Part shown: positions 1 to 64,000 of the stretch, one piece after another
How the letters are laid out: each line of letters begins with the position of its first letter
How positions within the stretch are numbered: the first letter of the stretch is position 1
NCBI RefSeq assembly: GCF_030815585.1
Contig: NZ_JAUSWY010000001.1
Span: forward strand, 3,472,001 to 3,536,000
Direction of reading: 5' to 3'
DNA length: 64,000 nucleotides
Source of the DNA: Arthrobacter pascens
GTDB taxonomy: Bacteria; Actinomycetota; Actinomycetes; Actinomycetales; Micrococcaceae
Position numbers and translations under genes: made by a program
The notes under the pieces: model-generated
Databases searched by the model: none
What the model was told of the DNA's origin: nothing
Seen by the model: the letters and a program-made list of their open reading frames with translations, nothing else

Positions 1-2
1 GT

Positions 3-119
3 ACATTCCTGAGCTTCTCGCTTGAACTGGAGATCACCGGCCGCTGGCCTTGGCAGAAGGAACCGTCCGAGGGGTCATCCGATCCCACAGGAGCTTCACC
101 GGCGGTAACGTCGAGCTGA
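3..119 (+). CDS. Possible 3' end of a truncated upstream gene
   Basis: The frame entering at base 3 stays open for 38 codons and stops with TGA at 117-119. The other two forward frames stop within the first 25 bases. The peptide ends in a Ser/Pro/Gly-rich tail, compatible with the C-terminus of a protein that starts outside the window. No domain is recognisable and the piece is too short for a functional call. It lies about 30 bases before the next start codon on the same strand. Confidence 0.3.
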   Translation, partial: TFLSFSLELEITGRWPWQKEPSEGSSDPTGASPAVTSS

Positions 120-151
120 AACTATTCTGTACTGCTTCCACGCTGGGACGC

Positions 152-783
152 ATGGCAATCATTCACACGGCTACCGTGAAACCATCCAATTAGAGCTCCT
201 CAGTATGTGGCTACCCCGCCAGCCATGGTTCGCGGAGGGGGAGTCAACGGATCTAGTGCGTGTAGGGTCGTTCCGCTTTGATGATCCGGAGGGCGAGGTA
301 GGCGTAGAAACACTGCTCCTGGCCAGCAAGGGCGCAGTTTTTCAGGTTCCGCTGACGTACAGGGACTCGCCCCTTGACGGCGCCAACGCCGGCCTCATCG
401 GAACCACCGAGCACTCCGTACTCGGAACGAGATGGGTCTACGACGCCGCCCGTGATCCCGTCTACGCGTCCACCTTGGCCACGACAATACTGTCAGGACA
501 GCCTCAAGCCGAACAGCTGCTCGACGTCGATGGTCACCTTGAGCTGATCGCTGAGACAGTGCAATTGCAGGGTTCGGGTATACCCGGTACTGGCGTTCCA
601 GCCGTCACCTCAGCCGTTCCCGAAACGGTGGGCTGCTTAACAACCATCCATACAGGGCACATCGACCTGTTGGTCAGCGGCGTCCTCGATCTCAGCGGAC
701 TGACATCGGGACAAAAGATCCTGACAGCCACGTGGGCTGAGCAGAGTGTCCCAGTGCAACTCGCATCCGCGGTTGTAGTTTGA
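152..783 (+). pseudogene. Maltokinase N-terminal cap-like protein, broken by a one-base frameshift
   Basis: An ATG at 152 opens MAIIHTATVKPS and then stops at TAG 191-193. One base later, the reading from 190 gives LELLSMWLPRQPW and stays open to 783. The two parts joined give the start expected of the small actinobacterial proteins resembling the cap domain of maltokinase (Mak), about 210 residues in all. One missing A near 188-189 (AA where AAA is expected before TTA) explains the break. The ATG at 205 is internal to the original gene and not a good start. The kinase domain is absent, as in other stand-alone cap proteins, whose role is not established. The break could be a real mutation or a sequence error. 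The family call is from memory of related proteins. Confidence 0.55.
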
Positions 784-868
784 TTGCCAAAGCCGGTTCA
801 GAATTCCTCTGAGGAAGGCCGCGTAGCCTCGGAGCATTACTGTCAGACCCTCGCAGGATCATTTGAGT

Positions 869-2298
869 ATGGAAAGCACAGGAGCAGACGATGCGTTGGA
901 GGCCGTTAAGGCTTCCGTCGCTGTTCTTGCCAGTCCCCGTTGCAATCCGCGGCGTGACGACGCTTCCGGCTCAGATCCGTTGCGCCGCCAGGTCGATGCT
1001 TGTCTGGACAGGCTGGCCGAGATCGCCCGGTTGGAAGCACATACTGCCGCCCTGAAAGTCCGGACCGCCGCAGAGTTTGCGGAAGGGGCCAAGGCTCTGG
1101 CGTCACCGGCCGCGTCGCCGCAGGAAAACACCGCCAACGAAATGGCCGTGGTCGCGGAGGTCGCGGGCGTCGTCCTGACGGTCAGCGAACGCACCGCTGG
1201 GGCCCTCTTGTCCGAAGCCTGTGAACTCACCACCGCCCTTCCCCTGACTCTCGCCGCGTTGCAGGCCGGGACGATTTCGTGGCAGCACGCGAGGGTCATG
1301 GTCGACGAAACCGCCAACCTCGACCCCGCCGGCACCAAGGCGCTCGAAGCGCACTTCCTGGACCCCGACACACCAAACCCTGCCCGCAGCTGCCCGGCCG
1401 GGGAACTCGTCCCGTCCCGGTTCCGGCACAAGGCCCGCACCTGGCGGGAACGCCACCACCCCGTATCCATCGAGACGAGGCACGCCAAGAGCGCCGAGGA
1501 CCGACGCCTTGAATACACCCCGGACCGCGACGGCATGGCCTGGCTCTCCGCGTACCTGCCCGCCGACCAGGCCGAGGGCATCTGGAACCGGGCCACAGCC
1601 GCCGCACGGGCAGTGCAGGGTCCGGACGAGCCGCGGACCCTGACGCAGCTCAGGGCCGACCAGGCCGCCGCCTGGCTGCTCCGCGGCGTCGCGGAAGGAA
1701 CCCGCTCTCCCACAGCCCAAGTCCTGCTCACCGTCCCCGTACTCTCCCTGCTCGGCGCCGGGGAGGAGCCTGCCACGCTCGACGGCTACGGACCGTCCCG
1801 CCGTCCATGGCCCGCCGCCTTGTCGCCGACGGGGCTGATTCCTTCCACCGGGTCCTGACCGACCCCCGCAACGGGGCACCGCTGGAGATCGGACGCACCA
1901 GCTACCGGGTACCGAAGGCGATGCGGCAGTGGCTCCGCCTGCGCGACGGGAAGTGCCCGTTCCCCGGCTGCAGTAACCACTCCCTCGACAACGAAGCAGA
2001 CCACCTCCTCGCCTGGGCAGACGGCGGCACCACCGGCATCACCAACCTCGGCCAGCCCTGCCGCAAACACCACAGACTCAAACACACAACAAGTTGGACA
2101 CCCACCGGAGCCGGACCCAACGAACCACCCGGCTGGATTTCACCCACCGGCCGCCACTACGCCAGCGAACAACAGGACTGGGAACCACCCCACTGGCCGG
2201 ACGACATCCCGGACCCTCCCGAAGTGGCGGCTGACGTGGAGCTGCCCAAAGATCCACTTCCCGATTGGCAGGTTTTCGCAGTCGGCCTAGGTCCCTGA
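869..2298 (+). pseudogene. DUF222/HNH endonuclease gene split by a one-base frameshift
   Basis: The first part, from ATG 869 to about 1795, carries the DUF222 helical domain typical of the multicopy actinobacterial HNH proteins. The second part, in the next frame to 2298, carries the nuclease motif CPFPGC, then EADHLLAW, then an asparagine and CRKHHRLKH, which are the zinc-binding cysteines and HNH catalytic residues. The frames overlap around 1791-1797, where the reading DGYGP should continue as VPPSMARRL. One missing G in the sequence GACCGTCCC restores the frame. The joined protein would be about 475 residues, normal for the family. These genes are often linked to mobile DNA, and an IS256 element lies 35 bases downstream. 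Function would be lost unless the shift is a sequencing error. Confidence 0.85.
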
Positions 2299-2325
2299 CA
2301 CCTGCTCCGGCTTGCCGTTGAGCCC

Positions 2326-2333
2326 GTCTTGGA
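2326..2333. repeat. Left target-site duplication of the IS256-family element
   Basis: The octamer GTCTTGGA directly precedes the left inverted repeat and recurs exactly after the right inverted repeat at 3715-3722. An 8-bp duplication is the usual size for IS256-family insertions. Its intactness shows insertion at this site without later rearrangement. Confidence 0.9.
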
Positions 2334-3714
2334 GGGACTGTCTGAATAACGGTGTGTGGGGTCCGGCCTGATCCGAAAGGAGATGGCCGTGTCAGATTCC
2401 ACGACCGAGATGACAGGGGTGATGATCGATCCTGTGACGGGAGAGATCATCGATCAGAAGGAGCTTGCGGAGCGGTTGCTCGCGCAGGCCAAGGAACAGG
2501 GTGTGAGCCTGGTAGGCCCGGGTGGGCTGCTGAACCAGCTCACGAGGAATGTGCTGGAGACCGCGCTGGAAGCGGAGCTGACCGAGCACCTCGGGCACGA
2601 GCATGGCCAGAGACCGATCGCAGCCAACATGCGCAACGGCACCAGGTCAAAGACCGTGCTGACCGAGATCGGCCCGGTCGAGATCGAGGTGCCCCGGGAT
2701 CGGGACGGCTCGTTCGAGCCGGTGATCGTGCCCAAACGGAAACGGCGTCTGGACGGAATCGACCAGATCGTGCTCTCGCTGTCCGCCCGGGGGCTGACCA
2801 CGGGGGAAATCGCCGCGCACTTCGAAGAGGTCTACGGGGCCAAGGTCTCCAAAGACACCATCAGCCGCATCACGGAGAAGGTCGCCGGGGAACTGGCCCA
2901 ATGGTCGGCCCGGCCTTTGGATCCGATCTACCCGGTGCTCTTCGTTGACGCGGTCGTGGTCAAGGTCCGTGACGGGCAGGTGCGCAACACCCCGTTCTAT
3001 GTCGTCATGGGGGTCACCACAAGTGGTGAGCGGGAGATCCTGGGCATCTGGGCAGGCGACGGCGGCGAGGGTGCACGGTTCTGGCTGCAGGTCTTCTCCG
3101 AGCTGAAGAACCGGGGCGTTGAAGATGTGTTGATCGCCGTCTGTGACGGGCTCAAAGGCCTGCCGGAGGCGATCACGACCACGTGGGAGCGAACGGTGGT
3201 GCAGCAGTGCGTCGTGCACCTGATACGCAACAGCTTCCGCTACGCCGGACGCCAGCACCGCGACGGCATCGTCAAGGCGCTCAAGCCCGTCTACACGGCC
3301 CCGTCAGAGCAGGCGGCGAAGGACCGGTTCGCCGAGTTCACGGCCGAATGGGGCCAGCGATATCCGGCAATCGTGCGGCTCTGGGAGTCCTCCTGGGCTG
3401 AGTTCGTGCCATTCCTGGAGTACGACGTGGAGATCCGCCGGGTGATCTGCACAACGAACGCGATCGAGTCGATCAACGCCCGCTACAGAAGGGCTGTGAG
3501 GGCCCGCGGGCACTTTCCGAACGAGGCCGCGGCCCTGAAATGCCTGTATCTGGTCACCAGATCTCTTGATCCAACCGGCGGCGGCCGGGCACGCTGGGTA
3601 ATGAGGTGGAAGCCTGCGCTGAACGCGTTCGCGATTACCTTCGCCGGTCGGTTCGAAAGAACCACTCACTAATGAAAACCGGCCGGACCCACACGCCGTT
3701 TATCGGACAGTCCC
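2334..3714 (+). mobile_element. Complete IS256-family insertion sequence, 1381 bp
   Basis: The ends form imperfect inverted repeats: 2334-2368 on the left (starting GGGACTGTCTGA) and 3681-3714 on the right (its complement starts GGGACTGTCCGA). They match at all but a few positions over about 34 bases. Between them lies one intact DDE transposase gene. An 8-bp direct repeat flanks the element. It landed in the short gap between the HNH gene and the convergent small gene ending at 3737, so it does not interrupt a recognisable coding region. Confidence 0.93.
2389..3672 (+). CDS. IS256-family transposase
   Basis: Catalyses cut-and-paste or copy-out transposition of the surrounding element. The 427-residue product has the mutator-type DDE triad. 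The first Asp is about residue 187 (LFVDAVVVK), the second about 253 (VCDGLKG) and the Glu about 360 (NAIESINARYRR). A helix-turn-helix-like stretch near residues 125-160 (RGLTTGEIAAHFEEVYG) should bind the ends. The GTG at 2389 was chosen because AAAGGAG at 2376-2382 stands 6 bases before it. An ATG at 2383 is possible but abuts the Shine-Dalgarno. The frame is intact, so the copy is probably active. Confidence 0.95.
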   Translation: MSDSTTEMTGVMIDPVTGEIIDQKELAERLLAQAKEQGVSLVGPGGLLNQLTRNVLETALEAELTEHLGHEHGQRPIAANMRNGTRSKTVLTEIGPVEIEVPRDRDGSFEPVIVPKRKRRLDGIDQIVLSLSARGLTTGEIAAHFEEVYGAKVSKDTISRITEKVAGELAQWSARPLDPIYPVLFVDAVVVKVRDGQVRNTPFYVVMGVTTSGEREILGIWAGDGGEGARFWLQVFSELKNRGVEDVLIAVCDGLKGLPEAITTTWERTVVQQCVVHLIRNSFRYAGRQHRDGIVKALKPVYTAPSEQAAKDRFAEFTAEWGQRYPAIVRLWESSWAEFVPFLEYDVEIRRVICTTNAIESINARYRRAVRARGHFPNEAAALKCLYLVTRSLDPTGGGRARWVMRWKPALNAFAITFAGRFERTTH

Positions 3715-3722
3715 GTCTTGGA
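3715..3722. repeat. Right target-site duplication of the IS256-family element
   Basis: GTCTTGGA follows the right inverted repeat and is identical to 2326-2333. Confidence 0.9.
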
Positions 3723-3736
3723 ACGCGGGTTATGAA

Positions 3737-4057
3737 CTAGGCGTCCTGCCAACCGCGGCCTTCGGCGAAGGTAGCCACCAAGGTCCCGACGCCGGCCTGG
3801 AGCGAGTTTGACGGATCAAAGTACAAAGCGGCTTCCGTGGCGCGGCTGTGCGTGATGAGCTGCTCGGCTTCGAGCTTCGCTTCTGGGACAGTGGCACCGA
3901 TAATGCCTGTCCGCGCGGGCAAATCTGGCGCATGGACGGTCTCGGCGTGGGTCTGCGTCAGGGGAATCGTGGAGCCCGCATTAATCTCATCGTAAGGGAA
4001 CTCAAACCCGGCATCGTCGGAAGCAGCGGGGATGGTGTATTCCAAGAAGTAAGTCAT
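3737..4057 (-). CDS. Conserved hypothetical protein, 106 aa
   Basis: The product begins MTYFLEYTIPA and contains a second beta-like segment (ALYFDPSNSLQAGVGTLVA). This pattern is reminiscent of small alpha/beta-barrel proteins such as the YCII or muconolactone-isomerase folds, but no diagnostic motif is visible. There is no signal peptide or membrane segment. Its start is 103 bases from the divergently transcribed ZIP transporter start, so the two may share a control region. Function unknown. Confidence 0.6.
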   Translation of the reverse strand: MTYFLEYTIPAASDDAGFEFPYDEINAGSTIPLTQTHAETVHAPDLPARTGIIGATVPEAKLEAEQLITHSRATEAALYFDPSNSLQAGVGTLVATFAEGRGWQDA

Positions 4058-4160
4058 GCCTCCAGCCTTGCAGAAACCGTCCAGCCCCGAAAGTTCTTCA
4101 GCAGATGCAGAGCTTCGGCATCATATTCCCTGACCAGCACCGCACTCCTATACTGACGGC

Positions 4161-4952
4161 ATGATGATGTCGCTGCTGTTCGGCGTCATAGCATCCAGTG
4201 CACTGATTCTGGGTGCCTTCATTGGCGTTCGATTTGAGCTACCCAAGCGACTCCTGGCCATCCTTCTGTCCTTCGCCGCCGGTGCCCTGATCACCGCCCT
4301 TGCCTTCGAACTCTTCGAGGACGCCTACCAACGCGGCGGCATCCTCCGGGCCGCCATCGGCCTGATGGTTGGCGCCATCGTGTTTACCGCGCTCAGTGCG
4401 CTCCTGGACCGCTGGGCACAGCCAGGTTCGCAGGCCACTCCGGCGGATGAATTCCAAGGCAGCGCCAAGCTTGACACCGACGCCGCGGCTGCTGAGCGTC
4501 CGGCTGCGGCCACATCCACCCGCGGAGCGGCAGGCATGGCGCTCCTGGCAGCGGTCACCCTCGACGGAGTGCCTGAAAATGTCGCCCTGGGGGTCTCCTT
4601 GGGCGAGGGAACCGGCGGTCTGGCCCTACTCGCCGCCATTTTTGTATCCAACTTTCCCGAGGCCCTTGTGGGCGCAGCGTCCATGCGCAGCCAGGGACGC
4701 TCGCCTGTCAGCATCATCGGGCTGTGGGTTGCCTGTGCTGTCCTGCTGGTGGCTGCAGTAGTGGTAGGCGCAGGTCCCCTCTCCGGCACCGACCCGGAAG
4801 CTATCTCGCTGCCCCTGGCCTTTGCTGCCGGTGCGGTGATTGCATCCCTGGCAGACACGCTGATGCCGGAAGCCTACGAGCATGGCGGCCCTGCCGTAGC
4901 TCTGAGCACGGCTGCAGGGTTCGTCCTGGCGTTCACCCTGTCGCTTGCGTAG
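4161..4952 (+). CDS. ZIP-family metal transporter
   Basis: A 263-residue polytopic membrane protein likely to move Zn2+ or another divalent cation across the cytoplasmic membrane. About eight hydrophobic segments are visible, with a charged loop around residues 90-120 between the third and fourth. The core metal-site helices contain DGVPENVALGVSL and NFPEAL, which match the paired (H/D)xxPEx and N-x-PE signatures of ZIP transporters. An Asp stands where many members have His. Three consecutive ATG codons (4161, 4164, 4167) leave the exact start open. The gene stands alone, with decayed remnants downstream. Confidence 0.85.
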   Translation: MMMSLLFGVIASSALILGAFIGVRFELPKRLLAILLSFAAGALITALAFELFEDAYQRGGILRAAIGLMVGAIVFTALSALLDRWAQPGSQATPADEFQGSAKLDTDAAAAERPAAATSTRGAAGMALLAAVTLDGVPENVALGVSLGEGTGGLALLAAIFVSNFPEALVGAASMRSQGRSPVSIIGLWVACAVLLVAAVVVGAGPLSGTDPEAISLPLAFAAGAVIASLADTLMPEAYEHGGPAVALSTAAGFVLAFTLSLA

Positions 4953-4986
4953 GACCGGTTCCGGTCTGCTTTCCGCAGCCGCCGGT

Positions 4987-5142
4987 CTAACGCTCGACCG
5001 TTTTCCTGGAGGGCAGCACCACCAGCGCGTCGCCTACCCCACGCTCCGAGCCGCCGGTATTTGACGGAGTGTTTACTACAGCCCCGTTGGCCACCATCGT
5101 GGTGGACCCGCCGCCGTCCAGATTGATCGCGGGGCTGTGCCT
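4987..5142 (-). pseudogene. C-terminal remnant of a phosphodiester glycosidase-family gene
   Basis: Reading the minus strand from 5142 to TAG at 4987-4989 gives AINLDGGGSTTMVANG, then VVNTPSN and VGDALVVLP. This is the conserved C-terminal end of phosphodiester glycosidase (NAGPA/DUF2233) proteins. An in-frame stop at 5143-5145 precedes it and no upstream part of the domain is found, so only about 51 codons survive. It is a dead fragment, not a gene. Confidence 0.65.
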
Positions 5143-5504
5143 TCACATCCGCTGCCTTCCATGCACGGCGGGGGCGTAATTAGCTGCAAACAGTGCTCCG
5201 GTGGGGTGCGAGACCGAGCCTTCCTGATGCCGGTCTCGAGTGAGACCATTTCAGTATGAGCGAGAATCTGCGGGACCTTGGCCCGCACCAGCACGCCCAT
5301 GGGGCGCCGACGACTCAACAGATGCGCACGGTGGGTCAACGCCGCCGCGATGCAGAAGAAAAGCTGGAGCACCATCTTCAGGAAGCCCGCCATAAAGACG
5401 ATGCGCACAACGATGAGACCGGAGAACAGCAGGACGAGGGACAACACCGACGTTAGGGCCGTGATGGCGTCGACCTGATCGGAGCACACCGGACGGTTAA
5501 GCAC
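5076..5504 (-). CDS. Putative small membrane protein or remnant
   Basis: On the minus strand from a GTG at 5504 the reading is strongly hydrophobic over residues 13-50 (ITALTSVLSLVLLFSG, then IVFMAGFLKMVLQLFF). Third positions are mostly G or C as far as about 5258. After that the sequence looks non-coding, and it overlaps the glycosidase remnant. No start-proximal ribosome site is clear, and a stop lies only ten codons upstream. It is probably the surviving piece of a larger membrane protein. Family not recognised. The rest of 4953-5534 shows nothing else. Confidence 0.35.
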   Translation of the reverse strand: MLNRPVCSDQVDAITALTSVLSLVLLFSGLIVVRIVFMAGFLKMVLQLFFCIAAALTHRAHLLSRRRPMGVLVRAKVPQILAHTEMVSLETGIRKARSRTPPEHCLQLITPPPCMEGSGCEGTAPRSIWTAAGPPRWWPTGL

Positions 5505-5534
5505 GTGCTCGAGGCCCTCAGACTGGATTGCCTA

Positions 5535-7979
5535 CTAAGCGAGGCCCGCCTTACGCAGTGCCTCCGCCAGGGCAGTGTTCGGCGGGCTTGCGGATGCTGT
5601 TTTCGGTGCGGGAGCGGCTTTGCGTCCGCTGGATTCCGGACGGGGGCCGCGGGCGCCCGAGCCTGAGCCTGTGCGGTCGCCGCTGCCTGCACGTGCGCCT
5701 GCTCCATCGGCCGCTCGTGCCGGACGGCCTCCGCCCGCAGGCTGCCGGCCGCCGGAAGGTGACGGCTCGTCGTCGAGCCTCAAGGTCAGCGAGATCCGCT
5801 TCCGCTCCGGATCGGCTTCAAGCACTTTCACGCGTACAACCTGCCCTGACTTCACCACCTCGCGGGGATCGGAGACAAAGCGGTTGGCCAGGGCGGAAAC
5901 GTGCACCAGCCCGTCCTGGTGGACGCCGACGTCGACAAACGCGCCGAAGGCGGCAACGTTGGTGACAGTGCCCTCCAGCACCATGCCGGGCTTAAGGTCG
6001 GAGATCTTCTCGATTCCCTCCGAGAACGTGGCCGCCGCAAACGCCGGCCGGGGGTCGCGGCCCGGCTTGTCCAGCTCCGCCAGGATGTCCTGCACGGTGG
6101 GCAGGCCGAAGGTTCCGTCCACAAAGTTCCGCGGGTCCAAAGACGACGCCGGGGCCGAACCGGCGGCCACCAGGATTTTGCGGGCCACCGCATAGGCCTC
6201 CGGATGCACGCTGGATGCATCCAGCGGCTCCGCACCCCCAGTGATCCTCAGGAAGCCCGCGCATTGCTCAAACGCCTTGGCGCCCAGCCGCGGCACCTTC
6301 TTCAACTCGCTGCGTTTGGCGAACGGCCCGTGCTCGTTCCGGTAAGCCACAATGTTTTCGCTCAGCAAAGGACCGACGCCGGCCACGCGGCTGAGCAGCG
6401 CCGGCGACGCCGTATTCACGTCCACGCCGACGGCATTCACGCAGTCCTCCACCACGGCGTCCAGACTGCGGTCCAGCTTCGATGCCGTGACGTCGTGCTG
6501 GTACTGCCCCACTCCGATGGACTTGGGATCGATCTTCACCAGCTCCGCCAGCGGGTCCTGAAGCCGGCGAGCAATCGACACTGCGCCACGGAGGGACACA
6601 TCCATCCCCGGCAACTCCGCCGAGGCCAAGGCTGAGGCCGAATAAACCGACGCACCGGCCTCGGACACCACCAGCTTTTGCGGCTTCCGGTCCGCAGCGG
6701 GCAGCAGCTTGATGAGCTCCGCGGCCAGTTTGTCTGTCTCACGGGAAGCCGTGCCGTTCCCGATTGCCACGAGCTCGACGGCGTGCTTCCGCGCCAACCG
6801 CACCAGGGTGGCCAACGCTTCGTCCCACTTCCGCGCCGGTGCGTGCGGATACACGGTATCGGTGGCTACCACCTTCCCCGTGCCGTCCACCACGGCCACC
6901 TTCACACCCGTCCGCAGCCCGGGGTCCAGGCCCAGGGTGGCGCGGTTCCCGGCAGGTGCGGCGAGCAGGACGTCGCGCAGATTGGCGGCAAACACCCGCA
7001 CGGCCTCGTCCTCCGCTGCGGTGAACATCCGGCCGCGAAGGTCTGCCGTGAGGCGTGCCAGCACACGCGAGCGCCACGCCAGCTGGGCAGTCTGGACGAG
7101 CCAGGCATCGGCGGGACGGCCGCGGTCGGCGACCCCCAGGCACTTAGCCACCGCGGCTTCGTAGCGGGAGCGCGCAGCGGCGAGGGCGTCGTCGTCGTTC
7201 GGGTCCGCCTCGGCGAGATCCAGCTCCAGGACGCCGTCCTTCTCGCCACGCAGCAACGCCAGGACCCGGTGCGACGGCATCCCGGACGGCGCTTGGGCAA
7301 ACTCAAAGTAGTCCGCAAACTTCTGGCCGTCAGCCTGTTTGCCCATCTTCACGCGCGACACCATCCGACCCTGCGTCCAGAGCCGTTCGCGCAAGGTTGC
7401 AGCGAGGTCAGGGTCCTGCGCCACGCGCTCCACCAGGATGGAGCGGGCACCGGTGAGGGCGGCTGCGGCGTCATCAATGGAATGTTCGGGGTTCAGGTAC
7501 TTGGCAGCCTCGCGCTCCGGGTCCAGCTCCGGACGTTTCAGCAGGATCTCAGCCAGGGGTTCCAGCCCGGCTTCGCGGGCGATCTGCGCCTTGGTGCGCC
7601 GCTTGGACTTGAACGGGAGGTAGATGTCCTCCAGCCGCGACTTGGTGTCCGCGGCGATGACAGCCGCCTGGACCTCCGGAGTCAGCTGGCCCTGGGCGGC
7701 AATCGCCTCAAGGACTGTACGACGGCGGTCCTCCAGCTCGCGGAGGTACCGCAGGCGTTCGTCGAGCTCGCGGAGCTGCGTGTCATCCAGCGTTCCGGTG
7801 GCTTCCTTGCGGTACCGGGCGATGAACGGGACGGTCGACCCGCCGTCGAGCAGTTCCACGGCAGCCTTCACCTGCCAGGTTTTCACGCCCAGCTCGGCGG
7901 CAATCTGGCTATGGATCGCGTTGTCCGGCGCCTGGGATGCGGGCACGGGGGCGGAGGGGCGTTGCGGGAGTTGGGTCAC
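5535..7979 (-). CDS. tex: Tex family RNA-binding transcription accessory protein
   Basis: A cytoplasmic nucleic-acid-binding protein of the Tex/Spt6 type, about 814 residues. The N-terminal Tex helical region includes VPFIARYRKEATG. The middle has the YqgF/RNase H-like domain (LGLDPGLRTGVKVAVVDG). Helix-hairpin-helix motifs follow (NTASPALLSRVAGVG), and an S1 domain comes near the C-terminus (GMVLEGTVTNVAAFGAFVDV). A basic, low-complexity Gly/Arg/Ala tail follows the S1 domain. The GTG at 7979 (VTQLPQRP) is the likely start. An in-frame codon at 8021 would add 14 residues that do not look conserved. The family affects transcription in other bacteria, but its exact role here cannot be read from sequence. 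Confidence 0.95.
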   Translation of the reverse strand: MTQLPQRPSAPVPASQAPDNAIHSQIAAELGVKTWQVKAAVELLDGGSTVPFIARYRKEATGTLDDTQLRELDERLRYLRELEDRRRTVLEAIAAQGQLTPEVQAAVIAADTKSRLEDIYLPFKSKRRTKAQIAREAGLEPLAEILLKRPELDPEREAAKYLNPEHSIDDAAAALTGARSILVERVAQDPDLAATLRERLWTQGRMVSRVKMGKQADGQKFADYFEFAQAPSGMPSHRVLALLRGEKDGVLELDLAEADPNDDDALAAARSRYEAAVAKCLGVADRGRPADAWLVQTAQLAWRSRVLARLTADLRGRMFTAAEDEAVRVFAANLRDVLLAAPAGNRATLGLDPGLRTGVKVAVVDGTGKVVATDTVYPHAPARKWDEALATLVRLARKHAVELVAIGNGTASRETDKLAAELIKLLPAADRKPQKLVVSEAGASVYSASALASAELPGMDVSLRGAVSIARRLQDPLAELVKIDPKSIGVGQYQHDVTASKLDRSLDAVVEDCVNAVGVDVNTASPALLSRVAGVGPLLSENIVAYRNEHGPFAKRSELKKVPRLGAKAFEQCAGFLRITGGAEPLDASSVHPEAYAVARKILVAAGSAPASSLDPRNFVDGTFGLPTVQDILAELDKPGRDPRPAFAAATFSEGIEKISDLKPGMVLEGTVTNVAAFGAFVDVGVHQDGLVHVSALANRFVSDPREVVKSGQVVRVKVLEADPERKRISLTLRLDDEPSPSGGRQPAGGGRPARAADGAGARAGSGDRTGSGSGARGPRPESSGRKAAPAPKTASASPPNTALAEALRKAGLA

Positions 7980-8116
7980 CAGAACATTTTGCCCTACTGA
8001 CCTGAACCGCTGCACCAGCAACGAGCCGGCTCAGTATCCGGGTATTCCGCTCGGGGCCGCGAAGTGCTGTAGTGGATATGCCGTCACAGGCAACCAATCT
8101 CGAGGAAGAGGCCACC

Positions 8117-8413
8117 ATGCGGGAACTGCTCATCGTCTTCCAAGATGGGTTCGAGGAGGCCAACATCACCGTCATGGTCAACGGCAAAGAGGTCCGCCGC
8201 GATGTGGGAGTGTCCACCAACCCGCTCCTCGGAGAAGCGTACGAAGCGACAGTGGAGCTGCCCGCCAAAGGCGCCCAGGTGGGTGTGGAAGTCACCAACC
8301 GGGGACTCAAAGGCATCCTCAAAGTGAGCGGAAAGCCCAAGAGCCTGCTGGTCTCCATCGAGGACGGCAAGCTGGTGATGCAGGAAGGAACAGGGAGAGA
8401 GGCTTTTCTCTAG
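8117..8413 (+). CDS. Conserved hypothetical protein, 98 aa
   Basis: A small soluble protein with no signal peptide, predicted to be mostly beta strand (RELLIVFQDGFEEANITVMVNG, read in two parts, and later AYEATVELPAKGAQVGVEV). The ATG at 8117 is preferred because AGGAAGAGG lies just upstream at 8103-8111. Upstream in-frame codons at 8072 and 8078 would add up to 15 residues. Its stop TAG (8411-8413) abuts the complementary stop of the convergent deaminase gene within TAGCTA, so the two 3' ends have no spacer. Function unknown. Confidence 0.6.
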   Translation: MRELLIVFQDGFEEANITVMVNGKEVRRDVGVSTNPLLGEAYEATVELPAKGAQVGVEVTNRGLKGILKVSGKPKSLLVSIEDGKLVMQEGTGREAFL

Positions 8414-8866
8414 CTATTCGGGGATATCCACTTCTTCAGCGATGTCCTCGGCCCAGAGTTCCGCGTGATCGCGTTGGAAGTCGCGCATCATGTCAATGCA
8501 GCGCTGGTCGTCCAGAACCACAACTTCCACTCCGCGGGACCGGAGCAGATCGAATTCGCCGGGGAAGGTTTTGGCTTCCCCCACAACAACCTTGGGGATC
8601 TTGAACTGGATGATGGTCCCGGTACACATGGCACACGGTGCCAGGGTGGTGTAGAGCACGGTGTCCCGGTAATTGACCTGGCGGCCAGCCGCCCGGAGCG
8701 CAGACATCTCGCCATGGGCAATCGGATCGCCTTGCTGGACACGTTCATTGTGCCCCGTGGCGATAACCTGTCCCGCACGCGCCAGTGCAGCGCCGATGGG
8801 GATGCCGCCTTCTCTGAGGCTTTTCTGGGCGGCCTGGTAGGCGGCTTCGAACACGGGGTCAGTCAT
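8414..8866 (-). CDS. Nucleoside/cytosine deaminase of the yeast cytosine deaminase type
   Basis: A 150-residue zinc-dependent deaminase. Zinc ligands are His51 (HGEMSAL), with catalytic Glu53, and Cys78 and Cys81 (PCAMCTG). The text around them (TTLAPCAMCTG, then IPKVVVGE, then EVVVLDDQRC) resembles fungal cytosine deaminase Fcy1 more than tRNA deaminase TadA, which suggests cytosine-to-uracil salvage. The ATG at 8866 has AGGA upstream. A TTG two codons earlier is the alternative. A 21-bp palindrome lies about 60 bases before the start. An NCS1 permease gene sits 3 kb away, but the genes are not co-transcribed. The substrate is inferred. Confidence 0.8.
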   Translation of the reverse strand: MTDPVFEAAYQAAQKSLREGGIPIGAALARAGQVIATGHNERVQQGDPIAHGEMSALRAAGRQVNYRDTVLYTTLAPCAMCTGTIIQFKIPKVVVGEAKTFPGEFDLLRSRGVEVVVLDDQRCIDMMRDFQRDHAELWAEDIAEEVDIPE

Positions 8867-8926
8867 GGCCAAATCCTACCGTTCCCCAATTAGCAGCTTG
8901 GGATGCCCGCGAATAAACCCCTAGCG

Positions 8927-8947
8927 ATACTCCATTCGGTGGAGTAT
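8927..8947. promoter_or_regulatory. Palindrome upstream of the deaminase gene, possible operator or hairpin
   Basis: ATACTCCA at 8927-8934 pairs perfectly with TGGAGTAT at 8940-8947 around TTCGG. On the plus strand it is followed by TATTTTG, so it could also act as a weak terminator, but no plus-strand gene ends there. The position 61-81 bases before the deaminase start favours an operator. Confidence 0.4.
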
Positions 8948-9081
8948 TATTTTGCTACCGCCGGGCCTCATATGGGCAAACAAGGAGAATCCCGAGCGGT
9001 CCACGTTGATAGATGAGCCAAGAAGAGCCGTCGGATGGCCTATTGGCGCCCGCTGCCGGGACAGCACACCGAGCAGCCAGC

Positions 9082-9112
9082 GACGGCGGCACCCAGGCCG
9101 GGTGCCGCCGTC
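9082..9112. terminator. Hairpin terminator after the Old Yellow Enzyme gene
   Basis: A perfect 13-bp stem (GACGGCGGCACCC and its complement) encloses a 5-base loop. It sits 16 bases beyond the stop of the minus-strand oxidoreductase gene at 9128. There is no strong U tract, as is common in this group. Confidence 0.75.
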
Positions 9113-9127
9113 GTCATTACTGAACCT

Positions 9128-10198
9128 TTAGCCTGCGTAGGCGGGATAGTCCGTGTAACCTTTCGCGCCTTCGCCATAGAAAGTGGACGGGTCAGGCTCA
9201 TTCAGCGGGAGGCTTTCCTTCCAACGGCGGGCCAGGTCCGGGTTGGCGATGGCGGGGCGGCCCACCACGACTGCGTCGGCGTACCCGTCGGCAACCAGCG
9301 CGACAGCTTCATCGCGCGTGGTGACAAAACCGAAGCCGGTGTTCACCAGGAATGTCCCGTTAAAGCGGGCACGGAGATCCTGGACCAGCTCACCGGCAGG
9401 TTCGTGGTGAAGGATGCTCAAGTAGGCAAGATTCAGGGGTGCAATGCTGTCTACGAGGACTTCGTAAGTTGCCCGGATGTCTGCGGCGTCGGTTTCGGAA
9501 ATGCCCTGGACATTGTGCTCCGGCGAAATGCGGATGCCCACCCGGTTGGCCCCAAGCGCAGCCACTACCGCGTTGACCGTCTCGATGACAAAGCGGGCCC
9601 GATTTTCCGGCGACCCGCCATAGCTGTCCGTGCGGACGTTGGCGTTCGGGGCCAGGAACTCGTGCAGGAGGTAACCGTTGGCCGAGTGCAGTTCCACGCC
9701 GTCGAACCCGGCTTCAATCGCGTTGAGCGATGCGCTGACAATCTCCTGAATCACCACGGGCAGCTCATCAGTGGCGAGCGCGTGCGGCACGGGGTACTGC
9801 TGCTTTCCTGTCGCGGTGCGGACTTCCCCTTCGATGGCTATGGCACTGGGGCCCACAATGCGGTGGCCGCCGGTGATGTCCTGGTGCGAGACCCTCCCGC
9901 CGTGCATGACCTGGGCGAACATCCGGCCGCCCTCGGCGTGAACAGCGTCGGTGACATTCTTCCAGCCGGCGATCTGCTCTTCCGTGACCAGTCCGGGCTG
10001 GCCTGGGTAAGACCGGCCGGCAGGGCTCGGGTAGGCGCCTTCACTGACAATAAGTCCCAGCGAGGCGCGCTGACGGTAGTGTTCGACGACTAGGGGCCCG
10101 GGCACGCCGTCCTCACCGGCGCGGACGCGGGTCAGGGGCGCCATCACCAGGCGGTTGGGCAGTTCGAGCTCGCCAAGGGTCAACGGGGAAAACAGCAT
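9128..10198 (-). CDS. Old Yellow Enzyme family alkene reductase (NADH:flavin oxidoreductase)
   Basis: A 356-residue FMN-dependent TIM-barrel ene-reductase of the NemA/PETN-reductase group. It probably reduces activated C=C bonds or nitro compounds with NAD(P)H. Visible family marks are the N-terminal LPNRLVMAPLTR, MHGGRVSH, and HSANGYLLHEFLAP with the substrate-binding His and Asn, followed by RTDSYGGSPENRARF. The phosphate-binding end is TGFGFVTTRDEA and VVVGRPAIANPDL. Length and frame are normal. The gene is monocistronic, with a hairpin after its stop. The physiological substrate is unknown. Confidence 0.93.
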   Translation of the reverse strand: MLFSPLTLGELELPNRLVMAPLTRVRAGEDGVPGPLVVEHYRQRASLGLIVSEGAYPSPAGRSYPGQPGLVTEEQIAGWKNVTDAVHAEGGRMFAQVMHGGRVSHQDITGGHRIVGPSAIAIEGEVRTATGKQQYPVPHALATDELPVVIQEIVSASLNAIEAGFDGVELHSANGYLLHEFLAPNANVRTDSYGGSPENRARFVIETVNAVVAALGANRVGIRISPEHNVQGISETDAADIRATYEVLVDSIAPLNLAYLSILHHEPAGELVQDLRARFNGTFLVNTGFGFVTTRDEAVALVADGYADAVVVGRPAIANPDLARRWKESLPLNEPDPSTFYGEGAKGYTDYPAYAG

Positions 10199-10332
10199 GC
10201 GCAGTTCCTTTCAAGATGAATTGGTTCTGCTGTGCCCAACTGCCCGGCGTCTGCAACTATTCCGGAAGAGACGGGGATCACCGATGGGCTGCTGCTCTTC
10301 CCTCGATTCCTGCTGCTTAGGACCTCTACTGG

Positions 10333-11304
10333 TTAGGGAGCCGGAGCGACGCCTGGGCAGCCTTGTCCACGCGGGTTTCTATTGCAGTCGTCAGCGTAGT
10401 TCCGGGTGATGGACCGCCACACGCTGATGGTCTGGGGCGCTGTGACTACCGTGGCCCTGCCTACTATCGGCTGCCACGGCCCATCTTCTACTGAATACTC
10501 GCCGCGATAAAACGTAGAGAGGGTCACGGAGACGTCACCAGTCGACCTGTAAATATGGCTGGTTCTCGTCTTCTCCCCCCATCGTTCTGGTGGGAGGGAA
10601 GATCCAGATAGCGTCGACGGCCCCAATCCATTTCCGTCGCCGTAGTCCCATTGATACTCCACTGGAATGGCCTTGACACGAACGGATCGGCCAACGACCG
10701 TCAGCTGCAGGATCTGCTCCGTCGCGACAGCAAATACATTGGTTTGAGCGCCAACGAGTGTATGGGGGGAGGGTTGGACTGTGGAAGAGCCTGCCGAAAT
10801 CGGAAGTTCTTGGAACTGAGCCAAGGAAACAACAGGGTCTTGGGGAGCAATGACTTCCCCAGGATTTTCTCCAGGATAGACACATCTGGCATTACCCAAC
10901 TGCTGCTTCAGATTTAGATTGTCTCTGGGAGCGCGAACAGGGCGAAGAAATTGTCCATCAGGCTCTCTCTGGCAACTCCTCGTTGCAACCAAAGCGCACT
11001 CCTGCTCGACTTGAACGTCCGCGCTGCATTCTGGCTCCCACCAGTACTCAAAGCCGTCATCTGCCACTGGTTCGATCGGCTGTTGTTCCTGAGGACTAGG
11101 AATATTGTCCCCACCGCAGACACCTGACGCCGAACCGCCACTCCCGGTGAGACCACCGTCCACATGACAATTGGTCCCTTGTAAGCTGTCTGCGTAACCC
11201 ACAGCGGTGAATGCAACCAGGTTTAGAACAATGGCCAATATGGCGCCGATGGAGCAATGAAGGACTGGTCTTGTGGAAGCATGAGAATTTCCCTTAGGAC
11301 TCAT
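10333..11304 (-). CDS. Secreted PKD-domain protein
   Basis: A 323-residue exported protein. Residues 15-38 form a hydrophobic signal or anchor segment (IGAILAIVLNLVAFTAVGYA). A Cys-containing linker follows. The C-terminal half holds a PKD-like fold with VEYQWDYGDGNG and the SHIYRSTGDVSVTLSTF strand pair. The start ATG overlaps the stop of the upstream DUF6318 gene by four bases (ATGA), so the two are translationally coupled. Codon use is less GC-rich than in neighbours. The pair is known in Micrococcaceae, but its role is not established. Confidence 0.75.
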   Translation of the reverse strand: MSPKGNSHASTRPVLHCSIGAILAIVLNLVAFTAVGYADSLQGTNCHVDGGLTGSGGSASGVCGGDNIPSPQEQQPIEPVADDGFEYWWEPECSADVQVEQECALVATRSCQREPDGQFLRPVRAPRDNLNLKQQLGNARCVYPGENPGEVIAPQDPVVSLAQFQELPISAGSSTVQPSPHTLVGAQTNVFAVATEQILQLTVVGRSVRVKAIPVEYQWDYGDGNGLGPSTLSGSSLPPERWGEKTRTSHIYRSTGDVSVTLSTFYRGEYSVEDGPWQPIVGRATVVTAPQTISVWRSITRNYADDCNRNPRGQGCPGVAPAP

Positions 11305-11966
11305 TGAAGCCCTTTAGGTGGTGAGAAGTCCTCAACCTGCCAAGCCCCGCTCAGGAATTTCGCAGTGAGCTGCATAGGCGCGTCTTCGGTTGGCGCAGGA
11401 ATATCTTTACGGAGAATCCCGGGGCCTGAGTAGTAGGCAGTTCTGCCCTGTTTGATAGACAGGTTCACGAAAAAAGATCCAGTCGACGACGGAAGAAAGC
11501 TCGTTGTGACAGCCGTTGCCTCAAGGTCTCCTCCCACCACCCACCCGCCGTCAGAGTATGCATTTTCGATATCGCCAATGGGCCCCGAGCAGGTCGAGCA
11601 AGTCGGCGAGCTAATGCCTTCCAACTTAGAAACCTCCCCTGTCGAATATGCATACTCAAGGAGTTCCACGTAATACCTCGAAAATGACTGAAGGCCGTCC
11701 TTTGTGTTGCTACTTGCGTCCTCGGGCAATTTCGGCGCAATCAAGTTGAGCGCCCTACTCGTTTCGGTAGCAGGCGTGGGCGTAGGCGTCGGGCTCGGCG
11801 TCGCAGACTCCGTGGCAGATGGAGACGTAGTGTCCGGACCGCTGGGAGTGCCCCCTGAATTGCATCCGGCGAGCATCAGGGCAGCCGCGGCCACAACAGC
11901 AACAAGAAACGTGCGCACGCGCCGGGACGCAGGAAAACGGGACGTAAGGAACTTGTGCGATGTCAT
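11301..11966 (-). CDS. DUF6318-type lipoprotein
   Basis: A 221-residue exported lipoprotein. A basic start is followed by a hydrophobic stretch ending in the lipobox LAGC (Cys about residue 35), then a Ser/Thr/Pro-rich linker (SPTPTPTPATET). The folded part starts near residue 70 and contains a CSTC pair (SSPTCSTCSGPIG), which may form a disulfide. It is the first gene of a two-gene unit with the PKD protein. The gene upstream is a permease on the same strand, ending nearly 200 bases away with a terminator between them. Function unknown. Confidence 0.75.
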   Translation of the reverse strand: MTSHKFLTSRFPASRRVRTFLVAVVAAAALMLAGCNSGGTPSGPDTTSPSATESATPSPTPTPTPATETSRALNLIAPKLPEDASSNTKDGLQSFSRYYVELLEYAYSTGEVSKLEGISSPTCSTCSGPIGDIENAYSDGGWVVGGDLEATAVTTSFLPSSTGSFFVNLSIKQGRTAYYSGPGILRKDIPAPTEDAPMQLTAKFLSGAWQVEDFSPPKGLQ

Positions 11967-12113
11967 GGGCAGCTAATCCCCCGATAGTTTTCAAGACGCC
12001 TGGCTCCGAACAATGACTTAAGGGTAGCCCAGGTCACATTTCAGCGATCAAAGTTATCCACAGGCACCCGCCATTGGTTCTACCACCGTCACGCACCAAT
12101 AAAAAGTCAAAAC

Positions 12114-12143
12114 GGAGGCCGGCACATAAATGCACCGGCCTCC
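12114..12143 (-). terminator. Rho-independent terminator after the NCS1 permease gene
   Basis: GGAGGCCGG at 12114-12122 pairs with CCGGCCTCC at 12135-12143. On the minus strand the stem is followed by GTTTTGACTTTTT. It lies 21 bases past the permease stop, a textbook intrinsic terminator. Confidence 0.85.
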
Positions 12144-12163
12144 CGACCAAACAAAGAGAAAAG

Positions 12164-13891
12164 CTACTTCTGCGCCGGCAGCACCAACTGCCCGGTCTTG
12201 TCCGTCGAAAGGGCGAGCGACGAGACGTACTGCGCTTCGCCGTCGGGCCCGTCCTGGGCCGAGCGGATCATGTCCGGACGTTCGAACTCCAGCCCGGTGA
12301 CGTGGCAAAGCAGCTTCTGGTCGCTGGGGTTCCCGTCGGCGTCGAACATTGGCAGGTCAATGCCGTCATCAGTGCGCCGCAGGTAGTACTGTCCCTGCGT
12401 TGCCAGTGCCAGGACCGGCGGCAGGACCAACGCCAGCCCGACGGCGAAGATCGGCGAGTACGGCTGGATTGCGGCACCGAAGGCCCCGAAGAACACCGCT
12501 ATGGAGATCCCCGCGGATACCAGCATGGACACAAATCCCACCGGATTCACCGCGTACAGCATGCCGCGGCGGAACTCCGGAACCTTGGGCGAGATCTTGA
12601 GCAGGTACTTATTGATGGCAATGTCGGACGCCACGGTGACCACCCAGGCCATGGCACAGTTCGCGTAGAAGCCCAGGATGGTGTTCAGGAAATCGAACAT
12701 GTTGGCCTCCATCAGGATCAGCGCGATCACCAGGTTCACCACCACAAACACCATCCGCCCCGGGTAGGTCTTCGTGACGCGCGTGAAGCTGTTGGTCCAC
12801 GCCAGGGAGCCGGAGTAGGCGTTGGTGACGTTGATCTTGATCTGGGAAATGACCACCAGCACCACTGCCAGGCTCATCGCCAGCCACGCCGGCATCATCT
12901 CCTGGTACACCCCTAGGAACTGGTGGACCGGCTCGTTCGCGTGAACGGATGCGGCCGGATCCAGGGTGGCGATCAGGTAGATGGCAATGAACATGCCCAC
13001 GATCTGCTTGATCGCCCCGAAAATCACCCAGCCAGGCCCGGCCAGGATCACGGCACGCCACCAGGCGCCCTTGTTCTCAGCAGTCTTCGGAGGCATGAAC
13101 CGCAGGTAGTCGATCTGCTCGGCGATCTGCGCCATGAGCGAGAGGCAAACGCCGGCAGCAAGCATCACCGAGGCAAGGTTGGGGCCGCCGGAACCGGACC
13201 CACCCGTGTAGGCAAAGAAGCCGTCGATGCTCTCCGGATGGGAAACCAGCAGGTAGCCCACCGGCACCACCATCAGGAGCAGCCACAGCGGAGTGGTCCA
13301 GACTTGCAGCTTGGCCAGCGTGTTCATCCCGTAGATCACGAGCGGAATGATGATCACCGTGGACGCCGCATACCCGAGCCACTGAGGAATACCAAGGCCC
13401 AACTCCAGGCCCTGGGCCATGATGGAGCCTTCCAGGGCAAAAAAGATGAACGTGAACGTCGCGAAGATGACGTTCGTGACCACGGATCCGTAGTAGCCAA
13501 ACCCGGAACCTCGGGTGATCAGGTCCAGGTCAATGTTGTACCGCGCGGCGTAATAAGCAAGCGGAAAGCCTGTGGCAAAGATGATGACAGCCGCCACCAA
13601 GATGCCGAAGATGGCATTCATGGTGCCGTACGCAATGCCGATGTTCGCCCCGATGGAAAAGTCGGCCAGGTAGGCAATGCCGCCCAACGCACTGGTGGCC
13701 ACCACCCCGGCGCTCCATTTCCGGTACGAGCGCGGCGCAAACCGGAGCGTGTAATCCTCCAGGCTCTCCTTGGTGGCGCTCAGTGCCGCGGCGTTGCCCG
13801 CCGTCGTGATTTCAGCCGGACCGCTGACGACGCCGGCACTGCCTGCCGCCGTCGGCTCCAATAGCTGGGTACTCTCCAGGTCGTTACTCAT
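12164..13891 (-). CDS. NCS1-family purine/cytosine-type permease
   Basis: A 575-residue inner-membrane symporter with about twelve hydrophobic segments between residues 60 and 490. NCS1 features include the N-terminal YTLRFAPRSYRKWS region and the loop with QIDYLRFMPP. ITRGSGFGYYGS and NVTNAYSGSLAWTNSF correspond to substrate-binding helices. It likely imports a nucleobase or related heterocycle with a cation. A hydrophilic C-terminal tail of about 80 residues, after the last helix, is longer than in the best-known members and contains LCHVTGLEFERPDM. It is monocistronic. An imperfect inverted repeat, GCTGGTT/AACCAGC, at 13935-13968 lies in the upstream region. The substrate cannot be assigned. 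Confidence 0.85.
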   Translation of the reverse strand: MSNDLESTQLLEPTAAGSAGVVSGPAEITTAGNAAALSATKESLEDYTLRFAPRSYRKWSAGVVATSALGGIAYLADFSIGANIGIAYGTMNAIFGILVAAVIIFATGFPLAYYAARYNIDLDLITRGSGFGYYGSVVTNVIFATFTFIFFALEGSIMAQGLELGLGIPQWLGYAASTVIIIPLVIYGMNTLAKLQVWTTPLWLLLMVVPVGYLLVSHPESIDGFFAYTGGSGSGGPNLASVMLAAGVCLSLMAQIAEQIDYLRFMPPKTAENKGAWWRAVILAGPGWVIFGAIKQIVGMFIAIYLIATLDPAASVHANEPVHQFLGVYQEMMPAWLAMSLAVVLVVISQIKINVTNAYSGSLAWTNSFTRVTKTYPGRMVFVVVNLVIALILMEANMFDFLNTILGFYANCAMAWVVTVASDIAINKYLLKISPKVPEFRRGMLYAVNPVGFVSMLVSAGISIAVFFGAFGAAIQPYSPIFAVGLALVLPPVLALATQGQYYLRRTDDGIDLPMFDADGNPSDQKLLCHVTGLEFERPDMIRSAQDGPDGEAQYVSSLALSTDKTGQLVLPAQK

Positions 13892-14111
13892 TCGGCGGGT
13901 CGCTTTCGTCGATGGGACGTGATTGTTGGAACGCGCTGGTTGGACGTCTCCTTGCGACGCTAACCAGCAGGGACGACAAACTGGTCACGGCGTTGTTTCA
14001 GCCGGGTTAAGTGTTGACAAGACTGTGAAGCGACGGTGCGTCACCACGGCCTGACGGTGCGGATATCGGATGCCTCTGGTCTTTTTCTACGGAACGTAGA
14101 AGAATAGGGCC

Positions 14112-14546
14112 ATGATGTTCAATCACGCAGATGGAAACCCGGTCCTGGAACTCGACGACGAGCAGTCCTGGAAGCTCCTGGAGAGCACCCGGCACGGCCG
14201 CTTGGTGGTGTCCGTTGCGGGCGAGCCTGACATTTTCCCAGTCAACTACCTGACCTCGGACCGGAAGATCTATCTCCGGACGGCGCCGGGCAACAAGCTG
14301 GCGCAGCTGACAATCAACGCCACCGTGCTTTTTGAAACGGACGGCATCCTGTCCGACGAAGCGTGGTCTGTGGTGCTCAGGGGAACTGCGCGAGTCCTCA
14401 GCAATTCGGCGGAGATTGCAGCGGCGGAGGAACTGGGGCTTAAGTCATGGGTTCCAACGCTAAAGGACTTCTACGTGGAGATCGATCCCGCGTCCGTCAG
14501 CGGCCGCCATTTCCAGCTCGGAGAACAGCCGGAGCGCGACATCTAG
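14112..14546 (+). CDS. Pyridoxamine 5'-phosphate oxidase-fold protein
   Basis: A 144-residue split-barrel flavin- or F420-binding type protein. The segment LLESTRHGRLVVSVAGEPDIFPVNYL and YLRTAPGNKLAQL (given here in parts) matches the short PNPOx-like family common in actinobacteria. The motif AWSVVLRGTARVLS follows. The start is the first of two ATG codons. The gene is followed 20 bases later by a Vsr-type nuclease on the same strand. Which cofactor and substrate it uses cannot be told. Confidence 0.8.
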   Translation: MMFNHADGNPVLELDDEQSWKLLESTRHGRLVVSVAGEPDIFPVNYLTSDRKIYLRTAPGNKLAQLTINATVLFETDGILSDEAWSVVLRGTARVLSNSAEIAAAEELGLKSWVPTLKDFYVEIDPASVSGRHFQLGEQPERDI

Positions 14547-14566
14547 GACCTCCCTAGACTGGAAGC

Positions 14567-15010
14567 ATGGCGGACAGGCTGACTCCGGAGCAGCGCAGCT
14601 GGAACATGTCCAGGATCAGGGGCAAAAACACCAAGCCGGAATTGCTGGTGCGCCAACTCCTCCACGCCAAGGGCTACCGGTACCGCTTGCACGGGCAGGC
14701 AGGCAAAAGCCGCCTCCCGGGCAATCCGGACCTGGTATTCGCGGGCCGCCGCAAGGTCATCTTCGTCAACGGGTGCTTCTGGCATTTCCACGACTGCCGC
14801 GTGGGACAGCACTCCCCCAAGGCCAATGCCTTGTTCTGGGAAACCAAGCGCACGCGGACCAGAAACCGCGACGCAGATCAGCGCCGTCAGCTCGAAGACG
14901 CCGGCTGGAAGGTGCTAACCGTGTGGGAGTGCGAGCTGAAGGACGGCTCGGCCCTGGAGAACCAGCTGGTGCAGTTCCTCGGCACTCAGCAGACGCACCG
15001 GGAATATTGA
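14567..15010 (+). CDS. vsr: Very short patch repair (Vsr) endonuclease
   Basis: A 147-residue PD-(D/E)XK-like nuclease that nicks DNA at T:G mismatches created by deamination of 5-methylcytosine. The family motif MSRIRGKNTKPELLVRQLL is complete. Asp55 (GNPDLVF) matches the metal-binding Asp of E. coli Vsr. The segment FVNGCFWHFHDC supplies Trp72, His73 and the zinc ligands His75 and Cys77, and VWECEL comes near the end. Asn68 stands where E. coli Vsr has His64. Vsr usually sits beside a C5-cytosine methyltransferase, but none is present within the window. A methyl-DNA-cutting McrBC system lies 3 kb downstream. Confidence 0.9.
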   Translation: MADRLTPEQRSWNMSRIRGKNTKPELLVRQLLHAKGYRYRLHGQAGKSRLPGNPDLVFAGRRKVIFVNGCFWHFHDCRVGQHSPKANALFWETKRTRTRNRDADQRRQLEDAGWKVLTVWECELKDGSALENQLVQFLGTQQTHREY

Positions 15011-15187
15011 GCCAATCTTTCTCCTTTACGCCCTCCCTTGTTGATCACCCCGTCAGAAGATTGAATCCGGTGGCCCCGCCCAGCGGAGCCACCGATCCGT
15101 AAATCCCGCAGTCTCCCCAAGAAAGCCGCAATCCTCCTCCGCAACCGTTGCCGGGTAAGAGAAGGGACCTAATCTGAAGGAGGACGA

Positions 15188-15655
15188 ATGCCTTACCTCA
15201 CGGCCTCGTTTCCGGGGCGGGTGAGCCCAGCGAAAAGGACCGTCATGACACAGCCTGATGACTCCAGTCGACCGCTGGTGGACCAGTCAGTGCTTGACCG
15301 GCTGCGGGCGGAACTGGACGACGATGAGGGCTACTGCACCGTGTTCGTGGCGAATTTCATCGAGTACCTTCCTCATAGGATCGCCAAGCTGCGGCTCGCC
15401 CTGACAACCGGGGACCTGGACGGTGCGATTGATGCGGTCCTTAGCCTGAAGACCTCCAGCCAGATGGTCGGAGCTGAGCGGCTGGCAGGGCTGGCAATGG
15501 ACCTGGAGGTGGCAATTCGCGACGAGTCACGGCAGGCGGACGCCGCAGTTTCGCTGCCTCACCTGGCTGCCGCATTCCTGAAGCCGATTAACCAATGCAG
15601 CCGGCAGACCCTTCATCGCCTGCAGGCTCAACGTTCCTCTGGGGCCAACCGGTAG
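15188..15655 (+). CDS. HPt-domain-like protein lacking the phosphoacceptor histidine
   Basis: A 155-residue helical protein. The strong AAGGAGG at 15177-15183, 4 bases before ATG 15188, decides the start over a later ATG at 15245. The core, about residues 45-110, follows the HPt pattern with AVLSLKTSSQMVGAERLAGLAMDLE. Where active HPt domains read AH-S-LK-x-SS, this protein has Leu85 (codon CTT). One base change to CAT would restore His. It therefore cannot relay phosphate in the usual way, but might bind a receiver. Its 3' end overlaps the convergent response regulator gene by 28 bases. Confidence 0.7.
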   Translation: MPYLTASFPGRVSPAKRTVMTQPDDSSRPLVDQSVLDRLRAELDDDEGYCTVFVANFIEYLPHRIAKLRLALTTGDLDGAIDAVLSLKTSSQMVGAERLAGLAMDLEVAIRDESRQADAAVSLPHLAAAFLKPINQCSRQTLHRLQAQRSSGANR

Positions 15656-16401
15656 CCAACGCCGCGTACCGTCTGGAGCCACCGCGGACGCTGCGGCGAA
15701 TCCCCGAGCTTTTTCCGCAGGTTCCCCATGTGGACCTCCACAGAACGTTCGTCCGCTTCGCTGATGTAACTTCCGACGTCGTAATCCTCGTCACGGAGCC
15801 GCCGGACCAGGTCCGATTTGGTCCGTACAGTTCGGCCAGCTTCCAGGAGGGCGTACAGGAGTTCAAATTCCGTTCGGGTCAGGTTCAGCTCCTGGCCATC
15901 CACCGCCACCGAACGAGCCGCGTAGCTAAGGTCTAGGCCGTTGTGTCTGAAGTTTCCGCGGCCACTTACGGTTAGTCCCGTGTCTGCTGGCGCGTCGGCC
16001 GCGCCGGGATTTTCTGGCGGTTCCGTGGCTGAACGCGGCCGCCGCATCATGGCAGCCACACGGGCGCGCAACTCCCTGGGACGAAAGGGTTTGGTGAGGT
16101 AATCGTCTGCCCCGGATTCCAGGCCAATCAGCGTATCCAGCTCTTCTGTCCGGGCGGTGAGCATCACGATGTAGGCGTCGGAGAATTCGCGGATCTGGCG
16201 TGAGACTTCAAAACCGTCGATGTCCGGAAGACCCAGATCCAGCGTGATCACGTCAGGATTCAAGGTTTTAGCCGCCAGAACGCCTTCAGCGCCGCTGGAG
16301 GCCACCGTCACCTGAAAGCCCGCCTGGCTCAACACAGTGCGCACCAGTTCCCGGATATCCTGGTCATCCTCGATGACCAGACCCACACGTGCTTCACTCA
16401 T
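15628..16401 (-). CDS. OmpR/PhoB-family response regulator
   Basis: A 257-residue DNA-binding regulator. The receiver domain covers residues 6-120, with acidic pocket EDD (11-13), phosphoacceptor Asp55 (ITLDLGLPD) and the conserved Lys in TKPF. A Pro/Ala linker leads to a winged-helix domain with LTRTEFELLYALLEAG and VEVHMGNLRKKLGD, ending in VRGVGYRL. The ATG at 16401 follows GAGGGGG with good spacing. It is divergent from the sensor kinase starting at 16465, 63 bases away, so both may share one promoter region. Its target genes are unknown. Confidence 0.93.
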   Translation of the reverse strand: MSEARVGLVIEDDQDIRELVRTVLSQAGFQVTVASSGAEGVLAAKTLNPDVITLDLGLPDIDGFEVSRQIREFSDAYIVMLTARTEELDTLIGLESGADDYLTKPFRPRELRARVAAMMRRPRSATEPPENPGAADAPADTGLTVSGRGNFRHNGLDLSYAARSVAVDGQELNLTRTEFELLYALLEAGRTVRTKSDLVRRLRDEDYDVGSYISEADERSVEVHMGNLRKKLGDSPQRPRWLQTVRGVGYRLAPEER

Positions 16402-16464
16402 TGCAGCCCCCTCAGCCAAGTTAACACCGTCAGAAGTATAGCTGGCTGCCGATATCCTGCTGGT

Positions 16465-18156
16465 ATGCGTCTCAACACCGGGCTTACCGGACCCCCACCC
16501 GCGAGTGAGCCCAAAGCGTGGGCTTCAGGACGGCTGAGGTTCTTCCGCCGGCAGTTCCACGAATACCGGCTGACGGACCGGGTTGTCCTGAGCCAGACGC
16601 CGCTCTTCGTGACCGCCCTCTTCACCGCCGCCCTGGTAGCAGCTTTCTTCCCCGGGACCATGGACAACCCGCTGTTTGTAGGGTTCCTCGTCTCCCAGCT
16701 GGCCATTATGGTGCTGTGCTACGTGGTGCCATGGGAGCGCCTGCCGTATACCAGCTTCCTGGTGATCCCGCTGCTGGACTTCGTTTCCATCGCGGCGGGC
16801 AGGGAGGGAGGGCAGGAAAGCCTTACAGGAATCAGCCTGCTGACGGTTTTCCCCGTGATCTGGCTGTGCGCCTCCGGCTACTATCCGCGGGCGTCGCTGT
16901 GGCTTTCTTTTTTTGCGCCCCTAGCCATCATCTGGGTTCCGCTGTTCATCCAGGGGGACGTCTCCGGCCAGACCCTGGCGCGTTCCTTGCTCCTGCCGGT
17001 GATGACGCTGGGGATCGGAGTGTCCGTCAGCGTCCTGACCATGAGCATGATGCGTCAACAGCAGGTCCTGGAGGAAAAGGACGAGCTGCTCCAGGCGAGC
17101 CTGCGGAACAGCATGCGGCACGAGTCGCTGCTGAATACGATCCTGGACACTGTCCACTTGGGCGTCCTTGCCGTCGATGCCGACGGCAACGATATCCTCA
17201 TGAACCGCAAGCAGCGCGCCAACCACAAGCTGGCCACGCCAAAGGATATCGAGGATCCCAACGAGTCCCAGCTGCTGGTCTTCGCAGCGGACCGCACCAC
17301 TCCTGTTCCCATCAAAGAACGCCCGGTGCGCCGTGCGATCCTGGGCGAGACATTCACGGACTACCTGGTCTGGCTGGGGTCAGGCAAGGAACAGCGTGCC
17401 ATCACCACAACGGCCCGGGCAATGAAGGACCCGGATGGCACCTTCTCGGGATCGGTGATTGTTTTCAGTGACGTGACGGACCTGGTGAACGCGTTAGCAG
17501 CCAAGGACGACTTCGTTTCCAACGTATCGCACGAGTTCAGGACGCCCCTGACCTCCATCCTGGGGTATGTCGAAATCCTGCAGGACGACTACCCGGAGGA
17601 GCACCAAAAGCACCCATTGCAGATCATCAGGCGCAATTCGGAGCGGCTCCTCACGTTGGTGTCCGATCTTTTGGCCATCAGGCACGGCCACCTGATTGTG
17701 ACGCCCCACGCCGTGGACGTGGCGGAACTGGTCCGCGCCAGCGTGTCTGCCGCCCAGCCCAAGGCTGCTGCCTCCCACGTGGCGTTGCAGGCTGACGCAC
17801 CCGGGCGGCTGGACGCCCATGTGGACGGCCCCCGCATCTCTCAGGTGCTGGACAACCTGGTCTCCAATGCCATTAAGTACTCGCCGGACGGCGGCAATGT
17901 GGTGGTGTCCCTCGAACAGCAAGACGGCCAGCTGGCCTGCCGCGTCAGTGATACCGGCATGGGAATGAGCAAAGACGATCAGGCTGAAGTGTTCGCCAAA
18001 TTCTTCCGCACCAACAATGTGCGCCGGACGGCCATCCCCGGGGTGGGCCTGGGCCTGCCTATCAGCAAAGCGATTGTGGAAGCGCACGGCGGCACCATTG
18101 AAGTTGAGAGCTCGCTCGGTCACGGCACCACGTTTACGTTCCGGGTACCGGTCTAG
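16465..18156 (+). CDS. Membrane sensor histidine kinase
   Basis: A 563-residue kinase. About six hydrophobic segments occupy residues 45-195. A coiled-coil-like stretch follows (QQQVLEEKDELLQ), then a PAS-like domain at about 210-340 (ILDTVHLGVLAVDADGN). HisKA has His356 in SNVSHEFRTPL, and HATPase_c has NLVSNAIKYSPDGG, DTGMGM and GVGLGLPISKAIVEAHGG. It should phosphorylate the divergent OmpR-type regulator next door. The signal is not apparent, since there is no large extracellular domain. Its stop overlaps the convergent McrC stop in CTAG (18153-18156). Confidence 0.93.
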   Translation: MRLNTGLTGPPPASEPKAWASGRLRFFRRQFHEYRLTDRVVLSQTPLFVTALFTAALVAAFFPGTMDNPLFVGFLVSQLAIMVLCYVVPWERLPYTSFLVIPLLDFVSIAAGREGGQESLTGISLLTVFPVIWLCASGYYPRASLWLSFFAPLAIIWVPLFIQGDVSGQTLARSLLLPVMTLGIGVSVSVLTMSMMRQQQVLEEKDELLQASLRNSMRHESLLNTILDTVHLGVLAVDADGNDILMNRKQRANHKLATPKDIEDPNESQLLVFAADRTTPVPIKERPVRRAILGETFTDYLVWLGSGKEQRAITTTARAMKDPDGTFSGSVIVFSDVTDLVNALAAKDDFVSNVSHEFRTPLTSILGYVEILQDDYPEEHQKHPLQIIRRNSERLLTLVSDLLAIRHGHLIVTPHAVDVAELVRASVSAAQPKAAASHVALQADAPGRLDAHVDGPRISQVLDNLVSNAIKYSPDGGNVVVSLEQQDGQLACRVSDTGMGMSKDDQAEVFAKFFRTNNVRRTAIPGVGLGLPISKAIVEAHGGTIEVESSLGHGTTFTFRVPV

Positions 18157-19406
18157 GTTCCCTCCCGGGCAGCCCGGACCACCTCGCCCCAGGACTGCCA
18201 GGCAAGGTCGGAGACGGCGGCCAGGATGTCCGACGGCGGCCGGGAAAGGTCCAGGGGAAACTCGACTATGTCTATGTCAGTGTTGAGGATCCGCCGGAGC
18301 TTCACCTCACCCGAACCGGCATAGACCAGCCAGGCTGTCGGCACCCCCAGGGCTGTGCAATAAGCCAGCATCTGGTAATGGTCCGCGGAGAGTGATGCCC
18401 CCAGGTCCGTTGCGGCTTTGTATTTGGCGTTGTAGGCCACCACCGGCCGTCCGCCCAGCAGATGCACCGCATCCGGACGCACCGAGAGGCGGTCAGAATC
18501 CCGGACGGCCTCACTCAGGATGGCGTTGTACTTCAGCCGCAGCTCACCCGGGTACGCCGCCAGGGCTTCGCGCAGGGCGGTCCCCACAAAGTCCTCAAAA
18601 ACCTGCGCCATGTCCACCACAAACGATGCGGTCTGCTGCCGGCCTTCGCCGGCTTCAGCAGAGGAATTCCGCAGGACCAGCTCAGCCAGGCGCAGGACGG
18701 CGTGGTAGCGGACGTTCATCCGGCTGGGTTTCCACGGCGGCAGCGGAGCGCCGGCAGAAAGGCGGGTGACGGCGTCGAGCTTCCCCTTGAGTTGCCGGAG
18801 CCGGCTCAGGACCTCGGGACGCACACGAGGCACCTGGCCCATCCGCTCCAGCGCGGCACGCAGGATCCGGTTTTCAGCAATGTCTTCGGTGAACTCGTCA
18901 TAGGACACTTCCAGCGGGACCAGCATGCCCGGGCGGCGCGAGATCTGGTCCGAGATGCGGATCCTGCCCTTCACGGTCCGGAGCGATTCGTCCACGGTGA
19001 GATACCCCTGCAGGACGCCGCGGCCCAGGGCACGTTCGGCGAGCTGGGCCAGGGATTCGGCCAGGGCGCTCCAGAGTTCGCGGTCCTCAACGGCGGCCAC
19101 GGAATCTGGCCGGAAGCCCTGGTTGCCGGCGTAGCTGAGCAGGAACAGGAGGCGGCTCAGCCCCAGCCTGTCCTTGGGCCGCACGTCCAGCTGCACGGTG
19201 GAGGTCCGGACGGAGCCCACCTTGCCCACGGGCTCGATCCGGTACAGTCCCATGCCCATCGGGGAGGCCTTGGCCAGGCCGCTGGTGTTCAGGAACGCCG
19301 CGCTGGCGGCGTCCAGCGTGTCCACGATGCCGCCGGAAAGCTCGTCCAGGACCAGATGCCGCACAGCCGTCCCAGGCCTGCCCGGCGCGAGGCTACCCTG
19401 GCGCAA
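18153..19406 (-). CDS. mcrC: McrC-type nuclease subunit of a McrBC restriction system
   Basis: About 417 residues. It is the endonuclease partner of the McrB motor, which cleaves DNA carrying modified cytosine. The N-terminal half is the McrC-specific fold (QLDVRPKDRLGLSRLLFLLSYA; shown here only as a marker near residue 75). The C-terminal half carries the PD-(D/E)XK nuclease with RPDAVHLLGGRPVVAYNAKYK, in which the Asp and the AKYK lysine are the expected catalytic residues. The start is uncertain: TTG 19406 overlaps mcrB by 14 bases, and GTG 19361 (MRHLVLDELSGG) is an alternative. Confidence 0.88.
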   Translation of the reverse strand: MRQGSLAPGRPGTAVRHLVLDELSGGIVDTLDAASAAFLNTSGLAKASPMGMGLYRIEPVGKVGSVRTSTVQLDVRPKDRLGLSRLLFLLSYAGNQGFRPDSVAAVEDRELWSALAESLAQLAERALGRGVLQGYLTVDESLRTVKGRIRISDQISRRPGMLVPLEVSYDEFTEDIAENRILRAALERMGQVPRVRPEVLSRLRQLKGKLDAVTRLSAGAPLPPWKPSRMNVRYHAVLRLAELVLRNSSAEAGEGRQQTASFVVDMAQVFEDFVGTALREALAAYPGELRLKYNAILSEAVRDSDRLSVRPDAVHLLGGRPVVAYNAKYKAATDLGASLSADHYQMLAYCTALGVPTAWLVYAGSGEVKLRRILNTDIDIVEFPLDLSRPPSDILAAVSDLAWQSWGEVVRAAREGT

Positions 19407-21624
19407 GGCGTCCCAGAAGCTGCTCCAGCCCGAAGCGCTCCTCTAGCTGCGCCCGCGTCAGCTGGCCGTGGTAATGCTCCTCCAGCAGCGGCATCAGCTC
19501 GTATTTCCAGATCCGGCGGAGGCCGCCCGGCGTTTGGGCGGCTGGCTTCATGAAGTAGGACGGTCCGATCATCAGATCGCGGTCCCACTCGTCGATAGCT
19601 GCATTCAGCGCGTCCAGCAGCAGCGCCGGCGTGGTGTCCAGTTGCCGCGCCTGCAGGAAGCGCAGCAGCGAACCCTTCACCGGCTCGGTCTGCGGATGCA
19701 GTTCAATAAACGCGAAGCGTCGGCGGATGGCGGCATCCATCATGGCAATGGAGCGGTCCGCGGTGTTCATGGTACCGATGATGTACAGGTTGTCCGGCAG
19801 CGTGAACGGCTCGTTGGGGCTGTACTGCAGGTAGATCCGGTCATCGCGGTACTCCAGCAGGAAGTAGAGCTCGCCGAAGACCTTGGCCAGGTTGGCGCGG
19901 TTCATCTCGTCGATGATCAGGAAGTAGGGCTTCTTTTCGTTGCCGGGCTTGGCTGCTTCCTCGGCAAGCCTGCGCAGCGGTCCCGCCACCAGTTTGAAGG
20001 ACACCTGGCCTTCATCCGTTTTGTCGGGCCGGTAGCCCTCAAAAAAGTCCTCATAGGCGTACGACGGGTGGAACTGCACCAGCTTCACGCGTTCGTCCGT
20101 GCTGTCGTCGGCCAGCTCGGCGGCGAGGTGCTTGGCCAGGTACGTTTTTCCGGTTCCAGGCGGACCGTAGAGGACCAGCTGGCGGTTCTCCTCCAGCAGT
20201 TCGGCGATCTCCTGCAGCGGCTCAAGATCCATGTGGAGCGAATCCGCGAAATCGCGGGTGAGCGTGCGGAAGCCCTCCTGGACGGGCGGGACGACGGCGG
20301 CTGACTCGCCGGCGTCGTCGTCTTCCGGTTCGGCCTCGGCCGGGAGCAGTGTCTGGAGCGCGTGGACCACTCTGGTGACGTCCACAATGACGCCGGAGGT
20401 GGCCAGCTGGCGCTGGACATGCCGGGGCAGGGCCGTAGTGGTGTGGCCTTCATCGAACCAGCGCACCTTGCGGCGCATCCGCCGGTTGTCCTCATTGTGT
20501 TCGGGCTCCCCCAGCACCACGCCCAGCCGGACCGTGCCCGAGTTCTGGTAGAGCACCAGGTCCCCGGGCTTCATGACCGTGAGGAAGCCAAAGACGGCAG
20601 TTTTAGTGTCCTCGCGCTCCACATAGCCCAGGTGCTTGTAGTCCTCGTCCACGGCATGCTGTACCAGCCCGGCGGTCACGCCGGGGTCGAGCAGGCGGAG
20701 ATGTTCGACGTCGAGCGTCACCATTTCCTCGGCCTGCCACGCTGCGAGCAGTTCGGTGTTGTCGCTGTGCGTTCGCATCAGCCAGGCCCGGCGACCCGGA
20801 TCGCCCACCTTCCGCCACTGGCTCACCAGCTGGCGAGCGTACCAGTCGATGCGCTGCCCGGCTTGTTCGTCCAGGTGGAGGCGGATGCGGTGGATGTCCG
20901 CCGTGATGTCTTCATCACTGTCACCCTTGGCGCCGCCCACGAGCGAGGCGAAAGCGTCCCGGATCTCCTGGCGCTCAACGTCCGCCACCACGGGCTCGAA
21001 GTAACCGGGCCAGGTGAGGTATTCGATGCTGCGGCGGATGGCTGGCTGGTCCCCGGGAGTCGAAGCTGCCAACTTGTGGAACTTCAGCGGGTCGCCGAGC
21101 GCCTCGGCGATGGCTTCCGGGACCTGCTGGTCCACGTGCTGGACGAACCGGCACAGCCATTTGAGGTGGTCCCAGATGGTCCAGTTGAATTCGGCCGTGC
21201 GGTCCCGGATCACGCCATGGTCGGTCATGCCTTTGTAGAGCTCAGGGGGCAGTTCCAGCGGCGGCTCCAGCCAGGACGCGGCCTCCGCAACCCGTGCCCG
21301 CTTGACTTTGAGCGACTTGACCTCGTGGGCCAGAGGCAGGGACTGCAGGAAGAGCAGTTCAACGGCCAGCTGCTTGGCCGCGCGCGAGGCGTCCTGGAGG
21401 TTCTCGCGAAGGTTGGTCATCATGGGTGCCTTGGCGTCCGGAACACCCCTTTCGAGGCGCTCCAGCAGCTCCGCCGCAGCCTCCGCCGTCCAGGTCAGGG
21501 TGCGGCCATCCAAGGCGGACGGCCAGCCCTGCAGTCCCGGCCCCAGCACAAACCACGCCGCATCCTCGATCTCCTGGGAGATACCGAGGGCACGGGTGAT
21601 GGCATTTTTTGGGGCAGGGATCAT
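19393..21624 (-). CDS. mcrB: McrB-type AAA+ GTPase of a McrBC restriction system
   Basis: A 743-residue motor protein. The AAA+ module covers about residues 460-740. Walker A is GPPGTGKT (about 486), Walker B is FLIIDEMNRAN (about 570), and the McrB hallmark TMNTADRSIAMMDAAIRRRF is near 620. Upstream, about 340-430, is a PUA/EVE-like beta domain (MKPGDLVLYQNSGTVRLGVV), probably the modified-base reader. The N-terminal 300 residues are helical and not recognised. This N-terminus differs from E. coli McrB, so the recognised modification cannot be predicted. It forms an operon with mcrC. Confidence 0.9.
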   Translation of the reverse strand: MIPAPKNAITRALGISQEIEDAAWFVLGPGLQGWPSALDGRTLTWTAEAAAELLERLERGVPDAKAPMMTNLRENLQDASRAAKQLAVELLFLQSLPLAHEVKSLKVKRARVAEAASWLEPPLELPPELYKGMTDHGVIRDRTAEFNWTIWDHLKWLCRFVQHVDQQVPEAIAEALGDPLKFHKLAASTPGDQPAIRRSIEYLTWPGYFEPVVADVERQEIRDAFASLVGGAKGDSDEDITADIHRIRLHLDEQAGQRIDWYARQLVSQWRKVGDPGRRAWLMRTHSDNTELLAAWQAEEMVTLDVEHLRLLDPGVTAGLVQHAVDEDYKHLGYVEREDTKTAVFGFLTVMKPGDLVLYQNSGTVRLGVVLGEPEHNEDNRRMRRKVRWFDEGHTTTALPRHVQRQLATSGVIVDVTRVVHALQTLLPAEAEPEDDDAGESAAVVPPVQEGFRTLTRDFADSLHMDLEPLQEIAELLEENRQLVLYGPPGTGKTYLAKHLAAELADDSTDERVKLVQFHPSYAYEDFFEGYRPDKTDEGQVSFKLVAGPLRRLAEEAAKPGNEKKPYFLIIDEMNRANLAKVFGELYFLLEYRDDRIYLQYSPNEPFTLPDNLYIIGTMNTADRSIAMMDAAIRRRFAFIELHPQTEPVKGSLLRFLQARQLDTTPALLLDALNAAIDEWDRDLMIGPSYFMKPAAQTPGGLRRIWKYELMPLLEEHYHGQLTRAQLEERFGLEQLLGRLAPG

Positions 21625-21710
21625 GGCTTCAAATTTACAGGCTTAAGCTGAGTGCCCGCTCCAAGGCTCCGGGGAGCGGATCACCGCCTGCTTGACTGCC
21701 TAGTCGACCG

Positions 21711-21941
21711 CTACTTGACCGCTGCTGGCCTCTTGCGGCCAAAAACGAAGTAGCCCATCGGCCCGATGAAGTTGATCAGGGCAGCCATCCGCCACGCCGC
21801 CTTTGGCCCGTTGATCAGTTCCGCCGGGCGCCGCGAGATATCCCGCTGCGCAGCCAGCATCAGCGCTATCTGCGCAATTCCTATTACCACCGTGCCCGTC
21901 CGTGCCGCAGGCGACATTTCTTTCCAGGTTTTCTTGGCCAT
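21711..21941 (-). CDS. Small PLDc_N-like membrane protein
   Basis: A 76-residue protein with two hydrophobic segments: GTVVIGIAQIALMLAAQ, then ALINFIGPMGYFVFGRKR. The second matches the short domain found at the N-terminus of phospholipase D-like proteins and in many tiny actinobacterial membrane proteins. AAGGAG precedes ATG 21941 by 8 bases. A TTG two codons earlier is too close to that site. It is a single gene between the mcrBC operon and the thioesterase. Function unknown. Confidence 0.7.
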   Translation of the reverse strand: MAKKTWKEMSPAARTGTVVIGIAQIALMLAAQRDISRRPAELINGPKAAWRMAALINFIGPMGYFVFGRKRPAAVK

Positions 21942-22066
21942 GGTCAAAGCTCCTTAGTCCAGGTATTCAGTTTCCGGCGTGCGCCGTGCCAACGCAACGG
22001 CACGGGGTTCCACGCGGCAGGGTCAAGGCGGTGCAGGCTCAAACAGTGAACGGGGTGTGCATGGGC

Positions 22067-22519
22067 TCAAACAGTGAACGGCGCGATCCGCTGCTTTTGC
22101 TCCGGGGTCAGCCGCAGCACCCGGCCGGTGGCCTCATCCACAAAAGCCAGGTGGCTGCTGGCCCTGACGCAGTCCTCCCGGGTGACCGGATCCTGCACCA
22201 GGTAGTGGATGTCGAAGCTGGCCCCCTTCACCGCGCCGATCCACACCTGGACCGGCGCAGGGATGTTGCGGTATTCCAGGGTCCTGACATAGCGGATCTT
22301 GTGGTCCACCACCAGCGCCATGGTCCCCTCCGGAACGTCGTTGAAGAGGGAAACCTGCGGCTCGATCCCAGGCAGGCCAGCGCCCCGCGGCGGTCCGAAC
22401 GCGGCAATCCGCGCTTCCTCGAGCATCCGCACAATCTGGACGTTGTTGATGTGCCCGTACGCGTCCATGTCTCCCCAGCGCATCGGGACCAGGACCTCGA
22501 TGCGCCGGGCATCCGCCAC
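22067..22519 (-). CDS. 4HBT-type acyl-CoA thioesterase
   Basis: A 150-residue hot-dog-fold hydrolase that should release free acids from acyl-CoA. The active-site region RWGDMDAYGHINNVQIVRMLEE is the classic 4-hydroxybenzoyl-CoA thioesterase/YbgC signature with the catalytic Asp (quoted only in part: GDMDAYGHINN). The helix and the following strands (VVDHKIRYVRTLEY) fit the family length. The start is a GTG with a weak ribosome site, 36 bases after the stop of the ABC exporter gene, so it is probably the third gene of that operon. Confidence 0.88.
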   Translation of the reverse strand: MADARRIEVLVPMRWGDMDAYGHINNVQIVRMLEEARIAAFGPPRGAGLPGIEPQVSLFNDVPEGTMALVVDHKIRYVRTLEYRNIPAPVQVWIGAVKGASFDIHYLVQDPVTREDCVRASSHLAFVDEATGRVLRLTPEQKQRIAPFTV

Positions 22520-22554
22520 AGCCCCGGGGACCTGTCCCCCCGCATCCGGCGCGC

Positions 22555-24621
22555 TCAGCTGTGCACCGCCGTCGAGTCGTCCACGCTGGCTTCTTCAACA
22601 TCGGAACCGGCGAACTGGGACATGTACAGCCGGTAGTACGCGCCTTGTGCCGCCAAGAGGGCTTTGTGGCCGCCCTGCTCCACGATCTTGCCATTCTCCA
22701 TCACCAGGATGGTGTCGGCGTCGCGGATGGTGGAAAGCCGGTGGGCAATCACAAAGCTGGTGCGGTCAGTCCGCAGGGCGGCCATGGCCTTCTGCACCAG
22801 CACTTCCGTCCGGGTGTCCACGGAACTGGTGGCCTCATCCAGGATCAGCAGCGACGGGTTGGCCACAAACGCGCGGGCGATGGTGATGAGCTGTTTTTCA
22901 CCGGCGCTGACGTTGTTGCCTTCCTCGTCAATCACGGTGTTGTAGCCGTCCGGCAGGGCGCGAACGAAGCGGTCCACGAAGGTGGCCTTGGCGGCTGCCA
23001 TGACCTGCTCCTCCGTGGCGTCCAGGTTGCCGTAGCGGATGTTGTCGTAGATGGAGCCGCCGAACAGCCACGCGTCCTGCAGCACCATGCCCACCTTGGA
23101 CCGGAGCTCGGAACGGCTCAGGCTGGTGACGTCCACCCCATCCAAGGTGATGGATCCTGAATTCAGTTCGTAGAAGCGCATCACCAGGTTCACGAGCGTG
23201 GTCTTGCCGGCCCCGGTGGGACCCACGATGGCCACGGTATGGCCGGGCTCGGCGGTAAAGGACAGGTTCTCGATCAGCTGCTTGTCCTCGGTGTAGCTGA
23301 AGGTGACATTCCTGAATTCCACGTGTCCGTCAGTCTTTGCCGGCAGGTGCTCAGTGGCCGTCTCGGCATCCTGCTCATCAGCGTCCAGGAATTCGAACAC
23401 TCGCTCCGAGGACGCCACGCCGGACTGGAGCATGTTTGCCATGCCTGCCATTTGGCCCAGCGGCTGGGTGAACTCGCGCGAGTACTGGATGAAGGCGGTG
23501 GCGTCGCCCAGGGACATGGAGCCGGAGGCCACGCGCAGGCCGCCCACCACGGCGATGCCCACGTAGCTGAGATACGAGACAAACTGCATCACCGGGAAGA
23601 TGATGCCGGAGACGAACTGTGCCCCAAAGCTGGCCTTGTACAGGGCTTCGTTGCGCTCTTCGAACCGCTCCAGCATGTCAGCGTCACGCCCGAAAACCCG
23701 CACCAGGTCATGGCCTGAGAAGGATTCCTCGATCTGCCCGTTCAGCGTGCCGGTGTTCTTCCACTGCGCGGCGAAAAGCTTCTGGCTGCGGGAGCCGATG
23801 ATGCCGGCGGCCACACCGGACAGCGGGAGGGCGATCAAGGCAATCAACGCCAGCTGCCAGGACACAATGAACATCATGACCACGATGCCGATGACCGTCA
23901 GCAGCGAGTTGATCAGCTGGGCAAAGGCCTGCTGGAGTGCCTGCTGGATGTTGTCGACGTCGTTCGTCACCCGGGAGAGGACGTCGCCCCGCTGGCGTGT
24001 ATCGAAGTAGTTCAGGGGCAGCCGGTTCAGCTTCTTTTCCGTGTCATCGCGGAGCTGCCGGATGACCTTCATGACAATTCGGTTCAGGACGTAGCCCTGC
24101 AGCCACAGGAAAATGTTGGCCACAAAGTACATCACCAGCACGATGGCAATAAGGACGGACAGTTTCTGGAAGTCGATGCCGCTTCCGGGGACCAGCTCCA
24201 TCTTCGCGATCATGTCCGCGAAGTTATCCTGCCCCTGCTGGCGCAGCCCCTCCACGAACTCTTCCTTGCTCGCGCCTGCCGGGAGCTGCTTGCCCACCAC
24301 CCCGCCGAAGATCACGTCCATGGCCTGGCCCAGGATCCTGGGGGCGACGACGTTGAGGACCACTGCGACCACCACCAAGGCAACCACGGCGTAGATGCCT
24401 GCGGCTTCGGGTTTCAGCAGACCTATCAGCCTCTTGGCGGAGGGCCAGAAGTGTTCGGCTTTTTTGGCAGGCATACCGCCGAACATGTCGCCGTCGGCCT
24501 CCGAGGGCTTGTACTCCTCCTCGAAGAATTCGTCGTCCTCTTCCAGGACTTCGGTCGAATCAGCAGCAGAGGCTGCTGCCGTGTCCTCTTCCGTTGTTGA
24601 GTCCTTCTTGCGGCTGCTCAT
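22555..24621 (-). CDS. ABC exporter half-transporter with intact ATPase site
   Basis: A 688-residue fusion of a six-helix membrane domain (about residues 80-390) and a nucleotide-binding domain. Walker A is GPTGAGKTT, the Walker B end is LLILDEATSSVD with the catalytic Glu, and the signature loop reads VSAGEKQL in place of LSGGQ. An acidic N-terminal extension of about 55 residues (TEVLEEDDEFFEEEY) precedes the first helix. The start overlaps the partner gene's stop by four bases (ATGA), typical of a heterodimeric LmrCD/TM287-288-type exporter. The substrate may be a drug or lipid, but the sequence does not say which. Confidence 0.92.
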   Translation of the reverse strand: MSSRKKDSTTEEDTAAASAADSTEVLEEDDEFFEEEYKPSEADGDMFGGMPAKKAEHFWPSAKRLIGLLKPEAAGIYAVVALVVVAVVLNVVAPRILGQAMDVIFGGVVGKQLPAGASKEEFVEGLRQQGQDNFADMIAKMELVPGSGIDFQKLSVLIAIVLVMYFVANIFLWLQGYVLNRIVMKVIRQLRDDTEKKLNRLPLNYFDTRQRGDVLSRVTNDVDNIQQALQQAFAQLINSLLTVIGIVVMMFIVSWQLALIALIALPLSGVAAGIIGSRSQKLFAAQWKNTGTLNGQIEESFSGHDLVRVFGRDADMLERFEERNEALYKASFGAQFVSGIIFPVMQFVSYLSYVGIAVVGGLRVASGSMSLGDATAFIQYSREFTQPLGQMAGMANMLQSGVASSERVFEFLDADEQDAETATEHLPAKTDGHVEFRNVTFSYTEDKQLIENLSFTAEPGHTVAIVGPTGAGKTTLVNLVMRFYELNSGSITLDGVDVTSLSRSELRSKVGMVLQDAWLFGGSIYDNIRYGNLDATEEQVMAAAKATFVDRFVRALPDGYNTVIDEEGNNVSAGEKQLITIARAFVANPSLLILDEATSSVDTRTEVLVQKAMAALRTDRTSFVIAHRLSTIRDADTILVMENGKIVEQGGHKALLAAQGAYYRLYMSQFAGSDVEEASVDDSTAVHS

Positions 24622-26351
24622 GCCATTTCCTCCACGCTCAGCTGGGATTCAACAATTTCCTGATAGGTAGGGGACGTTTCCAGGAGCTCCTCGTGCGTGC
24701 CCCGGTCGACGATCCGCCCGTTGTCCAGCACCAGGATCTGGTCCGCCCCGGTGATGGTGGAGATGCGCTGGGCCACGATAATCACGGTAGCGTCCGCAGT
24801 GGTATGTTTCAGCGCCGCGCGGAGCCTGGCATCGGTGGCCACGTCCAGGGCCGAGAAGGAATCGTCAAAGAGGTACACCTTGGGCTTGGTAACCAGGGCG
24901 CGGGCAATACAGAGCCGCTGCCGCTGGCCGCCGGAGACGTTGGTGCCCCCCTGCGCAATGCGGGCGTTCAGGCCGTTCTTCTTTTCGCGGACAAAGTCCT
25001 CGCCCTGCGCCACGTGGAGGGCGTCCCAGAGTTCCTGGTCCGTTGCTTCGGTTTTTCCGAAACGGAGGTTGTGCTCGATGGTCCCCGAGAACAGGTACGG
25101 CCGCTGGGGCACCAGCGCCACGCGCTTGGTGATTTCGGCCCGGTCCAGCTTGCTGACGGACACACCGTCCAGGAGGACTTCGCCGTCGGCAATATCGTAG
25201 AGGCGCGGCAGCAGGGAAAGCAGCGAGGTTTTGCCGGCACCGGTGGAGCCGATGATGGCAAGGGTTTCCCCCGGCTTGGCGGTAAAGCTGATGTTGCTCA
25301 GCACAGGCGATTCGGCGCCCGGGTAGGCAAATGTGACGTTCCGGTACTCCACCACGCCCGCGAGGGTGGCCGGAGCCTCCGGCCGCTCCGGGTCATGGAT
25401 GGAGGGTTCGACGTCGAGCACTTCGCCGATGCGGTCCGCACATACCGAGGCTCGCGGGATCATCATGGCCATAAACGTGCCCATCATGACGGCGATGAGG
25501 ATCTGCAGGAGGTACTGCAGGAAGGCCGTCAGGGCCCCCACCTGCATGTCACCGGAGTCCACCCGCTGGCCGCCGAACCACAGTACGGCTGCCGTGGACA
25601 GGTGCAGGATCATGCCGATGGCCGGGAACATCAGGACAAACAGGGCGCCGATTTTTAGTGAAACATCGGTCAGTTCCTTGTTGGCTTCACCAAAACGCTC
25701 GGTTTCGTACGGCTCCCTGACAAAGGCGCGGACCACCCTGATGCCGATTATCTGCTCCCGGAGGACGCCGTTGATGCGGTCGATTTTCTTCTGCATGGAC
25801 CGGAACAGCGGCATGAGCCGGACCACCAGGTACCCCACCACGACTATCAGCACCGGCACGGAAACCCAGACCAGCCAGGACAGGCTGATGTCCTCGCGGA
25901 GTGCCATGATGATGCCGCCAATGCACATGATCGGCGTGGCGACCATAAAGTTCAATCCCATCAGCACCAGCATCTGGACCTGCTGGACGTCGTTCGTGCC
26001 GCGGGTGATCAGTGTGGGCGCGCCGAACGTGTTCACATCCTTGGCGGAGAAGCTGGTGACCTTGCGGAACACCCCGCGCCGCAGGTCCCTGCCGACGGCC
26101 ATAGCGGTCTTGGAGCCGTAGTACACGCCGGCAATGGCCGTGCCCACCTGGACGAAGGCAACCAGGAGCATCACGCCGCCGGTGCGCCAGATGAAATCGG
26201 TGTCGCCGCGGGAGACACCTTCGTCGATAATCTGGGCATTCAGGCTGGGAAGGTAAAGAGCAGCAATGGTGGACGCCAGCTGGAAAAGAATGACGGCCAC
26301 GATGTACGGCATATACGGCTTGGAGTAGCGCCGTATGAGGGTGAGGAGCAT
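24618..26351 (-). CDS. ABC exporter half-transporter with degenerate ATPase site
   Basis: A 577-residue partner of the preceding entry. It has six membrane helices in residues 15-300, Walker A GSTGAGKTS and signature VSGGQRQR. The Walker B continues as VYLFDDSFSALD, with Ser in place of the catalytic Glu. One consensus and one degenerate site is the known arrangement of asymmetric heterodimeric exporters such as TM287/288. The ATG at 26351 is chosen because AAGGA lies 9 bases upstream. The in-frame GTG at 26357 is too close to it. Confidence 0.92.
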   Translation of the reverse strand: MLLTLIRRYSKPYMPYIVAVILFQLASTIAALYLPSLNAQIIDEGVSRGDTDFIWRTGGVMLLVAFVQVGTAIAGVYYGSKTAMAVGRDLRRGVFRKVTSFSAKDVNTFGAPTLITRGTNDVQQVQMLVLMGLNFMVATPIMCIGGIIMALREDISLSWLVWVSVPVLIVVVGYLVVRLMPLFRSMQKKIDRINGVLREQIIGIRVVRAFVREPYETERFGEANKELTDVSLKIGALFVLMFPAIGMILHLSTAAVLWFGGQRVDSGDMQVGALTAFLQYLLQILIAVMMGTFMAMMIPRASVCADRIGEVLDVEPSIHDPERPEAPATLAGVVEYRNVTFAYPGAESPVLSNISFTAKPGETLAIIGSTGAGKTSLLSLLPRLYDIADGEVLLDGVSVSKLDRAEITKRVALVPQRPYLFSGTIEHNLRFGKTEATDQELWDALHVAQGEDFVREKKNGLNARIAQGGTNVSGGQRQRLCIARALVTKPKVYLFDDSFSALDVATDARLRAALKHTTADATVIIVAQRISTITGADQILVLDNGRIVDRGTHEELLETSPTYQEIVESQLSVEEMA

Positions 26352-26506
26352 GCCCACGGGTCCTTAGGAAGAGAGCGCGAATTGATGAGAATAAGTAGTA
26401 GCAGCGAGGGCTGACATTCTTAGCCTTCCCACTCTACGAAATCCGTTGCCCGGGCGAAACATCCACAGCCAAAGATCATCCAATCGGAGTACTTTCTCCC
26501 GCCGCC

Positions 26507-26524
26507 GGCCGCGCGGGCGCGGCC
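26507..26524 (-). terminator. Short GC hairpin after the DHA2 exporter gene
   Basis: GGCCGCG at 26507-26513 pairs with CGCGGCC at 26518-26524 around CGGG. It begins 3 bases after the exporter stop and has no U tract, so termination is only possible. The remaining 26358-26506 shows no gene. Confidence 0.35.
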
Positions 26525-26526
26525 CG

Positions 26527-28407
26527 TCAGGCCCCTGCGTCCTCTGGACCGTGGTGCTTTGCACCGGTGGCGAGGTATTGCGCGGCCGTCGGCCCCGAGC
26601 CGGTTTCGCTGCTGCGCTGCCGCCTCAGCACCTCAACAAACTCACGGTCGATATCGTCGACGTCGGCAGTTATGCCGGCCGCCGCCGTCGGACGTCCGAA
26701 CGAAGACGCAGCGGCTGAGGCGCTGCCGGCTGCCGGCGAATCCAAAGGTCCCGCCGCACCCGCGGCACCATCCGCCTGCGGGTCGCCGGCCTCGGGACCG
26801 ATATCAACGGTGCGTCGGAGCGGTTTTTCCTTGATGAAGAGGACAGCAATCAACGCGACCACACCGATGATGGCGGAGATCAGGAAGATCTGTGCCGTGG
26901 CGTCCCCGTAGGCGGCCCGCATGATTTCGCGGACGGGTGCGGGAAGATCCACCAGGTCCATAGTGGCCCCGCCCCCGTCACCCTGCACCGGGATGTTGGC
27001 GGCCGCCAGCCCCTCCTTGGACAATTCGGTGACGCGGGAGGCAAGAACGGCGCCAAGGACTGACACGCCGATCGCGCCGCCCACCGACCGGAAGAACGCC
27101 ACTGACGCGCTGGCGGTACCGATATCCGTGGCCTTGACTGTGTTCTGGACGGCGAGGACGAGGTTCTGCATCACCATGCCCAGTCCCAGCCCAAGGACAG
27201 CGATGTAGACCCCTGTCCGCCAGAGCTCGGTGGTGTGGTCGATGGTGCCGCTCAGGCCCAGTCCGGCGATCAGCAGGACAGAACCCGCAACCAGGTACCC
27301 CTTCCACTTTCCTGTGCGGCTGATCAACTGGCCTGACACAACGGACCCGATGAGGTTGCCGGCGATCATGGGCAGTGTCAGGAGACCGGCCTCGGTAGGG
27401 GTGGCGCCGCGGGCAACCTGGAAGTACTGGCCCAGGAACGTTGAGGAACCGAACATGGCCACGCCCACCGCCGCGGATGCCAGGATGGCCAGGGCCGTGG
27501 TCCGTTCGGAGATGATGTTGAGCGGAATGATGGGCTGTTGCACCTTGGACTCCACAAGCACCAGCAGCGCCAGCAGCAGGACGCCCCCGCCCACCATCGC
27601 CGCCGACTCCCAGGACAACCAGTCGTAGTAGTCGGGGTTGCCGGCGAAGGACACCCAGATCAGCAGGAGGCTGACGCCTGAGGTGAGCAGGATGGAACCG
27701 AGCCAGTCGATCTTGGCAGGACGCCTGACGTGCTGGATCTTCAGGGTGATCTGGAGCAGGATCAGGGCCACGACGGCGAGCGGTACGCAGACAAAGAACG
27801 TCCAGCGCCAGCCCAGCGGGCTGTCCACGATGAATCCGCCCAGAAGCGGGCCGCCGGCGGTGCCCGCGGCCATCACACCGCCCATGTAGCCGGAGTACTT
27901 GCCGCGGTCCCGGGGCGGGATCATGGAACCGATGATGGCCTGCGCCAGAGCAGTGAGGCCGCCCATGGCCACACCCTGGATCACGCGTGCGGTCAGCAGC
28001 AGCGGGATGGTCTCGGACAGGCCTGCCATGACGGAGCCCGCCACGAATACCACGATGCTGAGCTGGACCAGCACCTTCTTGTTGAACAGGTCGGCCAGCT
28101 TGCCCCAGATGGGCGTGGTGGCGGCGTTTGCCAGCAGCGCAGCCGTGATGACCCAGGCGAAATCCGTCTGGGTGCCCTTGAGCTCGGACATGATGGTGGG
28201 CAGCGCATTCGCAACGATGGTGCTGCTGAGGATAGCGGTGAAGAAAGCAGCTAGGAGCCCGGTCAGGGCTTCCATGATCTGGCGGTGCGACATCGCCGGC
28301 TGCGGCTCCCCCGCGTTTCCGAGTGCGCGTTTGTGTACCGGCGGTGCCGTGGGCGACGGCTGTGACTTCGTGGATGATGGTGCCGGGGCGGCGGCGTGGC
28401 TTGCCAT
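26527..28407 (-). CDS. DHA2-family (EmrB/QacA) multidrug MFS exporter
   Basis: A 626-residue proton-driven exporter with fourteen predicted helices. Family signs are the N-terminal LSSTIVANALPTIMSEL, motif A-like GKLADLFNKKVL, RVIQGVAMGG and the motif-C region GGPLLGGFIVDSPLGWRWTF. The long cytoplasmic C-terminus is Ala/Gly-rich. ATG 28407 follows TTAGGAGCAG; the frame is open far upstream, but that part overlaps the marR coding region in another frame. It lies 10 bases after the MarR gene in the same operon, so its expression is probably controlled by that repressor. Confidence 0.93.
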   Translation of the reverse strand: MASHAAAPAPSSTKSQPSPTAPPVHKRALGNAGEPQPAMSHRQIMEALTGLLAAFFTAILSSTIVANALPTIMSELKGTQTDFAWVITAALLANAATTPIWGKLADLFNKKVLVQLSIVVFVAGSVMAGLSETIPLLLTARVIQGVAMGGLTALAQAIIGSMIPPRDRGKYSGYMGGVMAAGTAGGPLLGGFIVDSPLGWRWTFFVCVPLAVVALILLQITLKIQHVRRPAKIDWLGSILLTSGVSLLLIWVSFAGNPDYYDWLSWESAAMVGGGVLLLALLVLVESKVQQPIIPLNIISERTTALAILASAAVGVAMFGSSTFLGQYFQVARGATPTEAGLLTLPMIAGNLIGSVVSGQLISRTGKWKGYLVAGSVLLIAGLGLSGTIDHTTELWRTGVYIAVLGLGLGMVMQNLVLAVQNTVKATDIGTASASVAFFRSVGGAIGVSVLGAVLASRVTELSKEGLAAANIPVQGDGGGATMDLVDLPAPVREIMRAAYGDATAQIFLISAIIGVVALIAVLFIKEKPLRRTVDIGPEAGDPQADGAAGAAGPLDSPAAGSASAAASSFGRPTAAAGITADVDDIDREFVEVLRRQRSSETGSGPTAAQYLATGAKHHGPEDAGA

Positions 28408-28417
28408 AAATCTGCTC

Positions 28418-28897
28418 CTAAGAGGTGGGGATCGTCGTGATGGGTCCGGCCACCTCTGCCCGGGCTGAATGCTTGAGGGATTCAGCGAGGTTGTGAAGTG
28501 TTCTCGCCGTCGCTTCGGCGTCGTGCTGGCTCCAGTCGCGGAGATACTCCTGCAGCGTCGCGGCGCGTTGCTGTTCGATCTGCCGGAGCTTGTCCGCACC
28601 CGGCTGCGTCAGGGCAACCAACTGGGCCCGGCCGTCGTCGGGGTCCTGCCGGCGGATGACGTACCCCTGCTCTTCAAGGTCAGCGATATGGCGGCTGAGA
28701 ACCGGTGCGCTGACACCCAGCCGCTCGGCCAGGTGGGTCGCGCGTGACTCCCCCTCGCCAACGAACCTCAGCACACCCTGCAGCGCCACCCCGGTGTCCT
28801 GCCCCCGAGTGCTTGCCGCGGCGATACATCTCACCACGCGCTGAAGGTCGAAGATCTGGTAGACGAGGTCCGCTGCCGTATCCGGCGCAACTGCCAT
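28418..28897 (-). CDS. MarR-family repressor of the DHA2 exporter
   Basis: A 159-residue winged-helix regulator. The helix-turn-helix is ESRATHLAERLGVSAPVLSRHI and the wing is GYVIRRQDPDDGRAQLV (each given in short form), typical of MarR proteins. It is first in an operon with the exporter. A 46-bp region containing a 15/16-bp inverted repeat lies 21 bases before the start, where a repressor would block transcription of both genes. The inducing ligand is unknown. Confidence 0.9.
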   Translation of the reverse strand: MAVAPDTAADLVYQIFDLQRVVRCIAAASTRGQDTGVALQGVLRFVGEGESRATHLAERLGVSAPVLSRHIADLEEQGYVIRRQDPDDGRAQLVALTQPGADKLRQIEQQRAATLQEYLRDWSQHDAEATARTLHNLAESLKHSARAEVAGPITTIPTS

Positions 28898-28917
28898 GGC
28901 TCTAAGTACTCCCGATT

Positions 28918-28963
28918 GTTTGCCTAAAGCAACTATATACCCAACATGGTTGCTTTAGGAAAC
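28918..28963 (-). promoter_or_regulatory. Probable MarR operator
   Basis: GTTTGCCTAAAGCAAC at 28918-28933 and GTTGCTTTAGGAAAC at 28949-28963 form an inverted repeat that differs by one extra base. The repeat flanks the region where the marR-exporter promoter should be. Confidence 0.65.
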
Positions 28964-28993
28964 TAATGCGCAGCCTCTTCCCCTTAACCCCCA

Positions 28994-29058
28994 AGCGCGA
29001 ACTGGCAGCTAATGCCCTCAAATTCGTTCTGAGAGGGCATTAGCTGCCAGTTCGCGCT
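28994..29058. repeat. 26-bp perfect intergenic palindrome
   Basis: The arms 28994-29019 and 29033-29058 are exact reverse complements (26 bp, starting AGCGCGAACTGGCAG), with a 13-base loop. It lies between the MarR operator and the end of the ThDP-enzyme gene. No U tract follows on either strand. It may serve as a terminator for the minus-strand ThDP gene, or be a copy of an intergenic palindromic repeat. Confidence 0.8.
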
Positions 29059-29082
29059 GTAGTGGAGGTGCTGTGTGCGTGG

Positions 29083-30777
29083 TCAGTGGTCCAGGTGGGT
29101 GGGGCCGAACATCTTGAGCAGGGTTTCGACGACGACGACGTTTGGTCCGTCTGCGGCGAAGCCCGCCCTCAGCGCGTCCCCCACGTCCTCGGGGGCAACG
29201 CGCGTGGCCGGCACACCGAACGCCTCGGCGAGCATGACGAAGTCGGGGCGTGCAAGCTCGGTGGCCGTGGCCTGGCCGAAGGCGCCCACCATGTATTCGC
29301 GCAGGATGCCGTAGCCGCCGTCATCCACAATCAACCAGGTGACCGGGATGTTGTGCTGTTTCGCGGTGGCAAGTTCGGAGATGGAGTACATGGCGGAGCC
29401 GTCGCCGGATACTGCGAGCACCCGGCCTGGCTTCCCCACGGTCTCCAGCCCCACAGCGCCGCCAAGGGCCGCCGGGAAACCATAGCCCAGGCCGCCGGCA
29501 CCCTGCGCGGAATGGAACTGGCCCTCACGTGCATCCCAGCAGCTCCATCCCCAGTACGCCGAGATGGTCATGTCCCAGAAGGTCTGCATGTCCGCAGGAA
29601 CGGCTTCCCGGATGTCCGCCATGAATTTCAGTTCCTTGGCCAGGTCCTGCGACTCAAGCCGTGCCTTGACCTTGGCGAGGGACTCCTTCACGAGGTCCTC
29701 CGGTGAGGTCCCGTGCCAGCTTGGCGCGGTCCCCGGTTCAACATCCAGGGCCTCGTCCAGGGCTGCGAGCGCCTGGCCCGCGTCAGCCCGGATGCCCAGC
29801 CCGGGACGGTTGGATTCGAGTACGCGGGGCTCGGCATCGATCTGGATGATCCGGCCGCGGGGCTCGAAGGTGAAGTAGTTGGACGTGACTTCGCCCAGGG
29901 ACGAGCCGATCACGATCAGGACGTCCGCATCCTCCAGGACATCCGTCATATAGCGGTCCTCGATCCAGGACTGCAGGGACAGCTCATGGTTCCAGGGGAA
30001 CGCGCCGTTGCCGCCCGGCGTGCAGATCACGGGGGCCCGGAGTTTTTCGGCAATGGTGAGGAGGGACTTCTCCGCACTGCCCCGCCGGGTACCGCCACCG
30101 GCGATGATGGCCGGACGCTCCGCCGACGAAAGCCATTTCACGGCTTCCCGGATGAGTTCCACGCGCGGCGGGTTGTCAGCCGCTTCGGCGAGTGCGTCCT
30201 CCACCGGCGGAACCATGATGGGATCCAGCAGCACGTTCTGCGGGATTTCCAGCCAGACCGGCCCCTGCGGCGAGGAGATCGCCTCAGTCCAGGCGTCCTG
30301 GATGGCCGACGGGATGCCGGAGGCATGCTGGATCAGGCGCTGGCTCTTGGTGACGTTAGCGGCCGAGGCCTTCTGGTCATCCAGCTGGTGGAGCATGCCC
30401 TTGCGCCGGGCTCCCAGTCCCTCCAGCGGAATCTGGCTGGCCACCACCACCATGGGCACGCCTGTTGCATATGCTTCCTGCAGGCCGGCGAGAGAGGTCA
30501 GCGCTCCGGGGCCGGTGGACAGGAACAGCACGCCCACCTCACCCGTGGCGCGGGAGTACCCGTCGGCGGCGAAGGCGCTGTTGTTCTCTACCCGGGATGA
30601 CACGAAGTGCAGGTTGCCGCGGCCCATGGCGTCGAACAGGCCAAGCGCGTGCTGGCCGGGAATACCAAAGACCGTCTTGGCGCCCAGCGCTTCAAGGGTC
30701 TCGACGACGAGGTCCCCGCCGTTTCGCACGTCGGTCCCTTTTGTCGGGGCTGCTGTCCCTGGATCGAAATCGATCAC
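29083..30777 (-). CDS. Thiamine-diphosphate-dependent 2-oxoacid decarboxylase/acetolactate synthase-like enzyme
   Basis: A 564-residue enzyme of the ThDP superfamily. The PYR domain has FGIPGQHALGLFDAM and the catalytic Glu in RVENNSAFAADGYSR. The central domain covers residues 205-340. The PP domain has the cofactor motif SGDGSAMYSISELA ending in VDDGGYG. It lies immediately after an agmatinase-family gene, with two bases between stop and start, so the two probably act in one pathway. One fit is 2-ketoarginine decarboxylase (AruI-like) followed by a guanidinobutyrase. Acetolactate synthase is less likely in this context. The substrate is inferred from the neighbour only. Confidence 0.75.
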   Translation of the reverse strand: MIDFDPGTAAPTKGTDVRNGGDLVVETLEALGAKTVFGIPGQHALGLFDAMGRGNLHFVSSRVENNSAFAADGYSRATGEVGVLFLSTGPGALTSLAGLQEAYATGVPMVVVASQIPLEGLGARRKGMLHQLDDQKASAANVTKSQRLIQHASGIPSAIQDAWTEAISSPQGPVWLEIPQNVLLDPIMVPPVEDALAEAADNPPRVELIREAVKWLSSAERPAIIAGGGTRRGSAEKSLLTIAEKLRAPVICTPGGNGAFPWNHELSLQSWIEDRYMTDVLEDADVLIVIGSSLGEVTSNYFTFEPRGRIIQIDAEPRVLESNRPGLGIRADAGQALAALDEALDVEPGTAPSWHGTSPEDLVKESLAKVKARLESQDLAKELKFMADIREAVPADMQTFWDMTISAYWGWSCWDAREGQFHSAQGAGGLGYGFPAALGGAVGLETVGKPGRVLAVSGDGSAMYSISELATAKQHNIPVTWLIVDDGGYGILREYMVGAFGQATATELARPDFVMLAEAFGVPATRVAPEDVGDALRAGFAADGPNVVVVETLLKMFGPTHLDH

Positions 30778-30779
30778 TG

Positions 30780-31853
30780 TCAGTACTCCTTGGTGCCGGT
30801 GCCCGCGGCAAAGCCCGCAGGCTGGCGGACTTCCTGGCCGAGTGCCTGTGCGGCGTAGCCGTTGGCGGCGCCGAAACGGTCGCGTTCAACAGCATTGTCC
30901 GCCATCAGCGTCACCAGTTCATAGGCCACATGGCTGGCGGCCACGCCCGTGATCTCGGCGTGGTCGTAGGCCGGAGCCACTTCAACAATGTCCGCGCCAA
31001 CCAGGTTCATGCCACGGAAGCCGCGGATGATCTCCAGCAGTTCGCGGCTGGTGATGCCGCCGGCTTCGGGAGTGCCGGTGCCCGGGGCGTGCGCGGGGTC
31101 CAGAACGTCGATGTCCACGGAAATGTAGAGTGGCCGGTTGCCGATCCGGTCCCGCACCTTGGCCACGGTCTCCAGGACGCCCTGGTAGTAGACATCCGCG
31201 GACGTGACGATGCCGAACCCGAAGCGGTGGTCGTCGTCGAGGTCCTTCTTGCCGTACAGCGGACCGCGGGTGCCGATGTGGCTGATCGCCTCAGTGTCCA
31301 GGATGCCCTCCTCCACCGCCCGGCGGAATGGGGTGCCGTGGGTGTACTCGGCGCCGAAGTAGGTGTCCCAGGTGTCCAGGTGCGCGTCGAAGTGCAGCAT
31401 GGCAATGGGGCCGCCGGCACGTTCGGCGGCGGCGCGCAGCAGGGGCAGCGCGATGGTGTGGTCCCCGCCAAGGGTCACCAGCTTGCTGCCGGCGGACGTG
31501 AGGTCCAGGGCGTTCTGCTGGATGGTCTCGATGGCCTCGTTGATGTTGAACGGGTTGACCGCCATGTCACCGGCATCGGCCACCTGGACGTTTTCGAACG
31601 GGCTGACGTCCCAGGCCGGGTTGTACGGACGGAGCAAACGGCTGGCTTCGCGGACATGATTGGCGCCGAACCGCGCGCCGGGGCGGTAGGACACGCCGGA
31701 GTCGAAAGGAACACCCACCACCGTGATGCCAGCCTTGGCCACCTGGTCCAGGCGCGGAAGGCGGGCATAGGTGGCAGCGCCGGCATAGCGCGGGATACGG
31801 GATGAATCGATGGGGCCAAGATTGCCGTTGGCTTCGATGCGCAGCTCTTCCAA
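30780..31853 (-). CDS. Agmatinase-family ureohydrolase (possibly guanidinobutyrase)
   Basis: A 357-residue dimanganese hydrolase that removes urea from a guanidino compound. All metal-binding motifs are present: [21 protein letters not shown] and [22 protein letters not shown]. The product is longer than E. coli SpeB, with an extended C-terminus. The frame begins at TTG 31853, after AAGGAG with a 10-base spacer. The neighbours are a ThDP enzyme, an HTH-cupin regulator and a sodium symporter, not polyamine genes. Substrates such as 4-guanidinobutyrate or 3-guanidinopropionate are therefore as likely as agmatine. Confidence 0.88.
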
Positions 31854-31909
31854 GGGGAGGCCTCTCCTTCGAGAATTGATCGGCGGATGTGACTGCCATC
31901 ATACACTTA

Positions 31910-31931
31910 AGTTGTCCTATGTGCATCAACT
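31910..31931. promoter_or_regulatory. Possible operator upstream of the ureohydrolase gene
   Basis: AGTTG at 31910-31914 and CAACT at 31927-31931 form a short inverted repeat with a 12-base spacer, 57 bases before the start. It is a candidate site for the HTH-cupin regulator, on weak evidence. Confidence 0.25.
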
Positions 31932-31964
31932 GTTTACATCTGACTTTCCCCTGCGAAGAACGCC

Positions 31965-32002
31965 GACGGCGGGCGGTCACCTCCACGTGGCCGCCCGCCG
32001 TC
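31965..32002 (-). terminator. GC-rich hairpin terminator
   Basis: A perfect 12-bp stem (GACGGCGGGCGG and its complement, 31965-31976 and 31991-32002) with a 14-base loop. It stands 51 bases beyond the stop of the minus-strand secreted-protein gene. Confidence 0.65.
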
Positions 32003-32053
32003 AACTCCCCCGCGGTCCGCGCGAGCGCGACAGTTCCCGCCCAGACGCCGCAA

Positions 32054-32781
32054 TCAGCTGTAGGAAAGGCTCATCAGAAGCGCCTTGAGTTGCGCGTATT
32101 CCGCAGTGTTCATCCAGGCCCCGGCAGCTTCCGCCGAGGGGAAGCCGGGAGAATCCATATAAACCCTGAAGATCGCCGCACCATTAGGCAGGATCACCTG
32201 GCCGTTGCCGCTGTTGGTGCTTCCGGTTACAAGCTCGGCACCCGGGCGGACGTCCATGTAGAAGTGGTCGTTGACGTCGATATAGCTGTCGCGGAAGAAG
32301 CCGAACGCCGGCTCCCCCCGAAAGCAGCCAGCCCGGGAACGGGCGCGGAGTCAAAGACGGTGCGGTCCACCGGACCGGAGGCGCCATCGCCATAGAAGCC
32401 ACTGACGATGAAGGCCACATCCTTGCCGTGGTGATCACTCAACACCGCCTCGACGCATTCGGCGGGGCCGCCGGGCAGCGTTGGACCGGGCTGGGTGCGG
32501 ATGGACCAATTGGCCGGGTACGCGAAGGAAATGTGCCCGTCCGGGAAGGTGAAGGTCTTCAGCGCGGACGCTGGCACCTTTGTCTTTTCTCCGGCGGCCC
32601 TTTCCGCACGGGCCCTTTCCGCACCGGCCTGCGCGGACGACGTCAAGGTAAGCGCCGAACCGGAGCCCCGGTCCGACGTCGGGCCTGATGTGGGCGCGGC
32701 TGCGCATGCAGCGGTGGCAGACGCGAGCGCAATCGCCAAGGCGGCCCCGGCTGCAGTTTTCCCGAATTTTGCAGAGTGCAT
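32054..32781 (-). pseudogene. Secreted protein gene with a frameshift in a G6 run
   Basis: From ATG 32781 the product starts with a signal sequence (AALAIALASATAAC, possible lipoprotein Cys) and a low-complexity linker. A folded part follows, with FTFPDGHISFAYPANWSIRT. After AAFGG at about residue 157 the frame runs into an improbable Ser/Thr stretch. The next frame gives EPAFGFFRDSYIDVNDHF and continues to a stop at 32054. The switch point is a run of six C at 32314-32319 (six G in the coding strand); seven would restore the frame, giving about 242 residues. It could be a pseudogene, a phase-variable tract or a sequencing error. No known family is recognised. Confidence 0.7.
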
Positions 32782-32942
32782 TGTCTTCCCCAATCGTGAA
32801 CAAGGTCCTTATGGATGGGCGGGGTGTTTGTGCCCCGTCAACCTATTAGTGTCCAGTGGAGCGGGATTTATTACATCGCTTGGAATAATTCTTTTCGAGC
32901 TGCCCCTGGTACGAACCACGGCCAGCGAGCAGGAAGCAGCGG

Positions 32943-33518
32943 CTAACGGCTGGCGGCAGGAACCAGGACCCAGAGAACCTCTACCGGCTTGTCCGTGGGG
33001 TTGATCCACGTGTGGGGTTCACGGCCGGGGAAGGTCACGGTATCGCCTGTGCTGAGCTCATATTGCTCGTTGGTGAGAATGAGCCGGATGCTGCCCTTGA
33101 TCACATGGAGTACATCCACATCACAGTCCACGGCGTAGAGCTCGGACTCGCCGCGGCCATGCGGTTCAATGACAGCCTGGATGATCTGGATGCGGCGTTC
33201 GGAGCGGGCTGTCAGGAGTCGCTCCACAATCCCTTCGCCCCCCAGTGAGATCCGCGGCCCGTCATCACGTTTGGTCAGATGGGTTTCCGGAGCGGCGAAG
33301 AGGTCCCCGATGGAAATCGAGAGGACCTGGCACAGGGTGACCAACGAGGCAACCGACGGCGAGGTCAGGTCGCGCTCCACGCGGCTCAGGAATCCCTTGG
33401 TCAGGCCGGTAGCGTCCGCAACCTGCTCGATGGTGAGCCGCTGGGACTGCCGTGCGGCACGGATTCTGGAACCGATGGCAACAGGGACGTTGCTCGGCTC
33501 AACTGGGAGTGCCTTCAT
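32943..33518 (-). CDS. XRE-type HTH regulator with C-terminal cupin domain
   Basis: A 191-residue regulator. The helix-turn-helix at about residues 12-66 includes RLTIEQVADATGLTKGFLSR. A cupin_2 sensor domain at about 110-190 includes VLHVIKGSIRLILTNEQYELSTGD (in short: GSIRLIL) and FPGREPHTWINP. Such proteins often control uptake and use of amino acids or polyamines. ATG 33518 has AAAGGT 6 bases upstream. It is divergent from the sodium symporter gene and lies in the same strand group as the ureohydrolase/ThDP genes, so it probably regulates both units. Confidence 0.85.
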   Translation of the reverse strand: MKALPVEPSNVPVAIGSRIRAARQSQRLTIEQVADATGLTKGFLSRVERDLTSPSVASLVTLCQVLSISIGDLFAAPETHLTKRDDGPRISLGGEGIVERLLTARSERRIQIIQAVIEPHGRGESELYAVDCDVDVLHVIKGSIRLILTNEQYELSTGDTVTFPGREPHTWINPTDKPVEVLWVLVPAASR

Positions 33519-33631
33519 GTGCGAACCTTTCATAGCCGGCAGCCCGGCCCCATCTCTGGAGCAATACTAATGGCCAGCAGCCCGTGTGGCGCGGCAAAAA
33601 CAGGGCGTCGAACGATGTGACAGCCGAAGCC

Positions 33632-33661
33632 TTGACTGTTACCACGGTCACAGCATACGCT
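33632..33661 (+). promoter_or_regulatory. Candidate promoter of the sodium:solute symporter gene
   Basis: TTGACT (33632-33637) and TACGCT (33656-33661) are separated by 18 bases, a plausible -35/-10 pair about 155 bases before the start. The rest of 33519-33816 has no gene. An imperfect ACAA-GTG-TTGT palindrome follows this pair and could be an operator. Confidence 0.4.
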
Positions 33662-33816
33662 TTTGGGCAACAAGTGTTGTCTGGTAGGCAATATTCCATC
33701 CAGCATCCTGAGTAATCTCCTCAATCCCCACCCCGCAAGAGCAGCGGAACACCGGCATCCCCAGCAGCACCTCCGGATTCCAGAAATGCTGCCAATCAGC
33801 TCCAAGGAGCCCCAAC

Positions 33817-35340
33817 ATGGACGCTAACTTCGTCAACATCGCCATCGTGGTGGTGTACCTCATCGCAATGCTGGCCTTCGGCTGGTGGGGCAAGTCCCGC
33901 ACCAAGAACAACAGCGACTTCCTGGTGGCCGGCCGCCGCCTGGGGCCATTCCTTTACACAGGCACCATGGCCGCCGTCGTCCTGGGTGGCGCCTCCACCG
34001 TGGGCGGCGTGGGCCTCGGCTACAGATTCGGCATCTCGGGCATGTGGCTGGTGGTGGCCATCGGCGCCGGCGTGCTGCTGCTCAGCCTGCTCTTCGCCGG
34101 AACCATCCAAAAACTTAAGATCTACACCGTCTCCCAGATGCTGACGCTCCGCTACGGCAGCCGCGCCACGCAGACCTCCGGCATCGTGATGCTGGCCTAC
34201 ACACTGATGCTCTGCGCCACCTCCACGGGCGCCTACGCCACCATCTTCGTGGTGCTGTTCGGCTGGGACCGCGCCCTGGCCATCGCCGTCGGCGGCGCAA
34301 TCGTCTTGGTGTACTCGACCATCGGCGGAATGTGGTCCATCACCCTCGCGGACCAGGTCCAGTTCGTGATCAAGACGGTGGGCATCTTCTTCCTGATGCT
34401 GCCGTTCACGCTTAACGCAGCGGGCGGCCTGGACGGCATCCGCAGCCGCGTGGAGGACAGCTTCTTCCAGATTGACGGCATCGGCGCCCAGACCATCCTC
34501 ACGTACTTCGTGGTCTACACCCTGGGCCTGCTGATCGGCCAGGACATCTGGCAGCGCGTCTTTACCGCCAAGACGCCCACAGTTGCCCGCTGGGGCGGGG
34601 CCACCGCAGGCATCTACTGCATCCTCTACGGTGCTGCCGGAGCACTCATCGGCCTAGGCGCCAAGGTTGCCCTGCCGGACATTGACGTCGCCAACCTCGG
34701 CAAGGACGTTGTCTACGCCGAGGTGGCACAGAACCTGCTGCCCATCGGCATCGGCGGCCTTGTGCTCGCAGCGGCCGTTGCTGCCATGATGTCCACCGCC
34801 TCCGGAGCCCTCATCGCAGCTGCAACTGTGGCCCGTGCCGACGTCCTGCCGTTTGTGGCCAGCTGGTTCGGCAAGGACATCAACACCGACGACACCGACA
34901 ACCCCGAGCACGACGTCAAGGCTAACCGCATGTGGGTCCTTAGCCTGGGCATTGTGGCCATTCTCATCGCCATGGTCACGCAGGATGTCATCGTGGCCCT
35001 GACCATTGCCTACGACATCCTGGTGGGCGGCCTGCTGGTTGCGATCCTGGGCGGGCTGGTCTGGAAACGCGGCACCGGCATCGCGGCGGCCTGGTCCATG
35101 GCCGTGGGCTCGGTGGTCACACTTGTCCTCCTGATGCTGTACGCAACCGGAGTCATCCCCAGCGCTGACGGCGTGTATGCGAACGAGCCAATCTACTACG
35201 GTCTCGCCTCCTCGCTGGTGGTCTACATTGCCATTTCCCTCGCGTCCAAGCCGACGGATCCGCAGGTCATGCGCAATTGGCGCCGGCGCGTCGCGGGTCA
35301 GGAGAACGAGGAAGTGCCGGTAACCCTCCAGGCTTCCTGA
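33817..35340 (+). CDS. Sodium:solute symporter (SSS family)
   Basis: A 507-residue transporter with about thirteen hydrophobic helices. Family marks are GRRLGPFLYTGTMAAVVLGG (near residue 41), the loop ending in LADQVQFVIKTVG, and AAAVAAMMSTASGALIAAATV, which corresponds to the sodium-site helix (quoted in part: AAMMSTASGALI). It likely imports an organic solute with Na+. The setting beside a ureohydrolase, a ThDP enzyme and an HTH-cupin regulator suggests a guanidino compound or a related amino acid. The start ATG follows CCAAGGAGCCCCAAC. A strong hairpin follows the stop. Confidence 0.9.
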   Translation: MDANFVNIAIVVVYLIAMLAFGWWGKSRTKNNSDFLVAGRRLGPFLYTGTMAAVVLGGASTVGGVGLGYRFGISGMWLVVAIGAGVLLLSLLFAGTIQKLKIYTVSQMLTLRYGSRATQTSGIVMLAYTLMLCATSTGAYATIFVVLFGWDRALAIAVGGAIVLVYSTIGGMWSITLADQVQFVIKTVGIFFLMLPFTLNAAGGLDGIRSRVEDSFFQIDGIGAQTILTYFVVYTLGLLIGQDIWQRVFTAKTPTVARWGGATAGIYCILYGAAGALIGLGAKVALPDIDVANLGKDVVYAEVAQNLLPIGIGGLVLAAAVAAMMSTASGALIAAATVARADVLPFVASWFGKDINTDDTDNPEHDVKANRMWVLSLGIVAILIAMVTQDVIVALTIAYDILVGGLLVAILGGLVWKRGTGIAAAWSMAVGSVVTLVLLMLYATGVIPSADGVYANEPIYYGLASSLVVYIAISLASKPTDPQVMRNWRRRVAGQENEEVPVTLQAS

Positions 35341-35378
35341 CGGCCAGAGCTGTAACGGCAAGAGCCAGCCAAAACGGT

Positions 35379-35430
35379 CGACGGCGCCGCCTCCGGTTCA
35401 CTTTCCAGCGAACCGGAGGCGGCGCCGTCG
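35379..35430. terminator. Strong hairpin terminator after the symporter gene
   Basis: A perfect 21-bp stem (35379-35399 with 35410-35430, beginning CGACGGCGCCGCC) encloses a 10-base loop. It lies between the convergent symporter gene and the small acidic-protein gene, and so can serve both. Confidence 0.85.
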
Positions 35431-35436
35431 TCCGTT

Positions 35437-35679
35437 CTACTCAATATCGTCTGTCTCTTCAGTCTCGCGGTACTCTTCGGGGTCAAGTGCGACCACGCGT
35501 TCCTCGGCATCGACGACTACCGGGGCGGGCGGAATGACCACTTCTTCCGCATCCAGGAATTCGTCCTCCGCATCCCAGTCATCTTTCTGAGCCGGCGCGT
35601 CCTCGGCATAGTCATATGCGGGATCGGACTCCACGGCATCGAGGTGCGGCATGTCCGGGTGCTGTCCGGTGGTGCTCAT
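35437..35679 (-). CDS. Small, highly acidic hypothetical protein
   Basis: An 80-residue protein rich in Asp and Glu (for example DAEDEFLDAEEVVIPP and ALDPEEYRETEE). There is no signal peptide, cysteine or membrane segment, and it is probably largely disordered. GGAGGTTCAATC before ATG 35679 is a good ribosome site, supporting a real gene. The 257 bases between this start and the next gene's start contain only the divergent upstream regions. Function unknown. Confidence 0.65.
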   Translation of the reverse strand: MSTTGQHPDMPHLDAVESDPAYDYAEDAPAQKDDWDAEDEFLDAEEVVIPPAPVVVDAEERVVALDPEEYRETEETDDIE

Positions 35680-35936
35680 GATTGAACCTCCGATTGTTCG
35701 CCACTGACGTGCTCTGTTGGCTGTGCGCCGCTAGGCGCCACACCTTCATCACAGCACCGGCGACAGCGGCGGTCAAGAGCCTGCGGGAGCCGCGCCGCCC
35801 AGTCCGGAGCGGTGGGATTTGAGGGAAACCGAAACTCCGGAGTGAGGTTTGCCGGCCAAAAATCGCCGGATTTCCACGGTAAGCTTGCTTTGCAATGGGG
35901 CCGAAAAATCATGCCCTATCAAGCCCAGGAGCCTCC

Positions 35937-37148
35937 GTGTCTCAGCACGCCAAATCAAGCCAGCACGCCAACGCGCGGCCGGCCAATGTCCCGGCGCCTG
36001 ACAATGTCCCAGCGCCTGACAATGTTCCGGGAACAGGAAACGCCACGGCGGATTCCGCTTCCGTCGCCCAGCCCACTGCTGCTGACATCCGGCTCTGGCG
36101 CCAGTACCTGGCGGACGAACGCGCCGAGGCCGCCGTCTATCGCGATCTGGCGCAGAACCGGCAGGGTGAGGAGCGGGAAATCCTACTTGCCCTTGCGGAG
36201 GCCGAGGGACGGCACGAGGCCCACTGGCTGCGGCTCCTGGGCGAGCACGCCGGAAAGTCCCGGTCGGCGTCACTACGCAGCCAGCTCCTGGGCTTCCTCG
36301 CCCGGCATTTCGGCTCCGTATTTGTCCTTGCCCTCGCCCAGCGGGCCGAAGGCCGCTCCCCCTATGCCAAGGACCCGTCGGCCACTCCGGCCATGGCGGC
36401 CGACGAACAGATCCACGAAGAAGTAGTGCGCGGCCTTGCAACCCGGGGCCGGAACCGGCTTGCCGGCACATTCCGTGCCGCAGTCTTCGGCGCCAACGAC
36501 GGCCTGGTCAGCAACCTCTCCCTGGTCATGGGCATGGCCGCCTCCGGCGTGGCCAGCAGCGTGGTGCTGCTGAGCGGTGTGGCGGGCCTGCTGGCCGGTG
36601 CCCTGTCGATGGGAGCCGGCGAGTTTGTCTCCGTGCGCTCCCAGCGCGAGCTTCTGGCAGCCACCCGGCCCACCCAGATCACCTTGGCTGCGGCGCCCAA
36701 GCTGGACATTGAACACAACGAGCTGCTGCTGGTGTACCTGGCACGCGGCATGTCCCATGAGGCCGCCGAGCACCGGGTGGCCGAGCGCATGGGCCTCTTC
36801 GCCTGTGACTGTGATCCCAGCCTGTCGCTCCAGCCGGAGGTGCCGGAGGCCGCGGACCAGCATGAGGCCGTAGGCACGGCGTGGGGCGCGGCGCTCTCCA
36901 GCTTCTGCTTCTTTGCTTCCGGGGCGATCGTTCCCATCCTGCCGTTCCTTTTCGGGCTGACGGGAGCAACCGCGCTTGCCGTGGCAGGCGTGCTGGTCGG
37001 AATGGCGCTGCTGGTGACCGGAGGCATTGTGGGCCTCCTTTCCGGCACGTCGCCGCTGACCCGCGGGTTGCGCCAGCTGGCCATCGGCCTGGGGGCAGCC
37101 GCGGTGACCTATGTGCTGGGGCTGGCCTTCGGCACAGTGGTGGGTTAG
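35937..37148 (+). CDS. Ferritin-like/VIT1 fusion, putative iron or manganese transporter
   Basis: A 403-residue protein. Residues 1-35 are a low-complexity leader with two 6-residue repeats (NVPAPD) encoded by an 18-bp direct repeat at 35985-36020. Residues 40-165 form a ferritin-like/rubrerythrin helical domain with acidic metal-ligand candidates (LADERAEAAVYRDLA and EAEGRHEAHW). The C-terminal part is a CCC1/VIT1 transporter with about five helices (AAVFGANDGLVSNLSLVMG, GALSMGAGEFVSVRSQREL). This layout resembles membrane-bound ferritin A, an iron exporter. GTG 35937 is chosen for AGGAG five bases before it. An upstream ATG at 35895 lacks a ribosome site. Confidence 0.88.
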   Translation: MSQHAKSSQHANARPANVPAPDNVPAPDNVPGTGNATADSASVAQPTAADIRLWRQYLADERAEAAVYRDLAQNRQGEEREILLALAEAEGRHEAHWLRLLGEHAGKSRSASLRSQLLGFLARHFGSVFVLALAQRAEGRSPYAKDPSATPAMAADEQIHEEVVRGLATRGRNRLAGTFRAAVFGANDGLVSNLSLVMGMAASGVASSVVLLSGVAGLLAGALSMGAGEFVSVRSQRELLAATRPTQITLAAAPKLDIEHNELLLVYLARGMSHEAAEHRVAERMGLFACDCDPSLSLQPEVPEAADQHEAVGTAWGAALSSFCFFASGAIVPILPFLFGLTGATALAVAGVLVGMALLVTGGIVGLLSGTSPLTRGLRQLAIGLGAAAVTYVLGLAFGTVVG

Positions 37149-38047
37149 TGGAGGACCTGCCTCCGCGCCACTCGCACCAAGGCGCCCGGAAGCGTGGTGC
37201 CGGACGGCTTATCCGCAACCTGCTGCTGGTTGTAGCCATCGGTGCGGGAGCCTTTGTGGTTGCCGGCCTGGCCTACGGCGATCCCCGCTTGGTGGGATTG
37301 CTAGACGTCCGCATCGGCCCCGGAGCTGGCCAGCCAGGGGCAACCGGTGGGGCGCAGCCACCAGCGGAAGGCCGCCCCGATGCTCCGCCGCCAGGGTTGG
37401 AGGAGGCCGATGCTCCGCTCGCAACGCCGGAACAGCCCCCTTTTGCCAGCGATTCGTACCGGTTCCTGGCGGAGAACAGCGACGGCACTCCGGTGGGTTA
37501 CTCTCCCTGCCGGCCGCTCCACTATGTAATCAACAATGATCTGGTTCCCGCCGACGCCCAGCACCTCATTCCGGAGGCCATCAACACGGTGTCCCTGGCT
37601 ACCGGAATCCGCTTCATCTACGACGGCGCCACCACGGAACAGCCGTCCGGGCAAAGGGCGCCGTACCAGCCGGATTCCTACGGGGACCGGTGGGCTCCCC
37701 TGCTGATCTCCTGGACCACTCCCGAGGCTGCACCCCAGCTCAAGGGCAAGGTCATCGGCACTGGCGGAAGCACCCACTTCAGCTACGACGACGGTCCCAA
37801 GACATTCGTCACCGGCAGCCTGGAGCTGGATGCCCCGCAGATCACCGAAGAACTGCGGCAGCCGGACGGGAAGCTCTACGCCACCGCCGTCATCCTGCAC
37901 GAACTCGGCCACGTCATGGGCCTGGAACATGTGGACGACCCCCGGCAGCTCATGTTCCCTGAGATCGGCACGCCGGAGGGCCTGGCTGTGGGCGACCTCA
38001 ACGGACTGCACGAGCTGGGCAAAGCCCACTGCCGCAAGGACCTGTAG
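37148..38047 (+). CDS. Membrane-anchored matrixin-type zinc metalloprotease
   Basis: A 299-residue protein. After a basic start, one hydrophobic segment (LLLVVAIGAGAFVVAGLAYG) acts as an anchor or signal. A Pro/Ala-rich linker covers about residues 55-100, and then comes the protease domain. The zinc motif HELGHVMGLEH has His251, Glu252, His255 and His261, and is followed by the Met-turn-like RQLMFPEIG. The GTG start overlaps the last base of the VIT1 stop (TAGTG), so the two genes are translationally coupled, although no functional link is known. Confidence 0.85.
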   Translation: MEDLPPRHSHQGARKRGAGRLIRNLLLVVAIGAGAFVVAGLAYGDPRLVGLLDVRIGPGAGQPGATGGAQPPAEGRPDAPPPGLEEADAPLATPEQPPFASDSYRFLAENSDGTPVGYSPCRPLHYVINNDLVPADAQHLIPEAINTVSLATGIRFIYDGATTEQPSGQRAPYQPDSYGDRWAPLLISWTTPEAAPQLKGKVIGTGGSTHFSYDDGPKTFVTGSLELDAPQITEELRQPDGKLYATAVILHELGHVMGLEHVDDPRQLMFPEIGTPEGLAVGDLNGLHELGKAHCRKDL

Positions 38048-38126
38048 CCCTTCCTCCCGATAGGTACCGAGTCGATCACCGCGGACGCGGACAACCATTC
38101 CGCGCCGCCATGCCGGTGCCGTTCCT

Positions 38127-38180
38127 TTGATCGCCCCCCACGCCCTGTTATTATCAAGAGAAAGGCAGTATGTCCTATCA
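38127..38180 (+). promoter_or_regulatory. Promoter and IolR-type operator of the GntR regulator/iolB unit
   Basis: TTGATC (38127-38132) and TATTAT (38149-38154) with a 16-base spacer form a good promoter. TGTCCTATCA at 38171-38180 lies just after the expected start of transcription. It differs at two positions from the TGTCCTGACA sites in front of the inositol operons. The extended reading TGTCCTATCAAGCGGACA also makes an inverted repeat. This suggests autoregulation. Confidence 0.6.
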
Positions 38181-38246
38181 AGCGGACATTTGCCGGACAG
38201 GCGAGGTCGCTTCGCAGCGGGTCGCGCGGCGCAAAGGGAGCATTCC

Positions 38247-38987
38247 ATGGCGGACCAACTCAAGATCAGCATCGACCGCTCTTCGCCGGTGCCCCTGTAC
38301 CACCAGGTGGTGCAAGGCATTGAGGCCGCCATCCACTCGGGGCGGCTGGAACCCGGGAGCCGGCTCGATAACGAGATTGACCTCGCGGCCCGCCTGAATC
38401 TGTCGCGCCCCACCATGCGCAAGGCCATGGACGAACTGGTCCGTTCGGGCCTCCTGGTGCGGAAGCGGGGCGTAGGAACGCAGGTTGTTTCCAGCCAGGT
38501 CAGACGGCCGCTGGAGCTGTCCAGCCTGTTTGATGATCTGAGCAACAACGGGAGCAAACCCACTACGGAGGTGCTGTCCTTCAGCCACGTCGAAGCCGAC
38601 GACGCCACGCGCGAAGCGCTGCATCTTCCGGCGGGTGCCACGGTCTTTCACTTCACCCGCCTTCGGAAAGTGGGCGGCAAGCCTTTGGCCCTGATGGAAA
38701 ACTGGGTGCGCGACGACATCACGGAGATTAACGAGGACCTCCTTTCCAGCCAGGGCCTGTACGGCATCCTGCGCAACGGCGGAGTGAACTTCCGGCTGGC
38801 CACGCAGCGGATGGGCGCCATGGTTGCCAACGAGTACCAGGCCCCGCTTCTGGAAACTACCCCTGGCTCCGCCCTGGTGACCATGGAGCGCACCGCCGTG
38901 GACGACACCGGCAGGAATGTTGAGACAGGCCACCACGTGTACCGCGCCGATTCCTACAGTTTCGAAATGACCCTGGTCCAGCGCTGA
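38247..38987 (+). CDS. GntR/HutC-family regulator, probable inositol repressor
   Basis: A 246-residue regulator. The winged helix lies at residues 10-80 (PLYHQVVQGIEAAIHSGRL, LSRPTMRKAMDELVRSGLLVRKRGVGTQV in part). A UTRA effector domain follows at about 95-240 (FTRLRKVGGKPLALMENWV, DDTGRNVETGHHVYRADSYSF in part). GGGAG stands six bases before ATG 38247. It is followed by iolB on the same strand, and a TGTC-type site lies in its own promoter. This makes it the best candidate for the regulator of all inositol units in the window. The ligand is probably an inositol breakdown product. Confidence 0.85.
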   Translation: MADQLKISIDRSSPVPLYHQVVQGIEAAIHSGRLEPGSRLDNEIDLAARLNLSRPTMRKAMDELVRSGLLVRKRGVGTQVVSSQVRRPLELSSLFDDLSNNGSKPTTEVLSFSHVEADDATREALHLPAGATVFHFTRLRKVGGKPLALMENWVRDDITEINEDLLSSQGLYGILRNGGVNFRLATQRMGAMVANEYQAPLLETTPGSALVTMERTAVDDTGRNVETGHHVYRADSYSFEMTLVQR

Positions 38988-39063
38988 GCGCTGGACCTAA
39001 GCCAGCACTGGATGTTGCCACCGCGCCAGCGGCGGGCGCTAAACGAACGAAAGAGCAAAATCT

Positions 39064-39975
39064 ATGGCCAACTGGGTATATCCGCTGGGTTCCGCCGCCG
39101 AAGGCAGCTGGGACGTTTCCCTGGGAACGTCCGACTCTGCACTGAAAGTGGACGGCTGGGCGCACACGGGGCTGAAGGTTGCGACGCTCGCCGCAGGTGC
39201 CGCCGTCGAACTTCCGACCGCCGGCGAGGAGCGCATTGTGGTTCCGCTGAGCGGATCCTTCACGGCCGCCGTCGACGGCCAGAACTTCCAGCTGGCCGGC
39301 AGGGCCAGCGTCTTCAACGGCCCCAGCGACGTGCTTTATACCGGCACGGAGAAAACCCTCACCATCAGCTCGGCCGACGGCGGCAGGGTTGCCATTGCGA
39401 CCGCTCCGGCCAGGACTTCCTACCCGACCCGGCTTGTGAGTGCTGCCGAAACCCCGGTGGAGCTGCGCGGGGCCGGCAACTGCTCACGCCAAGTGCACAA
39501 TTTCGGCACGCCGGCCGCACTGGAAGCTGACCGTTTCATCGTGTGCGAGGTCATCACGCCGGCGGGCAACTGGTCCTCCTACCCTCCGCATAAGCACGAC
39601 GAGGAAAAGGACGGCGAGACCAGCCTCGAGGAGATCTACTACTTCGAAACCCGGGTTGCGCCCGGCGGCCCGGCGGCACCCTCAGGCGACGACACGCACG
39701 GCGACGCCATCGGCTACCAACGGGTCTACGCCTCCGACGAGCGGCCCATCGATGTCTCGGCGGAAGTCCGCACCGGCGACGTCGTCCTCGTCCCCTACGG
39801 CTGGCACGGGCCCGCCATGGCCGCCCCGGGCTACGACCTGTACTACCTGAACGTGATGGCCGGCCCCGGCCCCGTGCGCGACTGGCTCATCAGCGATGAT
39901 CCACACCACGGCTGGATCCGCCAGACGTGGGAGGGCCAAGACGTGGACCCGCGGCTGCCGTTCGGAACTCAGTAG
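39064..39975 (+). CDS. iolB: 5-deoxy-glucuronate isomerase
   Basis: A 303-residue bicupin that converts 5-deoxy-D-glucuronate to 2-deoxy-5-keto-D-gluconate in inositol catabolism. The family segment SSYPPHKHDE supplies metal-binding histidines, LEEIYYF a glutamate and VPYGWHGP a further histidine, as in KduI/IolB enzymes. The ATG at 39064 follows AAAGAG. It lies 76 bases after the GntR-type regulator, probably in one transcript, and apart from the main iol operon 9-19 kb away. A strong hairpin follows. Confidence 0.94.
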   Translation: MANWVYPLGSAAEGSWDVSLGTSDSALKVDGWAHTGLKVATLAAGAAVELPTAGEERIVVPLSGSFTAAVDGQNFQLAGRASVFNGPSDVLYTGTEKTLTISSADGGRVAIATAPARTSYPTRLVSAAETPVELRGAGNCSRQVHNFGTPAALEADRFIVCEVITPAGNWSSYPPHKHDEEKDGETSLEEIYYFETRVAPGGPAAPSGDDTHGDAIGYQRVYASDERPIDVSAEVRTGDVVLVPYGWHGPAMAAPGYDLYYLNVMAGPGPVRDWLISDDPHHGWIRQTWEGQDVDPRLPFGTQ

Positions 39976-39994
39976 TCCCCAGCAGATACAGACA

Positions 39995-40030
39995 CTGATG
40001 CCCCTCACCGCACACGGTGAGGGGCATCAG
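39995..40030. terminator. Bidirectional terminator between iolB and the transporter operon
   Basis: A perfect 16-bp stem (CTGATGCCCCTCACCG and complement) with loop CACA. It lies 19 bases after the iolB stop and 17 bases beyond the 3' end of the convergent operon. Confidence 0.88.
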
Positions 40031-40047
40031 CCCTATTCGGACGACTT

Positions 40048-41082
40048 TTAGCTTGACACTCTCTGGGCCACACGAATGGGCACGCCTGTGGCCAGGGACT
40101 CCTGGGCGGCGTCCGCCACCCGGGAAGCCGCCAGCGCGTCCTCCGGTGTGCAGGGATTATCGCGCCGGCCCAGGATCAGCTCCACAAAGGCCGCCATCTC
40201 GGAGCGGTAGGCAGCATCGAACCTTTCGGCGAAGGTCCGGTGCGGTTCCCCAGCAGGAAAACCGATGCCGGCTTCGGCCGAGGCCATCGCCGTTTTGTCA
40301 TCAAGCCCCACCATCAGCGATCGGCGGGACCCTTGGATTTCCAGGCGGACATCATGGCCCGCCCCGTTGTAACGGGTGGCGGAGACGGTACCGACAGTCC
40401 CGTCGTCGAACGTCACCAGTGCCAGGGCGGTGTCCACGTCCCCTGCTGCACCGATGGCCGGATCCCCGTTGTTGGAGCCCTTCGCGTACACCTCGACGAT
40501 CTCCCGGCCGGTCAGCCAGCGGAGGATGTCGAAATCGTGGACGGAGCAGTCCCGGAACAGGCCGCCCGAGCTGGCCAGGAATTCCACCGGCGGCGGCACC
40601 ATGTCGCACGTGACCGCCCGCAGCGAGTGGATCCAGCCCAGCTCCCCCGCCTGGTAGGCCCGCCGGGCCTCCTGGTAGCCGTGGTCAAAGCGGCGCTGGT
40701 GGCCGATCTGCACCACGCCCTGCCGGTCGTGGATGTACTCCAGGACCGGCAATGCATCCGCCACGTCCAAAGCCACGGGCTTTTCGCAGAAGACCGGGAT
40801 TCCGGCGTCGACCCCTGCCGTGATCAGCTCAGGGTGCGTGCCGGTGCCGGTGGCAACCACCAGGCCGTCCAGCCCGGACGCCAGAAGCTCGTCCACCGAC
40901 GGGAGGAACTCTGCCCCGAGGCCAGACGCGACGGTCCTGGCATGCTCTTCGGCGACGTCCGTCAGCCGGAGCCGGACGTTGACGCCCTCAGGGTTGAGGG
41001 CCCCGTTGAGGGCGGCGATGTTATTGGCGTGCATCACGCCGATCCGCCCCACTCCCACCAGGCCCAGAACGACGTCTTTCAC
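40048..41082 (-). CDS. Gfo/Idh/MocA oxidoreductase, inositol 2-dehydrogenase-like
   Basis: A 344-residue NAD(P)-dependent dehydrogenase. The N-terminal Rossmann motif is GLVGVGRIGVMHANN and the family motif FCEKPVAL holds the catalytic Lys. A GHQRRFDHGY segment and the HDFDILRWLTG substrate-site helix follow. GTG 41082 follows GGAGG by 7 bases and overlaps the preceding stop as GTGA. It is the last gene of the inositol-type ABC operon, so it probably oxidises an inositol isomer or a related polyol. Paralogues lie at 41864 and 49893. Confidence 0.88.
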   Translation of the reverse strand: MKDVVLGLVGVGRIGVMHANNIAALNGALNPEGVNVRLRLTDVAEEHARTVASGLGAEFLPSVDELLASGLDGLVVATGTGTHPELITAGVDAGIPVFCEKPVALDVADALPVLEYIHDRQGVVQIGHQRRFDHGYQEARRAYQAGELGWIHSLRAVTCDMVPPPVEFLASSGGLFRDCSVHDFDILRWLTGREIVEVYAKGSNNGDPAIGAAGDVDTALALVTFDDGTVGTVSATRYNGAGHDVRLEIQGSRRSLMVGLDDKTAMASAEAGIGFPAGEPHRTFAERFDAAYRSEMAAFVELILGRRDNPCTPEDALAASRVADAAQESLATGVPIRVAQRVSS

Positions 41083-41864
41083 AGTTTGTCCTCCGCATAG
41101 ACCGTGAAGGCGGCACGGAAGGCGTCCAGGGCCGAGTGGCTCCCGCCCCTGGCCCAGGCTTCCATGCCCACGGTTCCCTCGTAGCCGGCCTCCGCGAGCG
41201 CCTTGGCGACGGCCGCGTAATTGATTTCCCCTGTTCCGGGTTCGCACCGGCCCGGGACGTCAGCCACCTGGATTTCGCCGATGTAGGGCAGGGCCGTCCG
41301 CACCAGCTCAATGAGGTTCCCCTCCCCGAGCTGCGCGTGGTACAGGTCCAGCATCAGCTTGGCGTGGGGGTGCCCGGCAGCCTCCACCAGGGCCAGCGTG
41401 TCCTTGGCGCGTGCCAGCGGAATGCCTGGGTGGTCAAGGATGGTGTTGAGGTTCTCGAGGCAGAACGTCACGCCGTGTTTTTCGCCCAGCCTGCCGAGGC
41501 GTTCCAGGGTCCGGGCACCGGTGCTCCACATCCCGCCGGTGGAACGGTACACGGGGCGGGCGGCGTGGCCGTCAATGAGTTCTGCAGGGTGCACCACCAT
41601 GCGGCTGACGCCGAGTTCCAGGGCGGCGGGGATCAGCGATTCCGCCGTCCGCACCACGTCATCGGCAGTGTCGGGGTCCACCAGGCTGCCTGAGGTGTAC
41701 CCCGTCATGGAGGAAAACACTGCACCCGTGGCCTTGAGCGCACTGATGTCCTTGGTCCGGGAATCCCACAGCTCCACATCAAAGCCGGACTCGTGGATCC
41801 GGCGCACGCGTTCCACAAACGGAAGGTCCGTAAAGACCATCTCCGCGCAAACGGCCAGACGCAT
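41079..41864 (-). CDS. TIM-barrel isomerase, hydroxypyruvate isomerase-like
   Basis: A 261-residue xylose-isomerase-like TIM-barrel protein. Visible features are RLAVCAEMVFTDLPF at the start, the metal-ligand strands CLENLNT and LMLDLYHAQ, IGEIQVADVPGR, and GTVGMEAWARGG near the end. This order matches the hydroxypyruvate isomerase (Hyi) and IolI groups. The start ATG 41864 overlaps the previous stop by one base (TGATG). Its place between two dehydrogenases suggests that it isomerises their keto products, such as an inosose. Confidence 0.82.
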   Translation of the reverse strand: MRLAVCAEMVFTDLPFVERVRRIHESGFDVELWDSRTKDISALKATGAVFSSMTGYTSGSLVDPDTADDVVRTAESLIPAALELGVSRMVVHPAELIDGHAARPVYRSTGGMWSTGARTLERLGRLGEKHGVTFCLENLNTILDHPGIPLARAKDTLALVEAAGHPHAKLMLDLYHAQLGEGNLIELVRTALPYIGEIQVADVPGRCEPGTGEINYAAVAKALAEAGYEGTVGMEAWARGGSHSALDAFRAAFTVYAEDKL

Positions 41865-42949
41865 CAGACGGCTGCCGTCTCGTTGACCGCAACCGGAGCG
41901 CCGCGCTTGACCGATTCGATGCACGCCAGCGCCATGGCCAGCGCCCGGCGGGCATCGGCAGCACCGGGGGTCAGGGAGAAATCGGACGACGACGGCACGC
42001 CGTCGCGCCGGGCACGGACCGCACCGGCGAAGTCGACAAGTTCGTCCGTGTACGCCTGGCGGAAGAGCTCCACATTAAGCCGCGGGGTGTCGGCGGACAG
42101 TCCCTCCGCCGTGTACCGGCGTGCCGCCGTTTCCGTGGCGCGGCCGGCCTGGACCATGCCTTTGGAACCGAAGACTTCGCCGCGGATGTCGTACCCGTAC
42201 AGTGCGCTGAAGTTTGCTTCGGCCACGGCCACGGCACCGTTGCTGTAGCGGATGGTCACCACTGCGGTGTCCAGGAACCCCTGGTCGCGCAGGGAGGGTT
42301 CCACGAGCGCGTCCGCCACGGCGTAGACCTGCACGGGCTCGGCACCTTCGTTGAACCAGTTGAGGGTGTCAAAATCATGGATGAGGGTCTCCAGGAAGAT
42401 GGTCCATGCCGGGACCCTGGCCGCGTTCGGGATGCTTCCGGTCCCGGGATCGCGCGTCAGCGAGCGCAGGAGCTGCGGCGTTCCGGCGATGCCTGCGGCC
42501 AGGTCCTTCTTGGCGGCCAGGAAGTCATCGGCGTAGCGCCGGTTGAAGCCGATCTGGAAGTGCACGCCGGCCTCTTCCACCGCTGCGAGCGCAGCGTCGA
42601 GTTCGTCGAGCCCCTGGCCCGCCGGCTTCTCGCAGAAAACGTGCTTGCCGGCGGCCGCGGCCTGTGCGATCAGTGAGGAGTGGAAGCGTGCGGGGCTGGC
42701 GATCACCACCGCATCGATCTCCGAATCGGCCAGGATGTCTTCTGCGTTGGCCGTCACCTTTGCCGTGCCCAGCGCCTGGGCAAGGGCCTGCGCGGATTCC
42801 GCATTGGGATCGGCGATGGCCGCCAGGACTGCGCCCGGGACGCGGCGGGCGATGCTATCGGCATGGAACGCCCCCATCCAGCCGGAGCCGATGAGCCCGA
42901 TCCGTACGGGCAGGACGACGTCGGACGGATTGCGGTTGAGATAAGCCAA
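41864..42949 (-). CDS. Gfo/Idh/MocA oxidoreductase, inositol dehydrogenase-like
   Basis: A 361-residue NAD(P)-dependent dehydrogenase. Rossmann motif: RIGLIGSGWMGAFHADSI. Catalytic lysine motif: HVFCEKPAGQGLDEL. Substrate site: QIGFNRRYADDFLAAKK and ETLIHDFDTLNWF, resembling IolG and IolW enzymes. It is transcribed after the ABC transporter ATPase gene with a 31-base gap. It may handle myo-, scyllo- or chiro-inositol; the exact isomer cannot be read from sequence. Confidence 0.88.
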   Translation of the reverse strand: MAYLNRNPSDVVLPVRIGLIGSGWMGAFHADSIARRVPGAVLAAIADPNAESAQALAQALGTAKVTANAEDILADSEIDAVVIASPARFHSSLIAQAAAAGKHVFCEKPAGQGLDELDAALAAVEEAGVHFQIGFNRRYADDFLAAKKDLAAGIAGTPQLLRSLTRDPGTGSIPNAARVPAWTIFLETLIHDFDTLNWFNEGAEPVQVYAVADALVEPSLRDQGFLDTAVVTIRYSNGAVAVAEANFSALYGYDIRGEVFGSKGMVQAGRATETAARRYTAEGLSADTPRLNVELFRQAYTDELVDFAGAVRARRDGVPSSSDFSLTPGAADARRALAMALACIESVKRGAPVAVNETAAV

Positions 42950-42980
42950 GGGCTTGTCCTTTCAGGAAATGGGACGGCAG

Positions 42981-43898
42981 TTACTGGCGGGTGTTGCCGG
43001 CGGTTTGTGCCACCCCGGCCACTTCGCTCTTAACTTCGGCAACGACGTCCTTGTGGCCGCCCAGCTGTTCGAGCTCGTGGGCGAGTTCGGCGAGTTCCGC
43101 GCCGCCGGCCATCTGGGCAGTCAGCTCGTCGAGGGTGATGTCCTTCTTGTCGTAGTAGCCGATCGACTTGCCGCGCTTGAGCAGCAGGAACCGGTCCCCG
43201 ACAGGGAAGGCGTGGTGCGGGTTGTGGGTGATGAAGATGACCCCGAGGCCGCGGTCGCGGGCCTGGAGGATGTACCGCAGGACCACGCCGGACTGCTTGA
43301 CGCCGAGTGCCGCCGTCGGCTCATCCAGGATCAGCACCTTGGCACCGAAGTACACGGCGCGGGCGATCGCGACACACTGGCGTTCACCGCCGGAGAGCTG
43401 GCCGATGGGCTGCTCCACATCGCGGAGGTCGATGCCCATCTCGGCGAGCTCCTTGAGCGTGATGGCTTTCATCTTCTCGACGTCCAGGCTCCTGAACGGG
43501 CCAAAACCACTGGTCAGCTCCGAGCCGAGGAAGAAGTTCCGCCAGATCGGCATCAGCGGTACAACAGCGAGGTCCTGGTAGACGGTGGCGATTCCGGCGT
43601 CGAGCGCGTCACGGGGCGAGGTGAATTTCCGTTCCTCGCCCATGATGTTCAGGACCCCGGCGTCGTGCTGGTGCAGGCCGGCGATGATCTTGATCAGCGT
43701 GGACTTGCCCGCACCGTTATCACCCAGGACACAGGTGACGCGGCCGTTGTCCACGGCCATGGTGACATCGCTCAACGCGAGGATGTTGCCGTAGTTTTTC
43801 CCCACCTTGGTCAACGAGAGCAGGTGCACGGGGGTGTGGGTCAGCGGGTCCGTCTCGTTCCGGAGCAGTGTGGTTTGGTCGATTTCTTTGGCATTCAT
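42981..43898 (-). CDS. Sugar/inositol ABC transporter ATPase, single domain (FrcA-like)
   Basis: A 305-residue ATPase with one complete nucleotide-binding domain: Walker [11 protein letters not shown], signature [16 protein letters not shown], Walker [13 protein letters not shown] and switch His in [13 protein letters not shown]2 transporters usually have a double ATPase of about 500 residues (RbsA). The single-domain form matches FrcA of the fructose/inositol type. ATG 43898 follows GGAG. It lies 14 bases after the permease gene. It should drive uptake of the substrate captured by the lipoprotein at 45027. Confidence 0.92.
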
Positions 43899-43912
43899 GT
43901 TCTCCGGGCCCT

Positions 43913-44953
43913 TTACTTGAGTTCCGCGCGGCGCTTGACGATGAGGTTGACGATGGTGGCCAGCAGCAGCATCAGGCCCAGGAAGAACTTGAACCAGTCC
44001 GGGTTCCACTGCGCGTAGACGATGCCCTTGTTGGCCATGCCGAAGATGAACGCGCCGATCGCCCCGCCCACGGCCGAGCCGTAGCCGCCGGTGAGAAGGC
44101 AGCCGCCGATGACCGCGGCGATGATGTAGAGGAACTCGTTGCCAACTCCCTCACCGGACTGCACGGTGTTGAAGGCGAAGAGGTTGTGCATGCCCAGGAT
44201 CCAGCCGCAGAAACCGACAGCCATGAACAGGCCGATCTTGGTCTTGGTGACGGGCACACCCACGGCGCGGGCCGCGTTGGCGTCGCCGCCGGCGGCGAAG
44301 ATCCAGTTGCCCACCTTGGTGCGCAGCAGGACCCAGGAAGCCACGATCACCAGGGCGATCCAGACGAACACCGTGATGCTGACGTCGATGCCGCCGATCT
44401 TGATGGTCGAGGCGAACAGCACGCGGGCGGCGTCGAAACCGTCGAGGTCGGACACCGAGGGGGTTGCCACCGCCCCGCCGATCATGCGGGTCAGGCCGAG
44501 GTTGAGGCCGGCAAGCATCAGGAAGGATGCCAGCGTGACGATGAAGCTGGGGAGTTTTGTTTTGACGAGGATCCAGCCGTTGATGAACCCGATGCCCAGG
44601 GACACTACGAGCGCGAAGGCAACTCCGACCCAGATATTTGTGCTGAAGTACCAGCTGAACATGGAGGCTGAGAGGGCTGAGGTGATGACTGCGACGCCGG
44701 TGGAGAGGTCAAATTCGCCACCGATCATCAGCAGGGCCACGCCCACGGCCATGATCCCGATGGTGGAGCTGCCGTACAGCACGGTTGCCAGGGAACCGGG
44801 CTGCAGGAAGACGGGGGCGATGGCGGCAAAGAATACGAAAAGTACCAGAGCGCCGACGAGGGCGCCTATTTCGGGGCGCAACAGCAATTTTTGGATGGTA
44901 TTTCGGGTGCGGACGCGCTCATCTGAGGTGGCGGTTAGGACAGCATTGGCCAT
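43913..44953 (-). CDS. Sugar/inositol ABC transporter permease (CUT2/RbsC type)
   Basis: A 346-residue membrane protein with about ten helices. The characteristic [11 protein letters not shown] and [22 protein letters not shown] (in part) segments of RbsC-like permeases are present. AAGGAG precedes ATG 44953 at good spacing. It works with the single-domain ATPase and the binding lipoprotein in the same operon. Confidence 0.93.
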
Positions 44954-45026
44954 GATTACTAAACTCCTTTGTCTTGGGATGCCGGGCCGGTGCAGGCGCC
45001 CGGCATCCCGACAGTTTTGTTGAGGG

Positions 45027-46019
45027 TTAGCGGATGCCGGCCTGAGCGAACTTGGAGACATCGGCTGCATTGCTCTTGTCGACAACAGCCGGGCCCGTGT
45101 AGACCTGCTGCCCGCCGCCAACCTTGAAACCGCCCACTTTGTTCAGCCAAATGGTGTCCACAGCGCCGTAGCCCTGGAGATAGGGCTGCTGGTCCACGGT
45201 GAACGCGACACTTCCGTCTTCAATGGCCTTGGCCAGCTCGCCGTTCAGGTCGAACGAAGCCACCTTGACCTTGCTGCCTGTTTCCTTCACGGACTTCACA
45301 ATGGTGAGCGTGAACGGGGCGCCGAGACCGATGATCGCGTCGGCGTCCGGCGTGGACTGGAGCTTGGCCGTCACCGTAGAGGAAACGGAGGTCATGTCCG
45401 CGCCGTTGACGTTGAGGATCTCGGAGCCGGGAACCTGTTCCTTGACACCGGCACACCGGTTTTCGTGGCCGACGTGGCCCTGCTCCTGAATCACGCAGAT
45501 CGGGTGCTTGATGCCCTCTGCGGCGAGTCGCTGTCCCACCGTGACACCGGCGAGCTTGTCGCTCTGCCCAAAGTGGGTGATAGCGCCCATAGCCTTCGAC
45601 TGGTCTTCACCGGCGTTGAAGCTCACCACGGGAATCCCCGCGTCCACCGCCTTCTTGACGACGTCCTTCAGGGCCTCGGGCTTGGCCAGCGTGATGAGGA
45701 TACCGTCCACCTTCTGGTCAATGGCCTGCTGCACCAACTGCGCCTGGCGGCCCCCCTCAGCGTCCCCGCTGTAAAGCAGCTCGACGTTGTCCTTCGTCGC
45801 GGCGCTCTCGGCACCCTTCCGGACGATGTCCCAGAACGTGTCGCCGGCGGCCGCGTGGGTGATCATCGCGACCTTCAATCGCGGCGTGTCCGCAACCGTG
45901 CCACCTCCCCCACCATTTACGGTTTCGGTCTTGCCGCCCGTGCTTGAACAGGCGCTCAGGGCCACCATCGGAACGACGGCCGCTATCAGGGCTGCCTTCC
46001 GCCAAGAAATCTTCTTCAC
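45027..46019 (-). CDS. Inositol-type ABC substrate-binding lipoprotein
   Basis: A 330-residue periplasmic-binding-protein-like receptor anchored by lipid. The signal peptide ends in VALSAC, with the modified Cys near residue 24. A Gly-rich linker and a type-I binding fold follow (KVAMITHAAAGDTFWDIVRKGAE, quoted in part: THAAAGDTFWDIV; also DGILITLAKPEAL and VVSFNAGEDQS). This form is close to the ribose/inositol CUT2 group. GTG 46019 has AAGGAG upstream. It is the first gene of the transporter operon, and a TGTCCTGACA site sits at its promoter. Confidence 0.9.
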   Translation of the reverse strand: MKKISWRKAALIAAVVPMVALSACSSTGGKTETVNGGGGGTVADTPRLKVAMITHAAAGDTFWDIVRKGAESAATKDNVELLYSGDAEGGRQAQLVQQAIDQKVDGILITLAKPEALKDVVKKAVDAGIPVVSFNAGEDQSKAMGAITHFGQSDKLAGVTVGQRLAAEGIKHPICVIQEQGHVGHENRCAGVKEQVPGSEILNVNGADMTSVSSTVTAKLQSTPDADAIIGLGAPFTLTIVKSVKETGSKVKVASFDLNGELAKAIEDGSVAFTVDQQPYLQGYGAVDTIWLNKVGGFKVGGGQQVYTGPAVVDKSNAADVSKFAQAGIR

Positions 46020-46083
46020 GATTTTCTCCTTCGATAGGGGCTGCGGCCCTGCGACTCTGCAGGAGCTCAAGGCCCTCCCCTAG

Positions 46084-46128
46084 ATCATGGTGAGTCGCAG
46101 CACGTTTTGTCAATAGTTTGTCCTGACA
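46084..46128 (-). promoter_or_regulatory. Promoter and IolR-type operator of the inositol ABC operon
   Basis: On the minus strand, TTGACA (46108-46113) and CATGAT (46084-46089) are 18 bases apart. TGTCCTGACA at 46119-46128 lies 5 bases upstream of the -35 box, in the longer context AGTTTGTCCTGACAT shared with the tautomerase promoter. Confidence 0.7.
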
Positions 46129-46139
46129 TTAGGATGTTT

Positions 46140-47189
46140 TTACGTAAATTTGATCGGCCCCGTGGCGAACGAGGTGCTGTTACTTCCCAGCTTCCAGGCC
46201 TCCGCGGGTGGCGCCGTTGTCCTGCGGACGATCAAACGAGGGTCACTGACTACGTGGACGGGACCGCCCCGGCCTTCCAATCGATCAACCGCACGGTCGA
46301 CGGCAGCGACGGCCAGCAGAGGCGCCTCCGAACTGACGGACGAAAGCTGCACGAACCTGAGCTGCGCAAGCTGACTGTTGTCGAAGCCAAGGACCGATAC
46401 GTCCTCGGGGACACGCAGCCCCGCAGCCCGCAAGCTTTCCATCACACCCAGAGCCGATCGGTCGTTGAACGCAATGACAGCAGAAGGGAGGCTCCCCTGG
46501 AGCGAATCCCCAGCCCTCAAACCGTCGTCTTCCCCGGGCCCGCCAGGAATGATGACCGGCTCAAGCTGGCGGCCCATCATCTCGAGCCGAAAAGCATCCC
46601 GGCGCCGCGCGGCCGAGACGGCCGATCCACCGTCGACATGGACAATATTCCAGTGCCCCAGGCCCGTCAGGTGTTCTACCGCTACGCGGACGCCGGCACG
46701 ATCGTCGCTGCTGATCGAGTCAACGAAGGCGCCAACGTCGTCACGCAGGAGGCTTACGACAGGAACGCGACCGGCATAGCGCTCCAGTTCCCTGATGCCC
46801 AAGCTCGGCGCGATGACAATCAACGCTTCCGAGCCGAAGTCAAGAAGCCCGTCAATCGCCCGCGCTTCAGATCGGCTGCGGCCGACCGCACTGAGCACCA
46901 CTTCGTAGCCCCGCTCTGCAGCCTGGGCGTAGACCGCGTCGACGATTTCCGCGTGGAATGGGGCACTGCCATGGAAGGTGACACCGAGCAGCCTCGTCCT
47001 GCTGCTCCGGAGCAACCGCGCCCGGCTGTCCGGCCGGTAGCCCAAGTCCCGCGCCACAGTGAGGACCCTCTCCCGGGTGGGTCCCGCGGCCCCCGGAGCG
47101 CCCCGCATCACAATCGAGACCAGCGCCCTGGAAACGCCCGCCGCTTGGGCGACATCCATCAGAGTTGGGCGGCGCTGCATTTCCGTCAC
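46140..47189 (-). CDS. LacI-family transcriptional regulator
   Basis: A 349-residue regulator. The N-terminal helix-turn-helix is TLMDVAQAAGVSRALVSIVM with hinge RDLGYRPDSRARLLRSSRT. The sugar-binding core has LLGVTFHGSAPFH, GHWNIVHVDGGSAVSAARR and AVIAFNDRSALGVMESLRAAG (in part). It is divergent from a TIM-barrel isomerase gene. Two palindromes of the TAGAACGTTCTA type lie in the shared region, so it likely controls that gene and itself. The effector is unknown, possibly an inositol or another sugar. Confidence 0.9.
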   Translation of the reverse strand: MTEMQRRPTLMDVAQAAGVSRALVSIVMRGAPGAAGPTRERVLTVARDLGYRPDSRARLLRSSRTRLLGVTFHGSAPFHAEIVDAVYAQAAERGYEVVLSAVGRSRSEARAIDGLLDFGSEALIVIAPSLGIRELERYAGRVPVVSLLRDDVGAFVDSISSDDRAGVRVAVEHLTGLGHWNIVHVDGGSAVSAARRRDAFRLEMMGRQLEPVIIPGGPGEDDGLRAGDSLQGSLPSAVIAFNDRSALGVMESLRAAGLRVPEDVSVLGFDNSQLAQLRFVQLSSVSSEAPLLAVAAVDRAVDRLEGRGGPVHVVSDPRLIVRRTTAPPAEAWKLGSNSTSFATGPIKFT

Positions 47190-47214
47190 ACTTCTCCTTC
47201 GTTACGAGCACGAT

Positions 47215-47272
47215 TAGAACGTTCTAGACATGATGGCGGTCACATGTAACGATAGTCCACTAGAACGATCTA
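47215..47272. promoter_or_regulatory. Pair of LacI-type operators
   Basis: TAGAACGTTCTA at 47215-47226 is a perfect palindrome. TAGAACGATCTA at 47261-47272 differs by one base. They are 46 bases centre to centre in the divergent region between the LacI gene and the isomerase gene. The remaining 47273-47407 shows nothing definite. Confidence 0.7.
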
Positions 47273-47407
47273 AATTATCCCCGCAGAAACGCTCACGGGG
47301 CCAGTAGCTGTCAGAACCACAGTGGCCTCCCCCGTTACCCCCCGTGAAAGAGCATTCGTGGCTGATCCACCACCTCCACAAATTTCGCACCAAAGAACGG
47401 ATACCCA

Positions 47408-48373
47408 ATGAAGATTGGTTTGATCACAGATTCAGTGAGCCGGCTTCCATTTGACCAGGCGCTGGACTTGGCCAGGGAACTTGCCTTGAGCTCGGTTGAG
47501 GTGGCCACCGGTAACTGGTCCGAGAGTCCACATGCCGACCTTCCGACGCTGAAGTCCTCCGCGCTGGCCAGAAGCGAGTTCCAGGACCTGGTGGTCGGCC
47601 GCGGTCTGGAAATCAGCGCTCTGAACGCCAACGGCAACCAGCTCCACCCTGTCTCCGGAGCCAGGCACGATCAGGTGGTGCGCGACTCCATCACCGTCGC
47701 CGGAGAACTAGGTGTTCCCACGGTGGTGCTGATGTCTGGTTTGCCGGCAGCGCGCGGCGACTCCACCCCAAACTGGATTACTAGCGCGTGGCCCCCGGAA
47801 AACCTCGACGTTCTTGACTACCAGTGGAAAGAGGTCGCCGTTCCCTACTGGCGCGAACTGGCAAAGTTCGCTGCCGACAACGGCGTACGGCTTGCGGTGG
47901 AGCCATGCGGCAACCAGCTGGTCCACAATGTCGCAACAATGCAACGGCTGCTTAACGAAGTCGATAACGAAGCGGTCGGAACCAATCTGGACCCCTCACA
48001 CCTGATGTGGATGGGAGCCGACATTCCTACTGTCGTCCAGGCGTTAGGCAGTTCCATCTACCACGTGCATGCAAAAGACATCCGTGTGGAACTCCCCCAT
48101 GCCCGGCAAAATGGAATGCTGGACACCACCCCCCTAGACCAGCCGCGAGCACGCGCCTGGAACTACGTCACCCTCGGTCTCGGACACGCCCAAGGGGCCA
48201 CCTTCTGGGCAGACTTTGTTTACCAGCTCCGCGCGGTTGGTTACGACGGAACTCTCAACATCGAGCATGAAGACACCCTGGTGAGCTCATCGGAGGGCGT
48301 TCGCCGCGCCGCAAAACTTCTGGGCGACGTCGTCCTCACCGAGACCCCAGACTGGTCCCCGGCAAGAATCTGA
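47408..48373 (+). CDS. TIM-barrel sugar phosphate isomerase/epimerase
   Basis: A 321-residue xylose-isomerase-like barrel. Strand-end motifs include LSSVEVATGNW, LEISALNANGNQLHP, LAVEPCGNQLVHN, GTNLDPSHLMWMGAD and IYHVHAKDIR, with metal ligands Glu, Asp, His and Glu (LNIEHED). This is the IolE/IolI-like superfamily, though no single reaction can be fixed. It is transcribed alone from the LacI-controlled region. It probably acts on a keto-inositol or a similar sugar derivative. Confidence 0.82.
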   Translation: MKIGLITDSVSRLPFDQALDLARELALSSVEVATGNWSESPHADLPTLKSSALARSEFQDLVVGRGLEISALNANGNQLHPVSGARHDQVVRDSITVAGELGVPTVVLMSGLPAARGDSTPNWITSAWPPENLDVLDYQWKEVAVPYWRELAKFAADNGVRLAVEPCGNQLVHNVATMQRLLNEVDNEAVGTNLDPSHLMWMGADIPTVVQALGSSIYHVHAKDIRVELPHARQNGMLDTTPLDQPRARAWNYVTLGLGHAQGATFWADFVYQLRAVGYDGTLNIEHEDTLVSSSEGVRRAAKLLGDVVLTETPDWSPARI

Positions 48374-48425
48374 ACCACTGGGACAGGCCACGGGCTCTTG
48401 GCCCGGTCCGCATCAAAATCATTGA

Positions 48426-48695
48426 ACTGGATACGGAGCAGGCGGCAGGTACTTCCACGCTCCGTTCATTGAAGCGGCGGACGGGATCGAATTGGTTGGC
48501 ATTGTGGCCCGCTCGGAAACGAAGAGGGCGCGGGCCGAAGCGGACTTCCCAGAGCTGCCCGCCTATGGGAGCCTTGCCGAACTGCTGGACGCCGGCGTGG
48601 ACCCGGTGACCATCACCATCCCGCCGCACACCCGCCGCGACCTGGTCATGGAAGCCATCGAAGCAGGCGTGCATGTGGTGGCCGATAAGCCCTGA
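48426..48695 (+). pseudogene. N-terminal remnant of a Gfo/Idh/MocA oxidoreductase
   Basis: After a stop at 48423 the frame reads GYGAGGRYFHAPFI, the dinucleotide-binding motif, then ELVGIVARSETKR and PPHTRRDLVMEAIEAGVHVV. It ends ADKP-stop exactly where the family continues past the catalytic Lys. Only 89 codons remain. It has no start codon in a normal place and its 3' end abuts another gene remnant. Confidence 0.8.
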
Positions 48696-48710
48696 CGATT
48701 CGGCCGCGTT

Positions 48711-48907
48711 TGGGCGGCCGGCGACATTTCCGCGAGGTACACAGGGACGATGACGGAGGCGCCGAAGGCCGCACCGAACAGGAGCGTGGAGGTGACGAGC
48801 CCTTCGGTCAACGGTGTGAGGCCGAGGTCCCGCTTTCTTCGGATTGGCCGGCTCGGTGGTGCCCGGGCGCTGGGCCTGGACCGCGGTGGGGTTCGATATG
48901 GTCTGCT
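48711..48907 (-). pseudogene. Remnant of an MFS sugar-porter gene (IolT-like)
   Basis: On the minus strand the frame entering near 48907 reads SNPTAVQAQRPGTTEPANPKK. It shifts by one base to RDLGLTPLTEGLVTSTLLFG and AAFGAS, and then jumps to VPVYLAEMSPA. These are the N-terminus, helix 2 and helix 4 of a sugar-porter-family transporter, with a frameshift and an internal deletion. It lies just downstream of iolH on the same strand, which suggests a former iolT gene at the end of the iol operon. Confidence 0.7.
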
Positions 48908-48922
48908 TCGCGTCGGTCCCCA

Positions 48923-49795
48923 CTACTTGACCTTATCGATGTACCGGCCCATCGTCTCCAGCTGGTAACGGGACACGTCCTCGGCGTTGTCGTCCTCGGC
49001 GAAGACACTGGATACCATCACTGTGTTGTCCTTGTCCAGGAAGCCGATTTCCTTGAGCCCGCCGAAGAACTCGTCCCAGTTGACGTCGCCGTCGCCGATC
49101 TTCAGGTGCTGGTGCACCCGTACGGCGTTTCCGGGCGGGTTGGTGATGTAACGCAGGCCGTGGGAGGCGTGGTGGTCCATGGTGTCCGAGGCGTGGACGA
49201 GGCGCAGCTTGTCCCCGGCGGCCCTCATGATCTCCAAGGGCTTGTTGCCCATGTGGAACGAGTGTGAGGCCACGTAGACCATGCCGATGTTGGGCGAGTT
49301 GAGCCCGCGGATGACGCGGATGGCGGCCAGGCCATCTTCGACGAAGTCGTCCGGGTGCGGGTCGATCAGGACATCCAGGCCCTCCCGCTCGATGATCGGC
49401 AGCAGCTCTTCCATGGAGCGGTAGAAGGCGCGCTCGGATTCCTCGGCCTTCTCGGGGCGGCCGCTGAATTCGGTGTTCATGGTGCTGACGCCGAGGTCTA
49501 GGGCGATTTGGATGGCGCGCTTCCAGTAGCGGACGGCAGCTTCGCGGGCGTCCTCGTCCGGACCGGACCAGCGCAGGACCGGCAGGACTGACGCGATTTC
49601 GACGCCGGCATCCTTGCACGCCTTGTTCATCTGGGCCACCAGCTCATCGTCGGCTTTGGGGTGGTTGTAGAAGGGGATCATGTCCGCATGCGGAGTCAGC
49701 TGCAGGTACTTGTATCCGAGGTCGGCGGCCACGCGCGGAAATTCCAGCAGGCTGTGGCTGTGATGGAAAGGGGTGGGGTCCAGGGCGATTTTCAT
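48923..49795 (-). CDS. iolH: IolH-like TIM-barrel protein
   Basis: A 290-residue sugar isomerase/epimerase-type barrel. The text LGYKYLQLTPHADMIPFYNH, LRWSGPDEDAREAAVRYWKR, YRSMEELLPIIEREG and GLRYITNPPGNAVRVHQHL (in part) follows Bacillus subtilis IolH closely. Its precise reaction in inositol breakdown is not firmly established. AAGGAG precedes ATG 49795. It is the last intact gene of the seven-gene iol operon. Confidence 0.88.
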   Translation of the reverse strand: MKIALDPTPFHHSHSLLEFPRVAADLGYKYLQLTPHADMIPFYNHPKADDELVAQMNKACKDAGVEIASVLPVLRWSGPDEDAREAAVRYWKRAIQIALDLGVSTMNTEFSGRPEKAEESERAFYRSMEELLPIIEREGLDVLIDPHPDDFVEDGLAAIRVIRGLNSPNIGMVYVASHSFHMGNKPLEIMRAAGDKLRLVHASDTMDHHASHGLRYITNPPGNAVRVHQHLKIGDGDVNWDEFFGGLKEIGFLDKDNTVMVSSVFAEDDNAEDVSRYQLETMGRYIDKVK

Positions 49796-49892
49796 GGTCA
49801 CTCCTTTGTGGTTTGGAAAACTTCGATGGTGCGTGCAAGAAGGCGGTCCGCCGGCTGCTGCCGACAGACCGCCTCGTGGTTTGCAGGAGCTG

Positions 49893-50906
49893 TTAGTTGT
49901 AGAGGTCCGGCTTGGCGTTGAGCTGGACCTTGACCTTTGCGCCCGACTTCTGGGCCTCGACGCCGGCCTCGCAGCAGGCAGCGGTGGCGTAGCCGTCCCA
50001 GGCGGTGGGGCCGCCGATTTCGCCACGGCGGGCAGCGTCCGCCCAGGCCTGGACCTCGACGTCATACGCCGCGCCGAAGCGCTCCTCGAAGCCGGGGGTA
50101 ACCGAGCCGCCCCAGCGGCCGGCCGACTGGACGTACGGTCCGGCGTCGCCGCCGATGCTCACGATGCCGTCCTCGAAGGAGGCCTGCGTGGCCACCTGGT
50201 AGCCAAACTTGGCGTTAACGTAGATCTCGACGTCGGCCAGGACGCCGGATTCGGTTTCGAGCAGGACGTGCTGCGGATCGTGCTGGCCGTTCGGGGCGTT
50301 GCGGGTGGCTTTGCCCAGGCGGACCTGCACGGAGGTGATCTCCTCGCCGGTGAAGAAGCGGATGGCGTCGAACTCGTGGACCACGGAGTCGTTGATCAGC
50401 ATTTCGTTGGTGAAGCCGGCGGGCGTGGTGGGGTTGCGGTGCTGGTGGTGGAGCATCAGCAGCTCGCCGAGTTCGCGGTCGCGGATGACGGAGCCCAGGG
50501 CGACGTATTCGGCGTCGAAGCGGCGCATGAAGCCCACCTGGATGCGCTTGTGTCCCAGCGCCGTTTCGGCCTGGACAACTCTCCACGCGCTTTCGGCGTC
50601 CGGGGTGAGCGGCTTTTCGCAGAGGATCGGGAAGCCCTTCTCCAGTGCCTTGTAGAGGATTTCCTCGTGGAGGAACCCCGGCGTGGCGATCAGCACGGCG
50701 TTGACGTCGCCGTTGTTGAGCGCCTCGTCGGCGCTGGCCAGGGCCACGGCGCCGTCGATCCCTTCGATGGCGGCCTGCGCCCGGGAGAGGTCGACGTCGA
50801 CGACGGCGGCCACTTCAGCGCCGTGGATGCGGGTGCTGAGCCGCTTAATGTGGTCCGCACCCATGCGGCCTGCGCCGATGACGGCAACGCGGAGAATGTC
50901 AGTCAT
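49893..50906 (-). CDS. iolG: myo-Inositol 2-dehydrogenase
   Basis: A 337-residue Gfo/Idh/MocA enzyme that should oxidise myo-inositol to scyllo-inosose with NAD+. The Rossmann motif is VAVIGAGRMGADHIKRL, the catalytic Lys lies in ILCEKPLTPD, and the substrate region is QVGFMRRFDAEY and VHEFDAIRFFTGEE. ATG 50906 has AAGGAC upstream. Its place inside the iol catabolic operon makes it the principal dehydrogenase among the three intact paralogues in the window. Confidence 0.9.
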   Translation of the reverse strand: MTDILRVAVIGAGRMGADHIKRLSTRIHGAEVAAVVDVDLSRAQAAIEGIDGAVALASADEALNNGDVNAVLIATPGFLHEEILYKALEKGFPILCEKPLTPDAESAWRVVQAETALGHKRIQVGFMRRFDAEYVALGSVIRDRELGELLMLHHQHRNPTTPAGFTNEMLINDSVVHEFDAIRFFTGEEITSVQVRLGKATRNAPNGQHDPQHVLLETESGVLADVEIYVNAKFGYQVATQASFEDGIVSIGGDAGPYVQSAGRWGGSVTPGFEERFGAAYDVEVQAWADAARRGEIGGPTAWDGYATAACCEAGVEAQKSGAKVKVQLNAKPDLYN

Positions 50907-50965
50907 TGTTCTGTCCTTAGGTATGGGGGGCTGGCTGAAGCTGGTGCCAGCTGACGGTGGTGCTT

Positions 50966-51877
50966 CTAGCTGACGGTGGTGCGGGAGCCGCAGGAGAGCA
51001 GGAAGTTGCGGGTTCGCTTGGCGATGGGCATCGGCACGTCGAAGTCCACGGGGTACATGTCCTGTTCCACGATGCCAAAGATCGGCCGGTTCAGGCCTTC
51101 CACTGCCTCGATGACGGCGCGCAGGTCGGGGAGGCCGTTGGGGGGCTCGGTCATAACGCCGGCGAGGTTGGCCGCTGCCCAGGTCATGTTTTCTTCGTTG
51201 ACTTTCTTCAGGACGTCCGGGTTGATCTGCTTCAGGTGCAGGTAGCCGATGCGGTCCGGGTAGTTCTTGATGAGCTCGAGGCTGGATGCTCCGCAGTATT
51301 CGGCGTGGCCGGTGTCCAGGCACAGATTCAGGTAGTCGGGGTCCGTGGCGGCCAGCAGGGTTTCAATGTCCTGCTGAGCACCAACGTGCGAGTCGGCGTG
51401 CGAGTGGAACTGCTGCTTCAGGCCGAAGTCCTCCAGGAGAACCTTGCCCATGCGGTTGTGGCCCGCGAAGAGGTCCGCCCACTGTTCCTCTGAAAGCTCG
51501 CCGCTTTCCACTGCCTCACCGGTAACATCGTCGCGCCACATGGCCGGAATGACCACGATGTGCTCGCCGCCCATTGCTGCGGTCAATTCGGCCACTTTGC
51601 GGGCCGGCTCCCAGGCCTCGTCGTATTGCCTGGCACCGCGGTGGAAGGCCGTGAAGACCGTTCCCGCGGTGACCTTCAGATCGCGGGCCTTGAGTTCCTC
51701 GGCCAGCCGCGTGGGATCGTTCGGCAGGTACCCGTAGGGACCCAGTTCGATCCACTTGTAACCCGATTCGGCCACTTCGTCGAGGAAGCGTTCCCACGGA
51801 GTCTGTTGGGGATCATCCGCGAACCACACGCCCCACGAGTCCGGAGCGGTGCCGATGATCAGGTTGTTCTTAGTCAT
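50966..51877 (-). CDS. iolE: Inosose dehydratase/isomerase-like TIM-barrel protein (IolE type)
   Basis: A 303-residue TIM-barrel enzyme expected to dehydrate scyllo-inosose to 3D-(3,5/4)-trihydroxycyclohexane-1,2-dione. The start motif GTAPDSWGVWFADDPQQTPW and WIELGPYGYLP are typical of the actinobacterial iol-cluster member. Metal-site strands include QFHSHADSHVG, LNLCLDTGHAEYCG and IGYLHLKQI. AAGGA lies six bases before ATG 51877. The IolI isomerase role cannot be excluded, because the two families share this fold. It sits between iolA and iolG. Confidence 0.83.
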   Translation of the reverse strand: MTKNNLIIGTAPDSWGVWFADDPQQTPWERFLDEVAESGYKWIELGPYGYLPNDPTRLAEELKARDLKVTAGTVFTAFHRGARQYDEAWEPARKVAELTAAMGGEHIVVIPAMWRDDVTGEAVESGELSEEQWADLFAGHNRMGKVLLEDFGLKQQFHSHADSHVGAQQDIETLLAATDPDYLNLCLDTGHAEYCGASSLELIKNYPDRIGYLHLKQINPDVLKKVNEENMTWAAANLAGVMTEPPNGLPDLRAVIEAVEGLNRPIFGIVEQDMYPVDFDVPMPIAKRTRNFLLSCGSRTTVS

Positions 51878-51968
51878 GTCCATTCCTTCTCATCGATTGC
51901 TCCGCAAGCGCCCTTTTGGACGGTCAAAACGGCGGCTGCGGAGCAATCGATCGTGCTGTGTGGGGGTG

Positions 51969-53480
51969 TTAGTTGGACGGGAAGTTGTAGGAGGCGCCGG
52001 AGGCGTGGGTGGGTTCGGGCCAGCGGGACGTAACTACTTTGCCGCGGGTGTAGAAGGAGACGCCTTCGGGGCCGTAGATGTGCTTGTCGCCGAAGAGCGA
52101 TGCCTTCCAGCCGCCGAAGGAGTGGTAGGCGACCGGGACGGGCAGGGGCACGTTGATGCCGATCATGCCCACGGTCACGGAGCGCTGGAACGTGCGGGCG
52201 TTGGCGCCGGAGGAGGTGAAGATGGCGGTGCCGTTCCCGTACGGGTTGGCGTTGATCAGCCTGATGCCTTCCTCCAGGTCAGCGACGCGGACGACGACGA
52301 GGACGGGGCCGAAGATTTCCTCAGTGTAGGCGGTCATCCCGGTCTTCACGTGGTCCAGAACGGTGGGGCCCACCCAGAAGCCGTCCTCGTGGCCCGGGAC
52401 CACCAGGTCACGGCCGTCCACCACCATCGCCGCTCCCGCGGTTTCGGCTTCGGTGACGATCCGGACGATCCTGTCCTTGGAGGCCGTCGTGATGACCGGG
52501 CCCATCTCGGCGCCGGGGACGGTGCCGTTGTTAACCTTCACGGCCAGGGCTCGCTCTTCGACTTTCTTCACCAAAAGGTCCGCGGCCTCACCGACGGCCA
52601 CTGCCACGGAGATGGCCATGCAGCGTTCCCCGGCGGAACCGAAAGCGGCCGCGGCGAGGTGGTCCGCTGCGTTGTCCAGGTCCGCGTCCGGCATGATGAT
52701 CGCGTGGTTCTTCGCCCCGCCCAGCGCCTGGACCCGCTTGCCATGCTTCGTGGCGGTCTCGTGGACGTACTGGGCGATCGGGGTGGAGCCAACGAACGAG
52801 ATCCCGTCCACGTCCGGGTGGGTCAGGAGCCCGTCCACGGTTTCCTTATCCCCGTGCAGGACTTGGAAGACCCCGTCGGGCAGGCCTGCGTCCTTCCAGA
52901 GTTTGGCGAGCAGCATCGAGGCGGAGGGGTCGCGTTCGGAGGGCTTGAGGATGAACGCGTTCCCGGTCGCGATCGCCATGGGCGCCATCCACAACGGCAC
53001 CATCACCGGGAAGTTGAACGGCGTGATCCCGGCCACCACGCCCAGGGGTTCGCGGAAGGAGAAGACATCGATGCCGGTGGAGACCTGATCCGAGTAATCG
53101 CCCTTAAGCAGCTGCGGAATGCCGCAGGCGAACTCCACCACCTCCAGGCCGCGGCCGATCTCGCCCTTCGCATCCGAGAGGACCTTGCCGTGCTCGGCCG
53201 TGATCAGCGCCGCGAGCTCATCCACGTGGGAGGCAACAAGTTCGCGGAACTTGAACAGCACGGCGGTGCGCTTCGCCAGGGAAATATCACCCCAGGAATC
53301 CGCGGCCGCCCGGGCAGCGGCCACCGTGGCATCCAGATCTGCCCGGTTCGCCAGCCGCAGCTCCGCGGACACGGCGCCAGTGGCCGGGTTGTAGACCGGC
53401 TGGGCGCGGTCGCCGTCGCCCGGGGTTTCTGCCCCGTTGATGAAGTGGTTGATGGTGGTGGTGACGGTCGTCGTTGACAT
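51969..53480 (-). CDS. iolA: CoA-acylating methylmalonate-semialdehyde dehydrogenase
   Basis: A 503-residue aldehyde dehydrogenase that converts malonate semialdehyde or methylmalonate semialdehyde to acetyl- or propionyl-CoA, the last step of the pathway. Family marks are TPFNFPVMVPLWM, LKPSERDPSAS, FVGSTPIAQYV and the catalytic Cys in GSAGERCMAIS, the signature of MmsA/IolA. The C-terminus has the usual SRWPEP segment. It follows iolD after 70 bases. Confidence 0.95.
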   Translation of the reverse strand: MSTTTVTTTINHFINGAETPGDGDRAQPVYNPATGAVSAELRLANRADLDATVAAARAAADSWGDISLAKRTAVLFKFRELVASHVDELAALITAEHGKVLSDAKGEIGRGLEVVEFACGIPQLLKGDYSDQVSTGIDVFSFREPLGVVAGITPFNFPVMVPLWMAPMAIATGNAFILKPSERDPSASMLLAKLWKDAGLPDGVFQVLHGDKETVDGLLTHPDVDGISFVGSTPIAQYVHETATKHGKRVQALGGAKNHAIIMPDADLDNAADHLAAAAFGSAGERCMAISVAVAVGEAADLLVKKVEERALAVKVNNGTVPGAEMGPVITTASKDRIVRIVTEAETAGAAMVVDGRDLVVPGHEDGFWVGPTVLDHVKTGMTAYTEEIFGPVLVVVRVADLEEGIRLINANPYGNGTAIFTSSGANARTFQRSVTVGMIGINVPLPVPVAYHSFGGWKASLFGDKHIYGPEGVSFYTRGKVVTSRWPEPTHASGASYNFPSN

Positions 53481-53550
53481 GGTGTTGGACTTCCTTGGTC
53501 TGTGGCTGAGGTGGGTTTGCGGCGGCGCGTGGGCTGTGGCTGGTGCGGGC

Positions 53551-55506
53551 TCAGCCGAGCAGTTTGCGCTGGCGGTTCTTGCGGTCGGTGTAGGTCGTGA
53601 AGGCCTGCCGCGTGGAATCGAGGTCTGAAACCTGGGAGACGGGAACGTCCCACCATGATTCGGAGCTCGGCGCGTCCAGCAGTGGGTCGGATTCAACGTG
53701 GATCAGGATGGGGCCGCCGCGTTCAGGCGCGGCCTTGGCGTCCCGGATGGCCTGTTCGAGTTCGGCGATGACCTTCTCCCCCGGCTCGATCCGGATCACC
53801 TTCACGCCGAGGCTTTCGGCATTCAGGGCCAGGTCCACCGGCAACGTTTCGCCTTCGTCGAAGCTGTGCTGCTCCTCGTTCAGTACCCGGTACTGGGTGC
53901 CGAAACGCTGCGAGCCAAGGGATTCGGAGAGCGAGCCGATGGAGGCGTAGCCGTGGTTCTGGATCAGAACGACGATCAGCTTGATGCGTTCGGCGACGGC
54001 GGTGACCAGTTCGGTGTGCATCATCAGGTAGGAGCCGTCCCCCACCATGACCACGACGTCCCGGTCCGTGCCGCCGCGCGCGGCTTCTGCCAGCGCGGCG
54101 CGCTTGACGCCGAGCCCGCCCGGGATTTCGTAGCCCATGCAGGAATACGCATATTCCACGTGGTAGCCGAACGGGTCACGGACGCGCCACATCTTGTGCA
54201 GGTCGCCGGGCAGGGAACCCGCAGCGCAGATAACGACGTCCTGGGCGTCCATGGCCCGGGACGTGGCGCCGATGATCTCGTTCTGGGCCGGCAGCGGCGT
54301 GAATCGGGTGTCGAAGGCTTCGTCCACCGTCGAGTCCCAGCGCTTCTTCTCCGCGGTGATCGCCGCTTCGAGGTCCGCGCCGACGCGGTAGCCGCCCAGG
54401 GCCTGGTTCAGCTTGACCAGGGCCTTGCGGGCGTCCGCGACGATCGGCAACGACGTGCCGTGCTTGTACGCGTCGATGGCGGCGACATTGATATTGATAA
54501 AGCGCACGTCAGGGTTCTGGAACGCGGTCCGCGAGGCGGTGGTGAAGTCCTCGTAGCGGGTACCGATTCCGATGATCAGATCGGCCTCGGCAGCGATGGC
54601 GTTGGCCGCCGTCGTACCGGTGGAGCCGATCGCGCCGAGCGAGAACTGGTGGTCCCACGGCAGGACGCCGACGCCGGCCTGGGTGTTTCCCACCGGGATG
54701 CCCGTCAACTCAGCAAATGCAGCGAGTTCCTCGTTGGCGTAGGCGTAGAGGACGCCGCCGCCGGCGATGACCAGCGGACGCTTCGCGGCACGGATGGCCT
54801 CCGCGGCACGGCGGATGTCCTCGTCGTCGGCATCGGGGCGGCGGATCCGCCACTCGCGCTCAGCCAGGAACTCCTCAGGCACGTCGAAGGCCTCCGCCTG
54901 GACATCCTGCGGCAGCGAGATGGTGACGGCACCGGTTTCGGCCGGATCCGTCAGGACGCGCAAGCCGTGGTGGAAGGCCGAGAACAGCTGCTCCGGGCGG
55001 GTCACCCGGTCGAAGAATTTGGACAAGGGCCGGAAGGCGTCGTTGACGGTGATGTCGTAGGCGTAGGGCTGCTCGAGCTGCTGCAGGACGGGGTCCGCGG
55101 CGCGGGTGGCAAACGTGTCACTCGGCAGCAGCAGCACCGGCAGTCGGTTGGTGGTGGCCAGCGCGGCGCCGGTGAGCAAATTCGAAGATCCCGGACCGAT
55201 CGAGGTGCTGATGGCAAACGTCTGGCGGCGGCGGGTGTGCCGGGCGTAGCCGACAGCCTGGTGCACCTGGGCCTGCTCGTTGCGGCCCTGGTAGTACGGC
55301 ATGATGCTCGGATCGAGCTGCTGGTACTGCTTCAACGCCTGGCCGACGCCGGCAACGTTGCCGTGGCCGAAGATGCCGAATGTCCCCGGAATCAGCCGCT
55401 CCCGGTACTCAACGCCGCGGATGGAATCGACCGTGTACTGCCTGGAAAGGTACTCGACAACCGCCTGGGCGACTGTCATTCTGCGTGTTGCTGTTCCTGT
55501 ACTCAT
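53551..55506 (-). CDS. iolD: 3D-(3,5/4)-trihydroxycyclohexane-1,2-dione hydrolase
   Basis: A 651-residue ThDP-dependent enzyme that opens the ring to 5-deoxy-D-glucuronate. The N-terminal domain holds GIFGHGNVAGVGQAL and PYYQGRNEQAQVHQAVGYA with the ThDP-activating Glu. The C-terminal domain holds VMVGDGSYLMMHTEL and the motif end QNHGYASIG. Length and order match IolD. ATG 55506 is 7 bases after the stop of the aldolase-like gene in the same operon. Confidence 0.95.
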   Translation of the reverse strand: MSTGTATRRMTVAQAVVEYLSRQYTVDSIRGVEYRERLIPGTFGIFGHGNVAGVGQALKQYQQLDPSIMPYYQGRNEQAQVHQAVGYARHTRRRQTFAISTSIGPGSSNLLTGAALATTNRLPVLLLPSDTFATRAADPVLQQLEQPYAYDITVNDAFRPLSKFFDRVTRPEQLFSAFHHGLRVLTDPAETGAVTISLPQDVQAEAFDVPEEFLAEREWRIRRPDADDEDIRRAAEAIRAAKRPLVIAGGGVLYAYANEELAAFAELTGIPVGNTQAGVGVLPWDHQFSLGAIGSTGTTAANAIAAEADLIIGIGTRYEDFTTASRTAFQNPDVRFININVAAIDAYKHGTSLPIVADARKALVKLNQALGGYRVGADLEAAITAEKKRWDSTVDEAFDTRFTPLPAQNEIIGATSRAMDAQDVVICAAGSLPGDLHKMWRVRDPFGYHVEYAYSCMGYEIPGGLGVKRAALAEAARGGTDRDVVVMVGDGSYLMMHTELVTAVAERIKLIVVLIQNHGYASIGSLSESLGSQRFGTQYRVLNEEQHSFDEGETLPVDLALNAESLGVKVIRIEPGEKVIAELEQAIRDAKAAPERGGPILIHVESDPLLDAPSSESWWDVPVSQVSDLDSTRQAFTTYTDRKNRQRKLLG

Positions 55507-55513
55507 GGGGACG

Positions 55514-56437
55514 TTACTCCGATACTTTCGCTGATGACTGCAGCACGGGCGACTTGAGCAGCGAGGCGGCGGTGGCGACGGCCCCTGCCACATCGCCGTC
55601 GGCCGGGTATAGCAGCGCCCGGCCCACGGTGAGGCCCTGGACCCCGGGCAGGGCCAACGCGGCCTGCCAGCTGGCGAAGACCTCATCCTGGGTGCCTTCC
55701 GGGTCCCCGCCCAGGAGCACTGTCGGCAGCGTGGTTGCCGCCATCACGCGCTCCATCTCGGCCACCACTGGCAGCTTCATCCACGTGTAGGCGCTCGTGG
55801 AGCCCAGGCTCTGGGCGATCGCGATGGACTTGATGACGGCGTCCGGGCTGAGGTCGTTGCGGACCCTGCCGTTCTTCCAGACCGAGAGGAACGGTTCCAC
55901 CATCGCGATCAGCTTGCGTGCCGCGAGGGAATCGACCGCCCGCGCCGTGGCTTCCAGGGCGGAGGCGGTGTCCGGGTCGCCGAGGCAGATCCGGGTCAGC
56001 ATCTTGCCGCCGTCGGCCCCCAGTGCCTCCAGGGCTGCGGCCGTGTGGCCGGTGAACCGGTCATCGATTTCATTGACGAGCCCGGCCAGGCCACCACGGT
56101 TCATCGAGCCGAAGACAAGCTTGCCTTCCAGCGCCCCGAGGAGAAGCAGGTCATCCATGATGTCCGGGGACGCCAGGACACCGTCCACGGCGGGATTAGC
56201 CAGGGCGATCTGCAAACGGTCCAACAAATCCAGGCGGTCCGCCATGGCCACCGGATCATTTCCCACCGAGAGGGCCCCCCGGGCCGGATGGTCGGCAGCA
56301 ACAATGAAGTTCTGCACCCCATACTTCAGTCCCGGATGGCGGCGACGGGTGGCTGCCGCGCGGGCAACGGCGTCGGGGTCTTCGAGCCGGAGCGCGCTGA
56401 GGTGCTGGTAGCGGCGGGGATCATCGTTGGCGCTCAA
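55514..56437 (-). CDS. Aldolase-like TIM-barrel protein of the iol operon
   Basis: A 307-residue protein related to class I aldolases of the deoxyribose-phosphate/LacD type, as found in corynebacterial iol clusters. Visible segments are LKYGVQNFIVAADHPARG, GVLASPDIMDDLLLLGAL, GSTSAYTWMKLPVV with a candidate Schiff-base Lys, and LTVGRALLYP. The operon has no gene recognisable as iolJ. This protein may therefore cleave 2-deoxy-5-keto-D-gluconate 6-phosphate, the product of the IolC kinase, whose stop it overlaps by four bases (ATGA). That function is an inference. Confidence 0.75.
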   Translation of the reverse strand: MSANDDPRRYQHLSALRLEDPDAVARAAATRRRHPGLKYGVQNFIVAADHPARGALSVGNDPVAMADRLDLLDRLQIALANPAVDGVLASPDIMDDLLLLGALEGKLVFGSMNRGGLAGLVNEIDDRFTGHTAAALEALGADGGKMLTRICLGDPDTASALEATARAVDSLAARKLIAMVEPFLSVWKNGRVRNDLSPDAVIKSIAIAQSLGSTSAYTWMKLPVVAEMERVMAATTLPTVLLGGDPEGTQDEVFASWQAALALPGVQGLTVGRALLYPADGDVAGAVATAASLLKSPVLQSSAKVSE

Positions 56438-57468
56438 GACGCTGCTCCTTCGGAAACTGTGGTGTGGGACGGGCGTGCGGCAGCGGCACCGGCGAGGGCG
56501 GGTGCCAAGCGGCCGCGTTCGGCCAGCAGCGTGGTGACTTCCTCCGGCGTCGGCATGGCGTCGGCGCAGGAAAGGCGGGAGGCCACGATGGCGCCGGCGG
56601 CGTTGGCGTAATCCAGGACCTGGGCCAGCGGCCAGCCGGACAGCAGTCCGTGGCAGAAGGCTCCGCCGAACGAGTCACCGGCGCCGAGGCCGTTGACGGT
56701 TTGCACCGGGACCGGCGCGGACACAACACGTTCGGTGCGGGTCTTCGCCATCACGCCTTCCGGCCCAAGCTTGACCACGGCGATCTCGACGCCGGCGGCC
56801 AGCAGCCGGTCGGCCTGCTCGTCAGGGGTCCCTTCGCCCACGGCGACGGCACATTCCTTGTCATTGCCGATAGCCACCGTGACATGCGGCAGGATCTTGG
56901 CAATCTCGGCCCGCGCGTCCTCTTCGGAGGCCCAGAACATGGGCCGGTAGTCCAGGTCCAGGATGGTGTACTGGCCTTCCTTGAGACCGGTCCGCGGACG
57001 GGCGGCGTGGGCGGCCAGATGGGCCTCGCGGCTGGGCTCCTGGCACAGGCCAGTCACCGTCGACCAGAAGATCCCGGCCTCGCGGATGGCATCAAGGTCC
57101 AGTTCCGCGGCTTTGATCTGCAGGTCCGGCGCCGTGGGGAAACGCCCGTAGAAGTAGAGCGGAAAATCATCAGGGGGCATGATGGCGCAGAACGTCACCG
57201 CTGTCGGCCACTCCTGCACCGGCGTCACGAACGTATCGTCCACGTTGAACTTGTGCAGTTCACGGTGGAGGTATTTCCCGAAGGCGTCGTCGCCGGTGCG
57301 CGTGATCACGCCTGCATTGCGGCCATGCCGCGCAGCGGCCACGGCCACATTGGACGCGGAACCACCGAGGTACTTCCCGAAGGACGTCACGTCCTCCAGG
57401 CCCACCCCGATGTCGTTCGGATAGATATCAACGCTGATGCGCCCGATCGTGAGCAGTTCGTGGGTCAC
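56434..57468 (-). CDS. iolC: 5-dehydro-2-deoxygluconokinase
   Basis: A 344-residue PfkB-family kinase that phosphorylates 2-deoxy-5-keto-D-gluconate. PfkB marks are the N-terminal GKYLGGSASNVAVAAARHG and the C-terminal NGLGAGDSFGGAFCHG with the catalytic Asp. The domain fills the whole protein. The C-terminal aldolase-like extension seen in some proteobacterial IolC proteins is absent, and a separate aldolase-like gene follows. It is the first gene of the catabolic operon, with a pair of operators in front. Confidence 0.94.
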   Translation of the reverse strand: MTHELLTIGRISVDIYPNDIGVGLEDVTSFGKYLGGSASNVAVAAARHGRNAGVITRTGDDAFGKYLHRELHKFNVDDTFVTPVQEWPTAVTFCAIMPPDDFPLYFYGRFPTAPDLQIKAAELDLDAIREAGIFWSTVTGLCQEPSREAHLAAHAARPRTGLKEGQYTILDLDYRPMFWASEEDARAEIAKILPHVTVAIGNDKECAVAVGEGTPDEQADRLLAAGVEIAVVKLGPEGVMAKTRTERVVSAPVPVQTVNGLGAGDSFGGAFCHGLLSGWPLAQVLDYANAAGAIVASRLSCADAMPTPEEVTTLLAERGRLAPALAGAAAARPSHTTVSEGAAS

Positions 57469-57580
57469 GGTAATCGCGGACCTTTCTGATTTGAACTCTG
57501 TACCTCTGAACAGCTAGTGCTCCGGTTCCTGGCCGGCCCCCGTGAGCGGGGCCACATCCACTACTTTGCCCTAAAACCAT

Positions 57581-57606
57581 TGTCCTGTCAAAGGTTTGTA
57601 CTGACA
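57581..57606 (-). promoter_or_regulatory. Tandem IolR-type operators of the iol catabolic operon
   Basis: TGTCCTGTCA at 57581-57590 and TGTACTGACA at 57597-57606 each differ by one base from TGTCCTGACA and are 16 bases apart. The first overlaps a minus-strand TTGACA (57586-57591), a likely -35 box, which fits a repressor. The rest of 57469-57675 is leader without a gene. Confidence 0.7.
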
Positions 57607-57675
57607 TATTTACAACACGGCATAATGCGGCAAACCGGCGTCCGGGAACCGCTTATGCAGGACTTCGGGCGTCGG

Positions 57676-58080
57676 CTATTTGCGGGGAACCGACAGTTCT
57701 CCCGTGACGTATTGGGCCCGCCCGAAGCCGAAGGACCAGTCGCCGGCGGAATTCTCCACGTATCCGATAAATACATCCTCACCGGCAACATCCAGCTCCG
57801 CCAACCGGTCAGCAATCGCCGCAAAAAGGGACTGCTTCGCCTCCTGGCTCCTGCCGGCCTGCGTAAAGATCTGGATCATCACCACATCGGGGGTGCGCTC
57901 GAAGCCCAGCCCTGCATCCTGGGCCACAATCTGGCCCTGCTGGTGCTCGGTCAGGACGTGGAAATAGTCCCGCTCTGGGATTGCATACTCCGCGAGGATT
58001 GCATCATGGATGCCCTGACTCAGTCGGCGCAGCTCGTCGGCGCTGCGCCCTTGATTGACATCGATTCGTACCAATGGCAT
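57676..58080 (-). CDS. Tautomerase-family protein with an iol-type operator
   Basis: A 134-residue protein of the 4-oxalocrotonate tautomerase superfamily. The initiator Met is followed by Pro (MPLVRIDVNQG), the catalytic base of this group. IHDAILAEYAIPERDYFHVL and RTPDVVMIQIF follow, as in the longer Tautomerase_3-like members. It is on the same strand as the iol operon, 207 bases upstream of iolC, with its own TGTCCTGACA site at 58100-58109. It may enolise a keto or diketo inositol intermediate. This role is inferred from co-regulation alone. Confidence 0.82.
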   Translation of the reverse strand: MPLVRIDVNQGRSADELRRLSQGIHDAILAEYAIPERDYFHVLTEHQQGQIVAQDAGLGFERTPDVVMIQIFTQAGRSQEAKQSLFAAIADRLAELDVAGEDVFIGYVENSAGDWSFGFGRAQYVTGELSVPRK

Positions 58081-58099
58081 GTCTTCATCTCCCTAAGTT

Positions 58100-58109
58100 T
58101 GTCCTGACA
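58100..58109 (-). promoter_or_regulatory. IolR-type operator of the tautomerase gene
   Basis: TGTCCTGACA matches the site in front of the inositol ABC operon. On the minus strand it directly follows TAGTAT, which with TTGCTC 18 bases upstream forms a plausible promoter. Confidence 0.65.
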
Positions 58110-58191
58110 TACTAACAAACTTCCAACGTAGTGAGCAAGAAACATCCATAGACCCCTTCCGCGCGGGCCTGGCGGGGCCTATTATAAAACA

Positions 58192-58219
58192 ACCAGATAG
58201 TTTATCAACCATTTAGTTG
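58192..58219 (+). promoter_or_regulatory. Repeated ArsR-type operator half-sites
   Basis: AACCAGATAGTT (58192-58203) and AACCATTTAGTT (58208-58219) are near-identical, each with imperfect dyad symmetry, 16 bases apart. They lie 30 bases before the ArsR-family start. Confidence 0.55.
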
Positions 58220-58248
58220 ATTACTGATTAAGAAAGGCCTGCACCACG

Positions 58249-58608
58249 ATGAACCCCGACGACGGCACCCTGGACTCGGCCTTTATGGCCCTGGCCGACC
58301 CCGTGCGGCGGCGGATCATCGCCCGGCTTAGCCGCGGGCAGGCAACAGTCAACGAATTAGCGGAACCCTTCGCGATCACCAAACAGGCGGTCTCGAAGCA
58401 CATCCAGGTCCTCGAGCAGGCAGGGCTCGTCACCCGCAGCAGGGAAGCCCAGCGCCGGCCCGTCCACCTGAATCCCGCACGGCTGGAGGCTCTCACCGCA
58501 TGGATCGACCAGTACCGGCTGGTCCGCGAAGAGCAGTTCCGCAGCCTGGACGCCGTGCTCAGATCCAGCGCCGCCAACGGCGGCAACCACCTTAAGGAAT
58601 CATCATGA
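58249..58608 (+). CDS. ArsR-family transcriptional regulator
   Basis: A 119-residue winged-helix repressor: LADPVRRRIIARLSRGQATVNELAEPFAITKQAVSKHIQVLE (only its core, TKQAVSKHIQVLE, is diagnostic), then GLVTRSREAQRRPVHLNP. No metal-binding cysteines are present, so it is not a classic metal sensor. The stop overlaps the start of the AHSA1-type gene by four bases (ATGA). This regulator/SRPBCC pairing is common, and its role is usually unknown. Confidence 0.9.
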   Translation: MNPDDGTLDSAFMALADPVRRRIIARLSRGQATVNELAEPFAITKQAVSKHIQVLEQAGLVTRSREAQRRPVHLNPARLEALTAWIDQYRLVREEQFRSLDAVLRSSAANGGNHLKESS

Positions 58609-59087
58609 GCAATCCGCTGAACCTCACCATTCCTGAAGGACTCCCCTTCATCGACTACGACCGCGAATTCGACTTCCCGGTGGCGGACGTCTTCCGCGCA
58701 CACAAGGACCCGGATCTCATCGTCCAGTGGCTCGGCCCGCGGGGACTGAAGATGGACATCGACCACTACGATTTCCGCACCGGCGGCAGCTACAGCTACC
58801 TCCACACGGGGCCCGACGGCGTCGCTTACGAGTTCAGCGGGGTCTTCCACACCGTGAGGGAAAACGAATTCGCCATCCAGACCTTCGAGTTCGGCGGCTA
58901 CCCGGATGTTGTCAGCCTTGAATTCATGACGTTTGAGGACCTCGGCAACGGACGCACCCGCCTGCGGGGCCACTCCGTCTACCCCACCCAGGAGGCCCGG
59001 GACGGCATGGCGCAGTCAGGCATGGAAGGCGGCATGACCGAGGGCTACGAGCGGCTCGACGAACTCCTCAGCGGCGCCAAGGTCTAG
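58605..59087 (+). CDS. SRPBCC/AHSA1-domain protein
   Basis: A 160-residue START-like fold protein that binds small hydrophobic ligands in related cases. Segments EFDFPVADVFRAHKDPDLIVQWLGPRG (in part: HKDPDLIVQWLGP), FRTGGSYSYLHTGPDG and the C-terminal long helix with MEGGMTEGYERLDELL are typical of the AHSA1 group. It is co-translated with the ArsR regulator. The ligand is unknown. A strong hairpin follows. Confidence 0.87.
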   Translation: MSNPLNLTIPEGLPFIDYDREFDFPVADVFRAHKDPDLIVQWLGPRGLKMDIDHYDFRTGGSYSYLHTGPDGVAYEFSGVFHTVRENEFAIQTFEFGGYPDVVSLEFMTFEDLGNGRTRLRGHSVYPTQEARDGMAQSGMEGGMTEGYERLDELLSGAKV

Positions 59088-59104
59088 GACAGCCACTAAA
59101 CGAA

Positions 59105-59155
59105 TACGACGGCGGCCGGTCACCTTGCCGAAGAAGGTGACCGGCCGCCGTCGTA
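59105..59155. terminator. Hairpin terminator, copy A of a repeated type
   Basis: A perfect 22-bp stem (59105-59126 with 59134-59155, containing GACGGCGGCCGGTCACCTT) and a 7-base loop. It is nearly identical to the hairpin at 62031-62085. Confidence 0.85.
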
Positions 59156-59157
59156 CT

Positions 59158-59239
59158 GGTGGTCGCGCTTGTTGAAACCCGTCCTCGCTCCGGTGGTCGC
59201 GCTTGTTGAAACCCGTCCCCGCTTCGGTGGTCGCGCTTG
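59158..59239. repeat. 34-bp tandem repeat
   Basis: Units start at 59158, 59192 and 59226 with GGTGGTCGCGCTTG. The first two are full length and differ at two or three bases. The third breaks off after 14 bases. They lie between the terminator and the end of the aldo/keto reductase gene and encode nothing convincing. Confidence 0.85.
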
Positions 59240-59256
59240 CCGAGGGAGTGCCCTTC

Positions 59257-60102
59257 CTAGCCGTTGAACTCCGCCGGGTGCGGACCCGTGCGGCCGTCCC
59301 GCTCCAGGCCGTCGATGACGGACAGCTCATCCACCGTCAGGTCGAAGCCGAAGACGTCCAGGTTCTCCTGGATCCGCTGAGGGGTGACGGACTTGGGGAT
59401 GATGATCCGGCCCTGCTGCAGGTGCCAGCGCAGAATGGCCTGCGCGGGACTGACTCCATGCCTTGCCGCGATCTCCGCGACTGCCGGATCCGCCAGCACG
59501 GCGCCCTGAGCGAGCGGGCTCCAGGCCTCCGTGGCGATCCCGTGGGCTGCATTGAAGTCCGCAATGTCCCGCTGCTGGAGTGCCGGGTGGAGTTCAATCT
59601 GGTTGACCGCCGGGACCGTGCCGCCCAGATCGATGATCTTCTGCAGGTGCCCGGGGAGGAAGTTGGAGACGCCGATGGCCTTGACCTTGCCGCTGCCCAG
59701 CAGCTGCTCCAGCGCCCGCCAGGACTCGAGGTACAGGCCGGTTGCCGGCGCCGGCCAGTGGATGAGGTAGAGGTCCAGGTAATCCAGTCCCAGCTTGTCC
59801 AGGCTGGCCTCGAACGCGGCCAGCGTGGCGTCGTAGCCGAGGTCGGCAACCCACAGTTTGGACGTAATGAACAGTTCTTCCCGGCCGATGCCCGCCTCGG
59901 CGATGGCGCGTCCCGTGCCTGCCTCGTTCCCGTAGATGGCGGCGGTGTCGATGCTCCGGTAACCGGCTGCAAGCGCGTGGCTGACCGCGGCGGTGGTGTC
60001 GTCGTCGGACACCTGGAAGACGCCGAACCCCAGTTGCGGCATCCGCACGCCGTTGTTGAGAGTGATCTCGGGGATGGACGTGGTGATGGGTGTGGAAGTC
60101 AT
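59257..60102 (-). CDS. Aldo/keto reductase
   Basis: A 281-residue NADPH-dependent reductase of the AKR5-like group (2,5-diketo-gluconate reductase type). The catalytic tetrad is visible: Asp and Tyr in SIDTAAIYGNE, Lys in FITSKLW, and His in YLIHWPAP. The cofactor loop IIIPKSVTPQRIQENLDVF is near the C-terminus. AGGAG precedes ATG 60102. It lies 40 bases after the MFS exporter gene on the same strand, so the two may be co-transcribed and controlled by the divergent MarR protein. Confidence 0.93.
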   Translation of the reverse strand: MTSTPITTSIPEITLNNGVRMPQLGFGVFQVSDDDTTAAVSHALAAGYRSIDTAAIYGNEAGTGRAIAEAGIGREELFITSKLWVADLGYDATLAAFEASLDKLGLDYLDLYLIHWPAPATGLYLESWRALEQLLGSGKVKAIGVSNFLPGHLQKIIDLGGTVPAVNQIELHPALQQRDIADFNAAHGIATEAWSPLAQGAVLADPAVAEIAARHGVSPAQAILRWHLQQGRIIIPKSVTPQRIQENLDVFGFDLTVDELSVIDGLERDGRTGPHPAEFNG

Positions 60103-60142
60103 GGGTTCTCCTGTTGCAGGTTGAGGATTGAGGCTTGAAGCT

Positions 60143-61393
60143 TTAGTGCAGGACGGCGATGTGCTCGGCAGCCACGCGTCCGCCGGGGGCGGCATGGGCC
60201 TCGGGGACGCCCTCGGTGTCGGCGTCGGCGGATGTCTGGCGGACGGCCCGCTTGGCTCCGACGGCGGCGATGATCATCACCACGAGCCCCAACAGGGTGA
60301 TGCCGGCCCCGGCCCAGATGGGTGAGGTGTAGCCGAGTCCGGCCGTGATGGTCACTCCGCCGAGCCAGGCGCCGAGGGCGTTCCCGACGTTGAAGGCCCC
60401 GATATTTGCGCCGGATGCGAGAGTGGGGGCGCTGGAGGCGTACTTCATCACACGCATCTGCAGTCCCGGCACGGTGGCGAATCCGAAGCCGCCCATCAGG
60501 ACGATGGAGACGACGGTGAGCACCTGGTTGCCAGCGGTCAGGGCAAAGCCGACGAGCACCACCATCAGCACGGAGAGCACCACCACGAGCGTGCGGTCCA
60601 CGTTGCGGTCCGCGGCCTTGCCGCCGATGGTGTTGCCGACGAAGAGGCCCACTCCGAACACGATGAGCAGCCACGGCACGGTGGGGGCCGCGAAGCCGGA
60701 GACTTCGGTGAGTGTGAAGGCGATGTACGTGAAGGCGCCGAACATACCGCCGTAGCCGAGGATCGTGACGAGGATGGAGAGCCACACCTGGCCGGAACGG
60801 AAGGCGCCCAGTTCACTGCGCAGGGTTCCGGGCGTGGTGTCCCCGTGGCCGGTCTTCGGGACCAGCGCGAGGATGCCCGCCAGGGCGATAGCTCCGATGA
60901 CCGTGATGGCCCAGAACGTGGAGCGCCAGCCTGCGGCCTGTCCCAGCATGGTGCCGAACGGCACGCCCAGGACGTTGGCGGCGGTGAGCCCGGTGAACAT
61001 GATGGCGATGGCGCCGGCCTTTTTGGTGGGGGCAACCATGTCCGCGGCCACCACGGCTCCGATCCCGAAGAAGGCACCGTGAGCCAAGGCGGCGATGATC
61101 CGGCCGACCATCATCATCCCGTAATCGGGAGCTATGGCGGAGATCAGGTTGCCGGCGATGAACAGCACCAGCAGGACGGCGAGTACGGGCTTGCGTTCGA
61201 AGCGGGTCACCGCCGCGGTCAGCACCAACGCGCCGACCACGACGGCGAGGGCGTACCCGGAGATCAGCCAGCCTGCCGTGGCCTCGCTGGCCTGGAAGTC
61301 GGCGGCAACCTCGGGCAGCAGGCCCATGATCACGAACTCGGTGAGTCCGATGCCGAACCCGCCGAGGGCGAGGGCTATCAGGCCAATGGGCAT
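60143..61393 (-). CDS. DHA1-family MFS exporter
   Basis: A 416-residue twelve-helix transporter of the AraJ/NepI/CmlA-like group. Marks are GIGLTEFVIMGLLPEVAADF near the start, the loop after helix 2 with RFERKPVLAVLL, and GRIIAALAHGAFFGIGAVVAA. It probably exports a drug-like or sugar-like compound. It is divergent from a MarR regulator gene with likely operator sites between, and is followed by the aldo/keto reductase. Confidence 0.9.
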   Translation of the reverse strand: MPIGLIALALGGFGIGLTEFVIMGLLPEVAADFQASEATAGWLISGYALAVVVGALVLTAAVTRFERKPVLAVLLVLFIAGNLISAIAPDYGMMMVGRIIAALAHGAFFGIGAVVAADMVAPTKKAGAIAIMFTGLTAANVLGVPFGTMLGQAAGWRSTFWAITVIGAIALAGILALVPKTGHGDTTPGTLRSELGAFRSGQVWLSILVTILGYGGMFGAFTYIAFTLTEVSGFAAPTVPWLLIVFGVGLFVGNTIGGKAADRNVDRTLVVVLSVLMVVLVGFALTAGNQVLTVVSIVLMGGFGFATVPGLQMRVMKYASSAPTLASGANIGAFNVGNALGAWLGGVTITAGLGYTSPIWAGAGITLLGLVVMIIAAVGAKRAVRQTSADADTEGVPEAHAAPGGRVAAEHIAVLH

Positions 61394-61444
61394 GTGGATG
61401 CTCCTTTGAAAACTGTACGGAATAAGATAGGACGCGTAAGCTAG

Positions 61445-61500
61445 TAGTTGCAGACGCGTTATTTATTGTTGCACGAGCAGATACACCGCGCAAGCAACTA
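61445..61500. promoter_or_regulatory. Likely MarR operators in the divergent region
   Basis: TAGTTGC (61445-61451), TTGTTGC (61466-61472) and the inverted GCAACTA (61494-61500) are repeated half-sites between the exporter and MarR starts. Confidence 0.45.
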
Positions 61501-61563
61501 TTATCGATTGTGCTCCGCCTCACGCCGTCAGGCGGCTGGAGCACCCGGGAGAGGAAAAGACAG

Positions 61564-62013
61564 ATGGGCATCAAGGACGACGCCGTGGAGGTCCGGGCAC
61601 AGGGTTGGCGCACGCTCGCGGCGCTGCACGGCCTGATCGAGGGTGAGCTGGAACGCTCCCTGCAGGCAGAATCAAAGCTGTCAGTAGTGGAGTACACCGT
61701 TCTGGATGCGCTGAGCCGCCAGGACGGCTGGCACATGCGCATGCAGCAGCTCGCCCGCGCCACCGCGCTTAGCGCCAGCGCCACCACCCGGCTGGTCAAC
61801 AGGCTTGAGGACCGTGCCTTGTTGACCCGGATCCTCTGCGCGGACGATCGCCGCGGCATCTACACCGAGCTCACGCCCAGCGGCATCGCCCTGCTGGAGG
61901 AAACCCGGCCGGTCCATGACGCCACCCTGGAACGCGCCCTGGCGGAGGCCCAGGAGATTCCCGAGCTGGCCGCGCTGGTGGACGCGCTCCCCCGGCTCCA
62001 CGCGAACGCCTAG
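61564..62013 (+). CDS. MarR-family regulator
   Basis: A 149-residue winged-helix regulator. The recognition part is MQQLARATALSASATTRLVN and the wing RILCADDRRGIYTELTPSG. GAGAGGAAAAG precedes ATG 61564; an in-frame codon at 61510 would add 18 residues without a ribosome site. It is divergent from the DHA1 exporter gene, which it most likely represses. Confidence 0.9.
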   Translation: MGIKDDAVEVRAQGWRTLAALHGLIEGELERSLQAESKLSVVEYTVLDALSRQDGWHMRMQQLARATALSASATTRLVNRLEDRALLTRILCADDRRGIYTELTPSGIALLEETRPVHDATLERALAEAQEIPELAALVDALPRLHANA

Positions 62014-62030
62014 TCACCGCGCCCGCACCA

Positions 62031-62085
62031 AGTACGACGGCGGACGGTCACCTTCCAGAAGAAGGTGACCGTCCGCCGTCGTACT
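62031..62085. terminator. Hairpin terminator, copy B of a repeated type
   Basis: A perfect 24-bp stem (62031-62054 with 62062-62085) with a 7-base loop, 18 bases after the MarR stop. The stem shares nearly all bases with copy A at 59105-59155. Confidence 0.85.
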
Positions 62086-62094
62086 TAACCAAAA

Positions 62095-62141
62095 CGCGGA
62101 GCCACCTGGACCGTCCGGAGAGGACGGCAGGTGACCCCGCG
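62095..62141 (-). terminator. Terminator of the sucCD operon
   Basis: On the minus strand an interrupted GC stem (CGCGG-type base, then CACCTG and CCGTCC arms around a 5-base loop) is followed by TTTTGG. It lies 16 bases past the sucD stop. Confidence 0.65.
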
Positions 62142-62156
62142 CTGTACTTTTTGGTG

Positions 62157-63059
62157 CTAGAGCGTTGCGAAAACTTCGCGCAGCAGCTTGGCGGTCTCGG
62201 ACGGCGTCTTGCCGACCTTCACGCCAGCAGCCTCAAGGGCTTCCTTCTTGGCCTGGGCGGTTCCGGCGGAACCGGAGACGATGGCGCCGGCGTGGCCCAT
62301 GGTCTTGCCTTCGGGAGCGGTGAAGCCTGCAACGTAGCCAACAACCGGCTTGGTGACGTTGGCCTTGATGAACTCGGCCGCGCGCTCTTCAGCGTCGCCG
62401 CCGATTTCGCCGATCATCACGATCGCCTTGGTTTCGGGGTCTGCCTCGAACGCAGCAAGGGCGTCGATGTGCGTGGTGCCGATGACGGGGTCGCCGCCGA
62501 TGCCGATGGCGGTGGAGAAGCCAAGGTCGCGCAGTTCGTACATCATCTGGTAGGTCAGGGTTCCGGACTTGGAAACCAGGCCGATGGGGCCCTTGCCCGT
62601 GATGTTCGCCGGGGTGATGCCCACCAGGGCCTCACCCGGGGTGATGATGCCGGGGCAGTTCGGGCCGATGATGCGGGTGACCTGGTTGCCGTCGGCGTCA
62701 AGCTTGGACTGGGCCAGTGCCCAGAACTCGGCGGAATCCTGGACCGGAACGCCTTCGGTGATGACGACGACCAGACCGATACCGGCCTCGATGGCTTCAA
62801 CGACGGCGTTCTTGGTGAAGGCCGGCGGGACGAAGACGATGGATACGTCAGCCCCGGTCTCTGCGATGGCTTCCTTAACGGTGCCGAAGACAGTGATTTC
62901 GTTCTCGCCGTGCAGGACCGTGGTGCCGGCCTTGCGGGCGTTGACGCCGCCAACAATGTTGGTGCCGGCCTTCAGCATGAGGGCCGTGTGCTTGGTGCCT
63001 TCGCCGCCGGTGATGCCCTGGACGATGACCTTGGAGTCCTTGTTCAGATAGATAGACAT
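62157..63059 (-). CDS. sucD: Succinate-CoA ligase, alpha subunit
   Basis: A 300-residue TCA-cycle enzyme subunit that binds CoA and carries the phosphohistidine. Visible are the N-terminal CoA-binding [46 protein letters not shown], and the phospho-acceptor His in [12 protein letters not shown]. It is 11 bases after the sucC stop, forming the usual sucCD operon. Confidence 0.97.
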
Positions 63060-63070
63060 GGTGCGTCCCT

Positions 63071-64000
63071 TTACTTAGCTGCGTTGGCGAGCTCGGCGGC
63101 CTTGTCGGCGCCCTCGTCCATGGTGGCGGCCAGGGTAACCAGCGGGTGGTTGGCCTCGGCCAGGATGCGGCGGCCTTCCTCAACGTTGTTGCCGTCGAGG
63201 CGGACTACCAGCGGCTTGTTCGCGGAGTGGCCGAGCTCGGCAAGTGCACCAACGATGCCCTTGGCGACGGCGTCACATGCGGTGATGCCACCGAAGACGT
63301 TCACGAACACGGATCTGACCTGCTCGTCGCCCAGGATGACGTCAAGGCCTGCAGCCATGACCTCAGCGGATGCTCCGCCGCCGATGTCCAGGAAGTTGGC
63401 GGGCTTGACGTTGCCGTGGTTCTCACCGGCGTAGGCAACAACGTCCAGCGTGGACATGACCAGGCCGGCGCCGTTGCCGATGATGCCCACTTCGCCGTCC
63501 AGCTTGACGTAGTTGAGGTCCTGGGCCTTGGCCTTGGCCTCCAGCGGGTCAGCAGCGTCCTTGTCTTCCAGGAGTGCGTGCTTGGCGTGGCGGAAGTCGG
63601 CGTTCTCATCCAGCGAGACCTTGCCGTCAAGGGCCACGATCTCGCCCGCGCCGGTCTTTACCAGCGGGTTGACCTCAACAAGGGTGGCGTCTTCCTTCTT
63701 GAAGACGTCCCAGAGCTTGAGGATTACGCTGGCGACCTTGCCGCGCAGTTCCTCAGCAAAGCCTGCGGCTGCGACGATTTCGTCAGCTTTGGCCTGATCG
63801 ATGCCGACGGCCGGATCGATGGCGATCTTGGCCAGCGCTTCGGGGCGTTCGACGGCGAGCTGCTCGATTTCCATGCCGCCTTCAACCGAGCACATGGCCA
63901 GGTAGTTGCGGTTGGCCCGGTCCAGCAGGACAGAGAAGTAGTATTCCTCAGCGATGTCAGCACCCTGGGCGATCATCACCTTGTTGACGGTGTGGCCCTT
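63071..64000 (-). CDS. sucC: Succinate-CoA ligase, beta subunit (5' part beyond the window)
   Basis: The C-terminal 309 codons or so of an ADP/GDP-forming succinate-CoA ligase beta subunit. The reading continues to base 64000 without a stop ([13 protein letters not shown]). The ATP-grasp domain end has [22 protein letters not shown] and [21 protein letters not shown] (in part). The ligase domain has [25 protein letters not shown] and [12 protein letters not shown]. About 80 N-terminal residues are missing only because the window ends. Confidence 0.96.

Follow-up and report, generated by a model that had tools for sequence, protein, structure and literature searches.

Five TGTC-type sites in the window (the whole stretch of 64,000 nucleotides of a soil Arthrobacter that was analysed) are with high probability the operators of one inositol-catabolism regulon, bound by the GntR-type regulator encoded beside them and repressing four units (Table 1). 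In the mechanism that we propose, an IolR-like GntR protein with a UTRA effector domain would bind the five sites as a dimer when an inositol-derived effector is absent, and would thereby hold down the gntR-iolB unit, the ABC uptake/IolG operon, the iolC-D-A-E-G operon and the gene of a likely malonate semialdehyde decarboxylase (MSAD). For inositol, a carbon source that comes from plants, this provides an operator and a regulator of its use that can be tested throughout the Micrococcaceae, and the consensus ATGTCCTGTCAAA and its variants predict targets.

Table 1. Coordinates of the sites and genes discussed, with profile matches and ranks among motif matches in the window
Feature	Coordinates	Strand	Remarks
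Operator 1, TGTCCTATCA	38171-38180		Upstream of gntR-iolB; rank 2
GntR/HutC-type regulator	38247-38987	+	PF00392 (GntR HTH) and PF07702 (UTRA), above gathering cut-offs
iolB, 5-deoxy-glucuronate isomerase	39064-39975	+	TIGR04378 275.5 bits, cut-off 205; downstream of gntR
IolG-like inositol dehydrogenase	40048-41247	-	TIGR04380 291.6 bits, under cut-off 355
Xylose-isomerase-like TIM barrel	41079-41924	-	PF01261
IolG-like inositol dehydrogenase	41864-42949	-	TIGR04380 306.4 bits, under cut-off 355
ABC sugar ATP-binding protein	42981-44009	-	
ABC sugar permease	43913-45121	-	
ABC substrate-binding protein (rhizopine/inositol type)	45027-46070	-	NF052284 192.3 bits, under cut-off 420; first of operon, ORF start is an upper bound
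Operator 2, TGTCCTGACA	46119-46128		Upstream of ABC/iolG operon; rank 4
LacI-family regulator	46140-47189	-	Rejected, after testing, as regulator of the TGTC-type operators
Proposed LacI operator, TAGAACGTTCTA	47215-47226		
Second proposed LacI operator, TAGAACGATCTA	47261-47272		
TIM-barrel isomerase-like protein	48923-50065	-	PF01261; last in iolC gene run
IolG-like inositol dehydrogenase	49893-51323	-	NF052679 301.9 bits, under cut-off 540
iolE-like inosose dehydratase	50966-51883	-	TIGR04379 141.6 bits, under cut-off 290
iolA, CoA-acylating (methyl)malonate-semialdehyde dehydrogenase	51969-53696	-	TIGR01722 719.5 bits, cut-off 448.5
iolD	53551-55686	-	TIGR04377 830.9 bits, cut-off 715
Aldolase-like protein	55514-56437	-	Weak TIGR01949 match, E 4.7e-4, under cut-off
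iolC, 5-dehydro-2-deoxygluconokinase	56434-57468	-	TIGR04382 358.1 bits, cut-off 300
Operator 3a, TGTCCTGTCA	57581-57590		iolC-proximal; rank 1
Operator 3b, TGTACTGACA	57597-57606		iolC-distal, 16 bp from 3a; rank 5
"Tautomerase", likely FG41-type MSAD	57676-58080	-	3mjz E 4.1e-46; 9/9 signature residues
Operator 4, TGTCCTGACA	58100-58109		Upstream of decarboxylase gene 57676-58080; rank 3

Operator sites and their conservation

All five strings cited in an earlier note were found in the window at the positions given in Table 1, and so was the longer context common to two of them, a 15-mer (AGTTTGTCCTGACAT) present at 46115-46129 and 58096-58110. The description of the sites as TGTC-N2-GACA was exact for two of the five, those at 57581 and 57597 being one base off and that at 38171 two bases off.

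Comparative data, as opposed to word counts, provided strong evidence for the sites. A 14-column motif was learned de novo from 57 upstream regions of other genomes, with the window left out, and the five sites were its five best matches in the window (24.6, 23.6, 21.1, 19.0 and 16.8 bits), the next match scoring 13.2 bits; first-order Markov sequences of 64 kb gave 0.15 matches at 16.8 bits or more. Close relatives contributed a set of 80 named loci totalling 1.55 Mb, in which the motif matched 171 sites at 15 bits or more compared with 4 for the reversed motif, while 30 column permutations rendered a mean of 4.0 sites in the same loci and 28 at most. The target pattern put forward earlier held across these loci. 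An operator was located upstream of abcSBP, which was no training class, in all 45 loci with enough room, and upstream of gntR and iolC in 80/80 and 7/7 named loci, respectively; when the loci of the family were considered, our own included, gntR was preceded by an operator in 30/30 and iolC by a site of at least 15 bits in 28/29, the gntR and iolC counts not being independent of the training set and all p-values being nominal, since the genomes are related. Among the other mapped genes of the named loci, only that of a different LacI protein often had an operator (15/27). Operator 1 has the extended form ATGTCCTATCAAGCGGACAT at 38170-38189, for which the 80 loci gave the consensus TATGTCCTATCAAgcGAACAta, and the tandem block of operators 3a and 3b was also visible in the consensus.

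Conservation of the operator before gntR extended to GntR orthologues of other families (51 to 58% identity), with a site of at least 15 bits upstream in 18 of the 27 loci examined out of 122 such genomes, compared with none of 540 mononucleotide shuffles. The result for iolC outside the family was weak and is counted against the proposal: the motif stood directly before the gene in 4 of 27 loci (2 of the 27 coming from genomes in which GntR was not found) versus 1 of 18 in genomes without GntR, whose regions were longer (about 535 bases versus 370). Given that the motif is seldom found directly before iolC there, either the targets shift or iolC is not the first gene of its operon.

Word statistics in the window were mixed as evidence for operators and were not relied on. 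TGTCCTGACA with at most one mismatch gave 10 matches against a shuffle mean of 3.5, with none of 100 shuffles reaching 10, while TGTNNTGWCA gave 5 matches (four of the sites cited earlier plus 491-500) against a mean of 2.2, and 7 of 100 shuffles reached that number. The match at 491-500, a sixth one absent from the earlier list, is an exact TGTCCTGACA within the ORF 205-783. It tied for first place with the symmetrised 10-base core of the motif but fell outside the top 22 with all 14 columns, so that its flanking bases set it apart, and it was rejected as an operator.

Candidate regulators

The GntR protein, already named in the earlier note as the candidate regulator, was backed by its co-occurrence with iolC, by the operator before its own gene, which is the usual mark of autoregulation, and by the separate operator of the LacI protein. 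Orthologues were detected in 40 of 120 family genomes, comprising 39 of the 39 with iolC and only 1 of the 81 without it. The helix LSRPT and the wing GVGTQVV were conserved among the orthologues, with one residue differing in each of the loci L191 and L192. The closest solved structure by sequence was 2ra5 (E 3.1e-65), which we take to be SCO6256, and the UTRA domain structure 2p19, presumably from a GntR protein of Corynebacterium glutamicum, also matched (E 1.8e-25). It is very probably this GntR-type repressor that works the switch.

It is improbable that the sites belong to some other regulator with a gene outside the window, GntR being no more than a passenger of the cluster. Other regulators do exist in the genome, including a second HutC-type paralogue at 117564 (35% identity). 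A survey of 394 genomes of the class, in which at most seven candidates were scored per genome, rendered 120 genomes with both genes, 5 with GntR only, 21 with iolC only and 248 with neither, so that 21 of 141 iolC genomes showed no such GntR at E 1e-45 among the candidates scored. Against this stand the strict tracking of iolC by GntR within the family and the operator before the GntR gene itself in named, family and other-family loci.

The LacI-family protein is a very unlikely regulator of the five sites. Its gene lies directly upstream of the ABC operon, with operator 2 only 11 bases beyond its stop codon, and the 15 different LacI proteins of other Micrococcaceae with a TGTC-type operator in front are 33 to 37% identical to it, LacI proteins thus being wired into the network. 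However, upstream of the LacI gene all 15 loci of its own orthologues (45 to 100% identity, our own included) carried TAGAWCGWTCTA with at most one mismatch, in two copies in 14 of the loci, and the three patterns scanned revealed no TGTC-type site in any of them. Besides, the protein was matched at E 2.8e-64 or better in only 15 of the 39 iolC genomes, and iolC operators were present without a LacI match, for example in G039, G086 and G106 (loci L040, L038 and L043). It was rejected on account of its own conserved operator TAGAWCGWTCTA, and the link of the five sites is with GntR.

The GntR-based arrangement adds a new and well-supported case to a known type of switch, and would work like that of Corynebacterium IolR. 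The operator motif of C. glutamicum IolR is reportedly KGWCHTRACA, which by eye fits both exact TGTCCTGACA sites and differs by one mismatch from each of the other three. As in that system, a GntR-type regulator is tied to inositol genes and has an operator before its own gene, whereas the Arthrobacter targets include the ABC/IolG operon and MSAD. C. glutamicum IolR is described in PMC8634428 as a GntR-type repressor of myo-inositol genes, with probable negative autoregulation and derepression by myo-inositol; the work of Klaffl et al. (2013) on this protein and the iol regulon is cited in PMC12298647. A further likeness is with two GntR proteins of Streptomyces coelicolor, SCO6974 and SCO6256, which papers cited in PMC6608401 describe as regulators of myo-inositol genes.

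Promoters and extent of the regulon

Each site had been thought to overlap or abut a plausible promoter, and a consensus scan supported this for the gntR and ABC units and not for the other two. The gntR site adjoins the promoter-like pair TTGATC-16-TATTAT (38127-38154), so placed that the operator would lie just downstream of the -10 box. The ABC site adjoins TTGACA-18-CATGAT (minus strand, 46113-46084), with operator 2 five bases upstream of TTGACA, and would abut the -35 box. For iolC, no promoter pair passed the consensus scan; operator 3a, which reads TTTGACAGGACA on the minus strand, includes a conserved TTGACA, and it is this proximal member of the tandem that would cover the element. 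At 58100, the sole scan match was TTGATA-16-TATAAT (minus strand, 58208-58181), ending 71 bases upstream of the site. It is hardly credible that TGTC/GACA words arising by chance, or -35 boxes conserved as such, account for the sites. One bare-word form is not rare among shuffles, the proximal iolC site is partly TTGACA and the exact copy at 491-500 has no role, but 10 to 14 bp are conserved at each unit in a place that varies relative to the promoter (upstream, over or downstream), and most other iol genes have no site, or hardly any, in front.

Within the iolC operon, the aldolase-like protein is likely to play the IolJ role, as judged from its place. The view that the window holds the whole regulon was nearly right, few of the further matches in the genome lying outside long frames. 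The genome was scanned with IUPAC patterns, exact and with one mismatch, the latter recovering four of the five operators, and weaker sites can escape such patterns; the open frames around matches are stop-to-stop stretches and no proof of genes. With at most one mismatch, TTGWYAGGACAWW gave 24 matches, of which four are operators of the set of five and 18 of the other 20 fall inside open frames of at least 200 amino acids. The match at 2332205 is a strong one, outside any such frame. A 22.4-bit match at 1005933 sits in a frame of 354 amino acids, indicating that a high score is not enough to define a site. An exact TGTCCTGACA at 185552 was rejected as an operator: it marks the upstream edge of a 522-amino-acid ORF, by eye a response regulator with a phosphatase domain, and no inositol gene was seen there.

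The tautomerase-like gene as a likely malonate semialdehyde decarboxylase

The fourth unit had been described as a tautomerase. Its operator site was confirmed, and the product is likely an FG41-type MSAD. Residues common to it and FG41 MSAD (3mjz) are those of the MSAD signature given in PMC10606566: Pro1, Asp37, Thr72, Gln73, Arg76, Trp114, Phe116, Tyr123 and Leu128. All nine were complete in 21 of 21 family orthologues of at least 61% identity, and iolC was present in 23 of 23 carrier genomes. An operator of at least 12 bits preceded 17 of the 21 orthologues, one of the 17 being weak (12.8 bits), and the remaining 4 had no operator of 12 bits in front.

The identity suits the inositol pathway because the pathway yields malonate semialdehyde, and an MSAD under the inositol switch would probably serve to remove this by-product. 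Since the IolR-like repressor would control the gene as a unit of its own beside iolC, inositol-derived malonate semialdehyde may have two exits, to acetyl-CoA via IolA or to acetaldehyde and CO2 via MSAD. FG41 MSAD is an enzyme of chloroacrylate degradation; the Micrococcaceae gene, by contrast, stands alone under an inositol operator. We lean slightly towards the view that inositol catabolism is the native task of FG41-type MSAD in the Micrococcaceae, and that the MSADs of chloroacrylate and dichloropropene degraders are recruits from the inositol regulon; if so, these "tautomerases" would gain the natural setting that they have lacked.

Literature on "malonate semialdehyde decarboxylase" together with inositol yielded a Bacillus protease paper alone, subscription papers falling mostly outside the search, and the link is not claimed to be unpublished. 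MSAD in general is linked to 1,3-dichloropropene in PMC10606566, which counts Lactobacillus casei IolK among the studied proteins of the family, and PMC2530867 places iolK in the iol operon of L. casei. With IolK already in print, what this reading would add is the regulon in actinobacteria and the source of the FG41-type enzymes. Some sources name the gene phenylpyruvate tautomerase PptA; its suggested identity as MSAD would provide it with a physiological setting.

A predicted IolR-like regulon and its operator

The system is an IolR-like regulon of a known kind, with a probable malonate semialdehyde decarboxylase (MSAD) branch as its most interesting addition. The earlier note, which had placed one TGTC-N2-GACA operator type before four inositol-related units, with a GntR protein as the candidate repressor, was borne out in substance, and its five operator strings were all present at the positions it gave. 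The perfect pattern was found at two of the five sites, whereas two others were one base off and that at 38171 was two bases off. The word-count evidence was mixed. With up to one mismatch, TGTCCTGACA occurred 10 times in the window versus a shuffle mean of 3.5, and none of 100 shuffles reached 10; TGTNNTGWCA occurred 5 times versus 2.2 in shuffles, 7 of 100 reaching 5.

GntR and IolC were searched in 120 Micrococcaceae genomes, and a motif was trained on 57 regions upstream of fetched orthologue loci, leaving the window out, by an expectation-maximisation search with 40 random starts. Over 14 columns, the resulting motif carried 22.5 bits and read TTTGACAGGACAT, which is ATGTCCTGTCAAA in reverse complement. 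In a scan of the window, the five proposed sites occupied ranks 1 to 5 (24.6, 23.6, 21.1, 19.0 and 16.8 bits) and the sixth-ranked match scored 13.2 bits; since the window had been kept out of training, this ranking is not circular. Sites of at least 15 bits preceded gntR in 30/30 and iolC in 28/29 fetched family loci, own included, these being largely training data. A sixth perfect copy, absent from the earlier note, lies at 491-500 within an open reading frame (205-783). It fell outside the top 22 with the 14-column motif and ranked joint first with its symmetrised 10-base core; thus, the A/T flanks distinguish the operators. The product of this frame, in which TGTCCTGACA occurs exactly, resembles a CG0192-related family (147.1 bits, cut-off 165).

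The operator consensus was TATGTCCTATCAAgcGAACAta upstream of gntR (80 loci), CTaaTGtcAGGACAaAcTattgac upstream of the ABC operon (36 loci, main orientation) and TGT.aataTGTCagtACAAAc.TTTGACAGGACAt upstream of iolC (28 loci). The two iolC operators are 16 bp apart, with TTGACA inside the proximal one, and the gntR operator starts 17 bases past the end of a TATTAT. A TTGACA lies 5 bases from the ABC operator. At 58100, a promoter-like pair (58208-58181, minus strand) precedes the operator, which in turn precedes the start codon. Such positions would suit a repressor. Immediately 5' of the distal iolC operator lies a TTGTAAATA block (57607-57615, minus strand) that is also conserved in the 28-locus family consensus.

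Target genes and candidate regulators

Target genes were surveyed in 80 named loci around GntR (1.55 Mb) from Arthrobacter, Pseudarthrobacter, Paenarthrobacter and relatives, one of them labelled Sporosarcina. These contained 171 sites of at least 15 bits, compared with 4 for the reversed motif and a mean of 4.0 (maximum, 28) for 30 column permutations. Two of the 171 were labelled inside mapped genes and 6 had no mapped gene downstream; one further site, labelled iolB in L105, overlaps the gntR end. Among the per-gene counts, restricted to genes with enough upstream sequence, that for abcSBP is the independent one; gntR and iolC had both served in training, and the loci come from closely related genomes. 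For iolG1 the zero is in part an artefact, arising from the estimated gene start, as strong sites stand just 5' of an iolG1-type gene in loci L119, L121, L126, L127 and L130. The contig labelled Sporosarcina beigongshangi (L174) encodes a GntR 79% identical and is mislabelled, contaminated or transferred.

Features in the window and upstream sites in the named loci
Gene	Coordinates (strand)	Operator	Loci with site upstream
gntR (training class)	38247-38987 (+)	38171-38180	80/80
abcSBP (first gene of ABC/IolG operon)		46119-46128	45/45
iolC (training class)	56434-57468 (-)	57581-57590, 57597-57606	7/7
Predicted MSAD	57676-58080 (-)	58100-58109	
abcATP			0/51
abcPerm			0/49
iolG1			0/57
iolG2			1/34
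iolG3			0/61
iolA			0/27
iolB			1/82
iolD			0/25
iolE			0/35
LacI, >=50% identity	46140-47189 (-)		0/2
Other LacI			15/27
arsR			2/5

The 38247 protein contains GntR and UTRA domains. Taking matches at E 5.2e-70 or better as orthologues (the next best in another genome being 4.9e-28), GntR was found in 40/120 family genomes and iolC in 39/120; 39 carried both, one (G061) GntR alone and none iolC alone. In a 394-genome sample, assigned to the Actinomycetes from named relatives, 120 genomes had both, 5 GntR only, 21 iolC only and 248 neither, the genomes being non-independent and Fisher values nominal. In other families, an operator of at least 15 bits lay 5' of GntR orthologues (51-58% identity) in 18/27 loci, the best-scoring 27 of 122 genomes, versus 0/540 shuffles; at several of the remaining loci the best match was TGTCTAGACA or TGTAAAGACA. 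The helix LSRPT and wing GVGTQVV were common to the 35 rows read, apart from a single-residue difference in L191 and another in L192. Against this assignment, a site lay 5' of iolC outside the family in only 4/27 loci, versus 1/18 where GntR was not found.

The TGTC-type operators might instead belong to the LacI protein, whose gene ends only 11 bases from the ABC operator. However, upstream of lacI are sites of its own, TAGAACGTTCTA and TAGAACGATCTA, and TAGAWCGWTCTA (up to one mismatch) was found upstream in 15/15 orthologue loci, own copy included, whereas three TGTC-type patterns gave 0/15. Thus, LacI very likely has a separate operator. Its two TAGAWCGWTCTA palindromes (47215-47272) point to another regulatory system, in the stretch that separates lacI from a divergent TIM-barrel gene (47408-48373).

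A different LacI-family gene bears a strong TGTC-type operator (22-25 bits) in L119, L121, L122, L126, L127, L130, L139, L152, L159, L178 and L179. This suggests that GntR controls a second regulator in those relatives, so that in some species the network probably has two tiers.

The probable malonate semialdehyde decarboxylase unit

In the established pathway, the IolJ aldolase yields malonate semialdehyde, which IolA then uses as its substrate. In a sequence search with the 134-aa "tautomerase", the best of all solved chains was 3mjz, the FG41 MSAD (E 4.1e-46). The protein has all the signature residues given in PMC10606566, namely Pro1, Asp37, Thr72, Gln73, Arg76, Trp114, Phe116, Tyr123 and Leu128. 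MSAD matches occurred in 23/120 family genomes, every one of which belongs to the 39 iolC carriers (nominal hypergeometric value, 1.4e-14). Excluding the own copy, 21 family orthologues shared at least 61% identity; all nine residues were present in 21/21, iolC lay within 1.5 kb in 19/21 and an operator of at least 12 bits was found in 17/21, one of the 17 at only 12.8 bits. The remaining family copy (L309, 39-40% identity) lacks two signature residues, the operator and a nearby iolC.

Among the 394 genomes, 12 had an MSAD match. One from another family (G348; 44%, two residues differing) adjoins iolC, and another match (L313; 48%) has a 14-bit site upstream. The MSAD-inositol idea is not new in kind, since PMC10606566 counts IolK of L. 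casei among the MSAD-family proteins and PMC2530867 names iolK as a gene of the iol operon in that species.

Matches elsewhere in the genome

With up to one mismatch, TTGWYAGGACAWW gave 24 matches in 4.73 Mb, and the pattern read backwards gave 14. Four of the 24 were window operators, the fifth (57597) exceeding the mismatch limit. The other 20 comprised 18 in open frames of at least 200 aa, including one at genome position 1005933 (22.4 bits), and 2 outside such frames. One of the latter, at genome positions 2332205-2332217 (L254:6206-6218; 24.2 bits), has, by eye, an IS3-type transposase on one side and a resolvase-like fragment on the other, with ThuA-like and TIM-barrel sugar genes near; no inositol gene was recognised in its neighbourhood, and it may be a relic or a chance match. 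Within the window, 60143-61393 encodes an MFS efflux protein near the Cmx/CmrA chloramphenicol family (338.8 bits, under the cut-off of 400).
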